Both the position numbers and the translations under genes were made by a program. The notes beneath the pieces were generated by a model. It had not been told where the DNA came from and did no database searches. It saw nothing but the letters and a program-made list of their open reading frames with translations. From NCBI GenBank assembly GCA_036000645.1, contig DASYVA010000221.1, positions 1 through 40,047 of the forward strand: a stretch of DNA of 40,047 nucleotides. The letters run 5' to 3'. The DNA comes from Candidatus Methylomirabilis sp. GTDB taxonomy: Bacteria; Methylomirabilota; Methylomirabilia; Methylomirabilales; JACPAU01. Positions 1 through 40,047 of the stretch are shown here, piece after piece; within the stretch, counting starts at the first letter, position 1, and every line of letters starts with the position of its first letter.

Positions 1-251
1 AACCCGGCGACAGGGTGACGGTCTCGTTCCTGGATTACGGGAAGCAGAAGAAGGCACGGTACGTCTACATCGCGCAAGCGGGGGCGGGGATGACAGCCAA
101 CCCGTGCGCCGCCAACCCGTGCGCGGCGAAGCCCGTGAACCCGTGCGCCCCGAAGGCGGTGAATCCGTGCGCGGCAAACCCCTGCGCTGCAAAGAATCCG
201 TGTGCGGCAAGGAACCCCTGCGCCGCCAACCCGTGCGCGCCCAAGAAGTGA
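1..251 (+). CDS. NPCA-repeat protein, C-terminal part (5' end outside window)
   Basis: The frame is open from base 3 to the TGA at 249-251, so the start very probably lies upstream; the GTG at 15 is only an internal candidate. The first part (PGDRVTVSFLDYGKQKKA) looks like beta-strand from a folded domain I cannot name. The last 50 or so residues are low complexity, with eight NPC units (NPCAA, NPCAAK, NPCAPK, NPCAAR). The same unit ends the cytochrome at 1327-1890 and fills the protein at 2841-3242, so these genes are probably related in function. Each unit gives one Cys without a CxxCH heme motif. Thiol redox or metal binding is possible but not shown. No function is assigned. Confidence 0.7.
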   Translation, partial: PGDRVTVSFLDYGKQKKARYVYIAQAGAGMTANPCAANPCAAKPVNPCAPKAVNPCAANPCAAKNPCAARNPCAANPCAPKK

Positions 252-261
252 CGTCCGGTTG

Positions 262-1296
262 ATGATGCAACTCCTGGGGATCCTGCTCACCGCCGGGGCC
301 GTCCTCTTCCCGGCCCCCGCACGCGCCCACCATCACCGGCTGCAGGCAGGGGGCTTCAACGGTCTGGTCGTGGCTCTGGCACCCGACCCCGTAGACCCCG
401 CCACCCTCTACGCAGGGGTCTTCGGCCAGGGAGTCTTCAAGACGACGGATGCCGGGGAAACCTGGAGCGGATCCTCGGCTGGCCTACACGACCTGGCCGT
501 CCGGGCCCTCCTGGTGGATCCGGCCGAGCCGCGCCGGGTGTTCGCCGGCACCGACAGCGGCCTGGCCGTGAGTACCGACGGCGGGCAGTGGTGGCGGCCT
601 GCGGGCCTCTCGGCCCGGGCGGTCCGAGTCCTGCTGGTGGAGCCGGGCGGCACCCTCCACGCCGGCACGGAGGACGGGGTATATGCCACCGATGACGCGG
701 GGCGGACCTGGCGCGAGGACAACCTCGGCCTGACGGCGAAAGACCTCCGGGCCCTCGTTCGGGATCCCCGCAGCGGCACCCTCTACGTCGGGGGCTTCGG
801 CGGACTCTTCCGACGGCTCCGCGGCGCGAGCGCATGGGAGTCCGCCGGGACTGGCCTCCCCAACCTGCACATCCGGGCGCTTGCGGTCGACCTTGCCGGG
901 ACGCTTTACGCCGGCACCGCGGGGACCGGGGTCTTCCGGAGCGAGGACGCCGCGCGGAGCTGGCGGGCGGCTTCAGATGGCCTTGCCCACCCGGTGGTGC
1001 TGGCCCTCCTGGCCGGGCCGCGGCCGGGCCAGATCCTGGCCGGGACGCTCGGGGGCCTCTTCAGGAGCGGTGACGGCGGAGGTCGGTGGCGCTACCTGGG
1101 GAACCGGGCGACCTTTCTCTCCTTCACGAGCATCGTGCGGGCCGCCGATGGCGCGGGGACTCTCTACGCTGCGAGCGGCGGCCTCATCCTGAAGAGCGTT
1201 GACGGCGGGGAGCGGTGGGCGGAGGCCGGCGGAACCAGTCCGCCGGCGCGAGGAGGCACCGGCGGTGGAGCCCTCGGGGCGACCACCTCCCCGTGA
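262..1296 (+). CDS. secreted BNR/YCF48-like beta-propeller protein
   Basis: About 344 residues. An N-terminal signal peptide (MMQLLGILLTAGAVLFPAP, then ARA before a His run) indicates export. The rest is a series of blades carrying Asp-box motifs: TTDAGETW, STDGGQWW, TDDAGRTW, SEDAARSW, SGDGGGRW, SVDGGERW. That pattern marks the sialidase/YCF48/VPS10-type propeller superfamily. In this superfamily it usually means a structural or binding scaffold, so no enzyme activity is inferred. A GTG at 202 would start the frame earlier, but the added residues are Arg/Pro-rich, precede the signal peptide and overlap the repeat gene. I therefore chose the ATG pair at 262/265. Neither has a convincing ribosome-binding site. 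It sits between an NPCA-repeat gene and cytochrome genes and may serve the same periplasmic assembly. Confidence 0.75.
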   Translation: MMQLLGILLTAGAVLFPAPARAHHHRLQAGGFNGLVVALAPDPVDPATLYAGVFGQGVFKTTDAGETWSGSSAGLHDLAVRALLVDPAEPRRVFAGTDSGLAVSTDGGQWWRPAGLSARAVRVLLVEPGGTLHAGTEDGVYATDDAGRTWREDNLGLTAKDLRALVRDPRSGTLYVGGFGGLFRRLRGASAWESAGTGLPNLHIRALAVDLAGTLYAGTAGTGVFRSEDAARSWRAASDGLAHPVVLALLAGPRPGQILAGTLGGLFRSGDGGGRWRYLGNRATFLSFTSIVRAADGAGTLYAASGGLILKSVDGGERWAEAGGTSPPARGGTGGGALGATTSP

Positions 1297-1326
1297 GTGA
1301 CACCCTCGGCAAACGGAGGTGAGACC

Positions 1327-1890
1327 ATGCGAGAAGGAGTCCGGTGGGTGGTGACGGCGGTGGGCGCGGCCGCCGTCCTGCTGGGCCAGCCCGAGAGTGG
1401 CATGGCCCAGCAGAAGAAGGAAATCCCGATGGGGCCGTACCACGAGACCCTGAAGCCGAACGACTCCATCGACGCCGCCATCGCCCGGGGGCGCAAGCTC
1501 TTCAACGACCTCGGCTGTGCCGGGTGTCATCCGCGGGGCGGCACCATCGGGGGGACCGCGCGGGACTTCGCGGGCAACCCGGTCCCGATCCCCATCCCTC
1601 CCCTCAAGGACTCGGCGCTGCACTTCCCGCGGGTGGCCGGGCCCGGGATCCTGGTCAACCTGGGCCAGATGAACGACCTCTGAAACACCATGTTCCTCGG
1701 CCGGGAGCCGATGGATCCCAACTCGCAGGAGTTCAACGACCTGCAAGCCTACGTGGCGTCCCTGACCCCGAACGTGTACGCCAAGATGAAGCAGTTCGAG
1801 AAGGAGCGGGCCGCGCTGATGAAGAAGATCAGCGGACCGGCGAACCCATGCGCCCCCAAGGCGGGAAATCCCTGCGCGCCCAAGCAGTGA
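1327..1890 (+). CDS. mono-heme cytochrome c with in-frame TGA at 1681 (possible selenoprotein)
   Basis: The ATG at 1327 follows GGAGGTGAGACC, a good ribosome-binding site. A signal peptide ends near GMAQ. The heme site is C64-A-G-C67-H68. TGA at 1681-1683 (codon 119) interrupts the frame, yet the same frame continues for 68 codons with normal cytochrome c sequence: NTMFLGREPMDPNSQ, then a helix ending LQAYVASL, then a tail with two NPCAPK units. Read through, the product is 187 residues, normal for a class I-like cytochrome. Met122 and Met129 are possible heme ligands. The TGA falls where SoxA/TsdA-type cytochromes carry Cys six residues before a GKPL-like motif (alignment from memory). Options are selenocysteine, a nonsense mutation or a sequencing error. 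If TGA terminates, the product is 118 residues (1327-1683) and lacks its C-terminal helix. Confidence 0.72.
1694..1715 (+). promoter_or_regulatory. SECIS-like hairpin just after the in-frame TGA
   Basis: TCC-TCGGC (1694-1701) pairs with GCCGA-GGA (1707-1711 and 1713-1715) around the loop CGGGA (1702-1706), leaving T1712 bulged. That is eight base pairs with one bulged U. Exactly 18 bases lie between the TGA and the apical loop, and a G is among the first two loop bases. Both fit the general bacterial SECIS pattern (loop roughly 16-37 bases after UGA). In E. coli fdhF the bulged U lies on the 5' arm; here it is on the 3' arm. In GC-rich DNA such hairpins also arise by chance, so this supports recoding without proving it. 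Confidence 0.35.
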
Positions 1891-1971
1891 GCCATGGGCA
1901 GCCGGGGGAAGACCGGACCGGCCGGCCGGGGTCGCCCCCCGGCCTGCCCGCCCTGCTGGAGGATCTCGCCC

Positions 1972-2715
1972 ATGTCATGGTGGGGGGCTCTCACCGCGAC
2001 CGCCGTCTGGCTGTTCCTCCCGGGCCTCGCCGGGGCGGCCTCCCAGGCGGAGCAGCTCGGCAACCTGGCAGTCGGGGAGAGCGTGTACCGGGAGATCTGC
2101 TTCTCCTGCCACGGGATCGCCGGGGACGGGAAAGGCCCCAGCTACACAAACACCATGCCCCGCCCCCAGGTCTTCAGCAACCCGGACTACATGCGCCGCA
2201 TGACCGAACAGTACGTGTTCGAGGTAGTGAAGCACGGGAAGCTGGCGGTCCTGCGGCGCGAGGTCCCGAATTCCCCCCTGGAGGCGACGTCGATGCCCTC
2301 TTTCGAGGAGGCGCTGGAGGACGACCAGATTCGCCGCCTGATCACCTTCGAGCGGAGCTTCCGGACCGGCCAGCCCCAGGACCCGGAGATCCGGGAGATC
2401 TTCGACGCCGCCTGCGCCACGTGCCACGGCCCGGGGGGGCGGGGGAACGGGCCGACGGCCGTCGGACACGACGGCCCGCCGCCCCCGACCTTCGTCAGTG
2501 CCGTCCAGCCTCCGCCGGCCGACTACGCCAACCGCCTCCTCATGGAGCGATTCAGCGATGACTTCCTCTTCGCGCTCATCAAGAAGGGCCGGCTGGGGGC
2601 CACGGAGCAGATGGGCTTTAACACCATGAACCCCTACGGGCACATCATGAGCGACGAGGAGATCTGGAGCGTCATCCTCTACATCAGGAAGACCTTCATC
2701 GAGGGCACGCGGTAG
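1972..2715 (+). CDS. di-heme c-type cytochrome
   Basis: 247 residues from the ATG at 1972, which has GGAGGA eight bases upstream and a signal peptide immediately after it (MSWWGALTATAVWLFLPG, then LAGA). An upstream ATG at 1894 would add a Pro/Gly-rich leader, so I rejected it. Two cytochrome c domains follow: C43-F-S-C-H47 with a possible Met ligand in TSMPSFEEAL, and C148-A-T-C-H152 with Met candidates in MGFNTMNPYG. Each domain ends in a helix of the cytochrome c type (IRRLITFERSF; IWSVILYIRKTF). It should be a periplasmic electron carrier. It follows the mono-heme cytochrome by 81 bases and may pass electrons to or from it. Partner oxidoreductases are not in the window. Confidence 0.88.
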   Translation: MSWWGALTATAVWLFLPGLAGAASQAEQLGNLAVGESVYREICFSCHGIAGDGKGPSYTNTMPRPQVFSNPDYMRRMTEQYVFEVVKHGKLAVLRREVPNSPLEATSMPSFEEALEDDQIRRLITFERSFRTGQPQDPEIREIFDAACATCHGPGGRGNGPTAVGHDGPPPPTFVSAVQPPPADYANRLLMERFSDDFLFALIKKGRLGATEQMGFNTMNPYGHIMSDEEIWSVILYIRKTFIEGTR

Positions 2716-2840
2716 CATCGCCTCCGCGGACCAACGACCCGCGGGCGCGGCGGGAAGGTCTCAGAGTTAGAGCGCGAAGAGCGCGAGTGGTGAGCTGAGC
2801 CAGTGAGGCGTCCGGTTTCCCCGAAAGGAGGACATCGACC

Positions 2841-3242
2841 ATGAACTGTCGCAGGCTGCGGACTCTCTTCGTGCTGGCCGTGGCGCTGGCCCTGCCGGCG
2901 GCTGCGGGACAGGCGCAGGTCAACCCCTGCGCGGCCAAAACGATCAACCCGTGTGCGGCAAAGGCGATCAATCCGTGCGCGGCGAAGACCATCAACCCGT
3001 GTGCGGCCAAGACGCTGAACCCCTGTGCGGCGAAGACCTTGAACCCGTGCGCCGCGAAGACGCTGAATCCGTGTGCAGCCAAGACACTCAACCCCTGCGC
3101 CGCGAAGACGCTGAATCCGTGTGCGGCCAAGACGTTGAATCCCTGTGCGGCGAAGACCCTGAACCCGTGCCTGGCCAAGGACCTCTCAGCGGAGAAGGCC
3201 AAAACCCTGAGCGCCGAGGACGCCAAGAAGCCAAAATTCTAA
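2841..3242 (+). CDS. secreted Cys-rich octapeptide-repeat (NPCAAKTL) protein
   Basis: 133 residues. The ATG at 2841 follows GAAAGGAGGACATCGACC, an excellent ribosome-binding site. A signal peptide (LFVLAVALALPAAAGQAQ) comes first, then eleven uninterrupted octads NPCAAK(T/A)(I/L); the last is NPCLAKDL. The C-terminus is a Lys-rich stretch with SAEKAKTL and SAEDAKK. Every octad has exactly one Cys and one Lys. No folded domain is recognised. Its cytochrome neighbours and the same motif in two other nearby proteins suggest a periplasmic thiol-rich partner of the cytochromes, or a metal- or heme-handling scaffold. That is inference; no family function is known to me. Confidence 0.85.
   Translation: MNCRRLRTLFVLAVALALPAAAGQAQVNPCAAKTINPCAAKAINPCAAKTINPCAAKTLNPCAAKTLNPCAAKTLNPCAAKTLNPCAAKTLNPCAAKTLNPCAAKTLNPCLAKDLSAEKAKTLSAEDAKKPKF
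2922..3185 (+). repeat. eleven tandem 24-base coding repeats
   Basis: Eleven direct 24-base units each encode NPCxAKxx. The copies differ at the DNA level mostly at third codon positions (aac/aat, ccc/ccg, tgc/tgt, gcg/gcc/gca, ctg/ttg/ctc). The peptide is nearly constant through the first ten copies. The array therefore looks maintained by selection on the protein and is not a fresh slippage product. Confidence 0.9.
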
Positions 3243-3267
3243 ACCGCGCGGCGCAGACTGCCGGCCC

Positions 3268-3293
3268 AGAGGCGGGTCGCCTGACCCGCCTCT
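3268..3293 (+). terminator. terminator-like hairpin after the repeat-protein gene
   Basis: A perfect 11-bp stem, AGAGGCGGGTC paired with GACCCGCCTCT, encloses the 4-base loop GCCT. It starts 26 bases after the TAA of the repeat protein and is followed by GTTGTGT, a modest T-rich tail. It probably ends the transcript of the upstream cytochrome/repeat genes before the penta-heme cytochrome. Confidence 0.7.
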
Positions 3294-3318
3294 GTTGTGT
3301 CCAGAGACGACGCAAACT

Positions 3319-4629
3319 ATGATCGAGTCCATGTCGAGTACAGGGCGGGATCCCTCAGGGCGCACCGCGCGCCGCCTGCGGGCCCGCTCGCCCTGCCTCC
3401 TCGCCGCGCTCCTCCTCGGTCTCGCGGCCGGAGGCGGCGGGAGCCAGGCCGCCTCCCCCGAGCCTCCCGGCGCCGAAGCGACCCAGGCCTTCCTGGACCG
3501 GCACTGGACGGTCCCCGTCCCCCTTCAGGGACCCCCTCCCCCCCGCTTCTCCCCCCTCGAGGCCTCCCTCGCGCCGGACGCCTGCGGCGCCTGCCACGCC
3601 TCCCAATACGCCGACTGGAAGACGAGCCTCCACAGCCAGAGCATGGGGCCGGGTGTTAGGGGGCAGACCCTGGGCATGGTCGAGGAAGACCCCGAGACGG
3701 CCCGCCAGTGCTACACCTGCCACGCCCCCCTCTCGGAGCAGCAGGAGCTCATCTCCGGGGTGGACCGCCTTGGCTTCGCCGGCCTCGTGGAGAACCCCCA
3801 GTTCGACCGGGCCCTGCAGGGGGAGGGCCTCACCTGCGCCGGCTGCCATGTGCGGGGTCACGAGCGCTTCGGGCCGCGGCGGCGGGACGGATCCATCCCC
3901 ACCACGATCCCGCGCGAGCAACTCCCCCACAACGGGGCGACCCGAACCCCCGCCTTTCAGAGGGCGGAGTTCTGCAAGGGGTGCCACCAGTTCGGCCCGG
4001 ACGGCTACGCCCTCAACGGGAAGTTTCTGGAGAATACCTACAACGAGTGGAAGGGGGGACCCTACGCCGCCCGGGGCATCCAGTGCCAGGACTGCCACAT
4101 GCCGGACCGCCGGCACGTGTGGCGGGGCATCCACGACCCGGAGGTGGTCCGGCAGGGGGTGAGCATCCGCCTCACGATCGGCAAGAGGCGCTACGCTCCG
4201 GGGGAAACCCTCACCGCGACCCTGACGGTGACCAACGCGGGGGTCGGGCACCTCTTCCCGACGTACGTGACGCCCAAGGTGATCGTGCGGGCCTCCATAG
4301 CGGACGGCAGCGGCAGGACAGTGGAGGGGACCATCCAGGAGGAGGCGATCGGACGCGAGGTCACGCTCGATCTCAGCCGGGAGCTGTACGATACCCGGAT
4401 CCCTCCCGGCAAGACGCACACCTTCGCGTACCGGCGGAAGGTCCCGCGGGCCGGCCTGCGCCTCCGGGCGAGCGTGGTGGTCTACCCCGACCACTTCTAC
4501 ACCCGCTTCTTCGAGGCGACGCTGGCCGGCGCCCCGGGCGCCGCCGGGGCGCCCCTCCTCCGGGAAGCGCTGGAGAAGACCCGCCGCTCCCCCTTCCCCA
4601 TCTTCGAAGAGGAGCGCCGCATCTCCTGA
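3319..4629 (+). CDS. penta-heme c-type cytochrome with C-terminal beta-sandwich domain
   Basis: 436 residues from the ATG at 3319; an alternative ATG at 3331 shortens it by four, and neither has a strong ribosome-binding site. After an Arg-rich n-region and a hydrophobic signal segment (LLAALLLGLAAG) come five CxxCH sites: C89-GACH, C131-YTCH, C173-AGCH, C219-KGCH and C256-QDCH. Their spacing resembles cytochrome c554/NrfB-like multiheme proteins. From about residue 275 a heme-free beta-rich domain follows (VSIRLTIGKRRYAPGETLTATLTV), Ig-like in character. It should be a periplasmic multiheme electron carrier or oxidoreductase; the substrate cannot be told. It lies just upstream of the FGE-domain gene, with 7 bases between, suggesting an operon. 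Confidence 0.82.
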   Translation: MIESMSSTGRDPSGRTARRLRARSPCLLAALLLGLAAGGGGSQAASPEPPGAEATQAFLDRHWTVPVPLQGPPPPRFSPLEASLAPDACGACHASQYADWKTSLHSQSMGPGVRGQTLGMVEEDPETARQCYTCHAPLSEQQELISGVDRLGFAGLVENPQFDRALQGEGLTCAGCHVRGHERFGPRRRDGSIPTTIPREQLPHNGATRTPAFQRAEFCKGCHQFGPDGYALNGKFLENTYNEWKGGPYAARGIQCQDCHMPDRRHVWRGIHDPEVVRQGVSIRLTIGKRRYAPGETLTATLTVTNAGVGHLFPTYVTPKVIVRASIADGSGRTVEGTIQEEAIGREVTLDLSRELYDTRIPPGKTHTFAYRRKVPRAGLRLRASVVVYPDHFYTRFFEATLAGAPGAAGAPLLREALEKTRRSPFPIFEEERRIS

Positions 4630-4636
4630 GGGGACC

Positions 4637-5488
4637 ATGGGCCGCGCTGGTTTGCTGGTTCTTGCGTTCCTCGTGGCTGCCTGGATCCCTCTCGCCCCTT
4701 CGTCCGCCCGGGCCCCTATGGTCCTCATCCCCGCCGGTCCCTTCATCATGGGGAGCGACGCGGCGGAGCGATCCTGGGCCTACGGCGCCAGCAGCCCCGT
4801 AGCCCGGCAGGCTCGCTGGTACGACGACGAGCCACGCCGGATCCTCTCCCTCCCCGCCTTCTGGATCGACCGATTCCTCGTGACCCACGCCGAATACCTC
4901 GCCTTTGTCCGGGCCACGGGCCACAGGGTGCCCGGGATCGGCAAGGAGGAATACGTGGCCCAGGGATTCCTGGTGCACGACTACGACCGGGAGGTCACGC
5001 GGTTCCTCTGGCAGGGCGGGGAGCCGCCGCCGGGGCTGGGGGAGCATCCAGTGGTCCTGGTCAGCGTGGAAGACGCCGAGGCCTACTGTCGGTGGCGGGC
5101 GACGCGGGAGGGACGGTTGCTCCGCCTCCCGACCGAAGAGGAGTGGGAGAAGGCCGCGCGGGGAGCGGATGGCCGATGGTTTCCCTGGGGGAAGACCTGG
5201 GACCCCCGCCGCCTCAACAACGCCGAGGCCGGTCCCCTCTTCACGACCCCGGTGACGGCCTATCCTCTTGGGCGCAGCCCTTACGGGATGTTCGATGCGG
5301 CCGGGAACGTCTTCGAGTGGACGGCCTCGCGCTACCCGGATGGCCGGCGGGTCATGAAGGGGGCAGGATCCTGGGACGACGAAGCCGGGATCTGCCGGCC
5401 AGCATCCCGTCACGGGCGCCCGCCCAGTTCCCGGCACATCCTGTTTGGGTTTCGCTGCGCCGGTCCCGCGGTTGAGCCGGGGTCCTAG
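4637..5488 (+). CDS. exported FGE-sulfatase (SUMF1/EgtB/NirV-type) domain protein
   Basis: 283 residues. An N-terminal signal segment (GLLVLAFLVAAWIPLAP, SSARA) is followed by a complete FGE-sulfatase domain: VLIPAGPFIMGS, DDEPRRILSLPAFWIDRF, VTHAEYLAF, HPVVLVSVEDAEAYCRW, LPTEEEWEKAARG, FPWGKTWD, FDAAGNVFEW, GAGSW and GFRCAG. True formylglycine-generating enzymes use a Cys pair shortly after the GGS(Y/W) motif. Here, after G244-S-W246, only C253 is seen, so copper-dependent formylglycine formation is doubtful. Beside cytochromes, NirV-like or structural roles are more plausible. GAGGGGACC precedes the ATG. The stop shares its CTAG with the convergent gene's stop. Confidence 0.8.
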   Translation: MGRAGLLVLAFLVAAWIPLAPSSARAPMVLIPAGPFIMGSDAAERSWAYGASSPVARQARWYDDEPRRILSLPAFWIDRFLVTHAEYLAFVRATGHRVPGIGKEEYVAQGFLVHDYDREVTRFLWQGGEPPPGLGEHPVVLVSVEDAEAYCRWRATREGRLLRLPTEEEWEKAARGADGRWFPWGKTWDPRRLNNAEAGPLFTTPVTAYPLGRSPYGMFDAAGNVFEWTASRYPDGRRVMKGAGSWDDEAGICRPASRHGRPPSSRHILFGFRCAGPAVEPGS

Positions 5489-6183
5489 GGAAAGAAGTAG
5501 GCGAGGCCGACAAAGAAAGTATTGGTGTTCACGCCCCGGTTGGGATCGGCGGTCCCGGCGTTCGAGGCGTGCCAAAATCGGTAGGCAGCGGTGAGGGCCC
5601 ACTCCGGAGTCAGGAAGTAGTGGAAGCCGGCGCCCACCTGTGGGGTGAAATTGAAAGATGACCCCTGGCCTTCCAGCCGCTTCGTGGAGACCATGAGGCC
5701 GGCCCCTGCTTCGACGAAGGGCATCAGGCGGGTCCCCGTATAGAAGTTGTATTTGAGCAGCGCCGCGATCCCGCCCGAGAGGACTCGCGGCTTATCCGCG
5801 GTGATGATCGCGCTCGGCTCCGTCAGGAACTCCAGGCCGCCCCGCCAGAAGCTCCGCCCCAAAGGCTCGGTCAGGACGACCCCCCACCGAGGCGTCAAGA
5901 AGAGGAATTCCCGATCCTCCCTGCTGCTCTCGGGGATGTCGGCCTGGTCCCCGTACCCCACCAGGAAGGTGAATTCCTGGGAGCCCTTTCGGAGCTCCCC
6001 CGGGAACGCCGGTCCCCCGCTCGGACGAGCCGGAGCCTGGAGCGGGAGGCTGAGGCCCAACCGGGATTTCCCCGGCTCCTCGACGGCGACTGCCACGCCC
6101 GCCCAGAACAGCACGAGGCCGCCGGCCAGGACCGGGATGGCCCCCGCGGCCCGGCGGCCTCGCCGCAGCGGGTCTGTCTCCAT
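5485..6183 (-). CDS. PagL-like lipid A deacylase / acyloxyacyl hydrolase family outer-membrane protein
   Basis: 232 residues, with a signal segment (IPVLAGGLVLFWAGVAVAV) and an eight-strand-barrel-like body of alternating aromatic and small residues. The C-terminal motif WHASNAGTADPNRGVNT matches the PagL signature with catalytic H205 and S207. In Pseudomonas PagL the third catalytic residue is a Glu twelve positions after the Ser; here that position is N219, so hydrolase activity is uncertain. The family 3-O-deacylates lipid A in the outer membrane. GGGAGGGCGC precedes the ATG at 6183. The gene lies 48 bases downstream of the TIGR04073-like gene and may be cotranscribed with it. Confidence 0.75.
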   Translation of the reverse strand: METDPLRRGRRAAGAIPVLAGGLVLFWAGVAVAVEEPGKSRLGLSLPLQAPARPSGGPAFPGELRKGSQEFTFLVGYGDQADIPESSREDREFLFLTPRWGVVLTEPLGRSFWRGGLEFLTEPSAIITADKPRVLSGGIAALLKYNFYTGTRLMPFVEAGAGLMVSTKRLEGQGSSFNFTPQVGAGFHYFLTPEWALTAAYRFWHASNAGTADPNRGVNTNTFFVGLAYFFP

Positions 6184-6231
6184 GCGCCCTCCCCCGCGCT
6201 CGCCGTCTGTCTCCAGGCTGCCCAGCCCCGG

Positions 6232-6639
6232 TCAGCGGATCTGCGTATCGAGGAACCGCTCGGTCCTTGCCGTGGAGAACGGCGTCCCGGGCTCCAGGAC
6301 CGGCCCGTAGTCGGACCCGTTGGGGAAGGGAAAGGTGAGGAGCTCATAGACCCCGACCAGCGTCCTGCCGACCCCGAGGCCCATGCCCTTGATCAGGCCG
6401 GCGGTCAGGCCGAAGGCCGGCCCGTGGCTCTCGCTTTCCGCGGCAACCGTCTTGGGCACCTCGATGACAAACCCCACCGTGAGATTGCTCACGCCCCGCT
6501 CCACCTTCTCCCAGGCTCCCGCGGTGCCATTCGGCCCCGGCGAACCCTCTTCCGCGGCCGATTCCGCCCCCCAGGCCACGGCGACGCTCACGAGGAGCGT
6601 CAGGCCCCCGAGCAACACCCTCCGCATGACGGTCCGCAT
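6232..6639 (-). CDS. TIGR04073-like (exosortase-system-associated) exported protein
   Basis: 135 residues from the ATG at 6639, which has AAGGAGTGGGGAG just upstream; a second ATG at 6627 is possible. After a signal peptide (VLLGGLTLLVSVAVAWGAE) comes the compact core WEKVERGVSNLTVGFVIEVP, then KGMGLGVGRTLVGVYELLTF and a PFPNGSDYGPVLEP ending. I recognise this as the small family annotated TIGR04073, whose molecular role is unknown and which often occurs with exosortase/EPS genes. No exosortase is in this window. The frame stays open upstream to 7260, but that part is the shadow of the dehydrogenase gene. Confidence 0.68.
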   Translation of the reverse strand: MRTVMRRVLLGGLTLLVSVAVAWGAESAAEEGSPGPNGTAGAWEKVERGVSNLTVGFVIEVPKTVAAESESHGPAFGLTAGLIKGMGLGVGRTLVGVYELLTFPFPNGSDYGPVLEPGTPFSTARTERFLDTQIR

Positions 6640-6659
6640 CTCCCCACTCCTTCCTCTCC

Positions 6660-6676
6660 CCTTCCCCGAAGGAAGG
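6660..6676 (-). other. small hairpin in the leader of the TIGR04073-like gene
   Basis: CCTTCC and GGAAGG pair around a 5-base loop, 21-37 bases upstream of the ATG at 6639 and outside its ribosome-binding site. It is the only structure I see in the 5' leader. Its function is unknown and chance occurrence is plausible. Confidence 0.3.
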
Positions 6677-6802
6677 TCACCCCGAAGCGAGGCATCTGGG
6701 AGGCACCTCGCCCCGGGGGTCCACTGCGTCCGAGAGCTACCCTGTTTGATGCGCGGGAGGGGCCGTCCGTGGCGCGGGGGATCGACCCCATCCGGGTGGG
6801 TC

Positions 6803-6824
6803 GGCGGGGGCCGGTGCCCCCGCC
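6803..6824 (-). terminator. hairpin after the last gene of the hopanoid/phosphonate operon
   Basis: A perfect 9-bp stem, GGCGGGGGC with GCCCCCGCC, has a 4-base loop. It lies 19-40 bases beyond the TGA of the dehydrogenase that ends the long minus-strand operon. On the minus strand no U-tract follows, so it may act as a 3'-end stabiliser or a factor-dependent terminator. The remaining roughly 160 bases before the next gene hold no ORF; I see no convincing promoter there, though the next gene probably needs one. Confidence 0.5.
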
Positions 6825-6842
6825 AGTTCCAGGCCCGAAAAA

Positions 6843-7916
6843 TCAGGGGATGATGGCGACCTTGAGGGCCTCCCGCCGCTCCATCGCGGTGAGAGCCGCC
6901 TGCAAATCCTTCAGCGACATCTCGTGACTGATGAGGGGCTCGAGGGTGAGCTGGCGCCCGGCGAGCAGGCGGAGGGCCTCCCGGACGTAGCCCGGAGTAT
7001 GGTGGAACACCCCGAGGAGTGTCAACTCCTCGTAGTGGAGACGGCGGGTGTCGAGTCGGACCGCGCTGCCCGGGGCGCAGCCGCCGAAGAAGACGACCGT
7101 TCCGCCCTTCCGGACGGTCGCCGCCGCCTGCTCCCACGCCTCCGGATGCCCCACCGCCTCGATGACGACGTGGGGCCCCAGGCCACCCGGCGTCCGCTCC
7201 CGGACCGCCGCGACCGGATCGGGGGCGGCGGCGAGGTCCACCACCACCTCCGCGCCGCACGCGTAGGCCCGGCTGAGGCGCAGCGCCCCCCGGCCGACCG
7301 CGATGCAGCGCGCGCCGCGCAGACGCGACGCCTGGAGCAGCAGGAGGCCGATGGGGCCGGTCCCGAGGACGGCCACGGTCTCCCCCGCCCGGACGTTCGC
7401 TCGATCAATCCCGTGCAGAACGCAGGCCAGCGGCTCCAGGAAGGCCGCCTCCCGTGCCGGGAGATCGTCGGGAAGGGCGAGCAGGTTCACCGCCGCGAGG
7501 GGGGCGGGGACCCGGACGTATTCCGCGAACGCGCCGTTCAGGAAGAGGAGGTGCTCACAGAGGTTCTCCTGCCCCCGCCGGCAGTCCTCGCAGGCGAGAC
7601 ACGGGACCGAGTTCGCCGCGGCCACCCGCTGCCCGATCGAAAACTGGGACACCCCTTCCCCCACCGCCGCCACCTCTCCGGCGAACTCGTGGCCAAAGAC
7701 GGTGGGAACCTCCTGGATCATCACCGGATGGCCCCGGCGGAAGGTCTTGACGTCGGTGGAGCAGGTGAGGGCGACCTGGACCCGGACCAGCACCTCCCCG
7801 GGCCGGAGCGGGGGGACCGGGACGGTCCCGTACCGGATGTCCCCCGGGCCGTGGAACGTGACCGCCCGCATCCTGGTCGGGAGAGACCCAGCCGCCCGAC
7901 GGCCGCGAGGGGACAT
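6843..7916 (-). CDS. zinc-dependent medium-chain dehydrogenase (distal copy)
   Basis: 357 residues if started at the ATG at 7916, which overlaps the upstream TGA (TGATG) and has GGAGGG six bases away. An internal ATG at 7871 gives 342 residues and matches where family homology begins. Visible motifs are the catalytic-zinc Cys in ALTCSTDV, GHE in VFGHEFAGEV, the structural-zinc quartet in CLACEDCRRGQENLC, and the NAD(P)-binding GTGPIGLL. This is the threonine/sorbitol dehydrogenase-like branch of MDR enzymes, oxidising a secondary alcohol or reducing a ketone. The substrate is unknown. Being the last gene of a hopanoid/phosphonate operon, it may act on a lipid headgroup or polyol; that is inference. 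Confidence 0.85.
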   Translation of the reverse strand: MSPRGRRAAGSLPTRMRAVTFHGPGDIRYGTVPVPPLRPGEVLVRVQVALTCSTDVKTFRRGHPVMIQEVPTVFGHEFAGEVAAVGEGVSQFSIGQRVAAANSVPCLACEDCRRGQENLCEHLLFLNGAFAEYVRVPAPLAAVNLLALPDDLPAREAAFLEPLACVLHGIDRANVRAGETVAVLGTGPIGLLLLQASRLRGARCIAVGRGALRLSRAYACGAEVVVDLAAAPDPVAAVRERTPGGLGPHVVIEAVGHPEAWEQAAATVRKGGTVVFFGGCAPGSAVRLDTRRLHYEELTLLGVFHHTPGYVREALRLLAGRQLTLEPLISHEMSLKDLQAALTAMERREALKVAIIP

Positions 7917-8968
7917 CAGGCGCCCTCCGCATGCGGCCTCAGGACCACCTTCAGGGCCCGGTGCTCCCGGACCGCCGCCACCGCCTCTGCCAGGGCGCTC
8001 AGGGGAAGGCGGTGGGTGATGAGCTCGGCCACCCGGACGCGCCCGGATGCGAGGAATCCCAGCGCCTCCCGAAGGTCGGCGGGAGAGGGGGAGTAGCTCC
8101 CGAAGAGGGTCAGCTCCCGGTAGTAGATGGGATTGAGGTTGACCGGGTGCTCCGCATCCGGCCCCAGGGGGGCGAAGCAGCAGAGGGCGCCGCCATCCCG
8201 GACCCACCCGAACGCTGGGGGGAGGGTCGCCGCCCTGCCGGCTGCCAGGATGGCCAGGTCGGCCCCGCGGCCGTCGCTCAGGGCCCGAACGGCCGCGGCC
8301 ACGTCTTCCCTGGTCGGGTCGAGGGCCGCCTCCACCCCGAACCGCAGGGCGAGCCCTCGCCGCTCCGGGAGCGGGTCCGCCCCCACGACCCGGACGCCCC
8401 GGACGCGGAAGAGCTGGGTGAAGAGGAGCCCGATCGACCCGAGCCCGACCACCACCGCGGCGTCCCCCGGTTGGAGGGCCGCGCGCTTGACCGCTCGGAG
8501 GCAGGAGGCGAGCGGCTCGGTGAAGGCTGCCTCGTCGTCGCCCAGAGCATCGGGAACGGGGAACGTGACCTCCGCCACATGGCGGGCCGGAACCCGGATG
8601 AAGGCGGCAAAGCCCCCCGGATCGAGGTTCCCGGACCGGAAGGCCCGGCACATGGAAACGTTCCCGTGGCGGCAGTAGTGGCACGTCCCGCAGGGAACGT
8701 GGTGCGCCACCACCACCCGGCTTCCGAGAGCAAATCCCCGAACGCCTTCCCCCACCGCCGCCACGGTCCCCACCACCTCGTGCCCGAGGACCGCGGGGGG
8801 CGGCACCGTCCCGTGGACGATCTTATGGATGTCGGAGCCGCAGAGGCCGCAGCTCCGGAGGGCCACCAGCAGCTCCCCCGGCCCGATGGCCGGGACCGGC
8901 AGGGTCCGGGCCTCCACGCGCCCGTCCCCGACGTAGACGGCTGCCGGCATCGTCCGGGGTATCTCCAC
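7916..8968 (-). CDS. zinc-dependent medium-chain dehydrogenase (proximal copy)
   Basis: 350 residues from GTG at 8968, with GGGAGAGAAGC upstream; an ATG at 8950 is an alternative. Motifs are SCGLCGSDIHK (catalytic Zn Cys and GSD), LGHEVVGTV, structural-zinc Cys in CGTCHYCRHGNVSMC, and the GLGSIGLL nucleotide-binding loop. It resembles threonine-3-dehydrogenase and polyol dehydrogenases. It overlaps the following dehydrogenase by one base (TGATG), so the two are translationally coupled. They are same-superfamily paralogues of clearly different sequence, so they may catalyse successive or paired steps. The substrate is not identifiable from sequence. Confidence 0.87.
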   Translation of the reverse strand: MEIPRTMPAAVYVGDGRVEARTLPVPAIGPGELLVALRSCGLCGSDIHKIVHGTVPPPAVLGHEVVGTVAAVGEGVRGFALGSRVVVAHHVPCGTCHYCRHGNVSMCRAFRSGNLDPGGFAAFIRVPARHVAEVTFPVPDALGDDEAAFTEPLASCLRAVKRAALQPGDAAVVVGLGSIGLLFTQLFRVRGVRVVGADPLPERRGLALRFGVEAALDPTREDVAAAVRALSDGRGADLAILAAGRAATLPPAFGWVRDGGALCCFAPLGPDAEHPVNLNPIYYRELTLFGSYSPSPADLREALGFLASGRVRVAELITHRLPLSALAEAVAAVREHRALKVVLRPHAEGA

Positions 8969-8990
8969 GCTTCTCTCCCGCCTGTTCCGA

Positions 8991-9881
8991 CTACCCCCGC
9001 CGCTCGACGATGAAGCGGGCGATGCCGCGCAGGGGATCCGCCCGCCGGTCCAAGGGCTCGAGCGCCCGGAGCGCCTCGGCCACCAGGCCGGCCGCCCGGG
9101 CCTTCGCGTCCTCCAGCCCGTGGACGGCCGGGTAGGTCGCCTTCCCCCTGGCGGCGTCGCTCCCTACCGCCTTCCCCGTGGCCGTCGCCTCCCCCTCCAC
9201 GTTCAGGATATCGTCCGCGATCTGGAACGCGAGGCCGACCGCCTCCCCGTAGGCCGTGATGGCCTCGAGCTGTCCCGGCGTAGCGCCGGCGAGCAGCGCC
9301 CCGGCCCGGAGCGCCGCGCGGATGAGGGCCCCGGTCTTGTGCCGATGGAGGGACTCGAGGTGCGCCGCGTCCACCTTCTGCCCCTCGGAGGCGATGTCCA
9401 GGGTCTGCCCCCCCACCATCCCCCGCGACCCGGCGGCGGACGCGACCTCCTGGATCACCGTGAGGAGCCGCCTCGGGTCGTGGCGACTCGCGCACTCCGG
9501 ACCGGTCAGGAGGCCGAAGGCCTCGGTCAGGAGGGCGTCCCCCGCCAGGATGGCAACCGCTTCCCCGAACACCCGATGGCTCGTGGGCCGGCCCCGGCGG
9601 AAGTCGTCGTCGTCCATGGCCGGGAGATCATCGTGGATCAGGGAGTACGTGTGGATGAGCTCCAGGGCGGCCGCCACGGGGAGGAGCGGCTCGGCGGCGG
9701 CGCCGACCGCCTCCGCCGCGGCCAGGACCAGGACCGGACGCAGCCGCTTCCCCCCGCCGAAGACGCTGTAGCGCATCGCCCGGTGGATGAGGGCCGGCTC
9801 CGCCGTCTCCGGGGGCAGGTACCGGTGGAGCGCCTCCTCCACCAGGCGCCGGCGCTCCTCCAGGTACTCGGCCGTCTCCAT
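8991..9881 (-). CDS. ispA: short-chain polyprenyl diphosphate synthase (farnesyl diphosphate synthase type)
   Basis: 296 residues. It condenses isopentenyl diphosphate with allylic diphosphates, giving C15 or C20 prenyl diphosphates, the precursors of squalene for hopanoids. Visible are FGGGKRLRP (diphosphate binding), the first Asp-rich motif DDLPAMDDDDFRRG near residue 84, KTGALI, GLAFQIADDILN (second Asp-rich motif) and GKATYPA. Length and motifs match bacterial IspA. It starts one base after the hpnA stop (TGA-G-ATG), so it is coupled. No squalene synthase or HpnCDE genes are in the window, so squalene must be completed by genes elsewhere. Geranylgeranyl diphosphate synthase activity cannot be excluded. 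Confidence 0.9.
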   Translation of the reverse strand: METAEYLEERRRLVEEALHRYLPPETAEPALIHRAMRYSVFGGGKRLRPVLVLAAAEAVGAAAEPLLPVAAALELIHTYSLIHDDLPAMDDDDFRRGRPTSHRVFGEAVAILAGDALLTEAFGLLTGPECASRHDPRRLLTVIQEVASAAGSRGMVGGQTLDIASEGQKVDAAHLESLHRHKTGALIRAALRAGALLAGATPGQLEAITAYGEAVGLAFQIADDILNVEGEATATGKAVGSDAARGKATYPAVHGLEDAKARAAGLVAEALRALEPLDRRADPLRGIARFIVERRG

Positions 9882-9882
9882 C

Positions 9883-10872
9883 TCAGCGCCCCACGTAGCC
9901 GTGGGCGGTGAAGTATCCCACGGCCTCCCGGAGCGCCTCCTCCACCGGCGTCTGTGGCAGGCCCAGCTCCCGGACCGCCTTCCCGGCGTCGAAGAACATG
10001 ATCTTGCGCGCCATCCGCACACCCGTCAACGGGATCCGGGGCGGCTTCCCGGTCAAGCGGGAGAGCCCCTCCGCGGCAACCGCGGCGGCGTACGCGACGG
10101 CGTAGGGGACCCGAAGGCGCGGGGCGGGGATTCCGGTGAGGCGCGCGAGGAGGGCAAAGACCTCCTGGAGCATCAGGTTCGCATGCCCCAGGATGTACCG
10201 CTCCCCCGCCTTTCCCCGCTCCGCGGCCAACAGGTGCCCGGCTGCGACGTCGGAGGCCGCCACCAGGTTGAGCCCGGTACGCAGGACCCCGCGCATTTGC
10301 CCCCGCAGGAAGTCCACGAGCATCTGGCCCGTGGGGGTGGGCTTCACGTCGAAGGCGCCGACGGGGGCTGACGGGTTCACGATGACGACCGGGAGGCCGG
10401 CGCGGTGAAGGCGCAGCGCCTCCTGCTCCGCCAGGAACTTGGAGCGCTTGTAGTGCCCCACCATGTCGGCCAGCGTGACGGGGGTGGTCGCCGGCCCGGG
10501 CCGTCCATCCCCGGGGTTCCCCAGGGCCCCCACGGTGCTGGTGTACACGATCCGCTTCACCCCCGCTTCCCCCGCGGCCGCGAGGACCGTCCGGGTTCCC
10601 CCCACGTTCGTCCGGTACATGGGGGCGGGGTCCGGGACCCAGAGCTGATAGGCCGCGGCCGCGTGGAACACGGTGTCGCAGCCCTGGACCGCCCGGGCCG
10701 TCGCGGCGGGATCCGTGATGTCTCCCTCCAGCACCTCCACGCGCAGGCCCGTCAGGTTCCGGCGGTCGCTCCCGGGCCGGACGAGGCAGCGGACGCTCTC
10801 CCCCTCCCGAAGGAGCGCCCGGACCAGGTGGGCTCCCAGAAAGCCGGTCCCGCCCGTCACCAGCGCCGTCAC
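9883..10872 (-). CDS. hpnA: hopanoid-associated sugar epimerase HpnA
   Basis: 329 residues from a GTG start preceded by AGGGGGG. It is an extended short-chain dehydrogenase (NAD-dependent epimerase) with the Rossmann motif TGGTGFLG at residues 6-13 and the catalytic Y141-KRS-K145. The C-terminal half (NPSAPVGAFDVKPTPTGQM, RYILGHANLMLQEVF) is characteristic of HpnA/TIGR03466. In other bacteria HpnA clusters with squalene-hopene cyclase; its exact step is not settled, though sugar modification of hopanoid side chains is proposed. It lies between the TolC-like gene and ispA within the operon. I am sure of the family and less sure of the reaction. Confidence 0.9.
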   Translation of the reverse strand: MTALVTGGTGFLGAHLVRALLREGESVRCLVRPGSDRRNLTGLRVEVLEGDITDPAATARAVQGCDTVFHAAAAYQLWVPDPAPMYRTNVGGTRTVLAAAGEAGVKRIVYTSTVGALGNPGDGRPGPATTPVTLADMVGHYKRSKFLAEQEALRLHRAGLPVVIVNPSAPVGAFDVKPTPTGQMLVDFLRGQMRGVLRTGLNLVAASDVAAGHLLAAERGKAGERYILGHANLMLQEVFALLARLTGIPAPRLRVPYAVAYAAAVAAEGLSRLTGKPPRIPLTGVRMARKIMFFDAGKAVRELGLPQTPVEEALREAVGYFTAHGYVGR

Positions 10873-10881
10873 GCCACCCCC

Positions 10882-12267
10882 CTACGGACGTCCCGCGGAA
10901 ATCCGGCCCACACCCGCCTCCAGGCCCGCCAGGCCGGCCTTCTCATTGTACAGCGCCCGGAGGTGATCGCTCTGGGCCTTCGCATAGGCGCCGAGCGCAT
11001 CCGCGACGTCCTTGGCCTCCCCGACCCCCAGGTCGAAGTTGGCCACCGCCGCCACGAGCCAGCGGCGTGCCGCGCGCGCGGCGGCTTCGGTCGCCGGGAT
11101 GGCAGCCCGAGCCTCCGTCAGCTCCCGGTGGAGCCGGCGGATCTCCAGCGGAATCCCGTCATCCGCCGTCTCCTTCAAGGCCTCCAGCCGGTCCCGCTCG
11201 GCCCGCGCCTCCCGGACCCGGCCCGCCGTCACGCCGAAGTCGAAGGACCACCGGAGCCCCGCCACCACCCCCAGCTCGGTATGCTCGAACTCGTCCCGGA
11301 TGAAGGGGTTGTTCACCCGATCCCGGTTGGTGGTCCCGGCAAACGAGCCGATCACCGCCATGAAGAGCTGGGGGTAGAAGGTGGCCCGCTCCGCCTCGAG
11401 CTGGTGCTCCCGGGCGGCGAGGCCGGCCGCCAGGCGCTTGAGCTCGGGCCGGGCCTCCCGGGCCGCGTCCAGGTAGTGCTCGAGGGGAGGTGGGGGGTTC
11501 GGCTCGGGCAGGAGGCGCTCCTCGGCCGGCTCGGCCCGCTGACCGGGAGGCAGCCCGGCGAGGACGGCCAGGGCGTCCGCCGCCACCGCCTCGTGCCGCG
11601 TGAGCTCCAGGAGGGCGCGGGCGAGCTCCGCCTCGAAAGTCTGGAGCTTGAAGAGATCGATTTGATCCACCCCGGCCCTCCGGGCCCGGAGCTGCTGCTC
11701 GACCTTCTCCCGGGCGCCCCGGAGCTGCGCCTGGAGTCCCTCGAGAAGCAGCTTCAGGTCGCGCGCCAGGAGGAGGCCGTAGTAGGTCGTCTTCACCCGG
11801 AGCGCGCTCGCCGCCTCCCGCTCCCGGACCTCCGCCTCGGTGGCCGCCACCCCTTCCCGCGCCGCCGCGCGGAGCGCGGTGAGGCGCCCGAAGGTATAGA
11901 GCGGCTGGGTGATGGTGAAGTCGGCCCGGCCGAAGATGCCGGTGATGTCCGGACTGCTGGTGCTGTCGGGGGAGGAGACCTGATTCCCCCGGGCCCGGGG
12001 GGAGGGACCGGTGATCGCCGTGAATTCGAGCTGCGGATACCGGCCGGCATCCGCCTGGGCCACCCGGCTCCGGGCCGCCTCCAGGCCAAAGGTGGCCCCC
12101 CGGACCTCGCCGCTCCGCGCGACCGCCCGCCGGACCGCGTCCTCCAGGGTGAGCCGGACCGGCTCCTCACCTGCTGCGGGGTGCGCCGCGGGGACGCCCA
12201 GCAGGAGGAGGCAGAGGCCGGCGGCGGGGAGGACCCCCCGCAGATCGAGCCCTCGCATCGGTGCCAT
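10882..12267 (-). CDS. TolC-family outer-membrane efflux protein
   Basis: 461 residues. A signal peptide (LPAAGLCLLLLGVPAAHPAAG) precedes two OEP repeats: LTLEDAVRRAVARSGEV with long coiled-coil helices, then a second half starting PPPLEHYLDAAREARPEL. The pattern FTITQPLYTFGRL is typical of TolC-like trimeric tunnels. Such proteins span the outer membrane and periplasm and partner with inner-membrane pumps. No RND, ABC or MFP partner is encoded here. Its place beside hpnM, in a lipid operon, suggests lipid export or outer-membrane delivery. GGGAGGGAACCG precedes the ATG; a second ATG lies three codons on. Confidence 0.85.
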   Translation of the reverse strand: MAPMRGLDLRGVLPAAGLCLLLLGVPAAHPAAGEEPVRLTLEDAVRRAVARSGEVRGATFGLEAARSRVAQADAGRYPQLEFTAITGPSPRARGNQVSSPDSTSSPDITGIFGRADFTITQPLYTFGRLTALRAAAREGVAATEAEVREREAASALRVKTTYYGLLLARDLKLLLEGLQAQLRGAREKVEQQLRARRAGVDQIDLFKLQTFEAELARALLELTRHEAVAADALAVLAGLPPGQRAEPAEERLLPEPNPPPPLEHYLDAAREARPELKRLAAGLAAREHQLEAERATFYPQLFMAVIGSFAGTTNRDRVNNPFIRDEFEHTELGVVAGLRWSFDFGVTAGRVREARAERDRLEALKETADDGIPLEIRRLHRELTEARAAIPATEAAARAARRWLVAAVANFDLGVGEAKDVADALGAYAKAQSDHLRALYNEKAGLAGLEAGVGRISAGRP

Positions 12268-12327
12268 CGGTTCCCTCCCGGCACCTGGCGGAGGGGGAGG
12301 CGGCGGATCCCGCGGCCGGGGCGCCGC

Positions 12328-12993
12328 CTACTGCGGGGGTCCGCTGCCGGCGCTCACCTCCTCCCGCTTGGTGCGCAGCCGCTTGACCAGGGTCTCGTAG
12401 GATGACGCCGCAATGATCTTGTGGAACTGCACCCGGTAGTTCTCCACGATGCTGACGCCGTCGATGACCACGTCCCGCAGCTCCCAGGCCTCCCCCGCCC
12501 GCTCCAGGCGGTAGGCGACGGGGAGGCGGTCCCCCCGCCGATTGACCACCCCGGTCTGCACGGTGGCCGTCCCGTCCTGGACCTCCTCCGCCCCGTACTC
12601 CATCGCCGCCTCCGTCAGGAAGGTGACGACCAGGCGGGTGTAGGCCCGGGTGAACAGCTCGCCGAAGAGGCGGGTGAACTCCCGCCGCTCCGCCGGCGTC
12701 CGGGGGGCCAGGTGCTCCCCCAGCGCCTCGGCCGCCATCGCCGCAAGGTTGAAGCGGGCCGCCAGCAGCTCCCGGATCTTGGCGTCCCGGCTCTCCGTCT
12801 GCCCCGCTCCCTGGAGCGCCGGGTCGTCCAGGACCCCCCGCACCTCCTCTACGAGCGTGCGCACCGCGGCTCCCGGCGGGGGGGAGGCGAAGCCGGGCCC
12901 GGCCCCTCCCAGGGCCCACCAGGCCGCGACCGCCGTTGCGCCGAGCTGGAGTCGGAGCCTGCCGCTCACGACGCTGCCTCCGGCCACCCGCAT
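12328..12993 (-). CDS. hpnM: HpnM / MlaC-like periplasmic lipid-binding protein
   Basis: 221 residues from the ATG at 12993. A GTG at 12968 has better ribosome-binding spacing (GGAGG, 7 bases) and also leaves a good signal peptide, so the start is uncertain. The mature part contains RTLVEEVRGVLDDPAL, KIRELLAARFNLAAMAAEAL, FTRLFGELFTRAYTRLV and a beta-rich half ending WELRDVVIDGVSIVENYRVQ. This is the Ttg2/MlaC fold. MlaC carries phospholipids across the periplasm; the hopanoid-cluster branch is called HpnM and is implicated in moving hopanoids to the outer membrane. With the TolC-like and HpnL-like genes it makes a plausible export module. Confidence 0.8.
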   Translation of the reverse strand: MRVAGGSVVSGRLRLQLGATAVAAWWALGGAGPGFASPPPGAAVRTLVEEVRGVLDDPALQGAGQTESRDAKIRELLAARFNLAAMAAEALGEHLAPRTPAERREFTRLFGELFTRAYTRLVVTFLTEAAMEYGAEEVQDGTATVQTGVVNRRGDRLPVAYRLERAGEAWELRDVVIDGVSIVENYRVQFHKIIAASSYETLVKRLRTKREEVSAGSGPPQ

Positions 12994-13030
12994 GCTCCTC
13001 CGGCAAGCCGTCCGACCGGGGCCACTGGCC

Positions 13031-13780
13031 TCACCGGCGTCCCCGCAGCAGGGCCCGGACGCCGAAGTAGGCAAAGGCGTCCTTCAGGTTCGAGAGAAGT
13101 CGCTTGTGGGGCGCCATCGCCGGGTTCGTCACGTACTCGAGGGTCAGGCTCACCCGCTCCTCCCCATCGCCGAGGGGGGTGATGGCGTGCCAGAGCTTAT
13201 CGCCGTTGAAGATCACCATCGAGCCGGGCTCCGTCGCGACCTGGACTTCCCTGGTCTCCCGCCCGGGGACGTCCTTGTGGAGCTGGTAGGCCAGCCGGCA
13301 GTGCTCGGAGCGCTGCACCAGGCCCATCAGCACCGTGTACCGCGCACCCTTGTAGTGGGACGTGTCGTAGTGGTAGCCGATGTGATCGCCGGGCTCGGTG
13401 TAGAAGTAGAGTGCGCAGGCATGCGGATCGTTCGGGGGGCAGAGGCTCAGGCGCGCATCCACCAGCCGGCTCAGGAAATCGACGAACGCCGGCGAGCGGT
13501 ACACCTCGAAGAACGCGGGGGCCTCTTCGCGGAGCGTGTAGGCGCTGATGCTGCCCCCCTTCTTGAACCGTGGGATGTAGGAGCGGTGCACGTGCGGTCT
13601 GAGGCGTTCGACCCGGGGGACCAGGTGCTCGGCCACCACCGCGGCGGGGAGGAAGCGCTCGAGGAAAACGAACTCGTTCTGCTCCCAGTACGCTCGGCGC
13701 ACCTGCTCGAAGTCGAGCGCCCGGACGGCCGCCGCCACCGCCTGCCCCAGGCTGTCCGCCTGACCCTCGTTCCGCCCCAT
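13031..13780 (-). CDS. 2-oxoglutarate/Fe(II)-dependent oxygenase
   Basis: 249 residues from the ATG at 13780 (GGGGAGGCCC upstream); a GTG at 13801 is an alternative. The double-stranded beta-helix signature is complete: H137-Y-D139 in IGYHYDTSHYKG, distal H198 in GDKLWHAITPL and the 2-oxoglutarate-binding R209 in GEERVSLTLEY. It should hydroxylate or desaturate a small molecule or lipid using O2 and 2-oxoglutarate. It directly follows the 2-aminoethylphosphonate transaminase gene. Hydroxylation of a phosphonate headgroup (as known for some 2-AEP oxygenases) or of a lipid chain is therefore a reasonable guess. Protein hydroxylation cannot be ruled out. Confidence 0.83.
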   Translation of the reverse strand: MGRNEGQADSLGQAVAAAVRALDFEQVRRAYWEQNEFVFLERFLPAAVVAEHLVPRVERLRPHVHRSYIPRFKKGGSISAYTLREEAPAFFEVYRSPAFVDFLSRLVDARLSLCPPNDPHACALYFYTEPGDHIGYHYDTSHYKGARYTVLMGLVQRSEHCRLAYQLHKDVPGRETREVQVATEPGSMVIFNGDKLWHAITPLGDGEERVSLTLEYVTNPAMAPHKRLLSNLKDAFAYFGVRALLRGRR

Positions 13781-13811
13781 GGGCCTCCCCTCTGGCGACA
13801 CCCTTCTCCCC

Positions 13812-14918
13812 TCAAACGGTCACGCGCGGGGTCCCGCGCTCGGCCAGGACCTCCCCGAACGCCGCCAGCACCCGGTCCATGTCGGCGGGGGTGAGGGTCC
13901 CCATGTTGGCGACGCGGAAGGCGTGCTCGCGGAGACCGCCCTGGCCGGCATAGATGACGAAGCCCCGGAGCTTGAGCGCGTCGTGGAGCTCTGGGTAGGT
14001 GAGGCCCTTCGGCAGCCGGAAGGTGGTCAGGGTGCTCGCGCGGTGCTGCGGGGGAAGGAGGATCTGGAACCCGAGCGCCTCCATCCCTTCCCGGAGCCGG
14101 CGGGCGGACTCCCTGTAGCGGTGCTGCCGGGCGGCCACCGTCTCGGCCCGGAGTTCCCGGAGGGCCTGCCGGAGGGCGAAGAAGAGCTGGACGGCGGGGG
14201 TGAAAGGCGTATCGTCCCGCTCCTGCAGCGCGAACTGCGTCCCGAGATCGAGGTACACGCTGCGGGGCCGGCGATCCCGCAGGACCTCCAGGACGGCTCG
14301 CTTCCCGATCACGAAGCTGAGCCCGGGCATCGCCTGGAGGCACTTGTTGGCGCTGCTCACCAAAAACTCGATCCGGTCCCCCTTCACGTCCAGCGGCTCC
14401 CCCACAAAGGAGGACATGGCGTCCACGATGAGACCGCGCTGGTGGCGCGCCGTGAGCTCCCCGATCGCCCGGACCGGATTCAGGAGGCCCGTGGTGGTCT
14501 CGTGGTGCACGACGGCGACGTGGCTGACGTCGGGATGGGCCCGCAGGGCCGCATCCAGGTCGGCGAGGCGGGGCGGCTCCGTCCACTCGGTCTTCAGGAC
14601 GTGATGGGGGATCCGGTGCGCCTCGGCCATCCGGCGGATCCGATCGCCGTAGACGCCGTTGTCGATGACCAGGAGGGCCCGTCCCTCCTCGAGCACGGAG
14701 CAGATCGTGGCCTCCAGCGCCGCCGTGCCGGAGCCGGTGAGGATCACGGTCCGGTGAGTCCCTTCCCCCCCGGCCAGCCGGGTCAGCTCCTCCCGGACCT
14801 CCCGCATCACCGCGAAGAACTCCTCCTCCCGGTGGCAGAGGTCCGGCGTGACCAGCGCCCGGCGGACGGTCTCGGTGGTGTTGGCCGGGCCAGGATTGAG
14901 GAGGACAAACTCCCTCAT
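13812..14918 (-). CDS. phnW: 2-aminoethylphosphonate--pyruvate transaminase-like enzyme
   Basis: 368 residues. It is a class V PLP aminotransferase, with LNPGPANTTETVRRA at the N-terminus, TGSGTAALEA, D166 in IVDAMSSF and the PLP lysine K192 in SSANKCLQAMPG. These features fit the PhnW/2-AEP transaminase family. In catabolism it converts 2-AEP plus pyruvate to phosphonoacetaldehyde plus alanine; in biosynthetic clusters it runs the other way. Here it overlaps the PntC-like gene by four bases (ATGA) and lies near a phosphonopyruvate decarboxylase. No phosphonoacetaldehyde hydrolase is present, so the biosynthetic direction is favoured. In Treponema denticola the same two activities are fused (PntC-AEPT). 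Confidence 0.85.
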   Translation of the reverse strand: MREFVLLNPGPANTTETVRRALVTPDLCHREEEFFAVMREVREELTRLAGGEGTHRTVILTGSGTAALEATICSVLEEGRALLVIDNGVYGDRIRRMAEAHRIPHHVLKTEWTEPPRLADLDAALRAHPDVSHVAVVHHETTTGLLNPVRAIGELTARHQRGLIVDAMSSFVGEPLDVKGDRIEFLVSSANKCLQAMPGLSFVIGKRAVLEVLRDRRPRSVYLDLGTQFALQERDDTPFTPAVQLFFALRQALRELRAETVAARQHRYRESARRLREGMEALGFQILLPPQHRASTLTTFRLPKGLTYPELHDALKLRGFVIYAGQGGLREHAFRVANMGTLTPADMDRVLAAFGEVLAERGTPRVTV

Positions 14919-15655
14919 CGCTGGGCTCCCACGCGGGCGGCGTCCACCTCGATGGAAAGGCGCGCCGCCGCCGCGACGTCCTCGGGGAAGTCGATCTCGG
15001 TCCAGGGCAGCCCGGTGACGTCCTCGGCGGCGAACCGGTGCCGCGGCAGGAGTTCCCGGAGGGCGTCGTCGTAGGAGGCCTCCCGGCTCCCGCGGGCCAC
15101 GAAGTCCCCCAGCGTCCGGACGAGGTCGGCCGCCGCCGCCGCCGAGAGCTTGAAGAACCCGACCGACTCCCCGATCAGTTCGTGGGGCTCCCGGATGTTG
15201 CGCCGGAAGTCGGTCACCCGCCCACCATCCACGGCCACATGGGTCGGCTCCTCGCCGGGCTCGAAGTGCCGGTCCAGGAGGAAGCAGTCCGCGTGGGGTG
15301 AGGCGGTGAGGCGCCGGAGGATCTCCGGGTGGAAGAGCACATCGGCGTCCATCAGGAGGGCCGGGCCTTCCAGGTGCTCCCGCGCCGCCCAGGTCGAAAG
15401 GAGATTCCCCGCCCGGTACGCCGGATTGTGGACGAAGCAGAGCGGCGTGCCGGGCAGGGCCCGCGTCGCCTCCTCCCGGACCAGATGGGCCAGGAACCCC
15501 ACCACGATGACCGGCTCCAGGTGAAGCCCCGCGAGGCTCCGGAGCATCCGGCTGAGGAGCGTCTCCCCCCCGAACCGGAGGAGGCACTTGGGGCCTTCCC
15601 GGCCCATCTCTCCCAACCGATTGCCCTGTCCCGCCGCCAGGATGACCGCCTTCAC
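14915..15655 (-). CDS. pntC: nucleotidyltransferase of the LicC / PntC (CTP:2-AEP cytidylyltransferase) type
   Basis: 246 residues from GTG at 15655. The nucleotidyltransferase signature LAAGQGNRLGEMGREGPKCL stands at the N-terminus (K23 of GPK), followed by the metal-binding DAD in LLMDADVLFH and the family-typical NPAYRAGNLLSTWAA. LicC enzymes make CDP-choline and PntC makes CMP-2-aminoethylphosphonate. The four-base overlap with the 2-AEP transaminase strongly suggests 2-AEP as substrate, making this the activating step for phosphonolipid or phosphonoglycan assembly. Sequence alone does not separate phosphocholine from AEP, so the symbol rests on context. Confidence 0.77.
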   Translation of the reverse strand: MKAVILAAGQGNRLGEMGREGPKCLLRFGGETLLSRMLRSLAGLHLEPVIVVGFLAHLVREEATRALPGTPLCFVHNPAYRAGNLLSTWAAREHLEGPALLMDADVLFHPEILRRLTASPHADCFLLDRHFEPGEEPTHVAVDGGRVTDFRRNIREPHELIGESVGFFKLSAAAAADLVRTLGDFVARGSREASYDDALRELLPRHRFAAEDVTGLPWTEIDFPEDVAAAARLSIEVDAARVGAQR

Positions 15656-16644
15656 GGCCGCCCGACCTCCCCGAGGAGAAGCGTCCCTCCGCTCCCTCCA
15701 GCCAGCAGGAGCAGACCCAGCGCGACCCAGGCCAGCTCCCGGACCCGCCGGAGGAGGCTCACCGCCACGCCCACTGCCGCAGGGAACCCCAGCGCCGAGA
15801 ACACGATCAGGCTTCCCCCCTCCTGCGCCCCCAGCTTGGCCGGGATGAAGAAGGCGGCGGCGCGGAAAAGCTGGTGGCCCGCCTCGAGCGCCAGTGCGGA
15901 AGCCGCCGTGACCGGCAGGTCCAGGAACCGGAGGATGAGAACGACTTCGAGGACCCCCGCCAGCCAGCCCAGCAAGTGAAAGGCCACGGAGAGGGCCCCG
16001 CGGCCCGGCCGAGCGTAGTAGGCCCGGAGGGTCTCATCGAGCGCGGCCACGGCCGCGGCCTGCTCCCGCCAGAACCGGCGGGCGAGACCGAGACGCCGGG
16101 AGAGGGCCGCCACCGAGCCGAAGAGGCCCCGGCGCTGGAGCAGGAGAAAGGTCACCACCCCGGCACCTCCCACGAGCAGGGAGAGCCCGATGCCGCGTTG
16201 GAGGGCGACCGGGAGGGCAAACGTCTGCATCGCCACCCCCAGGCCGGCGAGGAGGAAGAAGACCTCCGCCACGGCCAGGCTGGTCTTGGCCACGACCACG
16301 GAGGCCAGAGCCTGGACCGTCGGGACCCCCTCCCGCCTCAGGAGCAGGGTCTTCACCGCCTCCCCGCCCACGTCCAGGGTCGGCGTGAGGACGTTGAAGG
16401 CCTCCCCCGAGAGCCGGATGCGAAGGAGGCGCAGCAGGGGGACGCGGGGGGAGCCGGCCGGAAACGCAAACCTCCAGCCGAGGGTATCCAGGATCCAGAC
16501 CGGAAGGTAAGCCACGATGAGAACGACAACCCCCCAGCCGATGGGCTGGAGCGCCGCCAGGACCGGGCCGAAGCCGACCCGCCACAGGATCAGCCCGAGG
16601 AGGGAGAGACCCAGGAGGAAGAGCGCCCCCTTGAGGCCCCTCAT
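15652..16644 (-). CDS. HpnL-like integral membrane protein (lysylphosphatidylglycerol synthase TM / flippase-like fold)
   Basis: 330 residues, mostly hydrophobic, with seven or more membrane segments. Family hallmarks are IRLSGEAFNVLTPTLDVGGE followed by AVKTLLL, and near the end AAFFIPAKLGAQEGG with LLRRVRELAW. These match the PF03706 group, and specifically the hopanoid-cluster member HpnL (TIGR03476). PF03706 proteins are proposed flippases or lipid-headgroup transferase partners. It overlaps the CDP-alcohol phosphotransferase gene by four bases upstream and pntC by four bases downstream. It sits between the headgroup-activating and headgroup-transferring enzymes, which suits moving the finished lipid across the membrane. 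Confidence 0.78.
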   Translation of the reverse strand: MRGLKGALFLLGLSLLGLILWRVGFGPVLAALQPIGWGVVVLIVAYLPVWILDTLGWRFAFPAGSPRVPLLRLLRIRLSGEAFNVLTPTLDVGGEAVKTLLLRREGVPTVQALASVVVAKTSLAVAEVFFLLAGLGVAMQTFALPVALQRGIGLSLLVGGAGVVTFLLLQRRGLFGSVAALSRRLGLARRFWREQAAAVAALDETLRAYYARPGRGALSVAFHLLGWLAGVLEVVLILRFLDLPVTAASALALEAGHQLFRAAAFFIPAKLGAQEGGSLIVFSALGFPAAVGVAVSLLRRVRELAWVALGLLLLAGGSGGTLLLGEVGRP

Positions 16645-17279
16645 CCGCCGGGGTCCTCCAGCCCCAGGAAAACAATAGCCACCAGGTAGAGCGGCGCCCC
16701 GATGGCCGCGGCCCACAGGAGCGGCTGCGTGAGGCCCAGCAGGACGACCAGGAGGACCAACAGGGAGAAGTCCCCCGCCGCCAGCCACTGGAGGGCGCGC
16801 CGGAGCCGGGGGGCCCGGCCGGGCGCCGCCGGCAAGCGCGACGGGACCCCGAGGCGCTGCCGGGCGAAGGCGCCGAAGACCGCCGCGATGGCGAGGGCGG
16901 CGACTCCCCCAAGCCAGAGGGGCCTCACCGTACCGGTCCGCTGGCTCTCCGCCATGGCCAGGGCCGGAAACAGGAGCGTATGGACTACCACGTCCGCCCC
17001 ACGGTCGAACCAGAAGCCGGCCGGGCTCGTGAGGCCCCGGGCCCGGGCCACCTCCCCGTCGCAGTGGTCCAGGACATAGTAGCCCTGGAGGAGGAGCGCT
17101 CCCGCCAGGGCCCACCCGGTGGTGCCTGCGGCGAGACCGCCGAGGGCAGCCAGGCCCACCAGGAGGTTTCCCGCCGTCACCTGGTTCGGCGTGAGGGGGG
17201 TCTGGAGGAGCAGGCGCGTGAGAGGACGCGAGAACCACTGGGTCAGGCACTCCGGCTTGGTCGCCACGACCGTGACCAC
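16641..17279 (-). CDS. CDP-alcohol phosphatidyltransferase family enzyme
   Basis: 212 residues from GTG at 17279. The family motif is complete: DG-x2-AR-x8-G-x3-D-x3-D, seen as CDGEVARARG followed by GFWFDRGAD. Several hydrophobic helices follow. Such enzymes move a phospho-alcohol between a CMP-activated donor and an alcohol acceptor in the inner membrane. With CMP-AEP as donor it could attach 2-aminoethylphosphonate to diacylglycerol or to a hopanoid alcohol. That substrate is inferred from its neighbours, the cytidylyltransferase and the AEP transaminase. It overlaps the HpnL-like gene by four bases. Confidence 0.85.
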   Translation of the reverse strand: MVTVVATKPECLTQWFSRPLTRLLLQTPLTPNQVTAGNLLVGLAALGGLAAGTTGWALAGALLLQGYYVLDHCDGEVARARGLTSPAGFWFDRGADVVVHTLLFPALAMAESQRTGTVRPLWLGGVAALAIAAVFGAFARQRLGVPSRLPAAPGRAPRLRRALQWLAAGDFSLLVLLVVLLGLTQPLLWAAAIGAPLYLVAIVFLGLEDPGG

Positions 17280-17286
17280 TGCTCTC

Positions 17287-17850
17287 CTACCCCCCGGCCA
17301 GGTAGCCCCGGACCCGGTCGGCGATCTCCTCCGGAGGGAGCGGAACGCGCGGGAGACCCGCCGACTCCTCCGGGCTCACCTCCACCAGGAGGAAGACCGG
17401 CCCGGGCTGTCCTTGGATTTCCCGGACGGCGGCCACCAAGGCCTCCCGCTCCGCCACGCGCAGCGCCCGCCGGTATCCGCAGCCCCGCGCGACCTCCTCC
17501 AGCGGGACCTGCCGCGAATGGGTGGGCTGGCTCCCCGTGGAGCCGTAGGTCCCGTTGTCGAGGACCACGTGGAGGAAGTTCCGGGGGCCCTCGGCGGCCA
17601 CCATCGCCAGCGTCCCGAGGCCCATGAAAACGTTCCCGTCCCCGTCGAGGACGACCACCCGCTTCTCCGGGCGCGCGAGCGCCACCCCGAGTCCGATGGA
17701 GGCGGCGAGCCCCATGGAGCCGATCATGTAGAAGTTGCCGGGCCGATCCCCCACGGCGAACGACTCCCGGCAGATCGCCCCGTTGGCGTGAACGACCACC
17801 TCGTCGGTGAGCACGGCCCGGACGGCGGCAACGGCCTCGGCCCGGGTCAC
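17287..17850 (-). CDS. phosphonopyruvate/sulfopyruvate decarboxylase, TPP-binding (beta) subunit
   Basis: 187 residues from GTG at 17850. It holds the thiamine-diphosphate domain: GSMGLAASIGLGVALA, then LDGDGNVFMGLGTL with the downstream LDNGTYGSTGSQ that completes the GDG-N Mg/TPP motif. It matches the C-terminal half of phosphonopyruvate decarboxylase (Ppd) and the ComE subunit of sulfopyruvate decarboxylase. It overlaps the alpha-subunit gene by four bases (GTGA), so the two should form one enzyme. Neighbouring AEP genes favour phosphonopyruvate; sulfopyruvate remains possible. Bacterial Ppd is usually a single chain of about 380 residues, so the split is a point of interest. Confidence 0.82.
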   Translation of the reverse strand: MTRAEAVAAVRAVLTDEVVVHANGAICRESFAVGDRPGNFYMIGSMGLAASIGLGVALARPEKRVVVLDGDGNVFMGLGTLAMVAAEGPRNFLHVVLDNGTYGSTGSQPTHSRQVPLEEVARGCGYRRALRVAEREALVAAVREIQGQPGPVFLLVEVSPEESAGLPRVPLPPEEIADRVRGYLAGG

Positions 17851-18332
17851 GCCACCATCCCCCGCCGGATGAGGAGAGCGGCCGGCAACCGCTCCTCCCG
17901 GCAGACCCTCGCCATGACGGCGCAGTCCTCCACGTAGGTGGCTTCCCCCACGATCCGGTAGGGGATCCGCACGGTCTCCAGGAGTCGGGGGGTGATCTCC
18001 CCCATGACCCAGTGCTCCGGTGCGTCTTCTATCTGATAGCCCCGCAGGCTGACGACGAGGAGCACGGGAATCCGGTAGATGAGGTTCAGCGAGGCCAGCG
18101 CGTTCAGGGAGACCCCCAGGCCCGAGTTCTGCATCAGGGCGACGGGCCGGCGCCCGGCGAGGTAGGCCCCGGCGGCCAGACCGATCGCCACGTCCTCCCG
18201 GACCGCGGCCCGGTAGCCTTCCGCCTGCAGGCGATCGAGGATCGCCGTCAGAAACGAGCAGGGGACGCCGGTGAAGAAGTCAAATCCGTGGCGCTTCAGC
18301 TCGCCCACGAAGGCGGCCCCCGGGACGCTCAT
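17847..18332 (-). CDS. phosphonopyruvate/sulfopyruvate decarboxylase, pyrimidine-binding (alpha) subunit
   Basis: 161 residues. It corresponds to the N-terminal TPP-pyrimidine domain: FDFFTGVPCSFL (substrate/phosphonate-side loop), VREDVAIGLAAGAYLAG with the conserved cofactor-activating Glu, and LMQNSGLGVSLNALASLN. It resembles ComD and the N-terminal half of Ppd. It starts by a four-base overlap (ATGA) with the unrecognised gene before it and ends by overlap with the beta subunit. The predicted reaction is decarboxylation of 3-phosphonopyruvate to phosphonoacetaldehyde, which pulls the unfavourable PEP mutase equilibrium forward. Confidence 0.82.
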   Translation of the reverse strand: MSVPGAAFVGELKRHGFDFFTGVPCSFLTAILDRLQAEGYRAAVREDVAIGLAAGAYLAGRRPVALMQNSGLGVSLNALASLNLIYRIPVLLVVSLRGYQIEDAPEHWVMGEITPRLLETVRIPYRIVGEATYVEDCAVMARVCREERLPAALLIRRGMVA

Positions 18333-19276
18333 GCCCGCCCCCGCCTCCACCCGAAGCGGGCGGCCGCCGCGCGGAGGATCCCCGCCTCCAGGCGGCGCAG
18401 GAACCGGTGCTCCCGGTCGGCGTGGACCACCTGGACGCACCCCAGGTACCGGAGGTAGAGCTGGACCCCCTTCTCGACGGCGGCGTGCTCGATGCCGGGG
18501 CACAGCGCCCCGAGCCGCTCGATCATGGCCTTCACGAGGGCCACGGGCTGCAGGGGTTTGCCGTCCTGCTCCAGCATCCGGCGTCGGATGACCGGGTCGG
18601 GCTCGTCGGCGGCGGGGACCGCGAGGTCCCAGAGGTCGCGCGCCGTGAGGAGCGCCCGCCGGAACGCCTCCGCCTCGGGGTGCCCGGGGCGGGCGAAGAC
18701 GCCCGTGAACTCGAAGTAATCTACCGCCTCCACGAACGCGACCTGCTGCGCGGCCATGGGGGAGAAGGGGAGAAACGGCATGGGAGGATACGTGTACGTC
18801 AGGAAGTAGGTATGGCTGAGGAAGGCCACCGCGGCGGCCATTCGGTCCGTGCTCACCTCCAGGATTCCCGGGCCCAGGGAGGGAACGGCCCGGTCCAGCT
18901 CCGCGAAGAACGTCTCCAGGTCCTCGAGCAGGCGGCTGACGCAGTAGTGGCGGTTCCCGGCCTCGCGGACCGCTCCCTTCTCCGTCGGCCGGCCCGCCCG
19001 GAGGCGGTCCCGCTCGGCCGCCAGATCGGCCAGGGCGGGGGCCAGGGCGGTCCGGAGGGCGGCGAAGTCGCGCGTCCTCGCCTCGGGGCGCCTCAGGATC
19101 TCGATCGCCGCATCAATGATCGTCGGCTGATACAGGAGAATATTGGCGAACTGCCGGTGGTAGTGGGCGGGCCTCACGTCCATCTCCGGGAGGACAGCGT
19201 AGAGCGCGCCCCCTTCGGGGAGGTTGCAGGCCTCCAGGAGGCGACCGGCGAGGACGAGGTGCGTCGTGAGGTCCAT
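18329..19276 (-). CDS. unrecognised protein B, paralogue of the adjacent protein A
   Basis: 315 residues; no family recognised with confidence. It is a clear paralogue of the next gene upstream (19291-20220). Shared features are THLVLAGRLLEAC at the N-terminus, YAVLPEMD, HYHRQ (H38, H40), RTRDF, STDR near 142 with SHTYF following, and AVEKGVQLYLRYLG near the C-terminus. The set of H6, D33, H38, H40 and H155 looks like a metal site in a helical fold, loosely recalling zinc-dependent phospholipase C-like (PF00882) proteins. Relative to the paralogue, two candidate ligands differ (N45 for His, L159 for Asp). No signal peptide is evident. The gene overlaps the decarboxylase alpha gene by four bases, so it belongs with the phosphonate steps. 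Confidence 0.7.
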   Translation of the reverse strand: MDLTTHLVLAGRLLEACNLPEGGALYAVLPEMDVRPAHYHRQFANILLYQPTIIDAAIEILRRPEARTRDFAALRTALAPALADLAAERDRLRAGRPTEKGAVREAGNRHYCVSRLLEDLETFFAELDRAVPSLGPGILEVSTDRMAAAVAFLSHTYFLTYTYPPMPFLPFSPMAAQQVAFVEAVDYFEFTGVFARPGHPEAEAFRRALLTARDLWDLAVPAADEPDPVIRRRMLEQDGKPLQPVALVKAMIERLGALCPGIEHAAVEKGVQLYLRYLGCVQVVHADREHRFLRRLEAGILRAAAARFGWRRGRA

Positions 19277-19290
19277 GAAAACCCCGCGCC

Positions 19291-20220
19291 TCAGTTCCGG
19301 GGGAAGAGGGTCCGGACCCGCTCCCGGATCTCGGCCTCGAGCGCCCGGCAGAAGCGGAGCTCCCGGTCCGATGGGACGACCTGCGCGAGGCCGATCGTCG
19401 CCAGGAAGTTCCGGATCGCCATCTCCACGCTCGCGGGGGAGATGCCCGGGGCCAGCGCCCCCAGCCGCTGGATCATCGCCTTGATGAGGGCGGCTGCATC
19501 GTAGGGAGGACTCCCCTCGGCGGCTTTTGCGCCGCGGCCGCCCCCCTCGGCCTCCTCCTCACCCGGGAACGCCCGCCGCCAGACGTCGCTGTCATGCATG
19601 GCGCGGCGGAACGGGCGGATCACGTCCGGGCGGTAGAAGGACGCCTTGTACTCCAGGTAGTCAATGCTCGCGAAGAGGTCCCAGTGGGCCGAGTAGTTGG
19701 CGGCAAGGGGGAGAAACACGCCCACCGGATTGTTGAAGGTGTCGAAGTAGGTGTGGCTGACCAGGCTGAGGGAGGCCGCCAGCCGGTCGGTGCTGATCTC
19801 AGCGGCTTCCGGCCCCAGCACCTTCACCGCGCCGGCCAGCTCCGTCGTGATGAAGTGCTCCGCATCCTCGGCGATCCGGCGGGTGAAATAGGCCCGGTTG
19901 CGGGCCTCCAGCTTCTCGAAGGGGGAGGCGGTGGGATCCGTCTGCGCGGCCGCGGCGGCCGCCTCCAAGTCGGTCACGACGGCAGCCATCCGCCGCCGGA
20001 GGGCGGGGAAGTCCCGGGTGCGGCACTCCGGCGTGGCGAAGATGTCGCCGGCGATCTCGACCATCAGGGGCTGATTGGCCAGCAGGTGAGCGTACTGCCG
20101 GTGGTAGTGGATCGGCTCGATGTCGATGACCGGCAGGACGGAGTAGATCGCCGCGCCCTTCGGGAGGGCGCACGCCTCCAGGAGCTTCCCGGCTAAAACG
20201 ATGTGGGTCTCCCAGTCCAC
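19291..20220 (-). CDS. unrecognised protein A, paralogue of protein B
   Basis: 309 residues from GTG at 20220. The family is not recognised. Conserved with its neighbour are THIVLAGKLLEAC, YSVLPVID, HYHRQYAH (H38, H40, H45), RTRDF, ISTDRLAAS, SHTYFDTF (H156, D160) and MIQRLGALAPGI. It retains all the candidate metal-binding residues, so of the pair it is the likelier catalyst. A Gly/Glu-rich stretch around EEEAEGGGRG separates the main body from the C-terminal helix. It lies 19 bases after hpnG and 14 before protein B. A heteromeric helical metal-dependent hydrolase or lipid-modifying enzyme is my guess, with low certainty. Confidence 0.7.
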   Translation of the reverse strand: MDWETHIVLAGKLLEACALPKGAAIYSVLPVIDIEPIHYHRQYAHLLANQPLMVEIAGDIFATPECRTRDFPALRRRMAAVVTDLEAAAAAAQTDPTASPFEKLEARNRAYFTRRIAEDAEHFITTELAGAVKVLGPEAAEISTDRLAASLSLVSHTYFDTFNNPVGVFLPLAANYSAHWDLFASIDYLEYKASFYRPDVIRPFRRAMHDSDVWRRAFPGEEEAEGGGRGAKAAEGSPPYDAAALIKAMIQRLGALAPGISPASVEMAIRNFLATIGLAQVVPSDRELRFCRALEAEIRERVRTLFPRN

Positions 20221-20239
20221 GACACCCCACCCTTCTGCC

Positions 20240-21112
20240 TCAGCCCTGCGGCTCGGCCAACATGCTGGCCAGGACTCTCCCCAGGGCGCCGAGCGCCCGC
20301 CTCCCCCTTCCGGCCAGAGCCAGGAGCGAAACCGCCAGGATCGGCCTCCTCAAGAGGAGCGCGAGGAAGCGCCCGCTCCCCATGTCCCCCCCGGGCCCGA
20401 TCAGCCCCGGGAGGGAGCGCGGGAGCCGGTCTTCCGGTCCGTCCAGGACGACCCGCACGGCGGCGAAGAGCAACCCCCGCCCGGCCGCGAGACGGGAGAG
20501 GGGACCGCTCTCCATGTCCACCGCCACCGCCCCCGTCGCGGCCGCCGCCCGCTTCTCCTCCACGCCCAGAAGTAAGCGAGGGCTCCACAGGAGGGGACCC
20601 CCCAGGACCGGGATCCCGGCCTCGGCCGCCGCCCGGCCCGCCAGTGCCACCCACCCGGCATGGCACGGCGACTTTCCACCGTCCGCATCCTGGACCGCCG
20701 TGGCCACCACCACCGTCCCGGGCGCTGCCGCAGGCGCGAGGCCGCCGCACAGCCCCACGCTCAGCAGCGCGGTGACGGAACTCGGCACTCCGGGGGGAGG
20801 AAGGGCGGGCGGGCGGGCCACGCCCACTCCCACCTGGATCAGGACGATCCGCGGACCCGGGTGCGCCTCCTGCCGGCGCCCCGGCGCGCACCCGACCGAC
20901 TGGCCCAGGAGGCGGGCCTCGAACGCCGTCGCCGCGCAGAGGAGGACGGTCGGGCCGGAGCCTCCCCCTAGTCCCGGGCCAACTAACTTCGCCTCACTTC
21001 GTTCTCGGTCGTCGGCGGTCCTCAACGTACAAACCGCGTACGCCTCCGGCCGCCTCCTCCCTCGGGCCTCATGATGCTCGTCATTTGGCCCGGCACCCCG
21101 GCCGTCGAGCAT
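20240..21112 (-). CDS. hpnG: HpnG-like nucleoside phosphorylase (adenosylhopane side-chain processing)
   Basis: The recognisable domain starts at TVLLCAATAFEARLLGQ (near base 20955) and includes LLSVGLCGGLAPAAAPG, the catalytic-type VDMES and AAVRVVLDG. This is the PNP/MTA-SAH nucleosidase superfamily; in hopanoid clusters HpnG removes adenine from adenosylhopane to give ribosylhopane. The start is unclear. ATG at 21112, TTG at 21121 or TTG at 21025 are the in-frame options, none has a good ribosome-binding site, and the first 50 or so residues are Arg/Gly-rich and unlike the family. HpnH lies just upstream, as expected for consecutive steps. Confidence 0.8.
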   Translation of the reverse strand: MLDGRGAGPNDEHHEARGRRRPEAYAVCTLRTADDRERSEAKLVGPGLGGGSGPTVLLCAATAFEARLLGQSVGCAPGRRQEAHPGPRIVLIQVGVGVARPPALPPPGVPSSVTALLSVGLCGGLAPAAAPGTVVVATAVQDADGGKSPCHAGWVALAGRAAAEAGIPVLGGPLLWSPRLLLGVEEKRAAAATGAVAVDMESGPLSRLAAGRGLLFAAVRVVLDGPEDRLPRSLPGLIGPGGDMGSGRFLALLLRRPILAVSLLALAGRGRRALGALGRVLASMLAEPQG

Positions 21113-21136
21113 GAGGGACAATTCGCTGCAGTAGCA

Positions 21137-22138
21137 CTAGGAGAGGAAGCTCCACTTGAACATCTTCCAGGTGTCCCTCAGGCTCTCGCCCGCCGCCTGG
21201 ATCGCACTCGCCTCATACCCACAGTGGACCATGCACTGGGCGCAGCGGGGGTCCCGCCCCGTCCCGTACTTCTCCCAGGGGGTGTCCTGGATGAGACCCT
21301 GGAAGGTCTTGTGGTGGGCGTCGGTGATGAGGTAGCACGGCCCCTTCCACCCGTTCGGGTTGCGGGTGGGGTTGGCCCAGGCGGTGCACTGGAGCTCCTT
21401 CTCCCCCCGAAGGAAATCCCAGTAGACGGGGGTATTCCCGAGGCTGAGGTCCTTCACCCCCTCCCAGATGATCCGGAAGGTCTCCTTGATCTTCTCCCGC
21501 TCCAGGAAGATGTCGGCCTTCACGGCCGTGTAGGAGAATCCCGGGGAGAGGAGCATCCCCTCCACCCCGAGACCCTGGAGGTACCGGCACAGCTCGATGA
21601 TCTCCTGGGGGTCCGACTCCTTGAAGACCGTGGTGTTGGTGCAGACCCGGTAGCCGTCCTGCTTGGCGGCGATCAGGGCGTCGGTGGCGCGCTGGAAAGC
21701 CCCGGGGAGGTTCATGACCATGTCGTGGGTCTTCGCCAGTCCGTCCAGGTGGATATTGAAAATCAAGTGCGCGTCCTTCGGGTAGCGGTCCAGCGTCCGC
21801 TTCAGGGTGAGCGCGTTCGTGCAGAGGTAGACGAAGCGCTCCCGGGCGACGCAGCCCTTCACCAGGTCCGCGATGTGCGGATAGATCGTCGGCTCCCCGC
21901 CGCAGATGGAGACCACCGGCGCCGGGCACTCGTCCACGGCGGCCAGGCACTCCTCCAGGCTCATGTTCAGGTGCATGGTGTCGGCGTACTCCCGGATTCG
22001 GCCGCAGCCGTCGCAGGAGACGTTGCAGCGGTGCGTGGGCTCCAGCATCAGGACCCATGGGTACTTCTCTGCGCCGTTCCTGCGCATCCGGGTCAGGTAG
22101 CGCATGACGGCCACTTTCTGGCTGAGCGGGACGCTCAT
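21137..22138 (-). CDS. hpnH: adenosyl-hopene transferase HpnH (radical SAM)
   Basis: 333 residues. The radical SAM cluster motif is C38-NVS-C42-DG-C45, preceded by LEPTHRCN. Further family features are SICGGEPTIYPHI, YLCTNALTLKR, NIHLDGLAKTHD, CTNTTVF and the C-terminal cysteines in CAQCMVHCGYEASA. HpnH adds a 5'-deoxyadenosyl radical to diploptene, the first step toward C35 extended hopanoids. It overlaps the preceding carotenoid-type gene by four bases (ATGA). With the cyclase and hpnG the sequence squalene to diploptene to adenosylhopane to ribosylhopane is covered. Confidence 0.95.
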   Translation of the reverse strand: MSVPLSQKVAVMRYLTRMRRNGAEKYPWVLMLEPTHRCNVSCDGCGRIREYADTMHLNMSLEECLAAVDECPAPVVSICGGEPTIYPHIADLVKGCVARERFVYLCTNALTLKRTLDRYPKDAHLIFNIHLDGLAKTHDMVMNLPGAFQRATDALIAAKQDGYRVCTNTTVFKESDPQEIIELCRYLQGLGVEGMLLSPGFSYTAVKADIFLEREKIKETFRIIWEGVKDLSLGNTPVYWDFLRGEKELQCTAWANPTRNPNGWKGPCYLITDAHHKTFQGLIQDTPWEKYGTGRDPRCAQCMVHCGYEASAIQAAGESLRDTWKMFKWSFLS

Positions 22139-22989
22139 CGCCGCACCTCCCATCCTGGCCCGCCGGCCGCCCGCGCCGCGCTCCCGGCCCCGAGGCGGGG
22201 AGCGGCGACCCCCAGGCGCGACGCAGCGGCAAGGCCCAGGCATCCGGTGACCCCGGTGCTCACAGCGCAGAGCCGCCACAGGCCGATGCCGGCGGTGACG
22301 GCCAGGTTGAAGGCGAGAACGAGGCCGAACAGCGTGGGTCCGTACAGCCCCTGGTACGGCCAGCTCCGGGCCCATTCGGGAGCGGCCCGGGGACCCGCAC
22401 GCCGGTCGCACCAGGCGTTCAGCCCGAGACCCACGAGCCCCACCAGGAACCAGCCGGCGAAATTGGCGAGCGGCACGCCGAAGTAGATCCCGCCCTCGGG
22501 GTACCGGTAGATCTGCCCCAGGAACCAGTCCTCCCCCTGCAGGGCGACGGGATCAATGACGACATCGGCGAGCATGAACAGGGTTGCCCCCAGGAGGACC
22601 GCCCCCCTCGCCCCGCCGGCCGGGAAGAGCGGGGGCACCCCCTCCCGCCACGCCCGCAAGGCCGTCCCCCGGGGCGCCCGGTACAGCCGCGCCAGGCTGG
22701 CCGCCCCGTAGGCCAGGAAGATGAAAGAGAGGGAATCCATGACGGGGACATTGCTCAGGTAGAGCTCCTTTCCGATCGTCGCCCCCGTGTACTCATAGAA
22801 TCCGAACGGGACCCCGATCCGGGTCGAGGCGAACTCGGCCAGGAAGGCCGTGGCCCATACGATCCCCGCGAACCGAAGCGCCCGCCGGAGCCCCTGCTCC
22901 GCGGCGGCAGCCACGAGGGCGAGCCCCAGGAAAAGGAAGACGTAGGGCCGGAGGACCAGAGTTCCCCACAGGAGCCCGACCCCTTCCAT
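22135..22989 (-). CDS. carotenoid biosynthesis (DUF422/CruF-like) membrane protein
   Basis: 284 residues with about seven hydrophobic helices. Family motifs are AEFASTRIGVPFGFYEYT, SNVPVMDSLSFIFLAYGA, LADVVIDPVA and YFGVPLANFAGWFLVG. These match PF04240, which includes CruF and bacterioruberin hydratases that add water to carotenoid end groups. No other carotenoid gene is in the window. Its position between squalene-hopene cyclase and hpnH (one-base overlap TGATG before, four-base overlap after) suggests it acts on a hopanoid or another triterpenoid. That is inference from context; hydration of a terminal isoprenoid double bond would be chemically analogous. Confidence 0.82.
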   Translation of the reverse strand: MEGVGLLWGTLVLRPYVFLFLGLALVAAAAEQGLRRALRFAGIVWATAFLAEFASTRIGVPFGFYEYTGATIGKELYLSNVPVMDSLSFIFLAYGAASLARLYRAPRGTALRAWREGVPPLFPAGGARGAVLLGATLFMLADVVIDPVALQGEDWFLGQIYRYPEGGIYFGVPLANFAGWFLVGLVGLGLNAWCDRRAGPRAAPEWARSWPYQGLYGPTLFGLVLAFNLAVTAGIGLWRLCAVSTGVTGCLGLAAASRLGVAAPRLGAGSAARAAGGPGWEVRR

Positions 22990-25040
22990 CAGTCCGCCTC
23001 CCGCATGGCGTTCCGGTAGGCTGCCAGGGCCCAGAGGGGGAAGGTGGTCGGATACAGGTGGTACCGCAGGTAGAAGACCCGGGGGAAGCCGGTTCCGTTG
23101 AAGACCGGGTCGCTCCACCGCCCAGTGCTCTCCTGGGTCCGAAGCAGGTAGCCGACCCCCCGTGCGACCGCCTCCCCCCGCGCCCGACCGCCCCCCACGA
23201 GGGCCATGACAGCCCAGGCCGTTTGGCTCGGGGTGCTCGGCCCGGTCCCGGCCCCGGCGGGATCGGCGTAGGATTCGCAGGACTCCCCCCATCCCCCATC
23301 GGGGTTCTGGACCGCCTCGAGCCAGTCGAGCGCCTGCTGCACGTAGGGTCGATCCAGCGGTTCCCCGATGGCCTTCAGGCCCCGCATCACCGACCAGGTC
23401 CCGTAGATGTAGTTCACGCCCCACCGGCCGTACCATCCACCGCCCGGCACCTTGGTCGCCCGCAGGAAGTGGAGGGCCCGGCGGGCCGGGGGGAAGTCGC
23501 CGCCGTAGCCCAAGTACCCCAGGGCATCGAGAGCGCGGCCCGTCAGATCCTCGGTACTGGGGTCGAGCAGCGCGCCGTGGTCGGCGAACGGGATATTGTT
23601 TAGCCAGAGCCGGTTGTTATCGGCATCGAAGGAGCCCCAGCCCCCGTCCTCCCCCTGCATGCCCAGGAGCCAGGCCAGTCCGCGCTGGAGCGCTTCCTCC
23701 TGCTGCGTGCCATCGGGAAGGCGCAGCCGGGCCAGGGCCATCAAGGCGACTGCAGTGTCGTCGTTGTCCGGATAGAAGTCGTTGCTGAACTGGAACGGCC
23801 AGCCCCCGGGTTCCAGCCCCGGCCGCTTGATCTGCCAGTCCCCGGAGACCCGGACCTGGCGCGCGAGCAGCCACTCCCCGGCCCGGACCAGGGTGGGGTC
23901 GTCGGCAGCCACCCCGGACTCGAGGAGCGCGTGGATGGCCAGGGCCGTGTCCCAGACCGGCGAAAGGCAGGGCTGCACCTGCAGCCGATCCGGTCCCTCC
24001 GCGACCAGGGCATCAAGGGCCGTGATCCCCTGCTGCACGAGGGGATGCTTTTCGGAGTACCCCAAGCAGCGGAGCGCGAGGACGGCGTTGGCCATGGCCG
24101 GGTAGATGCCCCCCAGGCCTCCCGGCACCTCCGCGCGGGCGACGAGCCACGCCTCCGCCCGCTCGAGGGCGGCCCTGCGCCACCGCGCCAGATGGTACCG
24201 GTCGTAGAGGTGGACGAGGCGATCCAGGAGGACAAATGCGCTCTTCAGGCTGAGGAGCTGGGAGGCCCGCTCGAGCCCCGTCCGCTCCCGGGAGCCTCGG
24301 ACGAGTTCGTCCAGGCCGAGGGCAGGGGGCAGGACGTGGATCGGCCGGTAGTGGAAGAGGACCAGGAGGGGGACCAGGACCGTCCGCGACCAGTACGACA
24401 TCTGGTAGATGCTGAACGGCGCCCGGGGCGGCAGGAGCAAGATCTCGGCCGGCATGCAGGGGATCTTTTCCCAGTCGTATTGCCCGAAGAGGGCGAGGGT
24501 GATCTTGGTGAAGACGTTGACCTGGCTGAGGCCCCCCAGATCCAGGATCACCTGGCGCGCCCGGCGCATCCAGGGCTCCTCCGGAGAGACCCCAGCCAGC
24601 TTGCAGGCGAAATAGGCCTTCGCAGTGGCGCTGAGGTCGCTCCGGCCACCGGGGTAGATGCTCCACCCCCCCTCCGGCAGCTGGAGGTCCCGGATGTGGG
24701 CAACGGCCTTCCGCTCCCGCCGCGTCTCCACGCGCCCGAGCAGGTGCTGCAGCAGGCAGTATTCGGCCGTGATCGTGACGTCGGCTTCGAGGAGCCCGAG
24801 CCAGTACCCCTCGGGCGCTTGCAGGCCGAGGAGGGCCGCCCGGGCCTCCGCGAGACCCCGCTCCACGGCATGAACGGTAGGAAGCGCGATCGGGCCCGTG
24901 GGGGCGGGTCGGGGGCGGGTCGGCGCGCCGGCCGGCGCGCGGGCCGGGCCCTGCCGCACGGCCCTTAGCCAGCCTGCCGTGCCCCGGGTCCAGGCGAGGA
25001 GGGTGAGCCAGGTTTCCAGACGATCGAGCAGAAAAGACAT
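22989..25040 (-). CDS. hpnF: squalene-hopene cyclase
   Basis: 683 residues, first gene of the long operon. It cyclises squalene to hopene/hopanol at the inner membrane. The catalytic Asp motif D425-N-D-D-T-A is present, along with several QW repeats (QNPDGGWGES, QGEDGGWGSF, GDWQIKRPG region), LPPALGLDE, and the conserved SMPAEILLLPP-type segment as CMPAEILLLPP. Length is slightly over the usual 630-660 because of an Arg/Pro-rich N-terminal insert (residues 30-50). The ATG at 25040 has GAGGTC ten bases upstream. A candidate promoter lies about 50 bases before the start. Confidence 0.95.
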   Translation of the reverse strand: MSFLLDRLETWLTLLAWTRGTAGWLRAVRQGPARAPAGAPTRPRPAPTGPIALPTVHAVERGLAEARAALLGLQAPEGYWLGLLEADVTITAEYCLLQHLLGRVETRRERKAVAHIRDLQLPEGGWSIYPGGRSDLSATAKAYFACKLAGVSPEEPWMRRARQVILDLGGLSQVNVFTKITLALFGQYDWEKIPCMPAEILLLPPRAPFSIYQMSYWSRTVLVPLLVLFHYRPIHVLPPALGLDELVRGSRERTGLERASQLLSLKSAFVLLDRLVHLYDRYHLARWRRAALERAEAWLVARAEVPGGLGGIYPAMANAVLALRCLGYSEKHPLVQQGITALDALVAEGPDRLQVQPCLSPVWDTALAIHALLESGVAADDPTLVRAGEWLLARQVRVSGDWQIKRPGLEPGGWPFQFSNDFYPDNDDTAVALMALARLRLPDGTQQEEALQRGLAWLLGMQGEDGGWGSFDADNNRLWLNNIPFADHGALLDPSTEDLTGRALDALGYLGYGGDFPPARRALHFLRATKVPGGGWYGRWGVNYIYGTWSVMRGLKAIGEPLDRPYVQQALDWLEAVQNPDGGWGESCESYADPAGAGTGPSTPSQTAWAVMALVGGGRARGEAVARGVGYLLRTQESTGRWSDPVFNGTGFPRVFYLRYHLYPTTFPLWALAAYRNAMREAD

Positions 25041-25088
25041 AATAAGAAGACCTCGTTCATGTTGGGATCTGACCCCGAATAATCCCTG

Positions 25089-25117
25089 AGGCTAGCAGCC
25101 GGACCCAGAACCGTCAA
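25089..25117 (-). promoter_or_regulatory. candidate sigma70-type promoter of the hopanoid/phosphonate operon
   Basis: Reading the minus strand, TTGACG (25117-25112) is followed after exactly 17 bases by TAGCCT (25094-25089). The -35 box matches five of six consensus bases; the -10 matches T1, A2 and T6. Transcription would begin near 25080, giving a leader of about 40 bases before the squalene-hopene cyclase ATG. It stands in the 136-base gap between the kinase gene and the cyclase, the largest gap around the operon, which otherwise holds no ORF. Confidence 0.5.
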
Positions 25118-25176
25118 GGCGCTTCCCCCCTTCCGACGACGCTCCCCTGAAGTGCCCGACCGATCTGTGCGGCGCC

Positions 25177-26487
25177 TCACACTCCGCGGGCCGAGGCGGC
25201 CGGCGCCGGGGCCGGGGGGCCTGCCCGCCGGAGCGCCCGCACCGCCGCCACCAGGACTCCCTCCTCCCCCCAGCCCCCCGGTTTCGTGATCACCGGAAGG
25301 CCAGCGTACCGTCCGCCCCGGAGCCGCCCGACGGGGATCGAGGGGGCCAGGGCCCCCTCGATGAGGGTTCCCGCCGCCCCGAGCGCCCGGTACACGGCCG
25401 CGGTCGTGTCGCCGCCGACGAGGACGAAACCCCCGAGAGGGACCGCGGCTGCGGCGGCCGCGGCGAGCCTCCCGAGCCCCTCGGCGACGGCCCGGCGCGT
25501 CTGTTCCGCCCCGAGCCCCCGTGCCCGTCCCGCCCGGAACGCGGCTTCGCTCGCCTCGAGATCAGCGCGCGTTCGCAAGAGCAGGTCCCGCCCCTCGGTC
25601 GCCGCCCGGCAGGCGAGTCCGGCCACCGCCACCTCCCCCGCGTGGCACCCCGCCGCCGTGAGGAGGGCCGCGGCCTCACCCGCGAACCGGAGCGTCCCGC
25701 CCCCCGCCAGGAGGTGGGTCACCTGCCGGTCGCTCACCTCCTCAAGGCTCCCGACCACGAGCAAAACAGGCGCGGCCGGCCGCGGGAGGAGGAGGCGGGC
25801 CAGCTCCTGGCAGAACTCCACGCCCCCGGCGGCTGCCCCACCGAGGCCTCCCTTCACGCAGGCCGCGGCGGCAGCCGCCACGTCAGCCATCGTGACCGCG
25901 TCGCAGAGGACCACCTGGCCGCGTCCTGCGGCCTCGCGGACGGCCGCCTGAAGCACGTCGCACCCGCTGCGGATCGTCGCGAGGGGGATCGCGGCCACCG
26001 CGGCCCGGCTCTGCCGGGCGAGGATCGCAGCGACGGCGGAGTCGAGGAGGGGCGGGATAGCGCGGCGGGCGATGGGCGTCTCGGCGAGCAGGCGGCCCTC
26101 CACCAACTGGACCCCGTCCACGGTCACCCGGCCATTGAGGGGCGATGCAGGAAGGAACGGGAGGATTCCGGTTCCGGTCGCCTCCCGGAAGGCGTCCAGC
26201 TCGGCCCCCAGGTTCCCGCGGAGCGTGGAATCGGTCTTCTTATAGAAGATGTCTGCCCCCCAGCTCCTGAGGGCGCCGACCGCCCCCCGAACCTTGGCGG
26301 CGGCCTGCTCGGGGGAGTCCGCCCGACTGTCCACATCGAGGACCGCCGCGGGCAGGTCGGCCGGGACCGCGGTCAGCGCTGCCGGATCCGCCGTCACGAT
26401 GCTCGGCAGGTGGAGCTCGGCCAGCTGGGCGCCGACGGCGTTGGCCCCGGTCAGGTCGTCCGCCACCACCCCCAGGCGGGCACTCAC
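25177..26487 (-). CDS. four-carbon acid sugar kinase family protein (DUF1537/OtnK-like)
   Basis: 436 residues from GTG at 26487. The N-terminal domain has VVADDLTGANAVG, KKTDSTLRGN and FLPASPLNGR; the C-terminal nucleotide-binding domain has FVLVGGDTTAAVYRALG and VITKPGGWGEEG. These are hallmarks of the family that phosphorylates four-carbon sugar acids such as threonate, erythronate or 3-oxo-tetronate. Its start overlaps the hutI stop by four bases (GTGA), so it is translated with the histidine pathway. The usual companions (3-oxo-tetronate phosphate decarboxylase, NAD dehydrogenase) are not adjacent, so the substrate is open. It is probably the last gene of the hut transcript. Confidence 0.85.
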   Translation of the reverse strand: MSARLGVVADDLTGANAVGAQLAELHLPSIVTADPAALTAVPADLPAAVLDVDSRADSPEQAAAKVRGAVGALRSWGADIFYKKTDSTLRGNLGAELDAFREATGTGILPFLPASPLNGRVTVDGVQLVEGRLLAETPIARRAIPPLLDSAVAAILARQSRAAVAAIPLATIRSGCDVLQAAVREAAGRGQVVLCDAVTMADVAAAAAACVKGGLGGAAAGGVEFCQELARLLLPRPAAPVLLVVGSLEEVSDRQVTHLLAGGGTLRFAGEAAALLTAAGCHAGEVAVAGLACRAATEGRDLLLRTRADLEASEAAFRAGRARGLGAEQTRRAVAEGLGRLAAAAAAAVPLGGFVLVGGDTTAAVYRALGAAGTLIEGALAPSIPVGRLRGGRYAGLPVITKPGGWGEEGVLVAAVRALRRAGPPAPAPAASARGV

Positions 26488-27767
26488 GCACCCTCCGGCC
26501 GGGGCGCGGCGAGATGCCAGTTCTCCACCGCGACACGCCCGCGCTTCACGACGGTCCGGACCGGGTTGATCCCGACGTGGTAGGGCAGGTGGAGGTGGTT
26601 GGCGCAGTCGAGGAGAAGAATATCCGCCTGCTTGCCGGGCGTGAGCGAGCCGACGCTCGCCGTCCGGGCCAGCGCCGCGGCTCCTCCCATCGTGGCGGCG
26701 ATCAGCGCCTCCCCGGGACCCATCCGCATCTGCGTGCAGGCCAGATGGATGATCAGGGGCATGCTCTCGGTCATGCAGGTGCCGGGGTTGAAGTCGGTGG
26801 CCAGGGCGACCGTCAGGCCGGCGGCAAGCATCACCCGCGCCGGGGCGTAGCGCCCGAGGCCGAGGAAGCTGGCCGTCCCCGGGAGGAGGGTGGTGACGAC
26901 GCCCGCCGCCTTCAGGGCCCGGATCCCCTCCTCGGTCACGCAGAGGAGGTGGTCGGCCGATGTGGCACCGACCGCCGCCGCCGCCTCGGCCCCCCCGGAC
27001 GCGTGAAATTCGTCGGCGTGGATCTTCGCCTTCAGGCCTCGGCCCATCGCCGCCCGCAGGATCCGCTCACTCTCGGCCGCCGTGAAGTAGCCCTGCTCGC
27101 AGAAGACATCGCAAAACTCCGCGAGCCCCTCGGCGGCGACCGCGGGGAGCATCTCGTCCACCACGGAGTCCACGTAGGCGCCGCGGCGGGAGGCGAACTC
27201 GGGAGGGACGGCGTGGGCGCCAAGGAAGGTGGGGACGACGTCGGCCGGGTGCGCGGCCGCGAGGCGCCGGAGGACCCGGAGGCTCGTGAGCTCGCTCTCC
27301 GGGGAAAGGCCGTAGCCGCTCTTGACCTCGACCGTGGTGCTCCCGTGGCAGAGGCAGGAGGCGAGGCGATCCCACCCCAGGCGGAACAGCTCCCCGGGGG
27401 ACGCCCCCCGGGTCGCGCGAACCGTGGCCTGGATGCCACCGCCAGCCGCGGCGATCTCCTGGTAGGTCGCGCCGCCGCATCGGGCGGCGAACTCGCTCTC
27501 CCGGGAGCCGGCGAAGAGAAGATGGGTGTGGGAGTCCACGAAGCCGGGGCAGACGGTCCCCCCCTGCGCTTCCAGAAGGCGTGTCCCCCCCTCGACCGCC
27601 ACGGCCCGCCGCAGCTCCCGGGCCCTACCCACCCAGAGAATGCGCTCCCCGGAGACGGCCACCGCCCCGTCGCGAATGATGCCGAGCGGCCCCTCCCCAA
27701 GCCCCGGCTCCGCCGTCACCAGCTCGGCCACGTCGGTGACGACGAGGTCGGCAACGGGGAGGCTCAT
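26484..27767 (-). CDS. hutI: imidazolonepropionase
   Basis: 427 residues. It hydrolyses 4-imidazolone-5-propionate to N-formimino-L-glutamate, step three of histidine degradation, in the cytoplasm. Amidohydrolase metal ligands are seen in [18 protein letters not shown] and [11 protein letters not shown]. Family segments [21 protein letters not shown] and SADHLLC are intact. It overlaps hutU upstream and the sugar-acid kinase downstream, each by four bases. The frame stays open far upstream to 29375, but that part lies opposite hutU's own reading frame and has no family homology. Confidence 0.96.
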
Positions 27768-29470
27768 GCCGTCACCCCGGGGATCTTCAGGCCGCGACGG
27801 CGCGCCACCTCCACCGCCTGCTCGTAGCCGGCGTCGGCGTGCCGGATGACACCGAGCCCGGGGTCGGTAGTGAGGACGCGCGTGAGGCGCGCACCGGCTT
27901 CGGGCGTCCCGTCCGCCACCACCACCATCCCGGCGTGCAGCGAGTAGCCGATCCCGACCCCGCCCCCGTGGTGGACCGCCACCCAGGTCGCCCCGCTCAC
28001 GGCATTGAGGAGCGCATTCAGGACGGGCCAGTCGGCGATGGCATCCGAGCCGTCCCGCATCCCCTCGGTCTCGCGATACGGCGACGCCACGGACCCGGCA
28101 TCCAGGTGGTCGCGGCCGATGACGATCGGCGCCCGCACCGCGCCCCGGCGGACCAGGTCGTTGAAGACCCGGCCGGCCTCGGCCCGCTCCCCGTACCCGA
28201 GCCAGCAGATGCGCGCCGGCAGACCCTGGAAATGGACCTTCTCCCGGGCGAGGCGCAGCCAACGCTGGAGGGCCTGATCCCGGGGGAAGGCGGCCGCGAC
28301 GGCCGCATCCGTGGCCGCGATGTCCTGCGGGTCCCCCGAGAGGGCCACCCACCGGAACGGCCCCTTCCCCTCGCAGAAGAGGGGGCGGATGTACGCCGGG
28401 ACGAACCCGGGAAAACCGAAGGCGTCTTCCACCCCCGCCTGCTTCGCCTGGGCCCTGAGGTTGTTCCCGTACTCGAAGGTGACGGCGCCCCGCCGCATGA
28501 GCACGAGCATCGCGCGGACATGCGCGGCGATCGAGGCCGAGGCCTCCCGGATGTAGGCCTGCGGGTCCCGCTCCCGGAGGGCAGCAGCTTCCTGCAGGGT
28601 GAAGCCACGAGGAATGTACCCGTTCAGGGGATCGTGGGCCGCCGTCTGGTCCGTGAGGAGGTCCGGGACGACCCCGCGCTCGACCAGGGCTGGCAGGACC
28701 TCGGCGGCGTTCCCGACGCACCCGACGGAGAGAGATCGCCCGGCCTCCTTCGCCTCCTCCACCCACGCCAGCGCTTCCTCCAGGTCCGCGGTCATCCGGT
28801 CGCAGTAGCCGGTCTTGATCCGCCGCACGATGCGGGCAGGGTCCACCTCGATCCCCAGGAAGACCCCATCGTTCATCGTCACGGCCAGCGGCTGGGCCCC
28901 GCCCATCCCGCCTAACCCGGCCGACACGGCGAGGCGTCCACGGAGGCTCCCGCCGAAGTGGGTCCGTCCGGCGGCGGCGAAGGTCTCGTAGGTCCCCTGG
29001 AGGATGCCCTGGGTCCCGATGTAGATCCAGGAGCCGGCCGTCATCTGCCCGTACATGGTCAGCCCCTGCCGCTCCAGCATCAGGAACGTCTCCAGGTCGG
29101 CCCACTTCGGGACGAGCAGGGCGTTGGCCAACAGGACGCGGGGCGCATCCGGGTGGGTCCGGAAGACGCCGACCGCCTTGCCCGACTGGATCAGGAGGGT
29201 CTCGTCGTCCTCCAGGTCCAGCAGGCTCCGGACGATCTGGGCGTAGGCCTCCCAGGAGCGGGCGGCCTTCCCGGCGCCGCCGTAGACCACGAGGGCCTCG
29301 GGGCGTTCCCCCACCTCCGGGTCCAGGTTGTTCATCAGCATCCGGAGGGCCGCCTCCTGGCCCCACCCCTTGCACGCGCGCTGCGTCCCGCGGGGGGCCG
29401 GGCCCACCTGACGCCGGTCCACCCGCTCCACGATCGCTTCGCGCGTCATGCTCCCCGCCGCCGTCCCCAT
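27764..29470 (-). CDS. hutU: urocanate hydratase
   Basis: 568 residues from the ATG at 29470; an ATG at 29449 would give 561 and is equally plausible. It converts urocanate to imidazolonepropionate using tightly bound NAD. Highly conserved family stretches are [58 protein letters not shown] and GYCDR near the middle. The end segment [16 protein letters not shown] is also intact. Length matches the normal 555-565. It is the second gene after hutH and overlaps hutI by four bases. Confidence 0.96.
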
Positions 29471-29499
29471 CGCGATCCCCCGAGGGCAGGCCTCTGTGT

Positions 29500-31026
29500 T
29501 CAGTAGAGCGGTCCGACCGCCTCTTCGACCGCCGCCCGCAGGCGGCCGGTCCGGATCAGCTCCTCGGCCGCCTCGAGCTCGGGCCCCGGGAACCGGTCCT
29601 CCCGGAGCATCGGGACCCGCTCCCGGAGCAGCGCGTACGCCCGCCCCGTCCCCGCGGCCGGGGTGAGAGGCCGGAGCAGGTCCAGCCCCTGCGCCGCACA
29701 CAGGTATTCCACGGCCAGGATGCGCCGCGCGTTGGTCACGACGGCCGCCGCCTTCCGGGCCGCAAGCGCGCTCATGCTGACGTGGTCCTCCTTCCCTCCG
29801 GAGGTGGGGAGAGAGTCCACGGAGGCCGGCGAGGCGAGCAGCTTGTTCTCGGAGACGAGGGCGGCTGCGGTCACCTGTCCTAGCATGTAACCGGAGTTCA
29901 GGCCCGGCTCCGGCGTGAGGAAGGGAGCGAGGCCACTCAGGAGCGGGTTCACCAGGTGCTCCACGCGCCGCTCCGCGATGGCGCCCAGCTCCGCGACGGC
30001 GATGGCCAGGACATCCAGCGCCAGGCCCACCGGCTGCCCGTGGAAGTTTCCCCCGGCCAGCACCTCGCCGGTGTCCGGGAAGACGAGGGGATTATCCGTG
30101 GCCGCGTTGAGTTCGGTGGTGAGGGTTTGCCGGATGTAGGCGAGGGCGTCCCGGGTCGCCCCGTGGACCTGGGGAATGCAGCGGATGCTGTAGTTGTCCT
30201 GGATCTTGGGACAGTCGCGGTGCGACTCCACGATGGGGCTGTCCTCGAGGAGGCGGCGGAGGTTCACGGCGGAGCGGGCCTGACCGGGGAAGGGACGGAG
30301 GGCCTGGAGCCGCTCGTCGAAGGCGCGGATGCTGCACAGGAGAGCCTCCACGGCCATCGCCCCGGTGATGTCTGCCACGGTCGCCAGCGCCTCCGCGTCC
30401 CGGAGGGCCAGGGCACCGATGCCGGCGCTGACGCAGGTCCCGTTCACCAGGGCCAGCCCCTCCTTCGCCTGGAGCGTGAGGGGGGCGAGGCCGACCTGCG
30501 CGAGGGCGGCCGCGCCCGCCGCCCGGTGGCCCTCCACGACCGCTTCGCCTTCGCCGATGAGGACCAGAGCCAGGTGGGCGAGCGGCGCCAGGTCCCCACT
30601 CGCCCCTACGGACCCCTGCTCGGGGACCACCGGGTGAACGCCGCGGTTCAGGCACTCGCAGATCAGTTCCACCACCTCGGGCCGGACGCCGGAGTATCCC
30701 TTGGCCAGGACGTTGGCCCGGAGCAACAGGCTCGCCCGGACCGCGTCCTCGGCGAGCGGCGGACCGACCCCGAAGGCGTGGCTCCGGAGGAGGTTCCGCT
30801 GAAGCGCTTCCGCCTGCTCCGGAGGAATCCGGACATCGCTCAACTTCCCGAAGCCGGTGGTGACGCCGTAGACCGGGCGCTCGGCGGTAAGGAGCCCGTC
30901 CACAGTCGCGCGTGCGGCCCGGACCCGCTCCCTCGCGGCGGGGGCCAGGAGAACGTGCTCCCCGCCGCGGGCCACCGCCTCCACCTGCTCCAGCGTGAGG
31001 CTGTTCCCATCCAGGAGGATCGTCAT
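29500..31026 (-). CDS. hutH: histidine ammonia-lyase
   Basis: 508 residues. It deaminates L-histidine to urocanate. The MIO prosthetic group forms from A142-S143-G144 in [14 protein letters not shown]. The catalytic Tyr is Y53 in VYGVTTGFG, and NNP-type contacts appear as [10 protein letters not shown], with [14 protein letters not shown] and [18 protein letters not shown] also intact. It is the normal length. It starts 50 bases after the livF stop on the same strand, so it may share the transporter's transcript. No hutC or hutR regulator is seen. HutG/HutF/FtcD-type genes for formiminoglutamate are absent from the window. Confidence 0.96.
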
Positions 31027-31076
31027 GACGTGCCCATTCTACCCCGGCGTGCCCCGCCGACCAACGGTTCGTTCCC

Positions 31077-31799
31077 CTAGGCGCGGCGGCCGAAGTAGAG
31101 GTCCATGAGCTGGCCCTCGCCCGAGAGGGCCGAGGGGGTCCCGGCGAATCGGACTTCCCCCTGGACCAGGACCGCACAGCGGTCCGCCACGCGAAGGGCT
31201 TGCCGCACGCTCTGCTCCACCAGGAGGAAGGTCATCTGTTCCTCTGCCGCCAGCCGCCGGATCAGGCCGAAGATCTCCTCCACCAGGCGGGGCGCGAGGC
31301 CCGCCGAAGGCTCATCCAGGACCATGAGGCGGGGGCGCGTCATGAGGGCCCGGCCCACGGCGAGCAGCATCTGCTGGCCGCCCGAGAGGCCGCCGGCCAC
31401 TTGCCGGCGCCGCTCCTCGAGGATGGGGAATCGCGCGAAGACCTCCTGCAAACGCCCCCGGACCTCTCCCCCATCTTGGACGACGTAGGCCCCCATCAGG
31501 AGGTTTTCCTCGACGCTCAGGCGCGGGAAGACCCCGCCCCCCTGCGGGAGGGTCGTGACCCCCTGCCGGACGATCCGGTGCGGCGGCATCCCCGTGAGGT
31601 CGTTCCCATCCAGGCGCACCGACCCGGACCAGGGGGAGAGGACACCCACGACGGCTTTGAGCAGCGTGGACTTGCCGCTCCCGTTCGGCCCCAGGACGAC
31701 CGTCACCGGCTCCCCGGCCGTGTCCAGGGAAACCCCGTGCAGGACCTCCAGGGTCCCGTACCCCGCCCGCAGCCCCTCGACGAGAAGCCGGACCCTCAT
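31077..31799 (-). CDS. livF: branched-chain/amino-acid ABC transporter ATPase LivF-type
   Basis: 240 residues. Walker A is GPNGSGKST (37-45), the signature LSGGQQMLLAVGRAL, and Walker B LMVLDEPSAGLAP; VTTLPQGGGVFPRLSVEENL is typical of LivF. It powers uptake with LivG, LivM, LivH and the binding protein encoded upstream. It overlaps livG by four bases (ATGA). It directly precedes hutH, so the transporter may import histidine or a related amino acid in addition to, or in place of, branched-chain ones. Confidence 0.93.
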   Translation of the reverse strand: MRVRLLVEGLRAGYGTLEVLHGVSLDTAGEPVTVVLGPNGSGKSTLLKAVVGVLSPWSGSVRLDGNDLTGMPPHRIVRQGVTTLPQGGGVFPRLSVEENLLMGAYVVQDGGEVRGRLQEVFARFPILEERRRQVAGGLSGGQQMLLAVGRALMTRPRLMVLDEPSAGLAPRLVEEIFGLIRRLAAEEQMTFLLVEQSVRQALRVADRCAVLVQGEVRFAGTPSALSGEGQLMDLYFGRRA

Positions 31800-32497
31800 C
31801 GCCCCAGGTAGGCCTCCACCACAGCGGCGTCCCGCTTTACCGCCGAAAGATCCCCGCGCGCGATGGCACGCCCCTCGTGCATCACGACTATCTCCTCACA
31901 GAGGTCCTGGATCACGTCCATGTTGTGCTCGATGATCACGAAAGCCTTCCCCCGCTCCCGGAGACGCCGGATGGCCTGAAGGAGCTCCGCCACCATCACC
32001 GGCTGGACCCCCGCCGTGCACTCATCCAGGAGGAGCAGATCGGGGTCGCGCATGAGGGCCCGGGCCAGCTCCAGGACCTTCTGCTGCCCGCCCGAGAGAA
32101 CCTCGGCCGGCTCATCGCGCAGGGGCGTCAGGCGGAAGAACTCCAGCAGATCGGCGGCGCGCCGTCGCATCGCGCCCCAGGTCTCGTCAATGGCCGGGAC
32201 CCAGAGGTTTTCCTCGACCGTCATCTTCCGGAAGAGGGCGGGAATCTGGAAGGTCCTGCCCAGCCCCCTCCGGGCAATCCGGTGGGGGGAGAGGCCGGTC
32301 ACGTCTTGCCCCTTGAAGAGCACGGTGCCCCCGTCGAGGCGGTACAGCCCGCTCACGAGGTTGAAGAGCGTGGTCTTGCCGCTGCCGTTCGGCCCGATGA
32401 GGCCCACGATGGTCCCGGGTCCCACGGCCAGGTCCATCCCGGAGACCGCCGTGAGGCCCCCGAAGCGCTTCACCAGGCCCCGCGCGTCAAGCAGCAC
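31796..32497 (-). CDS. livG: branched-chain/amino-acid ABC transporter ATPase LivG-type
   Basis: 233 residues from GTG at 32497, overlapping livM by 11 bases. Walker A is GPNGSGKTT, followed by LFNLVSGLYRLDGGTVLFKG. The signature is LSGGQQKVLELARALM, and the end VIIEHNMDVIQDLCEEIVVMHEGR is typical of LivG. Walker B reads LLLLDECTAGVQP: the usual Pro after the catalytic Glu is Cys. That residue is not catalytic, so function is probably kept. It is slightly shorter than the common 250-260 residues. Confidence 0.92.
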   Translation of the reverse strand: MLLDARGLVKRFGGLTAVSGMDLAVGPGTIVGLIGPNGSGKTTLFNLVSGLYRLDGGTVLFKGQDVTGLSPHRIARRGLGRTFQIPALFRKMTVEENLWVPAIDETWGAMRRRAADLLEFFRLTPLRDEPAEVLSGGQQKVLELARALMRDPDLLLLDECTAGVQPVMVAELLQAIRRLRERGKAFVIIEHNMDVIQDLCEEIVVMHEGRAIARGDLSAVKRDAAVVEAYLGR

Positions 32498-33425
32498 CGT
32501 TTCCCCCCCGTTGCGGCCGTCGGAGGCGCGCCCAGAACCCGACGAGCCCGTCGGGCAGCAGCTGCACCACCACGCAGATCACGAGGCCGATAAACACAAT
32601 ATAGAGGACGCTCTGCTCCATCTGGAGCCAGAGGAAGCGGCTCACGGCCTGGAGCAGCACGGCTCCCAGGATCGGGCCGACGGCCGTCCCCAGCCCTCCG
32701 AGCAGGGCCATCACCACCATCTGGTCGGTCACGCTCCCGGACAGCACGCTGTCCGGATGGATGTAGGTGGTCCAGTAGCCGTAGATGCCGCCGAGCACGC
32801 CGGGGAAGGTCGCGCTCAGCGCAAAGGCGGCCAGCTTGAGGCGGGTAGTGGCCACGCCCAGCGTCTCCGCCGCCTCTTCCTGCTCCCGGATCGCCCGGAG
32901 CTTGTATCCCATCCGCGAGCGCTCCATCAGGCCGTAGGTGATGGCGCAGGTCCCGGCCACGGCCGCCCACATGACGTAGTAGAAGAAGTTCGGATCCAGC
33001 AGTCCGGGGACGCGCATGCCGAAGGCCCCGCCCGTCACCTCCAAGAGGAGCGCCACCTGCCGGATCATCTCCGCGAAGGCCCAGGTGGCGATCGCGAAGT
33101 AGGCCCCGCGGAGGCGCAACGTCGGGAGGCCGATGAAGGCGGCCAGCGCCGCGCTGGCCAAGCCGCCGAGCAGGAGCCCCGCCCCGAAGGGCAGACCGGC
33201 ATGCACCATGGCGATGGCGGTGACGTAGGCCCCGACGCCGAAGAAGGCCCCGTGGCCGAAGTTGAGATAGCCGGTGTAGCCCCCGATGATGTTCCAGGAG
33301 ACGGCGAGGCCGATCCAGAGGAGAATCTCGGTCAGGATCCGCAGCCAGAACGGATTGAGGGCGAAGGGGGCCAGGAGGGTGAGCAGGAGGAAGGCACCGA
33401 GCGCGGGGAGGCGGAGGGGCCGCAT
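32487..33425 (-). CDS. livM: branched-chain/amino-acid ABC transporter permease LivM-type
   Basis: 312 residues with eight to nine hydrophobic helices. Family motifs are GYTGYLNFGHGAFFGVGAY, GLPTLRLRGAYFAIATWAFA, the EAA-like loop around MGYKLRAIREQEEAAETLG and ALLGGLGTAVGPILGA near the end. It forms the membrane channel with LivH. It begins one base after the livH stop (TAA-G-ATG), so expression is coupled. Confidence 0.93.
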   Translation of the reverse strand: MRPLRLPALGAFLLLTLLAPFALNPFWLRILTEILLWIGLAVSWNIIGGYTGYLNFGHGAFFGVGAYVTAIAMVHAGLPFGAGLLLGGLASAALAAFIGLPTLRLRGAYFAIATWAFAEMIRQVALLLEVTGGAFGMRVPGLLDPNFFYYVMWAAVAGTCAITYGLMERSRMGYKLRAIREQEEAAETLGVATTRLKLAAFALSATFPGVLGGIYGYWTTYIHPDSVLSGSVTDQMVVMALLGGLGTAVGPILGAVLLQAVSRFLWLQMEQSVLYIVFIGLVICVVVQLLPDGLVGFWARLRRPQRGGNGAA

Positions 33426-33426
33426 C

Positions 33427-34296
33427 TTAGCTCCCCCGGCCGAAGAGGCCCTTCGGCGCCACCACCAGCGTCAGGTAGAACACCCCGAAGAGGGCGAGGC
33501 CCACGTAGCGGCTCCCGAGGTAGACCGCCGTGAGGGACTGCAGCAGTCCCATGAAGAGCGCGGCCGGGATGACTCCCGGGACGAAACCCATCCCGGCCAG
33601 CACGACGACGAAGAAGGCGAGGGTCGTGTACCGGAGGCCCATCCCGGCGTGGATCGAGAAGAGGGCACCGATGAGGACGCCGGCCATCCCCGTCAGGCCG
33701 GCGTAGACCGCGTAGACGAGGGCGCTGATCCGCCGCACGTCCACCCCGAGCAGGCCGGCCGTCACCCGGTCCTGGGCGGTCGCCCGGATCGCCCGGCCCG
33801 TCCGCGTCCAGTAGAGGAAGGCCATGAAGGTGAGGGTTGCGAAGACGCCGAAGAGGAACCCGGCGAACCGGAGGGAGGGGACCGTGATCCCGATCTGGAC
33901 ATTCTGCCCCGAGAGCCACGTCCGGATGGACCGGAAGTTGAACCCCCAGAAGTAGAGCGCGCTCCCCTTCGCCACGGTGGCCAGCCCGAACGTGAAGAGG
34001 AGGCCCATCAGGACCGGGTGGGGGCGCTTGCCCGCCGTCACCCGCTGGATGAGGGGCTGGAGCAGGTACCCGCCAGCGAAGAAGAGGGCGAAGAACAGGG
34101 GCAGGGCAGCCATGGGGTCGCCGCCGGTGAACTCCTGGAACCAGAAGGCGGTGTAGGCCCCCAGCATCACCCACTCCCCCACGGCGAAATCAATGACGTC
34201 CATCACCCCGAAGCAGAGGGAAAAGCCGGCGGCGATGACGACCAGCGTCCCGCCGATCAGGACGCCGTCCAGGAGGGTCTGGAGGAAGAGTTCCAC
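33427..34296 (-). CDS. livH: branched-chain/amino-acid ABC transporter permease LivH-type
   Basis: 289 residues from GTG at 34296, which has GGAG seven bases upstream. A start at 34359 would put the hairpin-forming DNA inside the gene and add an untypical N-terminus, so I rejected it. Motifs are QTLLDGVLIGGTLVVIAAG, FGVMDVIDFAVGEWVMLGAY, the loop GRAIRATAQDRVTAGLLGVD and VVLAGMGFVPGVIPAALFMG. It is the second channel subunit of the Liv system. Confidence 0.92.
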   Translation of the reverse strand: MELFLQTLLDGVLIGGTLVVIAAGFSLCFGVMDVIDFAVGEWVMLGAYTAFWFQEFTGGDPMAALPLFFALFFAGGYLLQPLIQRVTAGKRPHPVLMGLLFTFGLATVAKGSALYFWGFNFRSIRTWLSGQNVQIGITVPSLRFAGFLFGVFATLTFMAFLYWTRTGRAIRATAQDRVTAGLLGVDVRRISALVYAVYAGLTGMAGVLIGALFSIHAGMGLRYTTLAFFVVVLAGMGFVPGVIPAALFMGLLQSLTAVYLGSRYVGLALFGVFYLTLVVAPKGLFGRGS

Positions 34297-34326
34297 GGGA
34301 GGCTCCGGACCGAGGGGGGAGAAAGA

Positions 34327-34360
34327 GGTGCGGGCGGCGGGGGAGGCCGCCGCCCGCACC
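34327..34360 (-). terminator. strong hairpin between the binding-protein gene and livH
   Basis: A perfect 14-bp stem (arms 34327-34340 and 34347-34360) has a 6-base loop. On the minus strand it is followed by TCTTTCT, a T-rich run. It lies 18 bases after the stop of the substrate-binding protein gene and 30 bases before livH. This is the classic place for partial termination, or 3'-end protection, that gives more binding protein than permease. Confidence 0.75.
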
Positions 34361-34377
34361 GCGAGCGCGTCATCCGC

Positions 34378-35631
34378 CTACCGCTTTGTCCACGCCGGCA
34401 TGGGGTACTTGGGGCTGATCACCTTGAGCGCGCCGGGGCCGACCTCCACGATCTTCCCCCCCTGGATCTGGAGGGCGATGCTGGAGAGGCCCACGTTGTC
34501 GTGATAGAAGTCCCCTTCCGTGGCGAACTTGATGGGGCCGTAGAAGGTCTTGATGTTGAGCTTCTCGAGCGCGGCCACCAGGGCGTCCTTTTCCTTCTGG
34601 TCGAGGGGCGGCGTGGCCCCGATCTGCTTCAGGGCCGCCTCGAACGCGAGTCCCGCCGCCGTGGAGGCCGCCTCGGTGTAGTCGGGAGGCGTCCCGTACT
34701 TCTTCTGGAAGACCTCGGCGTACTTCGCCGGCGTCCCGAAGGGATCATTCCCCTTGTGCTTGAGGGCCGCGGTCCAGACCGACGAGCCGAAGATGAACTC
34801 GGCGTCCTTCCCCAGCCCCTTCAGGAAGTCCGGGGTGGTCATGCCGTAGTGCTGGACGATGGCCTTCGGGGCGAAGCCCAGCTCCTTGGCCGCCTTGATC
34901 ATCTCCATGGCGGCCTTCTCGTGCGAGCCGATGGCCAGGATGTCGGGGTTGGCCGCCTTCACCGCCGTGATGGTGGGTGTGTAGTCCGCCCCCTCGGGGA
35001 CGATCTCGAACTTCACGACCTTGAGCCCCGCCTGCTCCGCCGAGTCCTTGAAGGCCTGGGCGGCGAACTTGGAGAAGGCGTCGTCAATGCCGATGACCGC
35101 CACCGTCTTCGGCGCCGGCTTCACGTCCTTCGCCAGCGTCTTGATGGAGGCGGGGGCGATCTGGTTCACGGCCGGGATCGTCCCGAAGGTGTACTTGAAC
35201 TTCTGCTTCCAGATGAGGGGGGACTCGGCAGAGCCGGTGATGTGGGGGACCTTGTACTTCTCCGTGATGGGGGCCACCGCTAACGTCGTCCCGCTAGCAT
35301 AAGGCCCCAGGATGAAGTCCACCTTCTCCTGCGTGATCAATCGCTCGGCGGCAAGGGCCGCGGTGGCCGGGCTGCTCTGGTCGTCCCCGTAGACGAGCTG
35401 GACCTTGTACCGATTCCCACCGATCGCGATGCCGCCGGCTGCGTTCACGGTGTCGGCCCAGAGGTCGTAGCCCCGCTTGGTGACGTTCCCGCCGAAGTTC
35501 ATCTCCCCCGAGAGGGACGTCACCACGCCCACCTTGAAGACCGGGGCCTGCTGGGCTTCCGTCGGGCCGAGGGCGAGCCCCACGGCCACGAGGAGCCCCA
35601 CGGCCATCGGAACCCACTGACGACGCTTCAT
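34378..35631 (-). CDS. livK: amino-acid ABC transporter substrate-binding protein (LivK/Leu-Ile-Val family)
   Basis: 417 residues. A signal peptide (MAVGLLVAVGLALGPTEAQQ region) precedes a type I periplasmic-binding fold: FKVGVVTSLSGEMNFGG, YDLWADTVNAAGGIAI, LVYGDDQSSPATAALAAERL and FILGPYASGTTLAV. This is the LivK family; its ligands include branched-chain amino acids, other amino acids, amides and urea. An excellent ribosome-binding site (AAGGAGGCATC) precedes the ATG. It is the first gene of the Liv set and follows the aminotransferase gene by 54 bases. Confidence 0.92.
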   Translation of the reverse strand: MKRRQWVPMAVGLLVAVGLALGPTEAQQAPVFKVGVVTSLSGEMNFGGNVTKRGYDLWADTVNAAGGIAIGGNRYKVQLVYGDDQSSPATAALAAERLITQEKVDFILGPYASGTTLAVAPITEKYKVPHITGSAESPLIWKQKFKYTFGTIPAVNQIAPASIKTLAKDVKPAPKTVAVIGIDDAFSKFAAQAFKDSAEQAGLKVVKFEIVPEGADYTPTITAVKAANPDILAIGSHEKAAMEMIKAAKELGFAPKAIVQHYGMTTPDFLKGLGKDAEFIFGSSVWTAALKHKGNDPFGTPAKYAEVFQKKYGTPPDYTEAASTAAGLAFEAALKQIGATPPLDQKEKDALVAALEKLNIKTFYGPIKFATEGDFYHDNVGLSSIALQIQGGKIVEVGPGALKVISPKYPMPAWTKR

Positions 35632-35685
35632 GATGCCTCCTTCCCCGGAGTCGACTGCCGGGGCGTCTCTGCCGTCCTCCCGCGC

Positions 35686-36999
35686 CTATCCCGTCACCTC
35701 CGCGATCGCCTCCTCCAGGATGTCCAGACCCTTCCGGAGCTCACTCTCCCCGATCACCAGGGGCATCAGCGTCCGGATCACGTTGTTGTGCGTTCCAGCC
35801 CCGATGGTGAGGAGGCCCTTCTCGTAGCACTTCTTCACCACCAGCTTGGTCTCGGCCTTGGCCGGGGTCTTCTTCTCCCGGTCGGTGACCAGCTCCATCG
35901 CCACCATCGCCCCGAGCCCGCGGACGTCCCCGATGATCTCGTAGCGCTCCTGCCACTCCCGGAACCGTCGCTGCACCACCTCCCCGATCGCGGCCCCCTT
36001 CTCCGGCAGCCGCTCCTGCTCCATCAGGTCGAGGACGGCGAGGGCCGCCCGGCAGGCGAGGGGGTTGCCCCCGAAGGTCCCCCCGAGGCCGCCGACGCCG
36101 GGGGCATCCATCACCTCGGCCCGCCCGGTGACCGCGGAGAGGGGAAGCCCCGCCGCCAGGGACTTCGCCGTGAGGAGGAGGTCCGGCACGACGTTCCAGT
36201 GCTCGACGGCGAAGAGGCGGCCGGTCCGCCCCCACGCGGTCTGGACCTCGTCCGCGATGAAGAGGATCCCGTATTTCTCGCAGATGGCCTTCAGCTTCGG
36301 GAGGTACTCGGGGGGCGGGACGACGAAGCCTCCCTCCCCCAGGACCGGCTCGACGAGGAGCGCGGCCACGGACTCTGCCTGGACCTTGTTCAGGAACGCC
36401 TCCTCCACCAGGTCGGCGCAGGCGACGTTGCACGAGGGGTACGTGAGCCCGATGGGGCACCGGTAGCAGTAGGCGTAGGGCATCCGGTAGACCTCGGGCG
36501 CGAAGGGGGCGAAGCCCAGCTTGTACGGGTCCACCTTCGAGGTCAGGGACAGGGCCAGGAGGGTCCGGCCGTGAAAGGCGTCCTCGAAGCAGATGGCGGC
36601 CGGCCGCTTCGTCGAGGCCCGGGCGATCTTCACCGCGTTCTCCACCGCCTCCGCTCCGCTGTTCGCGAGCATGGTCTTCTTCGGGAAGGGGCCGGGGACC
36701 AGGGCGTTCAGCCGCTTCGCCACCGCCACGTAGGGCTCGTACATCATCACGTGGAAACAGGTGTGCAGGAACTTCGCGGCCTGATCCCGGATGGCCTCGA
36801 CCACCGAGGGCGGGCAGTGGCCGGCGTTGACCACCCCGATCCCCGCGGCGAAGTCGATGTACTCCTTCCCCTCCACGTCCCAGACCTTCGCACCCTGCGC
36901 GCGCGCCGCGAAGAGCGGGGTGACGTTGAAGGGCCCGCGGGGGACGTGCTGCTCCCGCTCGGCCAGGAGGTCCTTGTTCGTCTTCCGGGGCTTCTCCAT
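35686..36999 (-). CDS. gabT: class III aminotransferase, 4-aminobutyrate transaminase-like
   Basis: 437 residues. Motifs are VWDVEGKEYIDFAAGIGVVN, MLANSGAEAVENAVKIAR, FHGRTLLALSLT, LVEPVLGEGGFVVPP, FIADEVQTAWGRTG and the PLP lysine in LTAKSLAAGLPLSAVTG. This is the GabT/omega-aminotransferase group, which moves the amino group of GABA or 5-aminovalerate to 2-oxoglutarate, giving succinate semialdehyde. Its neighbour is a ureohydrolase that could supply GABA from 4-guanidinobutyrate. A Cys-rich patch (YAYCYRCPIGLTYPSCNVAC) is common in this family. Other omega-amino acids are possible substrates. Confidence 0.9.
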   Translation of the reverse strand: MEKPRKTNKDLLAEREQHVPRGPFNVTPLFAARAQGAKVWDVEGKEYIDFAAGIGVVNAGHCPPSVVEAIRDQAAKFLHTCFHVMMYEPYVAVAKRLNALVPGPFPKKTMLANSGAEAVENAVKIARASTKRPAAICFEDAFHGRTLLALSLTSKVDPYKLGFAPFAPEVYRMPYAYCYRCPIGLTYPSCNVACADLVEEAFLNKVQAESVAALLVEPVLGEGGFVVPPPEYLPKLKAICEKYGILFIADEVQTAWGRTGRLFAVEHWNVVPDLLLTAKSLAAGLPLSAVTGRAEVMDAPGVGGLGGTFGGNPLACRAALAVLDLMEQERLPEKGAAIGEVVQRRFREWQERYEIIGDVRGLGAMVAMELVTDREKKTPAKAETKLVVKKCYEKGLLTIGAGTHNNVIRTLMPLVIGESELRKGLDILEEAIAEVTG

Positions 37000-37030
37000 C
37001 CGCTGCTCCTCTCCGGATCGCGACGCCCGG

Positions 37031-37975
37031 TTACTTCCGCTCCCCCCGCTTGGGCAGGGTGCAGAGGTACTCGTAGATCAGGTTAGCGGCGAGCAGGGCC
37101 GTGATCTGGCCCGGGCCGTCGTAGAGGGGCGAGACCTCGACCAGGTCGAACCCGACCGTGCCGAAGCCGGCCAGGAGCCGGACGAGGCTCTGGGCCTCGG
37201 TGGACGTGAGCCCCCCCACCTCCGGCGTCCCCGTCCCCGGGGCGAAGGCCGGGTCCACGGCGTCAATGTCGAAGGAGACGTAGGCTTTCCCCCCCTTCAG
37301 GCGCCGCAGACGCTCGGCGACGTAGCCGACCCCCCGCTCCTTCACGTCGCCGATGGGGATGACTTCCATGCCGTGCTCCTTCTGAAAATCGAAGTCACTC
37401 TCCTCGTACAGGGACCCCCGGATCCCGATGTGGATGGTCCGCCGGGGGTCGATGAGCCCCTCCTCCACCGCCCGGCGGAACGGCGTCCCGTGAAAGTACT
37501 TCCCGCCGAAGTACTGGTCCCAGGTGTCGCAGTGCGAGTCGAAGTGGATGAGGGCGACGGGGCCGTGCCGCTTCGCCACGGCGCGGAGGATGGGGAGGGA
37601 GATCGAGTGATCGCCGCCGACACAGACCGGCAGGACATCCGCCGCCAGGATCCGGGCGACCTCTTCCTCGACGAGGACATAGGTCTTCTCGATCGAGACC
37701 GGAGCCACGTCCACGTCGCCGTAGTCGGCGACCCGCCGGGTCACGAAGGGGAGGGCCTTCACCGCGGGGTTGTAGGGCCTGAGCAGGCTGGACTGGTTCC
37801 GGATCTCCCGCGGGCCGAAGCGGGCCCCCGGGCGGTAGGAGGTTCCCCCATCAAAGGGGATGCCCAGGATGGCCGTGTCCAACGCTTCCAGGTCCCGGCT
37901 CGTGGGCAGCCGCATGAAGGTGGCCACCTGGGCGAAGCGGGGGCTGGCGAAGGCGTCGCGGGGGGTAAAGTCCAT
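37031..37975 (-). CDS. ureohydrolase (agmatinase / guanidinobutyrase family)
   Basis: 314 residues. The binuclear Mn site is complete: GGDHS (H123), HFDSHCDTWD (D146, H148, D150) and SFDIDAVDP (D236, D238). The segment APGTGTPEVGGLTSTEA is typical of agmatinase and guanidinobutyrase and differs from the HutG signature. It should hydrolyse a guanidino compound, releasing urea. The adjacent GABA-type aminotransferase favours 4-guanidinobutyrate; agmatine and guanidine are alternatives. It lies between the transporter ATPase (14 bases) and the aminotransferase (31 bases). No urease gene is in view. Confidence 0.9.
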   Translation of the reverse strand: MDFTPRDAFASPRFAQVATFMRLPTSRDLEALDTAILGIPFDGGTSYRPGARFGPREIRNQSSLLRPYNPAVKALPFVTRRVADYGDVDVAPVSIEKTYVLVEEEVARILAADVLPVCVGGDHSISLPILRAVAKRHGPVALIHFDSHCDTWDQYFGGKYFHGTPFRRAVEEGLIDPRRTIHIGIRGSLYEESDFDFQKEHGMEVIPIGDVKERGVGYVAERLRRLKGGKAYVSFDIDAVDPAFAPGTGTPEVGGLTSTEAQSLVRLLAGFGTVGFDLVEVSPLYDGPGQITALLAANLIYEYLCTLPKRGERK

Positions 37976-37989
37976 GGAGCCTCCTCGGC

Positions 37990-38808
37990 TCAGCGGGTGG
38001 CCGGCCGGCTCTCGGCCGGCTGCCCGTCCGCGATCGCCTTCAGGGTCTCCTCCCGGATCAGGCCCAGGACCTCCCGCTTGAGGGCCATGAACGACTCCGA
38101 GGTCAGAACCTCCAGGCTCCGGGGACGGGGGAGGGGGACCTCGAGGACCTTCTTGATGCGGCCCGGCCGGGCGGTCATCACGTAGACCCGGTCCCCCAGG
38201 AAGATCGCCTCGTCGATGTCGTGGGTCACGAACAGAATCGTCTTGTGCGACTCCTCCCAGACCTTGAGCAAGAGCTCCTGCATGATCACCCGGGTCTGAG
38301 CGTCCAGCGCCCCGAAGGGCTCGTCCATCAGGAGAATCTCCGGATCGTTCGCGAGGGCCCGGGCGATGGCCACCCGCTGCTGCATCCCGCCGGAGAGCTC
38401 CTTCGGATAGACCCGCTCGAAGCCGGTCAGGCCGACGAGGCCGATGAAGTGGCGGGCCACGGCCGCCCGCTCCGCCGGCGGAACCCGCTTGATCCGGAGG
38501 CCGAACTCCACGTTCTTCTGGACCGTGAGCCAGTGGAAGGGGGTGTAGGCCTGGAAGACCATCCCCCGGTCCGCCCCCGGTCCCGCGACGGTCCGGCCGT
38601 CCAGGGTGATCTCCCCCGCCGTGGGCCTGAGCAGCCCGGCCACCATCCGGAGGAGCGTGGACTTCCCGCAGCCGGAGGTCCCGACCAGGACCGCGACCTC
38701 CCGGTTCCGGACCGCGAAAGTGACCTCCTCGACCGCAACAATCTGCTGTCCCCGGCGGGTCGTGAACCGCATAGTGACCCGGTGCAGGTTCAGCTTGGCG
38801 CGGTCCAT
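37990..38808 (-). CDS. NitT/TauT-type ABC transporter ATPase
   Basis: 272 residues from the ATG at 38808, one base after the permease stop (TGA-A-ATG). The longer frame to 38865 overlaps the permease and is rejected. Walker A is [10 protein letters not shown]-loop [14 protein letters not shown], signature [15 protein letters not shown], Walker [17 protein letters not shown] and switch FVTHDIDEA. These match the TauB/SsuB/NrtD group that drives uptake of nitrate, taurine, sulfonates, pyrimidine precursors or similar. Context suggests a guanidino or amino acid ligand feeding the ureohydrolase. Confidence 0.92.
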
Positions 38809-38809
38809 T

Positions 38810-39607
38810 TCAAACCCTGGGGGACCAGGGGAGCAGGGCGCGATGCCCCCACTTGAAGAGCGCATCGGTCGCGAGGCCCAGGAGCCCGATGACCAGGATC
38901 CCGACGAAGATCCGATCCGTGAAGAGGCCTCGCTGGGAGTTGAGGATTAAATAGCCCAGCCCCTTGTTCGCCGCCACCAGCTCGGCCACCACCAGGTACG
39001 TCCAGGCCCACCCCATCGTGATCCGGAGGGTGTCCATGACGCCGGGGAGCGTGGCCGGTACCAGGACCCGCGGCAGGACGTGCCGCGGCCGCGCCCCCAG
39101 CGTGTAGGAGACCTCCAGGAGGTCCTTGGAAACATTCCCCGACACGTCGGCCACCAGGATGACCTGCTGGAAGAAGGTCCCGATGAAGATCACGGTGACC
39201 CGGGACTCGAAATCAATCCCCACCCACAGGATGATCAGCGGGATCATGGCGCTGACGGGGAGGTACCGGACGAACCCCACGATCGGCTCCACCAAGGCCT
39301 CGGCGATCTTGAAGGACCCGACCAGGATACCGAGGGGAACGGCGAGGACGGAGGCGAGGAGAAAGCCGGTCAGAATGACCGCCACGCTCGCTGTGGCATG
39401 GGTCAGCAGGGTCCCGTCGGCGCCCAGCTCCACCGCGGCCTGCAGGACCTGCGTCGGGGTGGGGAGGAAGAGCGTCTGGACCAGCCCCCCGTAGGACAGG
39501 ACGCACCAGAGGAGCAGGGTCCCGACCACGGTGACGGCGCTGGCCGTCACGTAGAGGGGACCCGGGATCCCCTCCTTGGGGGTGAGCACGTCGCGGAGGG
39601 GGGGCAC
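38810..39607 (-). CDS. NitT/TauT-type ABC transporter permease
   Basis: 265 residues from GTG at 39607, with GGGAGG just upstream. The frame is open to 39757, but that part lies across the binding-protein gene. About six membrane helices; the ABC-permease EAA loop appears as [20 protein letters not shown], with [20 protein letters not shown] and [12 protein letters not shown] typical of TauC/SsuC. It forms the channel for the adjacent ATPase. Confidence 0.9.
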
Positions 39608-39621
39608 GGGCCTCCCGGCGA

Positions 39622-39657
39622 GCAGCGGCCCGGGGCCACCGCGCCCCGGGCCGCTGC
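39622..39657 (-). terminator. hairpin between the second binding-protein gene and its permease
   Basis: A perfect 15-bp stem, GCAGCGGCCCGGGGC (39622-39636) with its complement (39643-39657), encloses a 6-base loop. It lies 11 bases beyond the TAA of the binding protein and 14 bases before the permease GTG. No T-run follows on the minus strand, so mRNA 3'-end protection or attenuation is likelier than full termination. Confidence 0.55.
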
Positions 39658-39668
39658 CCGCAGTCGGG

Positions 39669-40047
39669 TTACTTGCCGATGTACGCGTGGGTGATGAGGT
39701 CCTTCGCCTGGAACTTCCCCTGGAGCTTGCCCAGGGTCCCCCAGATCTCCAGGGCATTGTTCACCGTCTGGTACATCGCCCCCGGCTTCTGGGGCGTCCC
39801 GAAGAAGGCCGCGTTGTCCTTGGCGTTGTAGTACTTGATCCCGGCGATGGTCTCCTCCCAGTCCTTCAGCTCCTTCAGCCAGCCCCCCACCGCCTTGGCC
39901 ATGATGGCGTTGCCCTCCTTGGGGTTCTTCTCCCAGAAGGCCACCGCCTGGTTCCAGCCCTTCACCACCGCCTGGACGTCGCCCCGGCGCTTCTCGATGA
40001 CGTCCCGGCGGATGATCAGGACGTCGGTGATGAGCCCGGGGGTCTTG
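39669..40047 (-). CDS. NitT/TauT-type ABC transporter substrate-binding protein, C-terminal part
   Basis: The frame is open from the right window edge to the TAA at 39669-39671, so about 125 C-terminal residues are seen and the start lies beyond 40047. Visible sequence includes LITDVLIIRRDVIEKRRGDV, then VVKGWNQAVAFWEKNPKEG, AIMAKAVGG, IKYYNAKDNAAFFG and VNNALEIWGTLGKLQ. This is the typical second-lobe end of SsuA/TauA/NMT1-like binding proteins. It is the first-encoded component of the transporter. Confidence 0.85.
   Translation of the reverse strand, partial: KTPGLITDVLIIRRDVIEKRRGDVQAVVKGWNQAVAFWEKNPKEGNAIMAKAVGGWLKELKDWEETIAGIKYYNAKDNAAFFGTPQKPGAMYQTVNNALEIWGTLGKLQGKFQAKDLITHAYIGK

Follow-up and report, generated by a model that had tools for sequence, protein, structure and literature searches.

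Selenocysteine (Sec) has been listed in c-type cytochromes before. A 2026 review, whose table includes families attributed to Haft and Tolstoy 2025, covers 119 prokaryotic selenoprotein families; its cytochromes are ExtKL, which is multiheme, and a family of octaheme proteins (PMC13188914). In ExtKL (NF040886; GSU2937-2936 of Geobacter), which is a c-type cytochrome with five hemes, Sec is predicted from an in-frame TGA, and the possible Sec lies in a C-terminal part of the protein without similarity to characterised proteins (PMC1914089). The octaheme cytochrome of the tetrathionate reductase family (TIGR04315) is also c-type and is annotated as containing one Sec (PMC13188914).

Heme ligation by Cys, and the chemistry that goes with it, is best compared with the SoxA/TsdA cytochromes (PF21342; 4v2k, 4wq7), which are exported c-type heme domains with a CXXCH motif followed by a Cys. 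The ligand of the catalytic heme of TsdA is Cys123 (precursor numbering), which is the site of an S-thiosulfonate intermediate, and Arg119, located four residues before the ligand, is invariant in TsdA and SoxA (PMC4423706). A selenolate as the axial ligand of a heme has so far been a product of engineering, in P450s carrying a Cys-to-Sec change (PMC11273360), and a full-text search of the open-access literature yielded no natural Sec-ligated heme.

The window (the whole 40,047-nucleotide stretch of DNA that was analysed) contains a gene that, when read through a single in-frame TGA at codon 119, encodes what its sequence indicates is apparently an exported or periplasmic monoheme cytochrome c. 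The coordinates of this gene, its internal features and its neighbours are collected in Table 1. The product has one CXXCH motif and matches the Pfam cytochrome c family PF00034 at 23.4 bits (cut-off 21.3), and it was classed on these grounds as a monoheme c-type cytochrome. The PF00034 match extends over residues 52-146 and crosses the TGA, in agreement with the first-pass annotation, which had described the frame as open except for one TGA and as cytochrome c on both sides of it. The AQQ position of the probable signal peptide is common to all four homologues that we identified (see below). The same annotation had taken an NPCA tail after the TGA to be typical of the locus; such a tail is present in the window copy, but as a general feature it does not stand, because the three relatives lack it.

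Table 1. Features of the Sec cytochrome gene and of the genes around it (window coordinates).
Feature	Position	Strand	Remarks
Exported BNR/sortilin-like beta-propeller protein	202..1296	+	Neighbour on the 5' side; likely to start near 262
Ribosome-binding site GGAGGTGA	1315..1322	+	Read from the sequence; 4 bases 5' of the ATG
Sec-containing monoheme c-type cytochrome gene	1327..1890	+	187 residues, Sec119, terminal TGA
Probable signal peptide, residues 1-27	1327..1407	+	Inferred from charged N-terminus, hydrophobic core and AQ cleavage site
Heme c attachment motif CAGCH (C64, C67, H68)	1516..1530	+	Invariant in 4/4 homologues
Sec codon TGA (codon 119)	1681..1683	+	TGA invariant in 4 genomes; full Sec machinery
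SECIS-like hairpin	1694..1715	+	Loop CGGGA at the apex (1702-1706); U bulge in the 3' arm
NPCAPKAGNPCAPKQ tail	1843..1887	+	Window copy only
Diheme c-type cytochrome, partner gene	1972..2715	+	PF13442, PF00034; ORF start at 1894 also possible
NPCA-repeat protein, neighbour	2841..3242	+	NPCA proteins also in the G082 and G083 loci
Multiheme c554-type cytochrome, neighbour	3295..4629	+	PF13435; without internal TGA
FGE-sulfatase/formylglycine-generating-type protein, neighbour	4637..5488	+	Kept in G082 and G083

Relatives of the Sec cytochrome, with 62-64% identity to it, were found in three other genomes (G018, G082 and G083), which come from two further families of the phylum. Every relative has one TGA within the cytochrome, aligned with codon 119, and the residues on either side are kept nearly perfectly in the four genomes: NDLU or NDMU, followed by NT-V/M-FLGREP-M/L-DPNSQ (overall NDxU-NTxFLGREPxDPNSQ). 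The region 3' of the TGA is under purifying selection (pairwise pN/pS of 0.22-0.68, with well-diverged synonymous sites), which is somewhat weaker than the selection before the TGA in some pairs of genomes. Therefore, given the same TGA column in three other genomes and the selection downstream of it, the in-frame TGA is not there by chance. The gene itself is terminated by TAG in the three relatives and by TGA in the window copy.

The profile search that gave these relatives covered 95 genomes of one phylum, and a wider genome collection was scanned with a single sequence. No version of the Sec cytochrome with Cys or another sense codon was found in the profile search of the 95 genomes, in which the remaining matches were weak and mostly confined to the CXXCH region. 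The single match in the wider collection (L027, Schekmanbacteria) was rejected as spurious, and no relative was found in viral contigs and plasmids.

The genome from which the window is taken (2.67 Mb in 239 contigs, 97% complete) was found to contain selA (575 bits), selB (399 bits), a tRNA-Sec with a TCA anticodon (76.7 bits) and selD (353 bits), so that all of the sel genes sought are present. The selD gene carries an in-frame TGA of its own (CAGU-ASK...) and thus provides an internal positive control for recoding in the same genome. In the phylum, selB was detected in 84 of the 95 genomes. One of the three other Sec cytochrome genomes, G018, has a TGA-bearing selD, and the search for selA and selB in this bin, which is 70% complete, gave no match.

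On the strength of this machinery and of the TGA at codon 119 in homologues from other families, the proposal of the first-pass annotation that the TGA might specify Sec can be put more firmly: UGA codon 119 is almost certainly decoded as selenocysteine. An ordinary stop, yielding a truncated or decaying cytochrome or a product that ends at Leu118, is suggested by the fact that TGA is the usual terminator here (17 of the 29 called CDSs in the window), but it is very improbable in view of the frame, C-terminal helix, flanking residues and TGA that are kept in four genomes and of the selection acting on the part 3' of the TGA; moreover, a product ending at residue 118 would be without the C-terminal helix of the cytochrome fold. 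The same use of TGA as a terminator, which had been claimed for the window at the outset and was borne out, shows that the genetic code is not reassigned. An open frame taken by itself would be compatible with the insertion of Trp or a different standard amino acid at the TGA, or with SelB-independent readthrough, and we regard this as just as improbable as termination, since TGA ends most other genes here, the genome encodes the complete Sec pathway, with a selD that itself contains a TGA, and codon 119 aligns with a Cys of distant relatives. An error of sequencing or assembly at position 1681 is conceivable in a single draft metagenome-type assembly of 239 contigs, but its probability is negligible, because the same codon occurs in three separate assemblies from other genera. 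Pseudogene formation, sequencing error and stop-codon reassignment were accordingly rejected on the basis of the four-genome conservation and the Sec machinery. Apart from the cytochrome gene, none of the 29 CDSs judged plausible in the window has an internal stop, and a scan of the window gave no other good case of coding-like sequence flanking a TGA.

A hairpin downstream of the TGA had also been put forward in support of recoding. It was found that a hairpin whose 5-base loop begins 18 nt 3' of the TGA is predicted with the same geometry in all four genomes, with the bulged U that had been described, and that the G018 version has one compensatory pair (C-G to U-A). The folding energies are unremarkable (z of -0.4 to -1.7), and 25% of the ordinary codons in the window also satisfy the loose hairpin rule. 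Therefore, although the hairpin is compatible with a SECIS element, it is uninformative as a test for one, and we do not count it as evidence. No gathering-level Rfam match was found near the gene, and scans for promoters and terminators found nothing.

The position of Sec119 was compared with that of the heme-ligating Cys of the SoxA/TsdA cytochromes. The C-terminal helix of the cytochrome domain begins shortly after Sec119. In most of the SoxA/TsdA-like Cys cytochromes seen in the phylum, the ligand Cys is separated by 13 residues from the Ser of a DS, ES or NS helix start (Cys-x13-Ser), and the anchor Ser is substituted in a few cytochromes of this type. The spacing in the Sec cytochrome, U-x13-S, is identical. 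In an hhalign comparison with a Cys-type profile (9 rows, two of which are the same protein), which gave a probability of 94.5 and an E-value of 7.5e-8, Sec119 was paired with the ligand Cys; in the solved chain of TsdA (4v2k), the Cys aligned to Sec119 corresponds to residue 96. A MAFFT alignment of 16 sequences had as its invariant columns only CXXCH, one Pro and the Cys/Sec position. When the Sec column was masked as a control, the downstream anchor was retained, and hhalign preferred a 3-residue gap that placed DLxN against DMIN and moved the ligand Cys off the Sec. Therefore, the anchor is independent of residue identity, and the exact Sec/Cys register is not fully independent of it. The earlier suggestion that Sec occupies the place of the SoxA/TsdA ligand Cys is thus supported by the spacing and the profile alignment but not proven, given the shift of the masked register and the absence of an active-site Arg.

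That Arg, at the ligand-minus-4 position, is replaced by Met or Leu in all four Sec cytochromes, and the position of TsdA Ser127 (ligand plus 4, a feature of TsdA and not of SoxA) is occupied by Phe in all four. The window copy scores 14.1 bits against PF21342, below the cut-off of 27. Because it lacks the ligand-minus-4 Arg, which does not vary in SoxA and TsdA, the Sec cytochrome was not classed as a thiosulfate dehydrogenase, and for the same reason and because of the PF21342 score it was not assigned to SoxA or TsdA. The resemblance to SoxA/TsdA therefore consists of an exported c-type heme domain with CXXCH and then Sec in place of Cys, the 13-residue interval between this Cys or Sec and the Ser of a DS/NS-x-E helix start, and profile similarity; unlike SoxA/TsdA, the Sec protein lacks the Arg and the TsdA Ser, has a single heme, and is encoded beside a diheme cytochrome and a propeller protein instead of SoxYZ or a second TsdA domain.

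It appears somewhat more probable than otherwise, judging from these alignments, that Sec119 is the sixth or active-site ligand of the single heme. A less probable but serious alternative is that Sec is inserted at codon 119 and acts as a nearby redox, metal-binding or regulatory residue, with the heme ligated by His/Met or His/His through M154 or H99. Both H99 and M154 are invariant in the four Sec cytochromes and are thus other possible heme ligands, Sec and the ligand Cys can be offset by 3 residues in the masked alignment, the active-site Arg and Ser of SoxA/TsdA are not conserved, and the possible Sec of ExtKL is itself in a C-terminal part that resembles no characterised protein (PMC1914089). 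The spacing from Sec to the DS/NS anchor argues against a non-ligand role, as the ligand Cys of several SoxA/TsdA-type subfamilies stands at precisely this distance from the anchor. M129, which occupies the place of the classical Met, is replaced by Leu in G018; this also speaks against the alternative, since His/Met ligation through the usual loop is then not conserved. AlphaFold models made with 4 and 16 sequences (pLDDT 43.6 and 52.8) were too poor to decide the ligation; a Foldseek search with the better model (pLDDT 52.8) gave no fold match, and a sequence search of the Protein Data Bank gave weak matches in the CXXCH region and nothing useful for the Sec half of the protein.

The genes around the Sec cytochrome gene are also conserved. 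The genes for the beta-propeller protein, the Sec cytochrome and the diheme cytochrome follow one another in this order in all four genomes, and the propeller proteins 5' of the Sec cytochrome in G018, G082 and G083 are of the same type as that in the window. Orthologues of the diheme partner with 59-61% identity are located directly 3' of the Sec cytochrome gene in these three genomes, and the distribution of the partner is exactly the four Sec cytochrome genomes plus one relative with 41% identity in G061. This last gene (L131, 5233-7433) adjoins a cytochrome c peroxidase-like gene and a cupredoxin, and G061 has no Sec cytochrome. A Crp-type regulator gene is found 5' of the propeller gene in G082 and a few genes upstream of it in G018.

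In G082 and G083, the gene following the diheme cytochrome encodes a ResA/TlpA-like redoxin with the sequence FWATW-U-PHC, which contains a second in-frame TGA (at 7769 of L028 in G082 and 11518 of L030 in G083). This redoxin is probably a second selenoprotein of the Sec cytochrome operon. TlpA-like frames with one TGA are many across the phylum, including two in the genome of the window (C208:5476 and C155:1018). The redoxin gene is followed in G082 and G083 by genes for NPCA-repeat proteins and by a gene of the FGE-sulfatase type.

Taken together, these results are best explained, with good confidence, by a periplasmic monoheme cytochrome c in which Sec119 would be inserted at the UGA codon by the SelA, SelB, SelC and SelD of the organism itself, probably at the SoxA/TsdA ligand position. 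The selenolate would then be the sixth ligand, or a labile active-site ligand, opposite the CXXCH histidine, and electrons would pass to or from the single heme by way of the diheme cytochrome that is encoded next. More speculatively, the protein could catalyse a reaction of a sulfur or selenium compound, analogous to the Cys-S-thiosulfonate chemistry of TsdA; thiosulfate is less likely to be the substrate because the binding Arg is missing. Two of the operons also encode the UPHC redoxin, which may serve to hold either the Sec or the substrate of the Sec in the reduced state. We give an even chance to the fuller proposal that this is a natural cytochrome c with a His/selenolate-ligated heme, possibly an enzyme that oxidises or reduces sulfur or selenium by way of a selenyl-substrate adduct.

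With respect to the cytochromes already listed with Sec, the protein found here shares with ExtKL its c-type nature and the prediction of Sec from an in-frame TGA, and with the octaheme family its c-type nature and annotated Sec. In contrast to the multiheme ExtKL, it has a single heme, and it gave no match to the NCBIfam model NF040886; likewise, it did not match the TIGR04315 family, which is octaheme. The multiheme c554-type cytochrome encoded nearby gave 46.5 bits against NF040886 (cut-off 250), a distant likeness. If Sec119 ligates the heme, a selenolate axial ligand would be held in common with the engineered Sec-P450s, which differ in being man-made Cys-to-Sec variants with P450 hemes and not natural c-type cytochromes.

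The expectation that selenium in a cytochrome c would be novel thus has to be narrowed, as ExtKL and the octaheme family are already listed; what is unlisted is the class with one heme and Sec inside the heme domain, which is absent from the 119 families of the review (PMC13188914) and for which NCBIfam, as of June 2026, has no model covering the protein. Our best reading of the sequences is that the Sec cytochrome represents a new selenoprotein family. It would add a family with Sec within the heme domain in a phylum where most genomes have selB, and it exposes a blind spot in selenoprotein finding, since no close Cys form was found in the 95 genomes searched; one published finder, deep-Sep, by its own account, may miss selenoproteins without Cys homologues (PMC12013277). 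If the ligand assignment is true, this would be, to our knowledge, the first natural Sec-ligated heme. It would reveal the advantage that selenium brings to a Cys-ligated heme enzyme, and the role of a reactive ligand in SoxA/TsdA chemistry could be tested through comparison.

The phylum also has a set of Cys-containing monoheme SoxA-like cytochromes, which are small and have the same arrangement of CXXCH, ligand Cys and DS. The set consists of L100 (from the same genome as the window, C48:20460), the INWC-type L101, L103-L108 and L110, and L102, L111 and L113, which have an NPCA tail in common with the Sec protein of the window. These proteins differ from the Sec cytochrome in having Cys instead of Sec, in their low identity to it (16-24%) and in their gene neighbourhoods; the gene for L100 is about 5 kb from a SoxY-like gene. 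INWC and a C-terminus of the DPGRH type characterise L100, L101, L103-L108 and L110, which form a family of small SoxA-like cytochromes that is widespread in the phylum and that also lacks the ligand-minus-4 Arg.

Repeats of NPCA(A/P)K were seen as whole proteins or as N- or C-terminal extensions of cytochromes, in the window at 3-251, 1843-1887 and 2841-3242 and elsewhere in L102, L111 and L113. A cytochrome P460 gene (PF16694) with an NPCA-like stretch is located near the Sec cytochrome operon of G082 (L028:8938-9573). Frames with an in-frame TGA that probably represent known selenoprotein types were also observed near these loci, namely an AhpD/peroxidase-related frame with NACTYU at about 14020 of L030 (G083) and a UGSC-type frame at about 2544 of L029 (G018).

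Follow-up and report, generated by a model that had tools for sequence, protein, structure and literature searches.

What is built by a gene array in which hopanoid genes are interleaved with enzymes of a lipid headgroup type, and from which precursor would that headgroup come? The question arises from a locus of Candidatus Methylomirabilis sp. The window analyzed here is a whole contig of 40,047 nucleotides (G000:C221) from a genome of 2.67 Mb that is 96.8% complete and whose nearest named relatives are Candidatus Methylomirabilota/NC10 metagenome-assembled genomes (MAGs). Nineteen genes, all judged to be real, follow one another along the minus strand (25040 to 6843), and codon-position GC backs most of their frames. 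With gene starts picked by ribosome site and homology, neighboring genes share 1 or 4 bases at 8 of the 18 junctions (SHC/CruF, CruF/HpnH, UNK2/PpdA, PpdA/PpdB, CDPPT/HpnL, HpnL/NTP, NTP/PhnW, and the junction between the two alcohol dehydrogenases). Terminator-like sites in the region show no excess (7 compared to 5.2 ± 2.4 in shuffled sequences). Gene calls and profile matches thus bear out the 19-gene operon proposed in an earlier note on this DNA, including its composition, order, and overlaps; the end of the array, previously placed at 25117, moves to 25040 with the corrected SHC start. Three genes were added to the first description: two paralogues without a Pfam match (UNK1 and UNK2) and the CruF-like gene. 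An upstream threonate-kinase-like gene was rejected as an operon member, since it is not beside SHC in G003, the closest relative.

Table 1. The 19 genes of the array in order of transcription. NTP, PntC-like cytidylyltransferase; CDPPT, CDP-alcohol phosphotransferase; UNK, a family of ~290 to 310 aa absent from Pfam.
Gene product	Length (aa)	Coordinates	Strand	Evidence and remarks
Squalene-hopene cyclase (SHC)	683	22989..25040	-	TIGR01507 749 bits, over cut-off
CruF/carotenoid-hydratase-like membrane protein	284	22135..22989	-	PF04240 3.9e-24; TIGR03460 57 bits, under cut-off
HpnH, adenosylhopane synthase	333	21137..22138	-	TIGR03470 423 bits, over cut-off
HpnG-like phosphorylase		20240..20944	-	TIGR03468 116 bits vs cut-off 187; start uncertain; position conserved
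UNK1	309	19291..20220	-	No Pfam match; AlphaFold pLDDT 87, no PDB fold match
UNK2, UNK1 paralogue (43-44% identity)	315	18329..19276	-	No Pfam match
PpdA, TPP-binding N-half of ComDE/RhiEF-type 2-oxo-acid decarboxylase	161	17847..18332	-	TIGR03297 123 bits, TIGR03845 116 bits, both under cut-off
PpdB, C-half of ComDE/RhiEF-type decarboxylase	187	17287..17850	-	TIGR03297 186 bits, TIGR03846 182 bits, both under cut-off
CDPPT	212	16641..17279	-	PF01066 3.8e-8
HpnL-like flippase-like membrane protein	330	15652..16644	-	TIGR03476 188.8 bits, cut-off 195.65
NTP	246	14915..15655	-	PF12804 (MobA-like NTP_transf_3) 1.9e-16
PhnW-type class V aminotransferase	368	13812..14918	-	TIGR03301 (PhnW-AepZ) 402 bits vs cut-off 360.8
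2-Oxoglutarate/Fe(II) oxygenase-like protein, accessory	256	13031..13801	-	Weak PF13640/PF23169; HxD...H motif by eye
HpnM/MlaC-like periplasmic lipid-binding protein		12328..13074	-	PF05494 1.9e-33; TIGR03481 61.8 bits vs cut-off 160; start uncertain
TolC-type outer-membrane efflux protein	461	10882..12267	-	PF02321 1.1e-34
HpnA, hopanoid-associated epimerase	329	9883..10872	-	TIGR03466 454 bits, over cut-off
Farnesyl diphosphate synthase (FPPS)	296	8991..9881	-	NF045485 368 bits, over cut-off
Zinc-type alcohol dehydrogenase 1	350	7916..8968	-	PF08240/PF00107; beside FPPS/HpnA in G015 too
Zinc-type alcohol dehydrogenase 2	357	6843..7916	-	PF08240/PF00107; conserved in G015

The two hopanoid cluster markers, SHC and HpnH, exceed their curated NCBIfam cut-offs; the HpnG-, HpnL-, and HpnM-like proteins are clear family members whose scores fall beneath theirs. 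Five further genes form the headgroup module. The best PDB match of PpdB is RhiF (9iz3_B, 2.4e-29), which belongs to a proven heterodimeric phosphonopyruvate decarboxylase, RhiEF (PDB 9IZ3; PMC12141560). Since profile models for phosphonopyruvate and sulfopyruvate decarboxylases score PpdAB about equally, its name is ambiguous: the split TPP decarboxylase recognized earlier stands, and the choice of phosphonopyruvate over sulfopyruvate as its substrate is not separated by the scores. The CDPPT translation contains the full catalytic motif DxxDGxxAR(x8)GxxxDxxxD and resembles PIP/archaetidylinositol-phosphate synthases.

When the NTP family profile was compared to PDB, PntC of T. denticola (6pd1) scored 104 bits, LicC 81, and IPCT 76; the lone window sequence, unlike the family profile, is nearer IPCT. 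At the position of PntC Glu104, NTP has Asp, as does LicC, a comparison too thin to separate AEP from phosphoethanolamine. AEP transaminases are the best PDB matches of the PhnW family profile, and the transaminases of the module form a clade apart from those that have been tested. In a planctomycete (L032:12967-14826), a single open reading frame, laid out as in 6pd1, encodes NTP and PhnW as a fusion. Because of this fusion, and because PhnW scores as an AEP transaminase, we rejected as the main reading that it replaces HpnO in making aminotriol.

The mixed neighborhood, whose lack of conservation would by the earlier note have refuted its proposal, is conserved well beyond the genus. A UNK profile scan of 84,980 species yielded 16 loci, and the module together with UNK recurs next to hopanoid genes in at least four phyla: Methylomirabilota, Omnitrophota, Planctomycetota (including Brocadiia), and Nitrospirota. 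In the congener G003, gene order is kept from the TolC-type gene to SHC at 76 to 94% identity, minus the 2-oxoglutarate oxygenase gene. Two NC10 genomes from outside the family, G015 (CSP1-5) and G024 (SPGG6), keep CruF, HpnH, HpnG, NTP, CDPPT, one UNK, and PpdA-PpdB together; cluster-type PhnW was not found in either. The module of G015 is flanked by genes for MlaD, MlaE, an outer-membrane efflux protein (OEP), MlaC, and an HpnN-like transporter, and that of G024 by one for a MlaF-like ATPase. Four Omnitrophota loci share the order SHC-HpnH-UNK-PpdA-PpdB-PhnW-NTP-CDPPT-HpnL-HpnA, after which comes HpnG; in one Omnitrophota locus (L037), IspH and an Rpe-like epimerase are interspersed; a fifth locus from this phylum is cut by a contig end.

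The planctomycete with the fusion has SHC, UNK1, UNK2, PpdA, and PpdB as well. One Nitrospirota locus carries UNK-PpdA near SHC and HpnA, and another UNK-PpdA-PpdB. In five Brocadiia genomes (L058-L061, L069), the order is UNK-PpdA-PpdB-PhnW-NTP-CDPPT; HpnI, HpnJ, and HpnK adjoin the module in L061, as identified by profile, and similar-looking reading frames do so in L058 and L059. A Scalindua-type module is located at a distance from hopanoid genes. The repeated joining of the module with different hopanoid genes argues against chance. UNK occurrence is patchy (3 clear matches in 384 Omnitrophota and 5 among 99 relatives of the window), and such a distribution of the cassette suggests horizontal spread. 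Of the earlier proposal that these genes serve one product or one membrane programme, the membrane programme is supported by the recurrence of the mixed locus in several phyla and by the NTP-PhnW fusion.

That proposal named an AEP headgroup, and PhnW, the NTP profile, and the kinship of PpdAB all fit AEP. The entry step does not. To our knowledge, PEP mutase is the sole established entry into C-P bond formation. Searching the window genome with PF13714 gave just a weak match, a PanB-like reading frame beside a pantothenate-synthetase-like frame (C156), and TIGR02320 gave no match in G000-G003. Of the 20 genomes that carry UNK and the module, 2 encode PEP mutase: G015, where it lies 40 kb off with the motif EDKKFPKDNS, and Scalindua rubra (G103). 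With PEP mutase missing from the window genome, from the genus, and from almost every genome that carries the cluster, the phosphonate pathway is weakened in the form in which it was first stated.

A classical AEP pathway could still operate if PEP mutase had been missed, lying outside the assembly or elsewhere in the genome, or if phosphonate were taken up instead. The surveyed genomes are fragmented MAGs, two of them encode the enzyme away from the module, and in planctomycete G492 a related module adjoins a PEP mutase-NTP fusion, so that in some hosts the enzymes of the module may handle genuine phosphonates. However, no PEP mutase was found in either of two congeneric genomes that are nearly complete (97% and 95%) or in 18 of the 20 genomes that combine UNK with the module, and uptake of AEP would leave the decarboxylase pointless; we therefore regard this explanation as improbable. 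Among 75 Brocadiia-class genomes, 22 have a module-type PpdB; 8 of these have PEP mutase only, 7 UNK only, 1 both, and 6 neither. Module orthologues from PEP-mutase-positive and -negative Brocadiia are interleaved, and the module is thus independent of PEP mutase.

From the enzyme families, their order and conservation, and the absence of PEP mutase in profile searches, we infer the substrates, acceptor, and transport steps of the following scheme. PpdAB would decarboxylate a phosphorylated 2-oxo acid, and the resulting C2 aldehyde would be aminated by the PhnW-like enzyme to an aminoethyl-phosphorus compound, which the PntC-like enzyme would join to CMP. CDPPT would then transfer the aminoethyl-P group to a lipid alcohol, either a bacteriohopanepolyol or else a glycerolipid belonging to the same membrane programme, and the HpnL-, MlaC/HpnM-, and TolC-like proteins may move the product to the outer membrane. 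In the absence of PEP mutase, the most likely 2-oxo acid is 3-phosphohydroxypyruvate, an intermediate of serine biosynthesis one oxygen longer than phosphonopyruvate. It would be the simplest substrate of a serine-making cell that fits every enzyme, and the route would run through phosphoglycolaldehyde and phosphoethanolamine to CDP-ethanolamine. We know of no enzyme that decarboxylates 3-phosphohydroxypyruvate to phosphoglycolaldehyde, and a literature search for this reaction found nothing.

We tentatively favor, as the leading explanation and somewhat short of an even call, a conserved hopanoid-linked cassette for a cytidylyl-activated aminoethyl-P headgroup in which O-phosphoethanolamine is likelier than AEP. 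The transport genes around the module in G015 and G024 (MlaD, MlaE, MlaF, HpnN-like, OEP) count in its favor; the phosphonate neighbor in G492, the lack of cluster-type PhnW in G015 and G024, and the MAG origin of the data count against it. PS decarboxylase (Psd) was not found in five Omnitrophota with the cluster, where another source of ethanolamine phosphate would therefore make sense. The window genome encodes Psd, so that the ordinary route to PE is open to it, a point against the favored explanation.

The same observations bear on whether the headgroup reaches a hopanoid at all. The cassette might make an ordinary glycerophospholipid headgroup that is merely co-regulated with hopanoids, as would fit the resemblance of CDPPT to PIP-type synthases, the Scalindua-type module away from hopanoid genes, and the Omnitrophota without Psd. 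Against this stand the repeated placement of the module between hopanoid side-chain genes and beside HpnI/J/K, and the supply of PE that the window genome already has through Psd. We consider this a serious contender, if a doubtful one.

If PpdAB were instead a sulfopyruvate decarboxylase, the transaminase could yield taurine. The scores of PpdAB for ComDE are about as good, and ComA is encoded in the window genome and in G003 (on another contig). However, ComA is absent from the other 13 genomes searched and thus confined among them to the genus, and a sulfonate route would leave the cytidylyltransferase, which is fused to the transaminase in L032, and the CDP-alcohol enzyme without a role. 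We rejected this route as very improbable.

Returning to the favored aminoethyl-P cassette, one component lies outside Pfam: 20 members of UNK were searched without a relevant match. Structure models of two members are confident and all-helical (pLDDT 87 and 93) and matched no PDB fold in Foldseek. Residues D2, H6, D33, H40, H156, and D187 (UNK1 numbering) are invariant, and a distant homologue (23%) occurs in Salinibacillus. UNK homologues adjoin PpdA in NC10, Omnitrophota, Planctomycetota, Nitrospirota, and five Brocadiia, and stand apart from the module in three Brocadiales loci (L033, L034, L036). The position before PpdA links UNK with the headgroup module and not with hopanoid cyclization, and our default guess is that it is a metal-dependent hydrolase with a phosphorylated intermediate as its substrate. 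A zinc phospholipase C, guessed from the His/Asp pattern, found no support in Pfam or Foldseek.

Since UNK occupies the place beside PpdA where canonical clusters have PEP mutase, it might replace that enzyme, making phosphonopyruvate or another C-P precursor for an AEP phosphonolipid or AEP-hopanoid. PhnW exceeds the AEP-transaminase cut-off, and PEP mutase is rarer in module genomes with UNK (2 of 20) than in those without (8 of 14; Fisher P = 0.006, a value confounded by ancestry and inflated). However, within Brocadiia alone, the association gives P = 0.074, and six Brocadiia, for which there is no completeness figure, have the module and neither UNK nor PEP mutase. In addition, the predicted helical fold with conserved His/Asp does not resemble the PEP mutase barrel, and making a C-P bond from PEP is a strongly uphill reaction. 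This replacement is unlikely. An alternative C-P or phospho-oxo-acid enzyme is a possible but unlikely identity for UNK, and the fuller claim that a nonhomologous C-P (or unprecedented phospho-2-oxo-acid) enzyme feeds PpdAB to give an AEP-headgroup hopanoid in several uncultured phyla is less probable still.

The closest described pathway is Pnt (phosphonyl tailoring), exemplified by Ppm/Ppd/PntC-AEPT of T. denticola (Rice et al. 2019, PMC6697681). It shares with this cluster the decarboxylase, the AEP-type transaminase, CTP-dependent activation of aminoethyl-P, and, in one planctomycete, the NTP-transaminase fusion. Unlike Pnt, the cluster lacks PEP mutase, has a split decarboxylase and a hopanoid gene setting, adds CDPPT and UNK, and uses transaminases of a separate clade. 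PpdAB is a two-subunit TPP decarboxylase like RhiEF and the sulfopyruvate decarboxylase ComDE, but is surrounded by no complete phosphonate or coenzyme M pathway. As in the Lic pathway (LicC, CTP:phosphocholine cytidylyltransferase) and the CDP-ethanolamine (Kennedy) pathway, an amino-alcohol phosphate would be cytidylylated and then transferred by a CDP-alcohol enzyme; here, it would arise by decarboxylation and transamination and not from a choline or ethanolamine kinase.

SHC, HpnH, HpnA, and the HpnG/L/M-like proteins, with HpnI/J/K by the module in Brocadiia, are shared with hpn clusters. The decarboxylase-transaminase-cytidylyltransferase-phosphotransferase module is not found in the described ones that we located, and alphaproteobacterial hpn clusters are reported to have no obvious extra candidate genes nearby (PMC12583986). 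Several hpn genes (HpnA, HpnL) still lack an assigned function, as does the step leading to bacteriohopanetetrol (PMC12583986). As the earlier note had held, no described system of this composition was found in the searchable literature; a search for hopanoids with phosphonate or CDP-ethanolamine returned nothing relevant. Except for UNK, the core enzyme families are known, and the novelty is in their combination and in the missing PEP mutase in CMP-activated headgroup biosynthesis.

The presence of the cassette in several phyla predicts zwitterionic hopanoids or co-exported lipids that can be searched for directly. Hopanoids are among the main bacterial biomarkers in the rock record. The O-phosphate reading, if true, would amount to a new way of making phosphoethanolamine and CDP-ethanolamine; the C-P reading, if true, would be an exception to the rule by which PEP mutase opens every biological phosphonate pathway.

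The 2-oxoglutarate oxygenase, previously suggested to hydroxylate the product, is not conserved within the genus, and its absence from G003 led us to reject it as a core step. NC10 and Nitrospirota relatives likewise carry a CruF-like gene close to hopanoid genes.

The CruF-like gene within the operon, whose product belongs to the carotenoid hydratase family, has stayed close to hopanoid genes in relatives from NC10 and Nitrospirota, and the protein could be a hopanoid-tailoring enzyme. The PagL-like gene downstream of the operon has a homologue (37%) in CSP1-5, an NC10 genome of another family, where it adjoins MlaC and SHC; the PagL-like gene may therefore be part of the operon's membrane programme. 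At the end of the Omnitrophota cluster, the ribulose-phosphate 3-epimerase-like enzyme might have the hopanoid ribosyl side chain as its substrate.

The PpdA-PpdB-PhnW-NTP-CDPPT module (NTP, PntC-like cytidylyltransferase; CDPPT, CDP-alcohol phosphotransferase) is also present in Brocadiia (L051, L052, and L062 to L068), where it lies mostly distant from hopanoid genes and where several of the module-bearing genomes are without PEP mutase. ComA, which bears on the sulfonate rival, was not found in the other cluster genomes searched, the congener G003 excepted.

Upstream of SHC in G003, an aromatic amino-acid lyase gene is present too, and no four-carbon-acid sugar kinase gene was seen next to SHC. 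Beyond the histidine-degradation genes, the window encodes an ABC transporter for branched-chain amino acids, a class III aminotransferase, and a member of the arginase family.

Features within and around the operon and at related loci
Feature	Position	Strand	Remarks
BNR/YCF48-like protein, c-type and multihaem cytochromes, proline-rich ORF, formylglycine-generating-enzyme-like protein	202-5488	+	One block
PagL-like lipid A deacylase/outer-membrane barrel	5485-6183	-	Immediately downstream of operon
PagL-like homologue, CSP1-5	L015:12408-12953		
CruF-like	22135-22989	-	Flanked by SHC and HpnH
Four-carbon-acid sugar kinase (D-threonate kinase family)	25177-26487	-	Next to SHC, on its upstream side; 212 bits, below cut-off
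Imidazolonepropionase-like, urocanase, aromatic amino-acid lyase (histidine degradation)	26484-31026	-	Upstream of operon
ComA (phosphosulfolactate synthase) homologue	G000:C52:5156-5875		Window's own genome, another contig
Ribulose-phosphate 3-epimerase-like, Omnitrophota	L037:17734-18363		Last in cluster; adjoins HpnG
328-aa protein, planctomycete G492	L057:7044-8030		Inside module, between PpdB and PhnW; weak squalene-cyclase-like toroid similarity
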